From Gemmataceae bacterium (lineage in GTDB: Bacteria > Planctomycetota > Planctomycetia > Gemmatales > Gemmataceae), in NCBI GenBank assembly GCA_947490035.1, contig CANLGS010000002.1, forward strand, positions 1-27,683: a stretch of DNA of 27,683 bases, read 5' to 3'. The position numbers were made by a program, and so were the translations under genes. How positions within the stretch are numbered: the stretch's first letter is position 1; the number at the start of each line of letters is the position of its first letter. Below are positions 1 through 27,683 of this stretch, in pieces. The notes below the pieces were generated by a model, which searched no databases, was not told where the DNA came from, and saw nothing but the letters and a program-made list of their open reading frames with translations.

Positions 1-1
1 C

Positions 2-730
2 ATGCTGCTGCTCGCGGCCGGCGGGTTCGCGCTCGTGCGCATCCTGAACGAGGTCGGCGTGCGCTCGGTGCCGGTGTACGCGCTCGTGGGTGCGGGCATC
101 TGGTTGGCGGTGTACAAGTCCGGCGTTCACCCGACGGTCGCGGGCGTCATGCTCGGGCTACTCACGCCGTCGGACGTGTGGGTCGGGCGCGACGCCTTGC
201 GGCTCTCACTGACGGACCTGAAGGCGCGAATCGAGGACGCCGACGACAACCCGGACGCGGACGAGTTGGAGATGATGGCGTTCGCCGCGAGGGAGAGCGT
301 GTCGCCGCTGGAACGGCTCGAACACCGCCTGCACCCGTGGGTGGGGTTCGCCATCATGCCGCTGTTCGCGCTGGCGAACGCGGGGGTTCACATCGACGTG
401 AAGATGGTCGCGGAGCCGGTGTCGGTCGCGGTGATGCTGGCGCTGTTCCTGGGCAAACCCGTCGGCGTGATGCTGTTCGCCTTCGCCGCGGTGAAGTGTG
501 GTATCGCGAAGTTACCGCAGGGCGTGACGTGGCCGGTATTGCTCGGCGGCGGGTTCCTCGCGGGCATCGGGTTCACGATGTCGCTGTTCGTCGCGGGTCT
601 GGCGTTCGCGGGCGAGCCGCACCTGCTGGCCGACGCGAAGGTCGGCATCCTGCTCGGCTCGGTGTTAAGTGCGCTCGTCGGCGTCGGGTTGCTGGTACTG
701 ACGTTGCGGAAGGGTGAACCGCGACCGTAA
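2..730 (+). CDS. nhaA: Na+/H+ antiporter NhaA, C-terminal part (5' truncated by window edge)
   Basis: Inner-membrane antiporter that exchanges Na+ or Li+ for H+ in pH and sodium homeostasis. The 242 visible residues are almost entirely hydrophobic segments, broken by one acidic hydrophilic loop (about residues 65-105). The signature GIGFTMSLF near residue 190 is typical of the NhaA C-terminal half. Family members are usually 380-450 residues, so the first Met here is internal and the real start lies before the window. The last residues (GEPRP) and the TAA stop are encoded by the left arm of a long palindrome at 713-788. The gene therefore ends inside a repeat that it shares with the convergent peptidase gene. 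Identification rests on the C-terminal motif and the membrane topology. Confidence 0.9.
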   Translation: MLLLAAGGFALVRILNEVGVRSVPVYALVGAGIWLAVYKSGVHPTVAGVMLGLLTPSDVWVGRDALRLSLTDLKARIEDADDNPDADELEMMAFAARESVSPLERLEHRLHPWVGFAIMPLFALANAGVHIDVKMVAEPVSVAVMLALFLGKPVGVMLFAFAAVKCGIAKLPQGVTWPVLLGGGFLAGIGFTMSLFVAGLAFAGEPHLLADAKVGILLGSVLSALVGVGLLVLTLRKGEPRP

Positions 731-788
731 GGGAGCGGGTGGAGTTCGCCTCACCCGTCCACCCGCTCCCTTACGGTCGCGGTTCACC
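713..788. terminator. 31-bp-arm perfect palindrome between convergent genes; likely bidirectional terminator
   Basis: Arms at 713-743 and 758-788 are exact reverse complements around a 14-nt loop. The palindrome contains the nhaA stop codon and lies 3 bp from the stop of the convergent peptidase gene, so it could terminate or stabilise both transcripts. Each arm can also fold on itself: CCGC-GA-CC, loop GTAA, GG-GA-GCGG, which is a GNRA-type loop above a tandem G.A mismatch. No T-run follows, so rho-independent termination in the classical sense is uncertain. Confidence 0.7.
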
Positions 789-791
789 AAC

Positions 792-2816
792 TCACTTCTT
801 CAGATACTTCTCGAACCACGCGAGATCCCATTCCATCTTCGCTGTGCGGAACGACAGCGTGCCGAGTCCGTGCGGCTGACCGGGGTACACGCACAGCTCC
901 GTCGGCACCTTCTTGTACTCCTTCAGCGCGCGGTACAACATGCGGCTGTGCCCCGGCGGGCAGCGGTCGTCGTTCCCGCCGACGTGAATGAGCGTCGGCG
1001 TCGTCACATTGCCGATGCCGTAGATCGGCGAGGTCTTGCGGTAGATGTCCGGTTGTTCCCACGGTAGCCCCTTCTTGAACACGATGGGGTACGCGGGTTC
1101 GTCGTTGAAGCCCCACTCCGCAACCGTATCGAGGATGCCGGCGCCGCTGCTCGCGGCCTTGATCTTCACCGCCGGGTTCTTCATCGCGATGAGGCAGTTC
1201 GTGAGGTAGCCGCCGTTGCTCCAGCCCATGACGGCGATCCGCTCCGGGTCCGCGATGCCCTCTTTGATGAGGTGTTGAATCCCCGCGACGATGTCCTTCA
1301 CCTCGATGTCGTTCTCGTTGCCGACGAGGTCGGTGACGAACTTGTCGCCGTAGCCGGTGGACCCGCGGTAGTTGGGGCACAGCACCGCGTAGCCTTTCGC
1401 GGCGAAGTAGAGCCGGCCGTTGTGCGGGTCGAATCGCTGATCGTTGTAACTGGCGGTGGTCGGCCCGCCGTGGATCGCGACGACCAGCGGCAGCGGCTTG
1501 TCGCCCTTCTTCCAGCCGTGCGGCAGTTCGAGCGGCCCGCCAACGCTCACGCCGTCCGGTGCCTTCCAGGTGACGTGTTCGACGGTGGGGAACTTCCAGC
1601 TCTCGGTGTGCGGGTTGGGGTCCACGAGTGGTTCTTTTTTATTCCGGCGGAGGTACAGTTTAGGGAAGTTCTCACCCGACCCGACGACGGAAACACCCGA
1701 ACCGCTCTTCTCTTCGTTATCGCTGGGATAAGGGGCGTAGGCGTAAACAACTGCACCTGGGTTGTAGGACTCCGAGCGCCATTCTCTCTCGACGACGCTG
1801 TGCTCGACGATTCCAACCGAGCCGTCTTTGTCGCCCAGGTAGGTTACGAATTCGCTTGATCGCCACTGTAGCGGAGAGCCGTAGCCGCGTACCTGAAACC
1901 CCTCGTTGCGTTTCAGCTTCTTGGTACTCCAGTTCGCGCCCTTCAATTCTCCGATGATGATCTCCGCGGGGTACGCGTCGAAAATCGCGCAGAAGGCGAA
2001 GCGGGTGCCGTCCGGATTCCACGCGAGACCTTCGAGCCACGCATACGGACTCGCGGCCTTCTTGCGGTACACGTCCGTCGGCGGGGTGGTGATCTTGCCG
2101 TCCTCCCACACGTCCACACGCGACTCGCCTTCCGACTTAATCACTGTGTCGTCGATGGCGGTAACCATCGCGACCTTCTTGCCGTCGGCCGTGACCGCGA
2201 ACTCGCGGATGTAACGCTTGTCGTTGACGATCAGTTTGGGAATTGAACCCGGATTCCTGATCGACATCAGCACGCTGACGGTGCGCGAGCCGTGGCCGTA
2301 TTCGATCTTGTCGAACTTCTTGCGAATCGCGCTGAAGTCGTCGTCGTCAGTTGTGGTCTCATCCACGGTGAAGAAAACCAAGTCGGCTTTCGGGGCGTAG
2401 TCGAAGCCGACGATGCCGTTCTTCAGGTCCGTGATCGCTTCCGGCTTGCCGTCGAGCGGCACCTTCCACACCTGCGTCTTCGCCTTCGCGCCGCGGTTCG
2501 ACACGACGTACACCGCCTTCCCGTCGCCGCTCCATTTCGGGTGCCGGTCGTTGGCGCGGTCGGTGGTGAGCTGCCTCGGCTTGCCCTTGCCGTCGGTGCC
2601 CACGACCCACAGTTCCGTCGCGCGTTTGTCGGATTTCTTGTCCCACGTGGCGAGGCAGTACGCGACCTGCTTGCCGTCGGGCGAGAGGGCGATTTCGGTG
2701 ATGGCGTTCACGCTCGCGTAGTCAGTGGGAACGATGTCGTGCGTGCGTTCCGGCGGCGCGGCAGACAACCGCCCGACGGCGGCGACGAAGAGGCACAAAA
2801 CAAACGCGCGGCGCAT
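792..2816 (-). CDS. Secreted S9 family peptidase (acylaminoacyl-peptidase / S9C-like)
   Basis: A 674-residue serine peptidase of the prolyl oligopeptidase clan, expected to cleave short peptides outside the cytoplasm. It has an N-terminal signal peptide (MRRAFVLCLFVAAVGRLSA), then a WD40/TolB-like beta-propeller (about 25-400), then the alpha/beta-hydrolase domain. The triad is visible: Ser533 in GWSNGG, Asp616 in GGNDDR, His649 in GQPHGL, with the oxyanion-region motif HGGP upstream. I chose the start at 2816 because GAGGAA lies 5 nt before this ATG and the signal peptide then begins properly; an ATG 27 bp further upstream would add residues before it. A stretch around 1620-1760 is less GC-rich than the rest. 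S9B/DPP-IV type is an alternative, but the GWSNGG motif favours S9C. Confidence 0.9.
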   Translation of the reverse strand: MRRAFVLCLFVAAVGRLSAAPPERTHDIVPTDYASVNAITEIALSPDGKQVAYCLATWDKKSDKRATELWVVGTDGKGKPRQLTTDRANDRHPKWSGDGKAVYVVSNRGAKAKTQVWKVPLDGKPEAITDLKNGIVGFDYAPKADLVFFTVDETTTDDDDFSAIRKKFDKIEYGHGSRTVSVLMSIRNPGSIPKLIVNDKRYIREFAVTADGKKVAMVTAIDDTVIKSEGESRVDVWEDGKITTPPTDVYRKKAASPYAWLEGLAWNPDGTRFAFCAIFDAYPAEIIIGELKGANWSTKKLKRNEGFQVRGYGSPLQWRSSEFVTYLGDKDGSVGIVEHSVVEREWRSESYNPGAVVYAYAPYPSDNEEKSGSGVSVVGSGENFPKLYLRRNKKEPLVDPNPHTESWKFPTVEHVTWKAPDGVSVGGPLELPHGWKKGDKPLPLVVAIHGGPTTASYNDQRFDPHNGRLYFAAKGYAVLCPNYRGSTGYGDKFVTDLVGNENDIEVKDIVAGIQHLIKEGIADPERIAVMGWSNGGYLTNCLIAMKNPAVKIKAASSGAGILDTVAEWGFNDEPAYPIVFKKGLPWEQPDIYRKTSPIYGIGNVTTPTLIHVGGNDDRCPPGHSRMLYRALKEYKKVPTELCVYPGQPHGLGTLSFRTAKMEWDLAWFEKYLKK

Positions 2817-2884
2817 GAAGATTCCTCGTGAATGGCGAAGCAATGGATTGGAACAGCGCGGCAGGGACGAATCAACACATGAAA

Positions 2885-3010
2885 GCAGAAGAGCCGCAGA
2901 TGACGCAGAGGGACGCAGATCAAGACAGAAGACAGGAGTGTTTTGAAGAACTCTGTCTCTTGGCTTTAATCTGCGTCCTTCTGCGTCATCTGCGGCTCTT
3001 TTCTTCTCTT
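2885..3010. repeat. Imperfect long inverted repeat (CGCAGAT-type)
   Basis: Two arms of about 45 nt built from GCAGATGACGCAGA-like units pair imperfectly around a centre containing TTTTGAAGAAC. It fills the gap between the stop of the response regulator (3014) and the start of the S9 peptidase (2816), both on the minus strand. Similar 'CGCAGAT' palindromes recur in planctomycete and related genomes (recalled, not searched). It may act as a terminator for the regulator transcript. Confidence 0.65.
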
Positions 3011-3013
3011 CTG

Positions 3014-4441
<1,428 letters not shown>

Positions 4442-4528
4442 GTGGTTTCGCCGCGAGGGTCGGTGAGTTCCTTCAATCTTACTCGAAACATACAACGATC
4501 ACCGCGACCACTGCTAACGGAGCCGCAC

Positions 4529-5329
4529 ATGACCCGAACACTCGCCGCGCTCATGACCCTACTTGCTACAGGCATCGCTGGTGCCGCCGAACCGAAGGTG
4601 GAGATCGTCGGCCACCGCGGGGCGTCGTTCGACGCGCCGGAGAACACCGTCGCCGCGATCAAACTCGCGTGGGAGCAGAAGGCCGACGCTTCCGAGTTCG
4701 ACATCTATCTGACGAAGGACGGCAAGCTCGTCGTGATCCACGACGCGACGACGAAGCGCACGGCGGGCACCGATTTGAAGGTCGCGGATTCGACGCTGAA
4801 GGAACTGCGGGAGCTTGACGCGGGGAAGTGGAAGGGCGCGAAGTGGGCCGGCGAGAAGCTGCCGACGCTGGACGAAATGCTCGCGACCGTGCCCGACGGC
4901 AAGCGGGTCTTCATCGAGGTGAAGTGCGGTCCGGAAGCAGTGCCAGAGATGGATCGCGTCATCAAGGCGAGCAAGCTGAAGCCGGAGCAAACGTGCGTGA
5001 TCGCGTTCAACGCGGACGTGATCGCGGCCACGAAGAGGGCTTGCCCGGACCTTCAGTCGCTGTGGCTCGTGAGCCTGAGCGGTAAGAAGCCGAAGACCGC
5101 GGAGGAGTTGATCGCGAAGGCGAAGGAGATCAAGGCCGACGGCCTCGACCTCTCCGCGACGCCCGCGGTTCTGGACGCGGCGTTCGGCAAGAAGGTGAAG
5201 GACGCGGGGTTGAAGCTGTACGTGTGGACGGTCGATGACGTGGAGTTGGCGAAGAAGATGATCGCGGCCGGCGCGGAGAGCATCACGACGAACAAACCCG
5301 GCTGGCTCCGCGAGCAACTCGCGAAGTGA
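4529..5329 (+). CDS. Secreted glycerophosphodiester phosphodiesterase
   Basis: A 266-residue GDPD-family TIM-barrel enzyme that hydrolyses glycerophosphodiesters to glycerol-3-phosphate and an alcohol, probably in the periplasm. The signal peptide MTRTLAALMTLLATGIAGAA is followed by VEIVGHRGASFDAPENT: His29 and Arg30 of the HRG motif, then the metal-binding Glu56/Asp58 in SEFDIYLTKD, general acid/base His71 in VVIHD, and a later Glu in FIEVKCG. The C-terminal VYVWTVDD-like segment (LKLYVWTVDD) is typical of the family. The start at 4529 has GGAG upstream and yields the signal peptide; the frame stays open further upstream but that region overlaps the opposite-strand regulator. The gene is divergent from the regulator, with 87 bp between the starts to hold both promoters. 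Confidence 0.93.
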   Translation: MTRTLAALMTLLATGIAGAAEPKVEIVGHRGASFDAPENTVAAIKLAWEQKADASEFDIYLTKDGKLVVIHDATTKRTAGTDLKVADSTLKELRELDAGKWKGAKWAGEKLPTLDEMLATVPDGKRVFIEVKCGPEAVPEMDRVIKASKLKPEQTCVIAFNADVIAATKRACPDLQSLWLVSLSGKKPKTAEELIAKAKEIKADGLDLSATPAVLDAAFGKKVKDAGLKLYVWTVDDVELAKKMIAAGAESITTNKPGWLREQLAK

Positions 5330-5339
5330 CAACGCGGTG

Positions 5340-6068
5340 TCACTCCCAGACGACGCGTTCGTATCGCTCTTCGAGTTGCTTTATTGTCTCCTCCGGGTAG
5401 CAATCCGAGCGGCGCCCGAATGTCACCCGGAGTTCTTCCAACCCCGGAAGCGATTTCTCGCGCATGAGCGACTGAACCATCTGCTTTCGCAAGTGGACGG
5501 CAGTGAGGTCGAGTACGCGAACCTTTCGCGTAAATTCGGAGCGCACGAAGAGAGTCAGGCAAGTATTGAGTTCGTTTGTGGGCACGCCGCGCGCGGATGT
5601 TGAAGCTAGGCCCACACTCCTCAGCCTTCGTGCGATTGGCATACTCGCGAGTCGTTCAAGATCGTTGATGTCCGACAACCAAACTTCGCAACTCGGTAAC
5701 CAAACCCAACAGTCCGGGTAACGTTCGATGTGGAAAGTGTTAATCGGTACATGGATACGCAACAGCCCGCGCTCGAAGTGAATCGCATCAAGCAACACGC
5801 CGTCTGAATATTCGTCTCCCCACACGTCCCGCGTCGCGGGCCACCACTCCGCATCGAGCCGCGTCCACACGCGGCCGATCTCTTCCCAGAGGCGGTTCGC
5901 TTCGTCGCTCCACAGCTTCTCGCGGGCCGCGGCGCACTGCAACCGGATGAACTGCGCGTAGTTCCCCTGACCGTGCTCCTCCAGCCAGTCGGCGTAGACG
6001 AGGCGGACCGTGTCGTCGTCCGGGTGGTCGAAGATCGCGTCCAGGAACGCATCGGCTTCGGGGTGCAT
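5340..6068 (-). CDS. TIGR02996 domain-containing protein with LRR-like C-terminus
   Basis: A 242-residue protein of unknown function. The N-terminal ~45 residues (EADAFLDAIFDHPDDDT, VRLVYADWLEEHGQ) match the TIGR02996 repeat-companion domain, known from Gemmata proteins that carry leucine-rich-like repeats. The C-terminal half has LRR-like stretches such as VRVLDLTAVHL and LPGLEELRVTFG. The start at 6068 (MHPEAD) sits right at the domain boundary and is preceded by GGAG in the 3' end of the helicase gene, 7 bp downstream of the helicase stop. The two are probably cotranscribed, possibly with translational coupling. The distal half (5340-5800) looks less GC-rich than its neighbours. TIGR02996 proteins often occur in many copies per genome; no biochemical role can be read from the sequence. 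Confidence 0.85.
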   Translation of the reverse strand: MHPEADAFLDAIFDHPDDDTVRLVYADWLEEHGQGNYAQFIRLQCAAAREKLWSDEANRLWEEIGRVWTRLDAEWWPATRDVWGDEYSDGVLLDAIHFERGLLRIHVPINTFHIERYPDCWVWLPSCEVWLSDINDLERLASMPIARRLRSVGLASTSARGVPTNELNTCLTLFVRSEFTRKVRVLDLTAVHLRKQMVQSLMREKSLPGLEELRVTFGRRSDCYPEETIKQLEERYERVVWE

Positions 6069-6075
6069 GTTCGCG

Positions 6076-8268
6076 TTACTCCACTTCTTCCCACACGCTA
6101 CTCGATGCGCCGATGTCTTCAAAGTACGTTAGCATCCGCTGGTAGAACGGGTCGTTCGCGAGCGTGGCGCTGTCGCCGATGACGAGCAACTTGCGGCGGG
6201 CACGCGTGAGCGCCACGTTCGTGCGCCGCGTGTCCGCGAGGAAGCCGATTTCGCCTTCGTTGTTCGACCGCACCAGCGAAACGACAATCGCTTCCTTCTC
6301 GCGACCCTGGAAGCCGTCCACGCTGTCGATCTCCAGACCGTCCACGTTCGCGAGCCGTTCGCGGAGCAACCGCACCTGCGCCCGGTATGGCGTGATGACC
6401 CCGATCTGCGAAGGCAGTACACCCGCCGCGAGCAGCAGGCGGACCTTCTTGACGGCCAGTGAAGCCTCTTGCACGTTCCGCCGACTGCCGGTGTCTTCTT
6501 CGAGTTCCTCGTCGTAGCTCGCGCCCGCCGTGTCGATGAACTGCACCGGCAGTTCCGTGAGCGGTTCCGCGGTCACGCCCGGTAGGTCGCAGAGGCGGTG
6601 CGTCGCGACGCTCTCGTGCGAGATGAGGTTTCCGTCGTAGAACTCCGCGTTCGAGAAGCCCATGATCGCGCTGTTCATACGGTGCTGAACGGTGAGCAAG
6701 CGCGATGCGCTTGCACCGAACCGCGCGACGAGCCGTTCCATGAGGCTGACCGAAAGCCCGCGTTCGGCGGCTTCCGGCGAGATGATCGTGGGCGGTAACT
6801 GGCAATGATCGCCCGCGAGGATGAGCTTGTTCGCGCGCAGCAGCGGCACCCAGTTCGTCGGTTCGGTGGACTGACACGCCTCGTCAATCACGACCACATC
6901 GAACCGCCGCTGACCGAGCAGTTGGCTGTCGAGGCCGGTGAGCGTGGCGCAGATGATTTTGGCTTCGTCCAGCACGCGCTCGATGGCGAGCGCCTGGAGC
7001 TTGCGGACTTCGGAGAGCATGTCGCGTGCTTCGCGCCGGAGGGCGGCCTTCTCGCCCGGCTGCGGTCTTTCCTTCGTCCACTTGTCCGCTTGGCGGAACA
7101 GCGCGAACGCGTCGCGTGCGACCTTGCGCGCCTGCCGCGCGTCGGGGTGCTTCTCCGCGAGGATGTCGATTGCCCGCGCGCGAAGCTCCGGCATCACGCG
7201 GGCCGGGTGGCCGAGCCGCACCGGGAGTTCGTCGGCCGCGAGCAGCTTTTCGAGCAGGTTATCGACTGCGTGGTTGCTCGGCGCGCACGCGAGTACCGTG
7301 TCGCCGTTCGCCACTGCCGCGCGGATGAACTCGACGACGGTGGTGGTTTTGCCCGTGCCCGGCGGGCCGTGGATGATCGCGAAGTCCTTCGCGGCGAGCG
7401 CGAACGCGACCGCGGCCTGTTGGGGTTCGTTGAGGTTCGAGGCGAGCGGGGGGCGTAAGCCCCCTGTTGAAGCACTGTCATTCACTTCGCCGTCGTGAAT
7501 GGGTGGTGTTGTTTCTAACAGGGGGCTTACGCCCCCCGCTCGCCCAAGCAAGACTTCGCGTAGCTCCGCGAGTCTATCCCCACTCGCGCTCGCGGCGCGG
7601 CGGAGCGCGTCTTGCTGGCGCAAGCGCGATACTTCGTCCGGCGAAAGGTCGAGACGCCAAACGGCTTCGTCGGGCAGGTCGTCGTCCGGCGGGTCGATGG
7701 CGACACCGATGGTCGCGGCGTCGCGGTCGTAGATTACGCCGCGATACGACGGCATCCGGCGGTTCACGTTCGTCTGGCTCAGCACCACCGGCGAACCCGG
7801 ACCGAGGCGCGACGGCGGAAGCGGTTCGTTCAGCGTCTTGCGGCCGAACGTCAGGAGCAACCGCCCGCCCAGGCCGAACTCCGAATCGCGCAGCACCAGT
7901 CGCGTGAGCGTGGCGCCGTCGCCCACGGCCGAACCTTCTTCCGCTTGCGCGCGGCGGCGGGCTTCTTCCTGTTCGGCTTTGGCTTCGAGGTCGAGCAAGT
8001 TGGAGAGGTTGCCGAAGTGGTCCGCGTTGGTGAAGTCGCCCTTGCCCGCGAAGCGCACCCGCACCGGCTTGTCTTGAAGCGTGGCGCCGTCGAGCGCGGT
8101 CACGATCGCGGCGGCTTTTGCGTCCGGCACTTCGACGGTCGCGCCGCGGCCGACGAACGCGATCTTCCCGATGTGCTTGCTGTCGATCTTTCCGCCGGTG
8201 CAGACGAACGACAGCACGACGCCGGGCGAACACCGCGGCGGAACCGGGTCGATGTGGATGAGTGCCAT
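6076..8268 (-). CDS. Upf1/IGHMBP2-like SF1B helicase with N-terminal DbpA-type RNA-binding domain
   Basis: A 730-residue cytoplasmic superfamily 1 helicase. The first ~75 residues (with SKHIGKIAFVGRGATVEVP and RVRFAG) resemble the C-terminal RRM of the RNA helicase DbpA. After a linker comes the Q-motif region NLNEPQQAAV, Walker A GPPGTGKTTT (Lys307), motif II VVIDEACQ (about 460), GDHCQLPPTI, QHRMN, ITPYRAQV, IDSVDGFQGRE and TNVALTRARRKL. These are the ordered SF1B motifs of the Upf1/SMUBP2 group, which unwind RNA or DNA 5' to 3'. Residues 242-276 are encoded by an inserted palindrome (7441-7544) that keeps the frame. The downstream TIGR02996 gene starts 7 bp after this stop. Substrate preference is unknown; the RRM makes RNA or RNA/DNA hybrids plausible (inference). 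Confidence 0.9.
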   Translation of the reverse strand: MALIHIDPVPPRCSPGVVLSFVCTGGKIDSKHIGKIAFVGRGATVEVPDAKAAAIVTALDGATLQDKPVRVRFAGKGDFTNADHFGNLSNLLDLEAKAEQEEARRRAQAEEGSAVGDGATLTRLVLRDSEFGLGGRLLLTFGRKTLNEPLPPSRLGPGSPVVLSQTNVNRRMPSYRGVIYDRDAATIGVAIDPPDDDLPDEAVWRLDLSPDEVSRLRQQDALRRAASASGDRLAELREVLLGRAGGVSPLLETTPPIHDGEVNDSASTGGLRPPLASNLNEPQQAAVAFALAAKDFAIIHGPPGTGKTTTVVEFIRAAVANGDTVLACAPSNHAVDNLLEKLLAADELPVRLGHPARVMPELRARAIDILAEKHPDARQARKVARDAFALFRQADKWTKERPQPGEKAALRREARDMLSEVRKLQALAIERVLDEAKIICATLTGLDSQLLGQRRFDVVVIDEACQSTEPTNWVPLLRANKLILAGDHCQLPPTIISPEAAERGLSVSLMERLVARFGASASRLLTVQHRMNSAIMGFSNAEFYDGNLISHESVATHRLCDLPGVTAEPLTELPVQFIDTAGASYDEELEEDTGSRRNVQEASLAVKKVRLLLAAGVLPSQIGVITPYRAQVRLLRERLANVDGLEIDSVDGFQGREKEAIVVSLVRSNNEGEIGFLADTRRTNVALTRARRKLLVIGDSATLANDPFYQRMLTYFEDIGASSSVWEEVE
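7441..7544. repeat. In-frame palindromic element (two GGGGGC-GTAA-GCCCCC arms) inside the helicase gene
   Basis: Perfect 28-nt arms at 7441-7468 and 7517-7544 flank a 48-nt centre. The arms are identical to those at 23936-24025. On the coding strand the element reads GGLRPPLA in one arm and AGGVSPLL in the other and contains no stop. It falls in the linker just before the helicase Q-motif. Confidence 0.88.
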
Positions 8269-8336
8269 GTGCGGAACCGGCTCGTGACGCGGAGTTACCC
8301 CACGTCATGATACCAGCCGCAGCGAAGTGCGAGCGT

Positions 8337-8552
8337 TCAGTGTGTGGTGGTCGAACCGATGGCGACCTGTCGCCAGTTGCGGTTCTGGTTGGCGCGGTAG
8401 CGGGCGGCGGCCCCGTCGTGGTTGTTGCCGTCGTCCTCGGCCGTCTCGCGGCCGGCGCCGTGCGCCGCGGGTTCGTCGCCGGAGCGCGCGAACCCCCACA
8501 CGCACAGCCCGCACACCATCAGCATCGCGATCAACAATCGGCGCACACTCAT
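8337..8552 (-). CDS. Small membrane-anchored or secreted protein, unknown function
   Basis: A 71-residue protein. The N-terminus MSVRRLLIAMLMVCGLCVWG is a single hydrophobic segment after two arginines, either a signal peptide or an N-terminal anchor. The rest is hydrophilic: an acidic/glycine patch (ETAEDDGNNHDG) and a QN-rich tail ending NRNWRQVAIGSTTTH. The start at 8552 is chosen because GGGGGAA lies about 8 nt upstream and the hydrophobic segment begins directly; the frame stays open upstream only through the repeat at 8622-8766. I recognise no family. It lies between the helicase and NIF3-like genes on the same strand. Confidence 0.5.
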   Translation of the reverse strand: MSVRRLLIAMLMVCGLCVWGFARSGDEPAAHGAGRETAEDDGNNHDGAAARYRANQNRNWRQVAIGSTTTH

Positions 8553-8621
8553 TCGACGTTCCCCCACCGCGTCCTTGCGTGGTCGCGGGGTGATAGCGTC
8601 GCGCGCTGGAGAAGTCAACCT

Positions 8622-8766
8622 CTTGAGAGCGCGGAGTTCGGAGCGCGGAACGCGGAGTGAGGAGAATGAAGACAAGAACCAAAGATCGCGCCCGACTTCG
8701 CTTTTGCCTACGCTCTCTTCATTCTCTTCACTCCGCGTTCCGCGCTCCGAACTCCGCGCTCTCAAG
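8622..8766. repeat. Long inverted repeat (GCGGAGTTCGGAGCGCGGA-type) overlapping the NIF3-like 3' end
   Basis: Arms of about 50 nt (8622-8670 and 8716-8766) are near-perfect reverse complements built from CGCGGAGT-like units, ending CTTGAG and CTCAAG. The right arm encodes the last ~12 residues and the stop of the NIF3-like protein. The left arm lies in the spacer before the small membrane-protein gene. Confidence 0.8.
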
Positions 8767-9852
8767 TGGGTCGCGCTCGGCGCGGCTGGCCCACGCGGTC
8801 ACGGTCGGCCAGTCGGCGGCGAGCTTCGCGGCCAAGTCTTCGACCGCGGGCCGCTCGGTCGCGTAGTGGCCCGGCAGGATCAGCGCGACGTTCGCGCCGC
8901 GCGAGGCCAGCGCGTCGTGGAACCGCACTTCGCCGGTGAGGAACACGTCGGCGCCGCGCTTGGTCGCGTCGGTCAGGAACTCGCCGGCCGCGCCGCACGC
9001 GACCGCCACCGTGCGCACCGGGCGGTTCGCGTCGCCCACGATCTGCACCGCGTTCGCGCTCAACGCGGTCTTCACGCGCCGCGCCAGTTCGCCCAGTGTG
9101 GTATCGGCCTCAAGTGAGCCAATGCGCCCTTCGCCGCCGCTGGTATTGGGCTTCAGCGGGTACACGTCGAACGCGGGTTCCTCGTAACTGTGGACCTTCC
9201 GCATCGCCGCGACCGCGCTCGAAACCAGTGCCTCCGGTACGACGACTTCCAGACGCCACTCAGCAACTTCTTCACGCCGGCCCTTTTGCCCCACAACGGG
9301 GTTTGTCGAATCGGTGCCGTAGAACGTGCCGGTGCCCGCGAGCCGGAAGCTGCACTCGCGGTACTGGCCTATCACCCCCGCGCCCATTGCAAACAGCGTA
9401 TCGGAGAGCTTCGACAAGTCCGCGTCGGGGACGTACACGACGAGCTTACACTGCCGCCGCGACTCGCGCGGTCGAAGAGGCACCGCGTCCGCGATGCCGA
9501 GGCGGGCGCACAGCATGTCGTTGATCCCGCCGGCACAGTTGTCGAACGCGGTGTGCGGCGAATACACCGCGACGCCGGCCCGCGCCAGTGGCCGCACCGC
9601 CTGGCCGTCGGGCGTGTTCGGCGTGAGCTTCTTCGCGCCGCGAAAGAGGATCGGGTGGTGCGAAACGACGAGGTTCGCGCCTTCGCGCACGGCTTCTTCG
9701 GCCACATCCGGCGTGAGCGTAAGGCACGTCATCACGCGCGCGACGGGCGAAGCCGGGTCGCCGAGCAACAGGCCGACGTTGTCCCAGTCGGCGGCGGTGC
9801 CGCACGGGGCGAACCGCTCCAGGTACGCGGCGAACTCGGCAACGGTGGGCAT
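8728..9852 (-). CDS. NIF3-like dinuclear metal-centre protein
   Basis: A 374-residue member of the NIF3/YbgI (DUF34) family, hexameric proteins with a two-metal site. Many are annotated as GTP cyclohydrolase I type 2, but the role is uncertain. Visible signatures: ADWDNVGLLLGD (21-32), VVSHHPILF with His65/His66, HTAFDNCAGGIND (His100, Asp104), and near the C-terminus FLTGEVRFHDAL and GHYATERP. The middle region (about 130-230) is the inserted PII/CutA-like domain seen in the longer family members. The start at 9852 has GGAG upstream. The C-terminal tail ESAEFGARNAE is not family sequence: it is translated from the repeat at 8622-8766, which also supplies the TGA stop. Confidence 0.9.
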   Translation of the reverse strand: MPTVAEFAAYLERFAPCGTAADWDNVGLLLGDPASPVARVMTCLTLTPDVAEEAVREGANLVVSHHPILFRGAKKLTPNTPDGQAVRPLARAGVAVYSPHTAFDNCAGGINDMLCARLGIADAVPLRPRESRRQCKLVVYVPDADLSKLSDTLFAMGAGVIGQYRECSFRLAGTGTFYGTDSTNPVVGQKGRREEVAEWRLEVVVPEALVSSAVAAMRKVHSYEEPAFDVYPLKPNTSGGEGRIGSLEADTTLGELARRVKTALSANAVQIVGDANRPVRTVAVACGAAGEFLTDATKRGADVFLTGEVRFHDALASRGANVALILPGHYATERPAVEDLAAKLAADWPTVTAWASRAERDPLESAEFGARNAE

Positions 9853-9879
9853 GGGAAAGGCTCCAGAGGGTTCACCGCT

Positions 9880-10005
9880 CAGGAGAAGAAGCTCACGCAA
9901 AGACGCAAAGACGCAAAGAAGGCAAGAGAGAAAACAGTTCTTAAAGAACTCAATCTTCCTTGTCTTCTTTGCGTCTCTGCGCCTTTGCGTGAGCTTCTTC
10001 TCCTG
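9880..10005. repeat. Long inverted repeat (CACGCAAAGACGCAAAG-type)
   Basis: Arms of about 46-50 nt (9880-9926 and 9956-10005) made of tandem GACGCAAA units pair nearly perfectly, with a central AGTTCTTAAAGAACT near-palindrome. It lies between the M28 peptidase stop (10013) and the NIF3-like start (9852). It could end or stabilise the peptidase mRNA. Confidence 0.8.
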
Positions 10006-10012
10006 ATCTCAC

Positions 10013-11572
10013 TCACTTGCGCGGGAGCAGGTCCGGCAGGTTGGCGATGCGCACCGCGGTCACGGCCATCACCTGCGCGCCCTGGATCAGGTTCGGCTCC
10101 TTCGCCTTGTCGAACGTGTCGCTCTGCGTGTGGTGCGTCAGCCGGTACTCGGCCATGTCCTGCCGGCACGCGAACCCCGGCACGCCGACGCCCTCGAACG
10201 CCTCGTGGTCGGTGCCGCGAATGCCGCCGCTGTCCAGCCCCTTCCACCCGTCCAATGCCTTCAGCGATTCCAGGTGCGGCTCCAGCAGCGGGATGATGCC
10301 CTTGCGCCCCTGCGTGCCGAACCCGAACACCTGGCCCGTGCCGGTGTCGTGGACCAGCGCGACCGAGTGCTTCGGCATGTCGGCCTTGTACTTCTCCACG
10401 TACTTCCTCGACCCGTACAAGCCCTGTTCCTCGCCGCTGAACAGGCAGAAGCGGATGGTGCGCTTCGGCCGCTGGCCGCTCTTCGCGAGCATCGCGACGG
10501 CACGCCCCGTCTCCAGCACGATGCAACTGCCGGTGCCGTTGTCGGTGGTGCCGCTCGCCAACTCCCACGAGTCGAGGTGCGCGCCGACCACGACGATTTC
10601 GTCCGGCTTTTCGCTTCCGCGAACCTCGCCGATCGTGTTGTAAACGACGACCGGGCCGGGGATGAACTTGTTCTCGATCTCCACTTCGACGCGCGTCACG
10701 TCCTTCTCGCGCGACGCGAGCCGGTACAGGAGGGCGTAGTGTTCGTGCGCCATGAACACGCGCGCCAGTCCGCCCTCGGCCTCGGCGCGGTCGCGCCGGC
10801 CCCACCCGCCTGTGGTGACGAGTAGCCCGTGCGGCTTACCGGAATCGGTCACCTCGCACGCGGCCCCTTCTTCCTTCGCGAACGCGAGCAACTCCGCGAG
10901 GAAATTGGCCCCCGGTTGAAGTTCGTCGCGGAGCCACGACCCGCCGCCGACATCCTCGCTTGCGTCCTTCTTGGGTTCGTCCTTCTTCGGCTCAGTCTTC
11001 GGCGGGTCTTTCTTGGGCGTGGGCGGGTCGATGACCGGGCGTACGTTCGCGGGCGCGGACAGCAGCACCACCGCGTTCTTCAGCTTGCCCTTGTAGGCTT
11101 GCAGGTCGGCCTTGTTGCGCGCCTTGAGCAGCACCACGTCACCGGTCACCTTGCCCTTCGTGCCGGGCACCCACCCGCGCGACGCGATCAACAGCGTGCG
11201 CCCGGTGTTCGGCTCGATCAACTTCATCTCGGCCTTGCCGCGTTCCCAACCGTAAGGAACCTCCCACGGCTCCAGGCGCACGTTCTCCAGGCCGTAGTCC
11301 TTCATCTTCTCGGCGGTCCACCTGTTCGCCTTCTCCAGGTTCGCGGAGCCGGTGAGACGGCCGCCGATGCGGTCGGAGAGGTACTCCAGGTTCTTCATGA
11401 TCTCGGACCGCGCCTTGACCTCCGCGAGCAGAAAGCGATCCGTGCCTGCCGCGGGCGCGTGCGGCGGCGGCGCGACTTCCGCGGTACTCGCGTCGGAGCG
11501 AAGGAGAAGGAGACACAACCCGCCGAGCGCGGCGGTCACGAGGAAGCGCGAGACGGGGACGCGCGGCGGCAT
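10013..11572 (-). CDS. Secreted M28 family zinc aminopeptidase
   Basis: A 519-residue exported metallopeptidase expected to remove N-terminal amino acids from peptides with two zinc ions. The N-terminus MPPRVPVSRFLVTAALGGLC is a signal peptide. A PA-domain-like segment (about 125-260) is interrupted by a low-complexity Lys/Pro/Glu-rich stretch (PKKDPPKTEPKKDEPKKD). The catalytic domain shows all M28 zinc and catalytic positions in order: His332 in GAHLDSW, Asp344 in TTDNGTG, Glu381-Glu382 in SGEEQG, Asp409 in HDTGTG and His456 in GTDHEAF. The start at 11572 gives the signal peptide directly; the open frame upstream has no family character. The neighbouring minus-strand NIF3-like gene is separated by a long repeat, so an operon is doubtful. 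Confidence 0.92.
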   Translation of the reverse strand: MPPRVPVSRFLVTAALGGLCLLLLRSDASTAEVAPPPHAPAAGTDRFLLAEVKARSEIMKNLEYLSDRIGGRLTGSANLEKANRWTAEKMKDYGLENVRLEPWEVPYGWERGKAEMKLIEPNTGRTLLIASRGWVPGTKGKVTGDVVLLKARNKADLQAYKGKLKNAVVLLSAPANVRPVIDPPTPKKDPPKTEPKKDEPKKDASEDVGGGSWLRDELQPGANFLAELLAFAKEEGAACEVTDSGKPHGLLVTTGGWGRRDRAEAEGGLARVFMAHEHYALLYRLASREKDVTRVEVEIENKFIPGPVVVYNTIGEVRGSEKPDEIVVVGAHLDSWELASGTTDNGTGSCIVLETGRAVAMLAKSGQRPKRTIRFCLFSGEEQGLYGSRKYVEKYKADMPKHSVALVHDTGTGQVFGFGTQGRKGIIPLLEPHLESLKALDGWKGLDSGGIRGTDHEAFEGVGVPGFACRQDMAEYRLTHHTQSDTFDKAKEPNLIQGAQVMAVTAVRIANLPDLLPRK

Positions 11573-11619
11573 TGGGGCAACTCCGAATGGTGCAAGTGCG
11601 ATGAATGAGAGGAGTGGGT

Positions 11620-11648
11620 ATTGTGTGCCCGCGCGCGGGCGGAAGCAA
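11620..11648 (-). promoter_or_regulatory. Candidate promoter of the M28 peptidase with a 14-bp palindrome in the spacer
   Basis: On the minus strand TTGCTT (11643-11648) and CACAAT (11620-11625) are 17 nt apart, about 50 nt before the start codon. Matches to consensus are moderate (3/6 and 4/6). The spacer contains the perfect palindrome GCCCGCGCGCGGGC (11627-11640), which could be an operator. Confidence 0.25.
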
Positions 11649-11761
11649 TGGGCAGCGGTCCGAACTCGGTTCACCGATCAAGAAGTGACTTGGCGCCGCG
11701 ACCTTCTCTCGTTATGAGAGCCGGCCCGCGGCATCCCGCGCGGGTTGTTCGAGGGTCACGG

Positions 11762-12781
11762 ATGCCCGGTCGCCGGTCGCTTCTCACGCTCGCCGCGATG
11801 TTCGCGCTCACGCTCCCGGCGTGCCTCAGCTTTAACGCGGAGGTCGGGCCGAAGCCCACGCCCATCACCTCGCCCGAACAGCGCGCGGACCTCGAATCGC
11901 GCGCGAAGGCCGCGGCGAAAGCGCCGCCGTCGGGGACGGAATTCGACACGCTACCGAAGCTGCCGAAGGCGCCCGGCACGGTCGAGAAGACTAACCCCGG
12001 CGCGCCGGTCACGTCGAACCACAACGCCGCAACACCAAAACCGAATCCGAACGTCGCGCCCACAAACCCGCCGGGCGGGGTGTCGCTCGTCGGCGGCCCG
12101 CCGGCGCCGTTCCCGCCGCTCACGCCGCCGCCCGAACCGCTGCTGCTCGCCGCCGTCCGCGCCTACGTCGAGAACCGGCCGGAGCAGGCCATCGAGATCA
12201 TCCGCAAGATGGACAAGAACCAGCAGGACTTCCTGCTCGCGATGCTGCCGATCCTCGCCCGCGGCATAACCGCGGACCTTGCGAACGATCCCGCGACGGT
12301 CGCCGCCCTGCTGGAACAACTGCGCACCACCGAGGCGCGGATGGAACTGCGGGCGGCGCTGAAGATCGAGAAGGTCGCGTTCTGTAGCGATGTGGCGGGG
12401 TTCGGCCGGTTCGCGGCGCGTCCGGAGGCCAACCCGTACCGCCCCAACGAGCGCGTGCAGTTGTACCTCGAACTGCGCAACCTCGGCAACCAGCCGACCG
12501 GCGACGGGTTCCTCACGCACGTCCACGCCGCCGTCGAGATTCGCGACGCGAACGACAAGGTGGTGGCGCAGATCGACCCCGATGACCACCGACGCGTGCC
12601 CGTGGTGAAGTTCGAGAAGCGGTTGGTCACGCGGTCGCCGCTACACGACTTCCACGTGCTGTACATCTTCGCCGCGCCGCCCGCGCCGGGCGTGTACACG
12701 GTGACTGTGCAACTCAGCGACCCCACCGGCCGGCGCACCGTGAAGAGCCAGCCGGCCGAGTTCCGCGTCGCCGGCCCTTGA
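11762..12781 (+). CDS. Putative lipoprotein of unknown function
   Basis: A 339-residue exported protein. The N-terminus MPGRRSLLTLAAMFALTLPAC ends in a lipobox (LPAC), so Cys21 is probably lipid-modified. Next comes a charged segment, then a proline/asparagine-rich low-complexity linker (about 60-125) typical of a flexible tether. A helical region (about 128-205) contains VRAYVENRPEQAIEIIRKM. The C-terminal domain (about 205-339) is beta-rich, with YRPNERVQLYLELRNLGNQP and a final YTVTVQLSDPTGRRTVKSQP, resembling an Ig-like fold. I recognise no named family. The start was chosen for the signal peptide and an upstream GAGGGT; the frame is open upstream without plausible protein. Its stop is followed directly by a heptamer repeat. 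Confidence 0.7.
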   Translation: MPGRRSLLTLAAMFALTLPACLSFNAEVGPKPTPITSPEQRADLESRAKAAAKAPPSGTEFDTLPKLPKAPGTVEKTNPGAPVTSNHNAATPKPNPNVAPTNPPGGVSLVGGPPAPFPPLTPPPEPLLLAAVRAYVENRPEQAIEIIRKMDKNQQDFLLAMLPILARGITADLANDPATVAALLEQLRTTEARMELRAALKIEKVAFCSDVAGFGRFAARPEANPYRPNERVQLYLELRNLGNQPTGDGFLTHVHAAVEIRDANDKVVAQIDPDDHRRVPVVKFEKRLVTRSPLHDFHVLYIFAAPPAPGVYTVTVQLSDPTGRRTVKSQPAEFRVAGP

Positions 12782-12784
12782 GGG

Positions 12785-12923
12785 CCAGTGTTCAGTGTTC
12801 AGTGTTCAGTTCAGAAACGCCGCGCTGACTCAGTCTTTCCGACTCCGTAACCTGTACCGGATGTGGAGGCAGCAAACCCTCCGACTGAACACTGAACACT
12901 GAACACTGAACACTGAACACTGG
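12785..12923. repeat. Inverted heptamer repeat (GTTCAGT / ACTGAAC arrays)
   Basis: The left arm (12785-12811) holds GTTCAGT units in tandem. The right arm (12884-12923) holds about five tandem GAACACT units, its reverse complement. The arms enclose about 72 nt. The element starts 4 bp after the lipoprotein stop and ends 4 bp before the cysC ATG, so it occupies essentially the whole intergenic space. The unequal unit number suggests slippage. Confidence 0.85.
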
Positions 12924-12927
12924 AACG

Positions 12928-13611
12928 ATGTCCAACATCTTCTTCCACGCCGGCACGGTGACCCGCGAGGAGCGGGCCAAGTTCCTGAAGCAGTCCGGCG
13001 CGACCATCTGGTTCACCGGCCTGTCGGGGTCGGGCAAGTCCACACTGGCGATGGCCCTCGAACAGGTACTCATCCAGCGAGGGCACCCGGCTTACACGCT
13101 CGACGGCGACAACGTCCGACTCGGGTTGAACGCCGGGCCGAAAATGCTGACCGAGACGCGAGGCTACAGCGACGACTCCGCGAAGCGCTTCGGGCTGGGG
13201 TTCGCCGCGGCCGACCGCGAGGAGAACGTCCGCCGCATCGGGGAGGTCGCGAAGCTGTTCGCGGACGCCGGATTATTCGCACTGACCAGTTTCATCAGCC
13301 CATACCGCAAAGACCGCGACGCGGCCCGCAAGGTACACGAGCAGAACAAGACGGGAATGATCCCGTTCATCGAGGTCTACGTGAACACGCCGATTGCGAC
13401 GTGCGAGACGCGCGACCCCAAAGGTCTGTACAAACAAGCTCGGGCGTCAGTCGAGGCGGGTCAGGGCATGAGCTTCACCGGCGTCGATGACCCTTACGAG
13501 CCGCCCGCGAACCCGGAACTGACCTTCGACGCGAGCGTACAGACCACCGAACAGGGCGTCGCACTCGTGCTGAAGTACCTGGAGGACAAAGGGCTGCTTC
13601 CGGCAGTGTGA
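12928..13611 (+). CDS. cysC: Adenylylsulfate (APS) kinase
   Basis: A 227-residue cytoplasmic kinase that phosphorylates adenosine 5'-phosphosulfate to PAPS in sulfate activation. It shows Walker [10 protein letters not shown] (31-39), the APS-binding region [12 protein letters not shown], the [17 protein letters not shown] segment ([16 protein letters not shown]) and the C-terminal [14 protein letters not shown], all characteristic of CysC. The length is slightly above the usual ~200 residues because of a short insertion in the second half ([14 protein letters not shown] region, also seen in yeast-type enzymes). No sulfate adenylyltransferase (cysND or sat) gene is adjacent, so it may serve sulfation or act with a distant locus. 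There is no clear Shine-Dalgarno: the ATG follows the heptamer repeat after only 4 nt. Confidence 0.95.
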
Positions 13612-13639
13612 GTGCGAGTGGTGACATGGGTTTGTTTCG

Positions 13640-13787
13640 CCCTCTCCCCTTGCGGGAGAGGGTGTCGGCGCTTCGCCGACGGGTGAGGGGTGAGCGGTTC
13701 CACGGATTACGCGAAGCTCTCTTCGCGTGTGAAACGACCCCTCACCCGTCCGCGAAGCGCGGCCACCCTCTCCCGCAAGGGGAGAGG
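13640..13787. repeat. Compound palindrome of the CCCTCTCCC...GGGAGAGGG type
   Basis: Left and right ends (13640-13662 and 13765-13787) are hairpins of CCCTCTCCC with GGGAGAGGG. Inside are GTCGGCG/CGCCGAC and a central perfect hairpin ACGCGAAG-CTCT-CTTCGCGT (13709-13728). The motif GGGTGAGGGGT pairs with ACCCCTCACCC. The element lies 28 bp after the cysC stop. Similar units occur in many GC-rich bacteria (recalled, not searched). Confidence 0.75.
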
Positions 13788-14160
13788 ACAGAAATCAAGA
13801 CGGACAGGGTCGCTCCCGTTTATGACGCGCTGCGCGGATGCGCCAGTCGATGCGCCTGGCGCGAATGCGCCGCGCCAGGAGGGATCAATCGGGACAGAAT
13901 CTCTTTCTCACATTGACCCGCCTGTTGACTCGACCCAAGTTTCCTATTCCACTGCATACAGCGCAGCCGGAGTAACCGGGCGGCGGACCTGAGAATCGCG
14001 TGATTTTGACTCAACTCGGCTGCGATAGCCGCTTGAATGTGTTCCGCACCCAACGTAGAGTTGTCGCGAATTGGAGCGGTCCCGCCGAATCGGGGCCGTT
14101 CGCTCGAAGGCCCCGGGACTCAGGTCCGCCGCGGCCACACACCGGATCATCGGGTTGACC
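13788..14160. other. Noncoding stretch of about 370 bp before the hydrolase gene
   Basis: No reading frame here has protein character. It contains a 9-bp hairpin (CCTGGCGCG, loop AATGCGC, CGCGCCAGG) at 13855-13879 not followed by a T-run, and TTGACT at 13925-13930 without a well-spaced -10 box. It is presumably the leader or promoter region of the hydrolase gene at 14161, but I see nothing decisive. Confidence 0.5.
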
Positions 14161-14862
14161 ATGCCGGCTCCGAAAATCACCCGCGCCGTCAACCACCCGG
14201 CCGAAGGGTTCCACCCGGTCGCCGTCCCCGGCGCGCCCGGCCGGCCGGTGCGCGTGTACCTGCCGACCGACTATCAGCCGAAGTACGCGTATCCCCTCGT
14301 CGTGCTGTTTCACGCCGAGGGCGAGTGCGAAGAACACGCGGCCCGGCTCGTGCCGCAACTGAGCCGCCGCAACTACATCGTGCTGTGTCTTCGCGGGTCG
14401 GTGAAACTCGGCGCTCGCTCCGACGGCCGCCCGGCGTTCGGCTGGGGCGACGGCGCCCCGGATCGCGGGACGAAGGCCGCACTCGCGTTCGTGATGAAGC
14501 ACTTCAGCGTTCACGCCGACCGCGTGTTCCTCGTCGGTGTGGGTGAAGGTTCAACCGCGGCGTACCGTCTCGGTCTGGAGATGGGCGATCGCGTGGCCGG
14601 CGTCGTCGCGCTCAACGGCCGGTTGCCGAAGGGCCGGGTGCGCGCGAACAAGTTGCGCGTGCTGATCGGCCACGGCACCGCGAACCCGGTGGTGCCGGTG
14701 GCAGAAGCCCGCCGCGCCGCGACCGCACTGACGCGTGCCGGGGCGACCGTGCGCGTCACGCGCTACGCTGCCTCCCACCGCGCCCACCCCGACATGCTCG
14801 GTGATGCGAACCGCTGGATCATGGCGCAGGTGATGGGGAAATTAGTGAGCAGTGGGCAGTGA
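14161..14862 (+). CDS. Alpha/beta-hydrolase fold protein (phospholipase/carboxylesterase-like), probably catalytically dead
   Basis: A 233-residue protein with the fold of LpqC/PHB-depolymerase or carboxylesterase-type hydrolases: VRVYLPTDYQ, then LVVLFHAEGEC, NYIVLCLRG, and the strand-turn-helix DRVFLVGVGEGSTAAYRL. In active members that turn is G-x-S-x-G. Here it reads G126-V-G-E-G130, with Gly where the nucleophilic serine should be. The usual acidic residue in the G-x-x-D-P-x-V-P motif is also changed (GTANPVVP, Asn175). Candidate His206/His209 remain. It may be a binding protein or use a different mechanism (inference). The start at 14161 gives the family N-terminus; only a weak GGGTTG precedes it. 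The last residues (LVSSGQ) and the stop come from the repeat at 14844-14966. Confidence 0.75.
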   Translation: MPAPKITRAVNHPAEGFHPVAVPGAPGRPVRVYLPTDYQPKYAYPLVVLFHAEGECEEHAARLVPQLSRRNYIVLCLRGSVKLGARSDGRPAFGWGDGAPDRGTKAALAFVMKHFSVHADRVFLVGVGEGSTAAYRLGLEMGDRVAGVVALNGRLPKGRVRANKLRVLIGHGTANPVVPVAEARRAATALTRAGATVRVTRYAASHRAHPDMLGDANRWIMAQVMGKLVSSGQ

Positions 14863-14966
14863 GCAGTGGGCAGGTGAGAACAAGCAGGAGCCAGAACGCA
14901 GACGAAGTCTGCTTCCTGACTCCTGCTTTCGTTTTTCTGCCCACTGCCCACTCGGCACTGCCCACT
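14844..14966. repeat. Inverted repeat of GCAGTGA/GGGCAGT units between convergent genes
   Basis: The left arm (14844-14873) has AGTGAGCAGTGGGCAG units and the right arm (14938-14966) the complementary CTGCCCACT units. Inside are AGCAGGAG/CTCCTGCT and a central hairpin GCAGAC-GAA-GTCTGC (14898-14912) with a C-GAA-G triloop. The element contains the hydrolase stop and reaches into the acyl-CoA dehydrogenase stop, so it separates two convergent genes and probably terminates both. Confidence 0.8.
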
Positions 14967-16146
14967 ACTTAAACGCTTCCCACTCTTTGCCCAGCACGGC
15001 GGCGGCGATCTTCAACTTCAAGATTTCGTCGGTGCCCTCGTAGATGCGGCACACGCGCACGTCCGTCAGGTGCCGGCCGGGGCGGTACAGCGTGCTCCAC
15101 CCGCGACCGCCGAACACCTGCACGGCACGGTCGGCCGCGTCCCACGCCGCGTTCGTCGCGAAGAACTTCGCCTGCGCCGCGAGCAAGTCCGCCTGCCGCA
15201 TCAACTCCTTGTCGGCCGGTGCCGCCGCGGACTTGTCCTTCATCTCGGCCGCGCGAAAGAGCAGCGCGTCGCTCGCGACGCGGTCCATCTCGATGTGCGC
15301 GATGTGGTCCTGAACGAGTTGGTGCCGCGCGATCTCCTTGCCGTGCTGCTTGCGCACCTTCGCGTACTCGATCACCTCCGCGAGGCAGTCTTCGATCACG
15401 CCCAAGCAGCCCGCCGCGACGCTCAACCGGCCGCTCACCAGCGTGCCCATCGCGACGCGGAACCCGTCGCCCTCGGCGCCCAAGAGGTTCTCCGCGGGCA
15501 CGACCACGTCGTGCATCTCGAACATCGCGGTGTTGGACGTGGGCATTCCCATCTTCGCGTTCGCGGCGAAGCTCTCGACCTCGAACCCCTTCGCGTCGGT
15601 GTCCACGACGAACGCCGAGATGCGCCCGGTTCCGACCTGCCCGACCGGGTAGCCGAACGCGACGACCGCGTGCGCGATGCCGCCGTTGGAGATGAGGTAC
15701 TTCACGCCGTTGAGGACGTAGGAATCGCCCTTCTTCTCGAAGGTGGTGGTCATCTCGCGCGGGTTGCTGCCGGCGTCCGGTTCGGTCAACCCGAACGCGA
15801 GCACCTTCTCGCCGCGCGCCGCCGCGGGCAGATACTTCCGCTTGAGCGCTTCGCTGCCCCACGTCTGAATCGGGTACGCGCCGATGCTGAGGTGACCGGA
15901 GAAGAACGTCCGGACCGTGGTGCCTTCGCGCCCGATGCGCGTGAGCGCCTTGAAGTAGTTCACCGCGTCCGCGCCGCGCCCGCCGTACTCTTCGTGGACG
16001 TTCATGCCGAGCAGGTTGTGCTTCTTCGCGAGCGGAACCACCTGATCGTTGAACTGCCGCTCCGCGTAGGCGAGTTCTTCGGCCGGGCGCACCTCCTGGC
16101 AGAACGCTTCGGTGTCTTCGGCCAACTTGATTGGGTCGAACGCCAT
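14965..16146 (-). CDS. Acyl-CoA dehydrogenase
   Basis: A 393-residue FAD flavoprotein that oxidises acyl-CoA to trans-2-enoyl-CoA and passes electrons to electron-transfer flavoprotein, in fatty-acid or branched-chain amino-acid breakdown. Its length is normal for the family. It shows the FAD/substrate motif AFGLTEPDAGSNP, then LNGVKYLISNGG, and near the C-terminus VQVFGGRGWST and CRIYEGTDEI, where Glu370 is at the position of the catalytic base in medium-chain enzymes. The start at 16146 has GGAG 8 nt upstream; the frame extends upstream through the YjbR-like gene without family sequence. The TAG stop overlaps the edge of the palindrome at 14844-14966. Chain-length specificity cannot be read. 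It starts 53 bp after the YjbR-like gene on the same strand, so cotranscription is likely. Confidence 0.93.
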   Translation of the reverse strand: MAFDPIKLAEDTEAFCQEVRPAEELAYAERQFNDQVVPLAKKHNLLGMNVHEEYGGRGADAVNYFKALTRIGREGTTVRTFFSGHLSIGAYPIQTWGSEALKRKYLPAAARGEKVLAFGLTEPDAGSNPREMTTTFEKKGDSYVLNGVKYLISNGGIAHAVVAFGYPVGQVGTGRISAFVVDTDAKGFEVESFAANAKMGMPTSNTAMFEMHDVVVPAENLLGAEGDGFRVAMGTLVSGRLSVAAGCLGVIEDCLAEVIEYAKVRKQHGKEIARHQLVQDHIAHIEMDRVASDALLFRAAEMKDKSAAAPADKELMRQADLLAAQAKFFATNAAWDAADRAVQVFGGRGWSTLYRPGRHLTDVRVCRIYEGTDEILKLKIAAAVLGKEWEAFK

Positions 16147-16199
16147 GACGCGGCTCCGGCGAGTGCGGGGGAGGATACCGGAATTGTACGCGCGGCAGT

Positions 16200-16655
16200 T
16201 CACTTCTTCTTGCGCGCTTTCTTCGCCGCTTGCGGCTTCGCGACCGCTTTCGGCACCGGCGCTTCCATCATTGGTTCGGCGCCGCCGAGCCGCGCGTTCA
16301 GCGCCAGGACCAGTTTCTTCGGGGCGATTGTCCGGTAGCTCTCGTCCAGCCATTCTTCTAACAAGTCCATCGGCGGGTCGTCGCCGGGGCGGAAGGCGCA
16401 GGTCACCCAACCGCTCTTGCCCAGCCCGTAGCCGGTCGGCTGCGCGTATGACTGCGTCAGCGCGTACCGGCCCGAATCCGGTAGTTTCATCGTCACCGAC
16501 AACACGCCGTCGTTCATCGCGAGGATGACGAAGATTTTCGCCTTCACCTTGATCGCGCGGTGCCCCCACGGGAACTCTTCCGTCGCCTGCGGGTAGGTCA
16601 TCGCGCGATCGCGGATTGCGGTTTCGACGTTTGCGAGTGGGTCAACGTCCGGCAT
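16200..16655 (-). CDS. MmcQ/YjbR family protein
   Basis: A 151-residue protein of the MmcQ/YjbR family (CyaY-like fold, often annotated DNA-binding). Seen here: an N-terminal helix, YPQATEEFPWGHRAIKVKAKIFVIL (family-typical 'E.PFG....Y.V..K.F' pattern), LSVTMKLP, and the tyrosine-rich GWVTCAF plus LLEEWLDESYRTIAPKKL near the end. An added Lys/Ala-rich tail (KKARKKK) follows, which could bind nucleic acid (inference). The start at 16655 has AGGA upstream. The acyl-CoA dehydrogenase gene follows after 53 bp. Function is unknown. Confidence 0.85.
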   Translation of the reverse strand: MPDVDPLANVETAIRDRAMTYPQATEEFPWGHRAIKVKAKIFVILAMNDGVLSVTMKLPDSGRYALTQSYAQPTGYGLGKSGWVTCAFRPGDDPPMDLLEEWLDESYRTIAPKKLVLALNARLGGAEPMMEAPVPKAVAKPQAAKKARKKK

Positions 16656-16663
16656 GAATCCTG

Positions 16664-16737
16664 CTGAGGCGAGCGGGGGGCGTCAGCCCCCTGATTCTTC
16701 CAACCATCAAGGGGCTTACGCCCCCCGCTCGCCTCAG
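16664..16737. repeat. GGGGGC-type palindrome upstream of the YjbR-like gene
   Basis: Arms CTGAGGCGAGCGGGGGGCG and its complement flank a short centre (CTGATTCTTCCAACCATCAAG region). This is the same family as 4043-4070, 7441-7544 and 23936-24025 but diverged: the left loop is GTCA instead of GTAA and one C is missing in the right arm. It sits in the divergent gap, 9 bp from the YjbR-like start. Confidence 0.85.
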
Positions 16738-16780
16738 AATAGAAATTCCGCCGCTAATCGCCGCGCGGCCGTTTGACCGA

Positions 16781-16786
16781 TATAAT
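16781..16786 (+). promoter_or_regulatory. Candidate -10 box (TATAAT) for the secreted paralog gene
   Basis: A perfect TATAAT lies in an AT-richer patch about 100 nt before the start at 16888. The -35 region is weak (TAATCG, poorly spaced), so the assignment is tentative. Confidence 0.35.
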
Positions 16787-16887
16787 GCCGAGTCTGCCGG
16801 GACGTTCACCGCTCGCCCCGAGTGCCGCTTCCCGGTTCACCCGCCGCCACTGCCTCCGCCTCTCCACGACGCTGCCGAGGGCTACTC

Positions 16888-18138
16888 ATGCTGCGTGCCG
16901 GTCTCACATTCGCCATACTCGTCGGCCTCGCCGTGCCCGCCACGGCCGCCCCGCCGTCGCCCGACCCGAAGTCGCTGGAGATTTCGCAGGAAGAACTGTC
17001 GAAGGCCCGCGAACTCGTGCGCAAGCTCGGCAGCGAGACGTTCCTCGACCGCGAGGACGCCGAGCGCGACCTCGCCGCGATGGGCCGCACCGCCCGCGTC
17101 GCGCTGCTCGACGGCGCCAACACCGACCCGGACCCCGAAGTCCGTGCCCGGTCCCGCGCGCTGGTGTCGCGGGCGATTTCCCTCGAAATGAAGGCCCGGC
17201 TCGACACGTTCCTGGCTGACACCGACGGCAAGTATGAACACGAACTGCCCGGCTGGAACCGGCTGCGGTCCGTGGTCCGCGGCGACTGGAGCATGTTCGG
17301 CTGGACGTGGGCCGGCCGGGCCGTCGGCGACAAGGCCGCGCGCGACCTGTTCGTCGAGTTCCTCAACGCCCCCGGCGGGCGCAAACTGCTCGCCGCCCTC
17401 GGGTCGGGCACCGACAACCTCGGCTCGGCCGTCGCCGCGCTGAAGCAAGAACTGTACTACGTGCGCATCGGCCGCGCCGGCACCAACCCGCGGACCGTGA
17501 CGGCGATGGAGGTGGCGGTCATCATGTTCGTGGACTCGCAGGTGCCGTTCAAGGGCGGCGGCGGCCGGAACAACCTCTTCACGAACGTGATCCAGACGTC
17601 GGGCATTCTCCAGAGCGCCAACGGCGCCGACGAGAAATCGGCCGCGCTGCGGGCGGTGCTGAACGCGTGGCTCGACACGCGCACCGACCCCATCGAGATG
17701 TACTCGGCGATGAACATCGCGAACAACGCGCAGAACAACGACGCCGCCGGCCGGCTGGCCGTCCGGCTGCTCAACGCGCCCGGCGCGCAGGGCGTCTACA
17801 AGGGGCTGGCGCTCGCCACCATCGTGCGCCTGAAGATGACCGACCAGCTGCCCGCCATCGAGAAGGCGTTCTCCGACGCATCGGTGCTGTCCACCACGAT
17901 TCGGGTGGTGAACGGCGTGCAGGTCCGCCAGTCGATCGAGGTGCGCGACGCGTCGCTCGCCGCCATCCTGGTGATGACCGGCCAGAACCCGGAGGACTAT
18001 GGCTTCGACGCCTTCCCCAAGACTCCGACCTTCTCCTACTCCTACGCCCGGATCGCCGACGAGAAGCGGACCGCGGCGTTCATGAAGTACGGCTGGCGGC
18101 AGTTGAAAGAGGGCATCAAATCGTCCGAGGGGAAGTAA
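16888..18138 (+). CDS. Secreted HEAT-like repeat protein, paralog 1
   Basis: A 416-residue exported protein of unknown function. The signal peptide MLRAGLTFAILVGLAVPATA is followed by PPSPDPKSLEISQEELSKARELVRKLGSE. Then comes a HEAT-like helical motif (FLDREDAERDLAAMGRTARVALLDGANTDPDPEVRARS) that in planctomycetes marks small alpha-solenoid segments. The rest is mostly helical, with a Gly-rich loop (KGGGGRNNLF), and ends AAFMKYGWRQLKEGIKSSEGK. It is clearly homologous to the next gene: SKARELV, DPDPE(V/I)R, YGF, EKR.AAF.K.GW. The start at 16888 has GAGGG upstream and gives the signal peptide. A short upstream extension in frame is unlikely to be translated. Confidence 0.8.
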   Translation: MLRAGLTFAILVGLAVPATAAPPSPDPKSLEISQEELSKARELVRKLGSETFLDREDAERDLAAMGRTARVALLDGANTDPDPEVRARSRALVSRAISLEMKARLDTFLADTDGKYEHELPGWNRLRSVVRGDWSMFGWTWAGRAVGDKAARDLFVEFLNAPGGRKLLAALGSGTDNLGSAVAALKQELYYVRIGRAGTNPRTVTAMEVAVIMFVDSQVPFKGGGGRNNLFTNVIQTSGILQSANGADEKSAALRAVLNAWLDTRTDPIEMYSAMNIANNAQNNDAAGRLAVRLLNAPGAQGVYKGLALATIVRLKMTDQLPAIEKAFSDASVLSTTIRVVNGVQVRQSIEVRDASLAAILVMTGQNPEDYGFDAFPKTPTFSYSYARIADEKRTAAFMKYGWRQLKEGIKSSEGK

Positions 18139-18172
18139 TCGCGGGGCGTGCGGTTGCCGTCGTATGTTGTAA

Positions 18173-18215
18173 CGGGGCGCGTCGGCGCGCCGGATTGTGG
18201 TTGGCGCCGGCCCCG
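18173..18215 (+). other. Bulged stem-loop between the two paralog genes
   Basis: CGGGGC pairs with GCCCCG and CGGCGC pairs with GCGCCG. This gives 12 bp with a 4-nt bulge (GCGT) on one side and a 15-nt loop. It is 35 bp after the first paralog and 68 bp before the second. No T-run follows. It may attenuate or process the transcript. Confidence 0.4.
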
Positions 18216-18282
18216 CGATGCGTCATCCTTGAGGTGTCGCGGGATGCGCGAACGATCCGAACATGCGTTTGAGGGGCAATTC

Positions 18283-19680
18283 ATGAGCCGGCTTCGGGCG
18301 ATGCTGTTGGTGTGCGGCGTGTTCGCGGTGGTCCCGGCGTTCGGTGCCTCCCCGGACCCGAAAGACCTGACCGTGCCGCCGGAGGAGTTGTCCAAGGCGC
18401 GCGAACTCGTCAAGCGGATGGGCAGCGAGGGCTACCGCGAGCGCGAGGAGGCGCAGGCCGAACTCGCCAAGATGGGCCGCGCCGCGAAGCAGGCGGTCCT
18501 CGAAGGCGCGACCACCGACCCCGACCCCGAAATCCGCTCGCGCAGCACGCGGCTGCTGCCGAAGGCCGAGGCCGACGACCTGAAGGCCCGCATCGACACC
18601 TTCCTCGAAGACAAAGAGAGCAAGTTCGACCACGACCTGCCCGGCCTCAAGTCGTTCCGCAAGTCGCTCGGCGCCACCCCGAAGGCGCGCGAGTTGTACG
18701 TCGAAATCCTCAAGTCGCCGTACAACCTGGAACTGTTCGCCGCGATGGACCGGGGCAACGTCGAGGGCGGCCGCGCTGCTTCCGACCGCCGCAACACGCT
18801 GTGGAGCGACATGCAGCACCGGAACAACTTCCCCGGCGGCGGGACGCCGGGCCGTCAGCCCAAGCAGCCGACCCTCGCCGACATCGCCGCCGTGCTGTTC
18901 GCCGAGTCCGAAATCCCCTACGAGTTCATCCCGCGAACTACCATCCAGTGGCAACAGGTGAGCGGCGTCCTGCTGTTCCAACAAGGCGCTTCCCAGCAGG
19001 CCATCAACGGCGGCGGCGGACCCCACGCCGACGCGTACAAGCTCATCGTCGGCAAGTGGCTCGCCAACCGCCACGACCCGATGGACCTGGCCCAACTCGT
19101 CCACCAACTCGCCAACCTCCGGCAGTTCCCCGAGGCCGCGCCGCTGCTCCGCCGCACCGCGCTGATGGGCGGCGGCATCAACATCGGGTACGCCAAGGGC
19201 CAGGCGCTCAACATGCTGGTCCAACAGCGCGGCAAGGAAGAGGCCGGGTTCCTCCGGGCGATCATTCGCAACGAGGTGCGGGTAGGTGACTACCCGGACG
19301 TGTTCAAGAAGGGCGAGAACCCGGACAAGGTCGTCACGGCGAACAGCGACGAGATGGTCACGCAGGTGTGGTTCCAGCGGAACATCAACGGCGGCGGTCA
19401 GCCGGAGATGCACTCGGTGACGATGCGCGACGTGGCCTTCGCGTACCTGCTCACACAAGCCGGCCAGAACATGAAGGAGTACGGGTTCGAGACGCAGCCG
19501 AACCAGAACTTCAACCCCACGCCCGCCGGGTTCGGCCAGTACGCGTTCACCTCCGAGGAGAAGCGGCACGCCGCGTTCGTCAAGTTCGGCTGGTACCAGA
19601 TGAAGCAGAACCTCAAAGACCCGGCCCCGCGCGGCGCTGGCGAACTGCCCCGCGGCCTGCTGCCGCCCGGCCCCAAGTGA
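18283..19680 (+). CDS. Secreted HEAT-like repeat protein, paralog 2
   Basis: A 465-residue exported protein, paralog of the preceding gene. The signal peptide MSRLRAMLLVCGVFAVVPAFG leads into PDPKDLTVPPEELSKARELVKRMGSE, the HEAT-like unit YREREEAQAELAKMGRAAKQAVLEGATTDPDPEIRSRS, then a longer, less conserved middle with Gly/Asn/Gln-rich loops (FPGGGTPGRQPKQP, QAINGGGGPH). The C-terminus (YGFETQ, EEKRHAAFVKFGWYQMKQNLKD) aligns with the first copy. The start at 18283 has GAGGGG 8 nt upstream. The pair probably arose by tandem duplication followed by strong divergence. No catalytic motif is visible, and a scaffold or binding role would be a guess. Confidence 0.82.
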   Translation: MSRLRAMLLVCGVFAVVPAFGASPDPKDLTVPPEELSKARELVKRMGSEGYREREEAQAELAKMGRAAKQAVLEGATTDPDPEIRSRSTRLLPKAEADDLKARIDTFLEDKESKFDHDLPGLKSFRKSLGATPKARELYVEILKSPYNLELFAAMDRGNVEGGRAASDRRNTLWSDMQHRNNFPGGGTPGRQPKQPTLADIAAVLFAESEIPYEFIPRTTIQWQQVSGVLLFQQGASQQAINGGGGPHADAYKLIVGKWLANRHDPMDLAQLVHQLANLRQFPEAAPLLRRTALMGGGINIGYAKGQALNMLVQQRGKEEAGFLRAIIRNEVRVGDYPDVFKKGENPDKVVTANSDEMVTQVWFQRNINGGGQPEMHSVTMRDVAFAYLLTQAGQNMKEYGFETQPNQNFNPTPAGFGQYAFTSEEKRHAAFVKFGWYQMKQNLKDPAPRGAGELPRGLLPPGPK

Positions 19681-19690
19681 TACGGATTCT

Positions 19691-19763
19691 CTTGTGGCAC
19701 AGACATTCCTGTCTGTGCGGTCGGCCCCTCGAAGCACACAGACAGGAATGTCTGTGCCACAAG
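19691..19763. repeat. CACAGACA-TTCC-TGTCTGTG palindrome between convergent genes
   Basis: Perfect 27-nt arms (19691-19717 and 19737-19763) flank a 19-nt centre. Each arm is itself a hairpin of CACAGACA with TGTCTGTG, with loop TTCC on one strand and GGAA on the other. It lies 10 bp after the paralog 2 stop and 57 bp before the stop of the convergent nucleotidyltransferase gene. Peptides from this repeat (AQTFLSV, HRQECLC) appear in the shadow frames. Confidence 0.85.
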
Positions 19764-19819
19764 ACCAAGACAGAAGAATCCGATCGCTCCGTGACCGGAC
19801 GACACAGACCCACCCGTTC

Positions 19820-20392
19820 TCATTTCCGCCGCAACTCGGTACTCGACACGTCGGCCCGGAAGTCCGCCTCCGTCAGCGGGACGAACAACTCCGCGAACTC
19901 CGCGAGCGTGTCCGCGTCCCACGTGCGGAACGCGCCGCCGGCATCGACGCGCCCGCCGATCACCAACCGGCAGCCGCGATCCAACAGCTTGCGCAGCGCC
20001 GCGTCGCGGGCCGCTTCGCCGCCGTAGTATTTCGGGTCAATGACACGAACGGCGGTGTCCCAGCCCAGCACGAACGCGGCACCGGGGAACAGATCGGCCT
20101 TCGCGTCGAAGGTCGCGGCCCGCGTGACCCACACCGGCGCGACGCCCACAAACTGCGCCAGACGGCGCTCCACTTCGTCACGCGGCAACTCGGACTTGTC
20201 GGCGTTCACGACGGACAGTTCAAAGTGAACCTCGGCGCCGAGGTGTGCGGCCGCGGCGGCGGCGAGTCGGGTGTGCCCGTGGTGCAACGGGTTGAACGAA
20301 CCGGGCAGGATCGCGCCCGGCCGCTGCCCGACGCGCGCGGCGCCGGCGGGTTCGACGCACACCACGGGGTGAGTGGAGAGCAGATGCCACAT
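19820..20392 (-). CDS. Cytidylyltransferase-like nucleotidyltransferase (NadD-like)
   Basis: A 190-residue protein with the HxGH nucleotidyltransferase fold. It shows GSFNPLHHGHTRLA (31-44, with HHGH at 37-40 contacting nucleotide phosphates), a central Rossmann region (GAAFVLGWDTAVRVIDPKYYGG), and the C-terminal SSTELRRK (183-190), equivalent to the ISSTxIR motif that closes the active site. The overall pattern is closest to nicotinate/nicotinamide mononucleotide adenylyltransferases, but GWDT replaces the usual G.D, so the substrate is uncertain. The start at 20392 (MWHLLSTHP) lacks a good Shine-Dalgarno. The longer frame starting at 20458 would run through the repeat at 20410-20484 and is less likely. 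Confidence 0.72.
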   Translation of the reverse strand: MWHLLSTHPVVCVEPAGAARVGQRPGAILPGSFNPLHHGHTRLAAAAAAHLGAEVHFELSVVNADKSELPRDEVERRLAQFVGVAPVWVTRAATFDAKADLFPGAAFVLGWDTAVRVIDPKYYGGEAARDAALRKLLDRGCRLVIGGRVDAGGAFRTWDADTLAEFAELFVPLTEADFRADVSSTELRRK

Positions 20393-20409
20393 GAATGCGG
20401 CCGGTGTTT

Positions 20410-20484
20410 GGCGAACCCCGCCCGCAAGGGCGGGGGTAAAGTGACAGGGGAGTCGCACCCCCGCCCTTGCGGGCGGGGTTCGCC
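20410..20484. repeat. CCCCGCCC-GCAA-GGGCGGGG palindrome, downstream of the DPP-IV-like gene
   Basis: Perfect 28-nt arms (20410-20437 and 20457-20484) flank a 19-nt centre. Each arm is itself a hairpin of CCCCGCCC and GGGCGGGG, with loop GCAA on one strand. The last base overlaps the stop codon of the peptidase gene. The arms are identical to those at 22593-22665. Confidence 0.88.
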
Positions 20485-22580
20485 TACTTACTCCGCGGTT
20501 CGACCCCGAGCATGTTCCGCACGAAGAAGTCCATCCTTCGCCGGTTACCGTAGGGCGATTCGGCCGCGCCGTGACCGGCGCCCGGCACGATCAGCAGGTC
20601 GAAGTCTTTGTCCGCTTTGATGAGCGCGTTGGCGACCTGCATCGTACTCGCCGGGTCCACGTTGCGGTCGAGTTCGCCCACCACGAGCATCAGCTTGCCC
20701 TTCAGCTTGTGCGCCTGCGTGACGTTCGACTGCTCCGCGTAGTGCGGGCCGACCGGCCACGACATCCACAACTCGTTCCACCAGATTTTGTCCATGCGGT
20801 TGTCGTGACACCCGCAGTCACTGACCGCGACGGTGTAGAAATCGCCGAACGCGAGGAGGGCACGAGTGCTGCTTTGCCCGCCGGCGCTGCCGCCGTAGAT
20901 GCCGACGCCCTTCGAGATGTCCATCTCCTTGTGCTTCTCGGCTGCGGCCTTGATCCACGGAATGCGGTCCGGGAACCCGCTGTCGCCGAGGTTCTTCCAG
21001 CACACGTCGTGGAACGCCTTCGAGCGCCAGTTGGTGCCCATGCCGTCGATCTTCACGACGATGAACCCGAGTTCGGCCATGCGCAGTTCGGACGGCGACG
21101 CGGTGAAACCCTTGCGCACGTGGTGGTCGTGCGGCCCCGCGTAGATGTATTCGAGGACGGGATACTTCTTCTTCGGGTCGAAGTTGCTCGGACGAATGAT
21201 GTACCCGTGGATGTCGGTCTTGCCGTCGCGGCCCTTCGCTACGAAGCGTTCGGGGAAACTCCACCCAGTTTTCAGGAGCGCGGTCGCGTCGGCCTTTTCG
21301 AGGTCGCACACCTTCTTGCCGTCGGCCGTGCGGCGCAGTTCCGTCACCGGTGGTAGATCGACGCGCGAGTACGTGTCGATGAAGTGCTTCCGATCCGGGG
21401 AGTATTCGACGCTGTGCGTGCCGTCGCCGTCGGTGAGTTTCACGAGACCGGTGCCGTCGAACTTCACGCGCGCGAAGTGGACGTGATACGGGTCTTGCTC
21501 CGCGTGAACGCCGAGAACGCGTAACCACACTTCGCGGGCTTTCACATCGACGCGCTCCACACCGCGAACGACCCACTCGCCCCTCGTGATGTTCTTCGAT
21601 TTGCCGGTTGCGAGATCGACAAGGTAGAGATGATTCCAGCCGTCCTGCTCGCTCATCCAGATGACTTCATTGGTGTCGTCGAGGTAGTTGACGTAGAGCT
21701 TGTTGGCGTAGTCGAAGAACGTCTTGCATTCCTCGTTGACGACGGCCGTGACCTTGCCGGTTTCGGTGTCGATGTCGAGCAGGCGCATGACCGTGTGGCC
21801 GCGCTGGTTGTACGTGAAGTGGAAGTGTTTCGAGTCCTTCGACCAGTGCTGATCGCCGACCGCCCACGGGTTCGGGAACAGTTCGTCGGACACCGCGATT
21901 TCCTTCTTGGTCTCGATGTCAAAGAGGTGCGGCTTCGGCAGCGGGATGGGGTCGCCCGGCTTGAGGTAGTTGTACGTGGACGTGACCGGCTGAAGCTGCG
22001 TGCGTGGCGACGACTCGACGAGCGTGACCTTGCGGTCGCCGCCGGCTTTGGTCTTGACAGCGACGAGTTTCTTCGAGTTCGGCGACCAGTGGAAGCGACC
22101 GTAAGAGTCGTCCGCGGTGCCGTCCGTGCTGAGTTGCGTCTCTTCCTTCGACTTGGCGTCGCGCAGCCAGACGTTGTTGTCCTTGGTGAACGCGGCCCAC
22201 TTCCCGTCGGGCGAGTCACCGCCGCGCCGCGGTTGTTGAAGCACGCGAACGAACGCCGCGTCCTCGTCGCTTTGCTCTTCTTCCTCGAAGCCCTTCTTCT
22301 TCGGCGGGTCGCTTGGCTTCGCGTCCTTCGGCAACTTGTCCTCGGTGACGACCTCGCGCGTGCCCTTCGCGACATCGACCAGTACGAACTCCTTCTTCGC
22401 GTTCTTGTACCAGAAGCGGTCGCCGTCCGGCGTCCAGTTGGCTTCGACCTTCGCGGACGTGACCTTGCCCGCGGTCCACTTGAACACGCTGTTCGCGCGC
22501 TCGTAGTCGTCTTTCGTGCCCTGCGCGGCCGCGAGGGGCGCGAGGATGAGGAGAACGAGAAAGGCGATTGGGCGGCGCAT
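20484..22580 (-). CDS. Secreted S9 family peptidase (dipeptidyl-peptidase IV-like)
   Basis: A 698-residue exported serine peptidase. The signal peptide MRRPIAFLVLLILAPLAAAQ is followed by the DPP-IV-type N-terminal propeller (WTPDGDRFWYKN, DSPDGKWAAFTKDNNVWLRD) and the C-terminal hydrolase domain. The triad: Ser565 in YGGSAGG, Asp638 in GELDRNVDP and His670 in GAGHGAAES. DRNVDP and the YAGPHDH region match the S9B (DPP-IV) group rather than S9C. An acidic insert (KKKGFEEEEQSDEDA) interrupts the propeller near residue 110. The start at 22580 is preceded by AGAGGTT and gives the signal peptide; the longer frame begins in the repeat. Almost identical palindromes lie on both sides of the gene. 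It is on the same strand as argG but separated by a palindrome. Confidence 0.92.
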   Translation of the reverse strand: MRRPIAFLVLLILAPLAAAQGTKDDYERANSVFKWTAGKVTSAKVEANWTPDGDRFWYKNAKKEFVLVDVAKGTREVVTEDKLPKDAKPSDPPKKKGFEEEEQSDEDAAFVRVLQQPRRGGDSPDGKWAAFTKDNNVWLRDAKSKEETQLSTDGTADDSYGRFHWSPNSKKLVAVKTKAGGDRKVTLVESSPRTQLQPVTSTYNYLKPGDPIPLPKPHLFDIETKKEIAVSDELFPNPWAVGDQHWSKDSKHFHFTYNQRGHTVMRLLDIDTETGKVTAVVNEECKTFFDYANKLYVNYLDDTNEVIWMSEQDGWNHLYLVDLATGKSKNITRGEWVVRGVERVDVKAREVWLRVLGVHAEQDPYHVHFARVKFDGTGLVKLTDGDGTHSVEYSPDRKHFIDTYSRVDLPPVTELRRTADGKKVCDLEKADATALLKTGWSFPERFVAKGRDGKTDIHGYIIRPSNFDPKKKYPVLEYIYAGPHDHHVRKGFTASPSELRMAELGFIVVKIDGMGTNWRSKAFHDVCWKNLGDSGFPDRIPWIKAAAEKHKEMDISKGVGIYGGSAGGQSSTRALLAFGDFYTVAVSDCGCHDNRMDKIWWNELWMSWPVGPHYAEQSNVTQAHKLKGKLMLVVGELDRNVDPASTMQVANALIKADKDFDLLIVPGAGHGAAESPYGNRRRMDFFVRNMLGVEPRSK

Positions 22581-22592
22581 GGGAACCTCTTT

Positions 22593-22665
22593 GGCGAACC
22601 CCGCCCGCAAGGGCGGGGGTGTTGGGAGTGGGATCGCACCCCCGCCCTTGCGGGCGGGGTTCGCC
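22593..22665. repeat. CCCCGCCC-GCAA-GGGCGGGG palindrome, between argG and the DPP-IV-like gene
   Basis: Perfect 28-nt arms (22593-22620 and 22638-22665) flank a 17-nt centre. The arms are identical to those at 20410-20484; only the centres differ. The right arm abuts the argG stop codon (22666-22668) and the left arm begins 13 bp before the peptidase start. Confidence 0.88.
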
Positions 22666-23925
22666 TCAGCGTGTTGCCCACGCGGGCACCGTCACCTGGC
22701 CGTTCGCGGCCAGCGCGCGGGCGCTGACTTGCAGCACGCGGAGGAACCCCTCGCTGTCCGCGTGGTCGAACGTACCGATCGCCTCCATGCTCGCGTTCGC
22801 TTCCGAGTACATCTGGTGCGGCACGCCCTCCGCCGACTCGAACTCCGCGCGGCCCTTGTACAGCTTCACCTTGATCGTACCGGTCGCGAGGTCGTTGATC
22901 GGCGCCAGTGCGGAACGCGCCATATGGGTCGCGAGGTCGAAGCCGTAGCCCTGATAGATTTGCTTGGCGACGAACAGCGAGAGCTGGTCGAACAGCTCGC
23001 GCCCGCGGCGGTCGAGGACGAGTTGCAACAGGAACGCATAGGCCGAACCGAGCAGTTCCATGCCGGGCGCTTCGTACACGCCGCGCGACTTGATGCCCAC
23101 GAATCTATTTTCGACCAAGTGGGTCGCGATGCCGACCGCGTGCTTGCCGCCCAGCGCGTTCGCGGTCTGGATGGCCTGGAACGCGGTGGTCGCCTTGCCG
23201 TTGATCGCGACCGGGCGGCCCTTCACGAACTTCACGGTCACGCTTTCGGGCGCGTCGGGCGCGTCTTTCGGAAGCACGCCCATGCCGGGCTTGATGAACC
23301 AGGGTTCCGTCGTGAGGTGTTCCAACACACCTGCTTCGTGCGTGAGACCGAGCAGGTTCGCGTCGGTGGAATAGGGCGCGTTCTTGCTCGCCTTGATGGG
23401 CAGTTTGTGGCCGTTGCAGTAGTCGATCATCTCCGAGCGACCGGGGAACTTCGCGAGGAACGCCCGGTCGCGCCACGGGGCGTACACCGTGAACTCGGGC
23501 GCGAGCATGTTCGTGCAAAGCTGGAACCGCACCTGATCGTTGCCGCGCCCGGTCGCGCCGTGGCTCAGAACCGTCGCGCCGCGTTTCTTCATTTCGGGGA
23601 CCATCCCGGCGACGATGACGTGCCGGCCGATGCCGGTGGTGTTCCAGTACGCGCCTTCGTAGCGTGCCTGGAACTGAATGACTTCGATGCCGCTCTCCGC
23701 GATCATGTCGTGCAGCGGAATCGCGACGTAATCGGCGGCGCCGCAGGCCCGCATTCGCGTCTCGATCTCGTCGAAGTTGGACTCGTCCGGCTGTGCGATA
23801 TCGGCGGTGAAGCAGACGACGGTCACGCCGTTTTCGGTGAGCCACTTGGTAACGGTACAGGAGTCGAGGCCGCCGCTCGCGGCGAACGCGACCGTCTGGC
23901 CCTTCAGGTCGGCAACGGTGGTCAT
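22666..23925 (-). CDS. argG: Argininosuccinate synthase
   Basis: A 419-residue cytoplasmic enzyme that joins citrulline and aspartate with ATP to form argininosuccinate, the penultimate step of arginine synthesis. It shows the ATP pyrophosphatase P-loop AFAASGGLDS (13-22), then HGATGRGNDQVRFQ (citrulline/aspartate-binding region), APWRD and the family segment NAPYSTDANLLG. The start at 23925 (MTTVADLKG) has AGGAGAG 3 nt upstream and fits the family. The frame runs further upstream only as a translation of the repeat at 23936-24025. No other arg genes are adjacent. The gene is divergent from the JAMM peptidase, and the 106-bp gap is nearly all repeat. Confidence 0.96.
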   Translation of the reverse strand: MTTVADLKGQTVAFAASGGLDSCTVTKWLTENGVTVVCFTADIAQPDESNFDEIETRMRACGAADYVAIPLHDMIAESGIEVIQFQARYEGAYWNTTGIGRHVIVAGMVPEMKKRGATVLSHGATGRGNDQVRFQLCTNMLAPEFTVYAPWRDRAFLAKFPGRSEMIDYCNGHKLPIKASKNAPYSTDANLLGLTHEAGVLEHLTTEPWFIKPGMGVLPKDAPDAPESVTVKFVKGRPVAINGKATTAFQAIQTANALGGKHAVGIATHLVENRFVGIKSRGVYEAPGMELLGSAYAFLLQLVLDRRGRELFDQLSLFVAKQIYQGYGFDLATHMARSALAPINDLATGTIKVKLYKGRAEFESAEGVPHQMYSEANASMEAIGTFDHADSEGFLRVLQVSARALAANGQVTVPAWATR

Positions 23926-23935
23926 GAACTCTCCT

Positions 23936-24025
23936 GGCGAGCGGGGGGCGTAAGCCCCCTGTTGTTTGTCATTACAATTACGAAGTGCGGAACCAAGAAC
24001 AGGGGGCTTACGCCCCCCGCTCGCC
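23936..24025. repeat. GGGGGC-GTAA-GCCCCC palindrome filling the argG/JAMM divergent gap
   Basis: Perfect 28-nt arms (23936-23963 and 23998-24025) flank a 34-nt AT-richer centre (TTTGTCATTACAATTACGAAG region). The arms are identical to the element inside the helicase gene. The centre is the only AT-rich sequence in the gap, so promoters for both genes probably lie there. A weak minus-strand TTGGTT with TAATGA at 16-nt spacing is visible. Confidence 0.88.
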
Positions 24026-24031
24026 AAAACC

Positions 24032-24457
24032 ATGCCACCCTTCACCCGCATAACTCTCCCCGACTTGCTAATCGAAGAAGTAGTTCAGCACGCGCGCGAA
24101 GCCGCGCCTATCGAATGCTGCGGGCTGCTCGCGGGTCACATCTCCGAAGGGGTGGGCATCGCGACAACGCGCTTCGCCATTGCGAACGATTTGCGCGGCG
24201 TAACGGATTACCTCACGAACGCACGCGACATGCTCTTCGCCTTCCGCGCGATGCGAGAGCGCGATCTGGAACTGCTGGCGATCTACCACTCGCACCCGAC
24301 ATCGGACCCGGTGCCGAGCCGCCGCGACATCGAGGGCAACACCTACGGCGAGAGCGTCGTTCACCTGATCGTCGGGTTTGGCGCCGCGGAACCCGAAGTG
24401 CGCGCGTGGTGGCTCGCGGAGTCGGGTTACCGTGAAGCGGAATGGGCGGTAGAATAG
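24032..24457 (+). CDS. JAMM/MPN-domain metallopeptidase (M67 family)
   Basis: A 141-residue single-domain JAB1/MPN metalloprotease. Zinc-site residues are in order: Glu28 in PIECCGLLAG, His86 and His88 in YHSHP, Ser96 and Asp99 in SRRD. Bacterial members include CysO-cysteine peptidase (Mec) and peptidases that act on ubiquitin-like sulfur carriers. No ThiS/MoaD-like or E1-like gene is adjacent, so the substrate is unknown. The start at 24032 (MPPFTRIT) is 6 bp beyond the repeat at 23936-24025 and has no visible Shine-Dalgarno. The longer frame would be repeat sequence (GGLRPPLA). The gene is followed after 18 bp by the PD-(D/E)XK-like gene, so the two are probably one operon. Confidence 0.85.
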   Translation: MPPFTRITLPDLLIEEVVQHAREAAPIECCGLLAGHISEGVGIATTRFAIANDLRGVTDYLTNARDMLFAFRAMRERDLELLAIYHSHPTSDPVPSRRDIEGNTYGESVVHLIVGFGAAEPEVRAWWLAESGYREAEWAVE

Positions 24458-24475
24458 CCGCAAGGAGATTCTCGC

Positions 24476-25105
24476 ATGGCGTACAGCAGTTTCACGCTGA
24501 CCCAGGTGATGACGCAGTTCGCGATCACGGTGGACACGTCCCGCGACCTGTTCGGGCACATCGCACCCGTTCCGCTCGGCGCGACCGCGCGGCAAAGCAT
24601 TCAGGACAATCTTCAACTCGCGCTGCTAATTGGCAACGAGAAGGCACGGTCGGAATTCATTGTCGCGCAGGTACTTGGTGAACTGTGGCGGCACACCAAC
24701 CGCCGCATCAGCCTGTTCTCCGGTGCCGCGCTCGATGTCGATCCGGCGGACGGGCTGAACGGCGTGTGCGATTTCCTCGTCGGTCGCGCGCCGCAACTCC
24801 CGGAAGTCAGTCCGCCGCTGTTCGTCGTCGTCGAGGCGAAGAAGGACGACATTCAGGGCGCGTACGGTCAGTGCGGGGCCGAGATGCTCGCCGCACTGCG
24901 GCTGAACGCCCGGAGCAATACCGGCGTCGAGACGATTTACGGGTGCGTCACAACCGGAACGCTCTGGCGCTTCCTGCGCATGACCAGTACGCAACTCGAC
25001 ATCGACGTGATCGAATACCACATCACCCAACTCGACCACATCTTCGGCATCCTGCTCTTCATGGTGGCCGCCGCGCTGACCCCGGCCGCGCCGCGGGCGG
25101 CGTGA
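24476..25105 (+). CDS. PD-(D/E)XK-like protein, unknown function
   Basis: A 209-residue protein. The spacing of acidic residues fits a PD-(D/E)XK nuclease core: Glu60 in a helix (KARSEFIVAQVLGELW), Asp99 in the strand VCDFLVG, then Glu120-x-Lys122 in LFVVVEAKKDD, followed by a helix-rich half (YGQCGAEMLAALRLN) and the strand-rich segment YGCVTTGTLWRFLRM. This layout is shared with HsdR N-terminal-like proteins that lack helicase domains and are common in cyanobacteria and planctomycetes (recalled). The start at 24476 is preceded by AAGGAG at good spacing. No methylase or specificity gene is nearby, so a restriction role is not supported here. It is probably cotranscribed with the JAMM peptidase gene. 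Confidence 0.68.
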   Translation: MAYSSFTLTQVMTQFAITVDTSRDLFGHIAPVPLGATARQSIQDNLQLALLIGNEKARSEFIVAQVLGELWRHTNRRISLFSGAALDVDPADGLNGVCDFLVGRAPQLPEVSPPLFVVVEAKKDDIQGAYGQCGAEMLAALRLNARSNTGVETIYGCVTTGTLWRFLRMTSTQLDIDVIEYHITQLDHIFGILLFMVAAALTPAAPRAA

Positions 25106-25203
25106 CTCGGCTAGATTTCGGTTCGCGTCGGGCTACGATAGTCCCGGCAGGGGCGATTCCACGTCGGGGCCGCCCCGCGTTCGTTTGCCAAGCGAGTTGC
25201 GTC

Positions 25204-26286
25204 ATGTCGAACCTCCGCACCCCGCTGTACCAGTGGCACGTCGATCACAAGGCCCGCATGGTGCCGTTCGGCGGGTGGGAGATGCCGGTGCAGTACGCCG
25301 GCATCGGGCCGGAACACAAGGCCGTCCGCTCCGGTGCCGGGCTGTTCGACATCTCGCACATGGCCCGCGTCAGCTTCGGCGGAACCGCCGCGCTCGCGCT
25401 CCTGGAGAAGGTGTTCACCAACTCCGTCGCCACCATGAAGGACGGGCAAGTTCGCTACGGCTTGGTGTGCAAGGAAGACGGCGGCATTCTCGACGACATC
25501 CTCGTGTACCGCTGGCCTTCCGGGTTCGCGGCGGTCGTCAACGCGAGCAACCGCGAGAAGATTCTCGCGTGGCTGGAACCGCACCGCACCGGCCTCGCGG
25601 TCGAGATTCAGGACCGCACGTTCGACACCGCGATGATCGCGGTGCAGGGGCCGAAGTCGGTGGAGCTGGTCGCGGGGCTGTTCGCGGACGACGTGAGCGG
25701 GCTGAAGTACTACTACGCGACGCCGACGCAGTACCTCGGCAACCCGTGCGTGGTCAGCCGCACCGGTTACACCGGCGAGGACGGCTTCGAGGTGATCGTA
25801 CCCAACGCGCTGGGCGTGGCGCTGTGGGACGAGTTCGTCGCGAAGGGTGCCGTGCCGTGCGGATTGGGCGCGCGCGACACGCTCCGTCTCGAAGCGGCGA
25901 TGCCCTTGTACGGCCACGAACTGAACGAGAGCATCGACCCGATTCACGCGGGTCTGGCGTGGGCGGTGAAGCTCGACAAGGGCGAGTTCATCGGCCGCGA
26001 CGCCATCCGTAAGGCGACCGCCGACACGACGAAGCCGGTGCGCGTGGGTCTGGAGATCGAAGGCAAGCGCGCCGCGCGCGAGGGCTGCGCGATCACCGAC
26101 GCGGACAACGCAACTGTGGGCACCGTGACCAGCGGCAGCCTGTGCCCTGGCGTGGACAAGTCGCTGGCGATGGGGTACGTGGACCCGCGCGTCGCGTCAG
26201 TCGGCTCCGCGCTGGACATCGACGTACGCGGCACCAAGCTGCCCGCGACCGTCGTGCCGCTGCCGTTCTACAAGCGGAAGAAGTAA
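25204..26286 (+). CDS. gcvT: Aminomethyltransferase, glycine cleavage T protein
   Basis: A 360-residue protein that moves the methylene group from the H-protein-bound aminomethyl intermediate to tetrahydrofolate, releasing ammonia. It shows the N-terminal LRTPLYQWHVDHKARMVPFGGWEMPVQY, GLFDISHMARV, the folate-site region SRTGYTGEDGFEV, GLGARDTLRLEAAMPLYGHEL, and the C-terminal barrel ending LPFYKRKK. The length is normal. The start at 25204 gives the family N-terminus; the open frame upstream overlaps the preceding gene. The 98-bp leader (25106-25203) shows no recognisable glycine riboswitch. gcvH follows after 70 bp. Confidence 0.96.
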   Translation: MSNLRTPLYQWHVDHKARMVPFGGWEMPVQYAGIGPEHKAVRSGAGLFDISHMARVSFGGTAALALLEKVFTNSVATMKDGQVRYGLVCKEDGGILDDILVYRWPSGFAAVVNASNREKILAWLEPHRTGLAVEIQDRTFDTAMIAVQGPKSVELVAGLFADDVSGLKYYYATPTQYLGNPCVVSRTGYTGEDGFEVIVPNALGVALWDEFVAKGAVPCGLGARDTLRLEAAMPLYGHELNESIDPIHAGLAWAVKLDKGEFIGRDAIRKATADTTKPVRVGLEIEGKRAAREGCAITDADNATVGTVTSGSLCPGVDKSLAMGYVDPRVASVGSALDIDVRGTKLPATVVPLPFYKRKK

Positions 26287-26322
26287 ACCGCGTTATCGTC
26301 ACCACTCTTTACCGGTTCATCA

Positions 26323-26340
26323 GAGAGGCTCGCGCCTCTC
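26323..26340 (+). other. Stem-loop just before the gcvH ribosome-binding site
   Basis: GAGAGGC pairs with GCCTCTC around a TCGC loop, ending 6 nt before AGGAGG. It could set the gcvT:gcvH expression ratio by processing or by stabilising the downstream mRNA. There is no T-run. Confidence 0.45.
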
Positions 26341-26356
26341 GCGCCAGGAGGAAGTC

Positions 26357-26764
26357 ATGTCGAACCCGTCGAATCTGCGGTACGCGACCTCGCACGAATG
26401 GGCCAAGCAGGACGGCGACATCGCCACCGTCGGCGTGACCGCGTTCGCCGTCGAGCAACTGACCGAGCCGACCTATCTGGAATTGCCCGCGGTCGGCGCG
26501 GCGCTGAAGGCCGGCGACAAGTTCGGCATCATCGAGTCGTACAAGTCCACGTCGGACCTGTACTCGCCGGTAGCCGGCACGGTGGTCGAGCGGAACGAAC
26601 CGCTCGTGGACGAGGGCAAGCGCAAGGGCGACCCGAAACCGGTCAACGACGACGCCTTCGGCGCCGGGTGGATGGTGAAGATCAAGCTCGCGCCGGGCGC
26701 CACGCTCGACCACCTGCTCACCGCGGAGCAGTACGACCAGCAGCTCGCGTCCGAAGGCCACTAA
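26357..26764 (+). CDS. gcvH: Glycine cleavage system H protein
   Basis: A 135-residue lipoyl carrier that shuttles the aminomethyl group between P, T and L proteins. It shows RYATSHEWAKQDGD at the N-terminus and the lipoylation segment IIESYKSTSDLYSPVAG with Lys63, where most bacteria have ESVKA. It continues EINEPL-like (ERNEPLVDEG) and ends with a typical acidic helix. The region after the lipoyl loop has a few extra residues (KRKGDPKPVNDD). A strong Shine-Dalgarno (AGGAGG) precedes the start. It belongs to the gcvT-gcvH-(Uma2)-gcvPA set. Confidence 0.96.
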   Translation: MSNPSNLRYATSHEWAKQDGDIATVGVTAFAVEQLTEPTYLELPAVGAALKAGDKFGIIESYKSTSDLYSPVAGTVVERNEPLVDEGKRKGDPKPVNDDAFGAGWMVKIKLAPGATLDHLLTAEQYDQQLASEGH

Positions 26765-26789
26765 CCGTATTCGCCCGGAGGGTACAGAC

Positions 26790-27509
26790 ATGAGTACCGC
26801 AGTTGCGCCGCCGGCCCCCATGCTGGCGGCGCCGGCAACGCCGCGGCTGGCCGTGACCGTGAACCTGCTTCGCCCCGGTCAGCGGGTTCTGTTCACGGAC
26901 ATTTCGTGGGACGAGTACGAGGCGCTGCTCGAATGGCGCGACGAACACCGTCGCGGCGTCCGCCTGACCTACGACCGCGGGGAGCTGGAAATCATGGTAG
27001 TCGGCGGCACCCACGAGCGGCTGAAGAAGATCCTCGCCATGCTCATCGAGGTGTGGCTCGACGAGACGGGCGGCGCGTGCGTGCCCGGCGGCAACACGAC
27101 GCACGCCCGCGCCGACGTGGAGCAGGGGCTTGAGCCGGACGAGTGCTATTACATCCAGAACTGGGCCGCGGTCGCCGGGATTCGCGACATCGACCTCGCC
27201 AAAGACCCGCCGCCCGACCTCGCGGTCGAGATCGAGGTGAGCCGCACCGTGTTGAGCCGCCTGCCGACCTTCGCGGCGTTCAAAATTCCCGAGGTGTGGC
27301 GGTACGACGGTGTACGGCTCACGGTCCTCCTGCTCCAACCGGACGGCACCTACACCGAATCACCGACCAGCTCGGCTCTCCCGGCACTGCCGATCGGAGA
27401 ACTGGTTCGGTTCCTCGCGCTGGCCGCCAACGTGTCCACCGATTACATCTCGGTCTGCCGCCAGTTTCGCGCGTGGGTTCGCTCGCTGCCGGCCGCGCCG
27501 CCCGCTTGA
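26790..27509 (+). CDS. Uma2 family protein (DUF820, PD-(D/E)XK fold)
   Basis: A 239-residue member of the Uma2 family, a predicted PD-(D/E)XK nuclease fold abundant in cyanobacteria and Gemmata-type planctomycetes; its biological role is unknown. Seen here: the N-terminal ISWDEYEALLEWRDEHRRGVRLTYDRGELEIM, THERLKKILAMLIEVWLDE, the acidic site EPDECYYIQN (115-124), PPDLAVEIEVS (141-151), and the tail FKIPEVWRYDG. The first ~25 residues are a Pro/Ala-rich extension. GGAGGG precedes the start and the gene is only 25 bp after gcvH and 24 bp before gcvPA. It therefore sits within the glycine cleavage transcript rather than beside it. Confidence 0.88.
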   Translation: MSTAVAPPAPMLAAPATPRLAVTVNLLRPGQRVLFTDISWDEYEALLEWRDEHRRGVRLTYDRGELEIMVVGGTHERLKKILAMLIEVWLDETGGACVPGGNTTHARADVEQGLEPDECYYIQNWAAVAGIRDIDLAKDPPPDLAVEIEVSRTVLSRLPTFAAFKIPEVWRYDGVRLTVLLLQPDGTYTESPTSSALPALPIGELVRFLALAANVSTDYISVCRQFRAWVRSLPAAPPA

Positions 27510-27533
27510 TCGCTTCCCAACCCGGAGAGATGC

Positions 27534-27683
27534 GTGTCTTACGTTCTGAATACGCCTGAAGACCAGAAGGCGATGCTGGCCGCGATCGGCGTCGCGTCCG
27601 TCGAAGACCTGTTCGCCAACATCCCGCCCGCGCTGCGGCTCGGGCGGGCGCTCGACATCCCGCCGGCGATGTCGGAGATGGAA
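27534..27683 (+). CDS. gcvPA: Glycine dehydrogenase (decarboxylating) subunit 1, 5' part
   Basis: The first 50 codons of the split P-protein alpha subunit, which with subunit 2 decarboxylates glycine and loads the aminomethyl group on GcvH. The translation (SYVLNTPEDQKAMLAAIG, then VEDLFANIPPALRL and IPPAMSEME) matches the GcvPA N-terminus. The start is GTG at 27534 with GGAGAG 6 nt upstream; the ATG at 27530 is in another frame that stops after nine codons. The gene runs off the window. The short N-terminal match fits the two-subunit form rather than the fused GcvP. Confidence 0.85.
   Translation, partial: MSYVLNTPEDQKAMLAAIGVASVEDLFANIPPALRLGRALDIPPAMSEME

Follow-up and report, generated by a model that had tools for sequence, protein, structure and literature searches.

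Palindromes built of GGYGARC-tagged hairpins in a Gemmataceae genome as very probable REPINs of a clade of REP-associated tyrosine transposases

Background

REPINs have been described in Pseudomonas, E. coli and Nostoc, where, according to the available part of the report, they consist of two inverted REPs and a spacer, reach high copy number and are linked to REP-associated tyrosine transposases, or RAYTs (PMC3116915). REPs with a GTAG or CGTC tag are short tagged hairpins, often arranged as dimers, and the accessible text of the survey includes the PVC superphylum among their carriers (PMC3733652). For the TnpA-REP enzymes, which pair with GTAG-tagged REPs, a G in the loop is essential for the Stenotrophomonas enzyme and a stem bulge for that of E. 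coli, as the available excerpt has it (PMC8266576). Finally, the class 3 TnpA-Y1 HuH proteins of Quentin et al. 2018 are found principally in Planctomycetes (11/24) and have an extended conserved N-terminus and a Y...Q signature; in the accessible portion of that paper, their genes are flanked by hairpins with the 5' foot CnGA, present in ~600 copies in Solibacter (PMC6006769).

Here we analyzed a window of 27,683 nt, meaning the whole stretch of DNA under study, in which several palindromes have arms that are themselves hairpins tagged GGYGARC. These palindromes are very probably REPINs spread by cognate RAYTs of the HuH-Y1 type. Like the REPINs of Pseudomonas, E. coli and Nostoc, they are RAYT-linked, high-copy pairs of inverted REPs around a spacer, but several of the copies here lie in reading frames, unlike those REPINs as far as the available text describes them (PMC3116915). 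The GYGARC families have neither the GTAG nor the CGTC tag, whereas the window element at 19690 fits the GTAG/GTGG kind of the partly accessible survey (PMC3733652). As with the REPs of the TnpA-REP enzymes, the REPs here obey a fixed loop rule and often have an irregular stem, and a loop-reading enzyme has precedent, because single loop bases are essential for REP recognition in the excerpt at hand (PMC8266576).

The RAYT clade described below probably belongs to class 3, to which we liken it by description: in the available portion of that account, the two share the HuH motif and the tyrosine with a downstream Q, the N-terminal conservation and the hairpin flanks (PMC6006769). The foot seems to differ, being NYGA here (mostly GCGA or GTGA, with CCGA or CGGA at some loci) as against CnGA, and the accessible class 3 description mentions neither a fixed ruler nor a GYNA rule for the loop nor a coupling of loop to clade (PMC6006769).

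Results and discussion

Inverted repeats in the window and the genome sample

The window belongs, as contig 2, to an incomplete assembly (G000; 4.67 Mb in 754 contigs, 68% complete). The window holds 13 long inverted repeats, and those to which an earlier note on this DNA gave coordinates are present, with arms 94-100% complementary. With a threshold of arms of at least 18 nt at 85% or better, a sample of 896 kb from the same genome (the window and 60 contigs) contains 284 inverted repeats, or 3.2 per 10 kb; an order-3 Markov control yielded 2 in 279 kb (0.07 per 10 kb), making the genome 44 times richer per base. The families in the sample are many, among them GTAG/GTGG-tagged hairpins, GGYGARC-tagged hairpins, CCCTCTCCC types and short-unit arrays. 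The elements of the window are listed in Table 1.

Table 1. Repeat elements of the 27,683-nt window
Position	Strand	Element	Context
713..788	.	REPIN (tag-outward REP pair), CCGCGACC[GTAA]GGGAGCGG family, tandem GA/GA mismatch	
2874..3015	.	Inverted repeat, CGCAGA-type short units; neighbour, outside class	
4043..4068	+	Single REP, GGCGAGCGGGGGGC[GTAA]GCCCCCTG family	Inside reading frame of gene 3014-4495 (-)
7441..7544	.	REPIN, GGCGAGCGGGGGGC[GTAA]GCCCCCTGTT family	In frame, superfamily 1 helicase gene 6076-8268 (-)
8619..8769	.	Inverted repeat, GCGGA-type short units; neighbour	
9879..10006	.	Inverted repeat, ACGCAAAG-type units; neighbour	
12785..12923	.	Inverted repeat, CAGTGTT units; neighbour	
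13641..13787	.	CCCTCTCCC palindrome, hairpin in arm, outside GYGARC class	
14840..14970	.	Inverted repeat, AGTGGGC-type units; neighbour	
16664..16737	.	REPIN, 7441 family (GGCGAGCGGGGGGC), loops GTCA and GTAA	Between divergent genes
19690..19764	.	REPIN-like pair, other superfamily: GTGG-tagged CACAGACA[TTCC]TGTCTGTG	
20410..20484	.	REPIN, GGCGAACCCCGCCC[GCAA]GGGCGGGGGT family	
22593..22665	.	REPIN, 20410 family (GGCGAACCCCGCCC[GCAA]GGGCGGGGGT)	
23935..24026	.	REPIN, GGCGAGCGGGGGGC[GTAA]GCCCCCTGTT family	Upstream of conserved part of argininosuccinate synthase gene

Several of these elements touch genes. The 713 element overlaps the 3' end of an NhaA-type antiporter gene that is convergent with a peptidase S9 gene, and the single REP at 4043 sits within a gene that resembles a response regulator (named from its translation). 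The 7441 element lies within the helicase reading frame and not at a junction of genes, and the longest frame of the argininosuccinate synthase gene runs through the element at 23935. The 713 family matches at least 44 places of the genome on one or both strands, a lower bound because 40 of 94 candidates were scored. The earlier note lists neither the element at 16664-16737 alongside 7441 and 23936, whose family it shares, nor the single copy at 4043.

A common plan of tag, ruler, stem and loop

The arms of 6 of the 13 window inverted repeats are hairpins of one plan, with tags at both outer ends. The tag reads GGYGARC, and with its C begins an 8-bp stem that closes on a 4-nt GYNA loop. The spacing acts as a ruler: the loop begins 11 nt after the G of GARC, or 12 if the stem is bulged. 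In other families the stem often has one bulge; that of the 713 family has a tandem mismatch, which DNA folding shows as a 2x2 internal loop with GA/GA on the tag-bearing strand and which recurs in the CCGGGAGC[GTGA]GCGACCGG and CCCCGAGC[GTGA]GCGAGGGG families. The window holds six tag-outward pairs and one single copy of the ruler hairpin; in the 896-kb sample there are 32 such pairs, spanning 64-132 (median 85), and 43 unpaired ruler hairpins. That unpaired copies are so common speaks against the REPIN reading.

The palindromes had been taken to share an architecture with no common sequence. That cannot stand for the families of 713, of 7441, 23936 and 16664, and of 20410 and 22593, all of which open with GGYGARC at the outer end. 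DNA folding did reproduce the proposed mini-hairpin arms with loop GTAA at 713 and 7441 and GCAA at 20410 and 22593, and gave a GTCA mini-hairpin at 16668. The proposed GGAA family at 19691 fared otherwise: from its tagged end, 19690-19764 is GTGG-tagged with the loop TTCC, and GGAA needs the opposite strand, so that tag orientation puts it in another class. The GCAA loop suggested for the CCCTCTCCC element at 13641-13787 is likewise set aside on loop length, as the fold gives a 5-nt CTTGC loop (GCAAG on the opposite strand) rather than a GCAA tetraloop, and this element also belongs to a different class.

The published REPs of Pseudomonas, E. coli and Nostoc carry a tag different from GGYGARC. 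The GTRG tag is absent from the GYGARC families, and in the window a GTRG pair is found solely at 19690-19764, besides an unrelated single match at 26582. Nor did any GYGARC family, among the tags and stems listed, combine a CGTC tag with a stem opening in AT pairs, the two features given for the CGTC superfamily (PMC3733652).

A clade of RAYTs associated with the hairpins

In the genome G034, copies of the 7441 family are concentrated about a gene of 191 residues (locus L149). This gene scores barely above the cut-off of the Pfam Y1_Tnp model (25.2 bits vs 23) and far below that of the NCBIfam REP-transposase model (27.9 vs 80). At E 0.001, homologues turned up in 62 of the family's 95 genomes. 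In all 12 aligned RAYTs, H98, H100 and Y160 (HxH and Y) are invariant, as are T8, Y12, L16, G18 and G22 in the N-terminal region; a Q follows the tyrosine by four residues in nine of them and by five in L235, L236 and L238. A search of solved structures with one RAYT sequence returned no useful match, while the 12-row profile retrieved transposase entries at E 2.6e-5 and weaker.

The window's own genome has a RAYT of this clade, G000:C150:1634-2140, an open frame with HVH and YTRDQ. It is bracketed on both sides by GGCGAACCCCGGCCGCAAGGCCGGGGGTG with the tags outward, and the window elements at 20410 and 22593 differ from this flanking REP in one stem pair. The gene was detected solely by the RAYT query and is not among the five Y1_Tnp genes of the Pfam search of this genome. 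The REP of the 7441 type flanks the L149/L169 RAYT in G034 and G011 (in G011 the gene is split into two frames), and no RAYT for this family was seen in G000, where one (C150) of two matches to the RAYT query was examined.

The 713-type stem, with slightly different tags, flanks the RAYTs L362 (G013), L351, L358 and L236 in other genomes. The subclade linked to it was not found at E 1e-20 in three genomes that bear the repeat, G000 (68% complete), G026 and G054. Over 61 genomes, an L236-type RAYT occurs in 5 of 13 with the 713 family and in 7 of 48 without it, at a cut of E 1e-28 chosen after the table was seen; the association is not significant (Fisher p 0.11), and we do not count this co-occurrence as support.

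RAYT genes are bracketed by ruler hairpins

We then considered 70 RAYT loci, the stronger part of more than 100 matches, with loci of short flanks kept. A fixed-ruler scan with no loop condition placed at least one ruler hairpin within 500 bp of the RAYT in 53 of the 70 loci and hairpins on both sides in 34. Seventeen loci had no ruler hairpin, and six were still without a loop label after bulged stems were added. In 60 of the 70 loci a repeated segment (E <=0.01) is common to both flanks of the gene, upstream and downstream, in some cases of just 13-20 nt; nine loci share no segment, and one has a flank too short for the comparison. Among other Y1_Tnp loci scanned whole, from which 2 of 32 had been removed as matches to the RAYT clade, a GYNA ruler hairpin was present in 2 of 30, vs 46 of 70 for the clade.

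The 212 flanking ruler hairpins have the loops GTNA (140), GCNA (31), other GNNA (1), CTTGY (11) and others (29). GNNA thus accounts for 172 of 212 loops, vs 4 of 165 in 506 kb of Markov sequence, and for 110 of 372 in the same scan of the genome sample, where other loops occur at the per-base background. Loops of the form cGNNAg are unusually stable in DNA. GNNA loops are in excess over the control, and no purine rule holds at the third base, which is nearly free (100 GNRA vs 72 GNYA). GYNA fits the loops in place of the GNRA type first proposed, a reading that arose because GTAA, GCAA and GTGA members are frequent.

Hairpin callers other than the fixed-ruler scan were less suitable. One required recurrence and missed mismatched and bulged stems; a second, which shifts register at some loci, found recurrent tagged hairpins at 41 of the 70 loci, with the majority loop GTNA at 26, GCNA at 6 and another at 9.

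Stems vary while pairing is kept, and loop class follows the RAYT tree

Taking one GNNA ruler-hairpin REP per locus, 45 loci have 29 distinct stems. Seven stem positions pair in 66-100% vs 36-81% when shuffled, and the eighth is fixed by the search; this figure is partly built in, because only hairpins with a GNNA loop and six or more of the 8 pairs entered the set. With that reservation, the stems differ between families and pairing is retained. Loop counts are valid from the 212 loops of the fixed-ruler scan and not from this GNNA-preselected set.

Loop labels could be given to 64 of the 70 loci: GTNA to 50, GCNA to 10 and pyrimidine five-base loops to 4. Loop class follows the RAYT tree, with 10 changes vs 19.4 in shuffles and 0 of 200 shuffles as low, and the RAYTs with five-base loops form one clade. 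The tree is a quick one, with 35 of 67 inner branches below 80 and one of the 70 rows left out as too short.

As a held-out set, we used 80 of 262 confirmed loci in GTDB genomes, of which 49 remained when 31 duplicates were dropped; no Solibacter record is among the 80 kept. GYNA ruler hairpins occur in 20 of the 49, vs 0.4 expected in shuffles. Including bulged stems, an unshuffled count gives 27 of 49 with a GYNA hairpin, and 22 have neither kind. Of 27 distant held-out loci that were re-examined, 10 keep the tag and ruler with TTCA or TTTA loops, and 9 are without a ruler hairpin; half of the 10 carry the title Phycisphaerae or Phycisphaerales. Since the TTCA/TTTA loci retain tag and ruler, these two would be older than the GYNA loop.

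Alternative explanations

The hairpins could be transcription terminators or mRNA-stabilizing RNA hairpins, with GNRA loops selected in RNA. In line with this, terminator-like sites, several of them overlapping, fall on four GGGGGGC-family arms (4050, 16675, 23940 and 24018), and GTRG-tagged repeats (n=96) lean convergent (22 convergent, 39 tandem, 4 divergent, 24 genic, 7 edge). However, the GYGARC repeats (n=40) have no preference for gene ends (2 convergent, 17 tandem, 3 divergent, 16 genic, 2 edge), judged against 78 convergent, 302 tandem and 74 divergent intergenic spaces in the sample, with crude gene calls whose frames may cross repeats. The terminator-like sites of the window are little above shuffles, at 18 vs 12.4 (sd 3.9) and 14 vs 11.5 (sd 2.6), and Rfam gave no match at gathering scores. 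A loop whose third base is nearly free argues against GNRA selection in RNA, which we reject, and an RNA role leaves the bracketing of RAYT genes unexplained. The terminator role raised earlier is weakly supported; as the main role of the GYGARC hairpins it is unsupported by gene context and by terminator-like sites, and we regard this explanation as very unlikely, although a side effect of the hairpins on transcription is possible.

Independent structural convergence of unrelated repeats, the interpretation favored in the earlier note, is slightly less probable still. Family stems do differ widely, and loops vary within the GYNA rule. Against this, the shared tag, the ruler and the single RAYT clade suggest that the families have one recognition code in common while their stems drift; the other classes in the window (GTGG-tagged, CCCTCTCCC and short-unit arrays) have neither tag nor ruler; and the tree, for all its weak branches, points to the RAYTs with GYNA REPs as one clade. 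Least probable of all are MITEs of a double-strand DDE transposase, with the hairpins as terminal inverted repeats and the Y1 genes as passengers: small size, inverted repeats and presence or absence at orthologous sites agree with MITEs, but the arms are self-complementary hairpins, single copies exist, and an HuH-Y1 gene lies within the bracket, with loop class going with its phylogeny.

A putative recognition code

Spread of REPINs by RAYTs is the reading that we prefer, and it agrees with the earlier suggestion of a structure-reading mobilizing enzyme like RAYT: the proposed search for such genes brought up a clade with these hairpins on its flanks, both in the genome of the window and in relatives. 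The shared tag, spacing and loop of the six palindromes are most likely due to one transposase group reading them all. We infer that RAYTs move the REPINs as follows. The hairpins would fold whenever a locus passes through a single-stranded state, such as on the template of the lagging strand; a presumably still active RAYT would bind tag, stem and loop together on the single strand, and its HuH and tyrosine residues would cleave the strand at the ends of the REPIN and join it again. The tag and loop would be the constant parts of recognition and the stem free in sequence, with stems differing between families because each RAYT lineage and its own REPs would drift together.

On balance, though with less assurance than for the REPINs themselves, we favor the view that Planctomycetota have a third REP code beside GTAG and CGTC, made up of a YGARC tag, an 11-nt ruler, a free stem (with an optional bulge or tandem GA mismatch) and a KYNA loop. 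One RAYT clade would read this code, keeping tag and loop while the stems diversify into dozens of lineage-specific families, several per genome. The difference between TTCA loops at distant loci and GTNA or GCNA at loci of the Gemmataceae type may reflect an altered loop pocket in the enzyme. In the literature searched, which took in few subscription papers, neither the ruler nor the GYNA loop nor its coupling to a RAYT clade is described, and all three seem to be new. An odd visual pattern would thereby become a recognition code that can be tested on dozens of enzyme-hairpin pairs found in nature, with sequence covariation showing how HuH transposases choose their hairpins.

Orthologous sites in relatives

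For eleven of the 13 window elements, all but 713 and 22593, a comparison was possible with one or more of six relatives. Most of the orthologous sites lack an inverted repeat or bear a different family, and neither excision nor a circle was observed. An element of matching type occupies the 8619 site in G064 and, judged by eye and with imperfect arms, in G070, and weakly the 12785 site in G075; the 8619 site is 30 bp without an inverted repeat in G075 and G065. No inverted repeat is found at the site of 13641 in all three relatives compared, of 19690 in G075, G065 and G064, of 16664 in G065 and G064, or of 23935 in G065 (68 bp). The 16664 site in G075 has another family, and two relatives have another short-unit type (CACAGAG) at the 9879 site. 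The 4043 copy is absent in all four relatives compared, one of which (G065) has another GGCGAAC hairpin there, seen by eye.

In these genomes several unrelated families of palindromes thus land at gene junctions and even in a helicase gene. At the helicase site of 7441, a short linker without a palindrome is present in G073 and, judged by eye, in G074 and G105; G076 carries an element of its own from the 7441 family, G065 one of the CCCTCTCCC family, and other relatives have CCCCTCCCC, CCCTCTCCC, GCCGCTTGCGGC or short-unit repeats. The reading frame is kept across this site in 15 of 16 relatives, and in the remaining one, G066 (L253), the two halves are in different frames.

REP variation and a second RAYT

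The ruler hairpin usually carries a GYNA loop that starts 11 nt after the G of GARC. In one RAYT clade, from loci L230, L231, L233 and L234, this loop is replaced by one of five bases (CTTGT, CTTGC, TTTAT or TTCAT). In the REPs of L187, L205, L206, L208, L211-L214, L218 and L222, a single base is bulged on the 5' side of the stem, and the ruler therefore lengthens from 11 to 12. In the window's own genome (G000), a RAYT of a second type adjoins a GTAG-tagged REP pair, and this one genome has two REP codes.

Other palindromes and their sites

Most of the short-unit array types that form the arms of five inverted repeats in the window recur elsewhere in the genome sample, and no transposase was found linked to these five. 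Additional transposase-repeat pairs are suggested by Y1 transposase genes that neighbor palindromes of still other families at three loci.

Positions of the repeats and transposase genes
Feature	Locus	Position
Second RAYT type with GTAG-tagged REP pair (GTAGTCATCACG...)	L162 (G000:C581)	2805-2944, 2996-3658
Inverted repeat, CGCAGA-type short-unit arms	window	2874-3015
Inverted repeat, GCGGA-type short-unit arms	window	8619-8769
Inverted repeat, ACGCAAAG-type short-unit arms	window	9879-10006
Inverted repeat, CAGTGTT-type short-unit arms	window	12785-12923
Inverted repeat, AGTGGGC-type short-unit arms	window	14840-14970
Y1 transposase gene near other-family palindrome	L161	2346-2476
Y1 transposase gene near other-family palindrome	L009	1260-1311
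Y1 transposase gene near other-family palindrome	L006	163-318

The linker of the helicase gene (window 6076-8268) is a landing site common to unrelated repeat classes, and the reading frame is kept in 15 of the 16 relatives' orthologues compared. Differing palindrome families occupy this linker (~7436-7550) in most of the 16. At the site in G065 (L272) that matches the single REP at window position 4043, inspection by eye found a different hairpin, tagged GGCGAAC.
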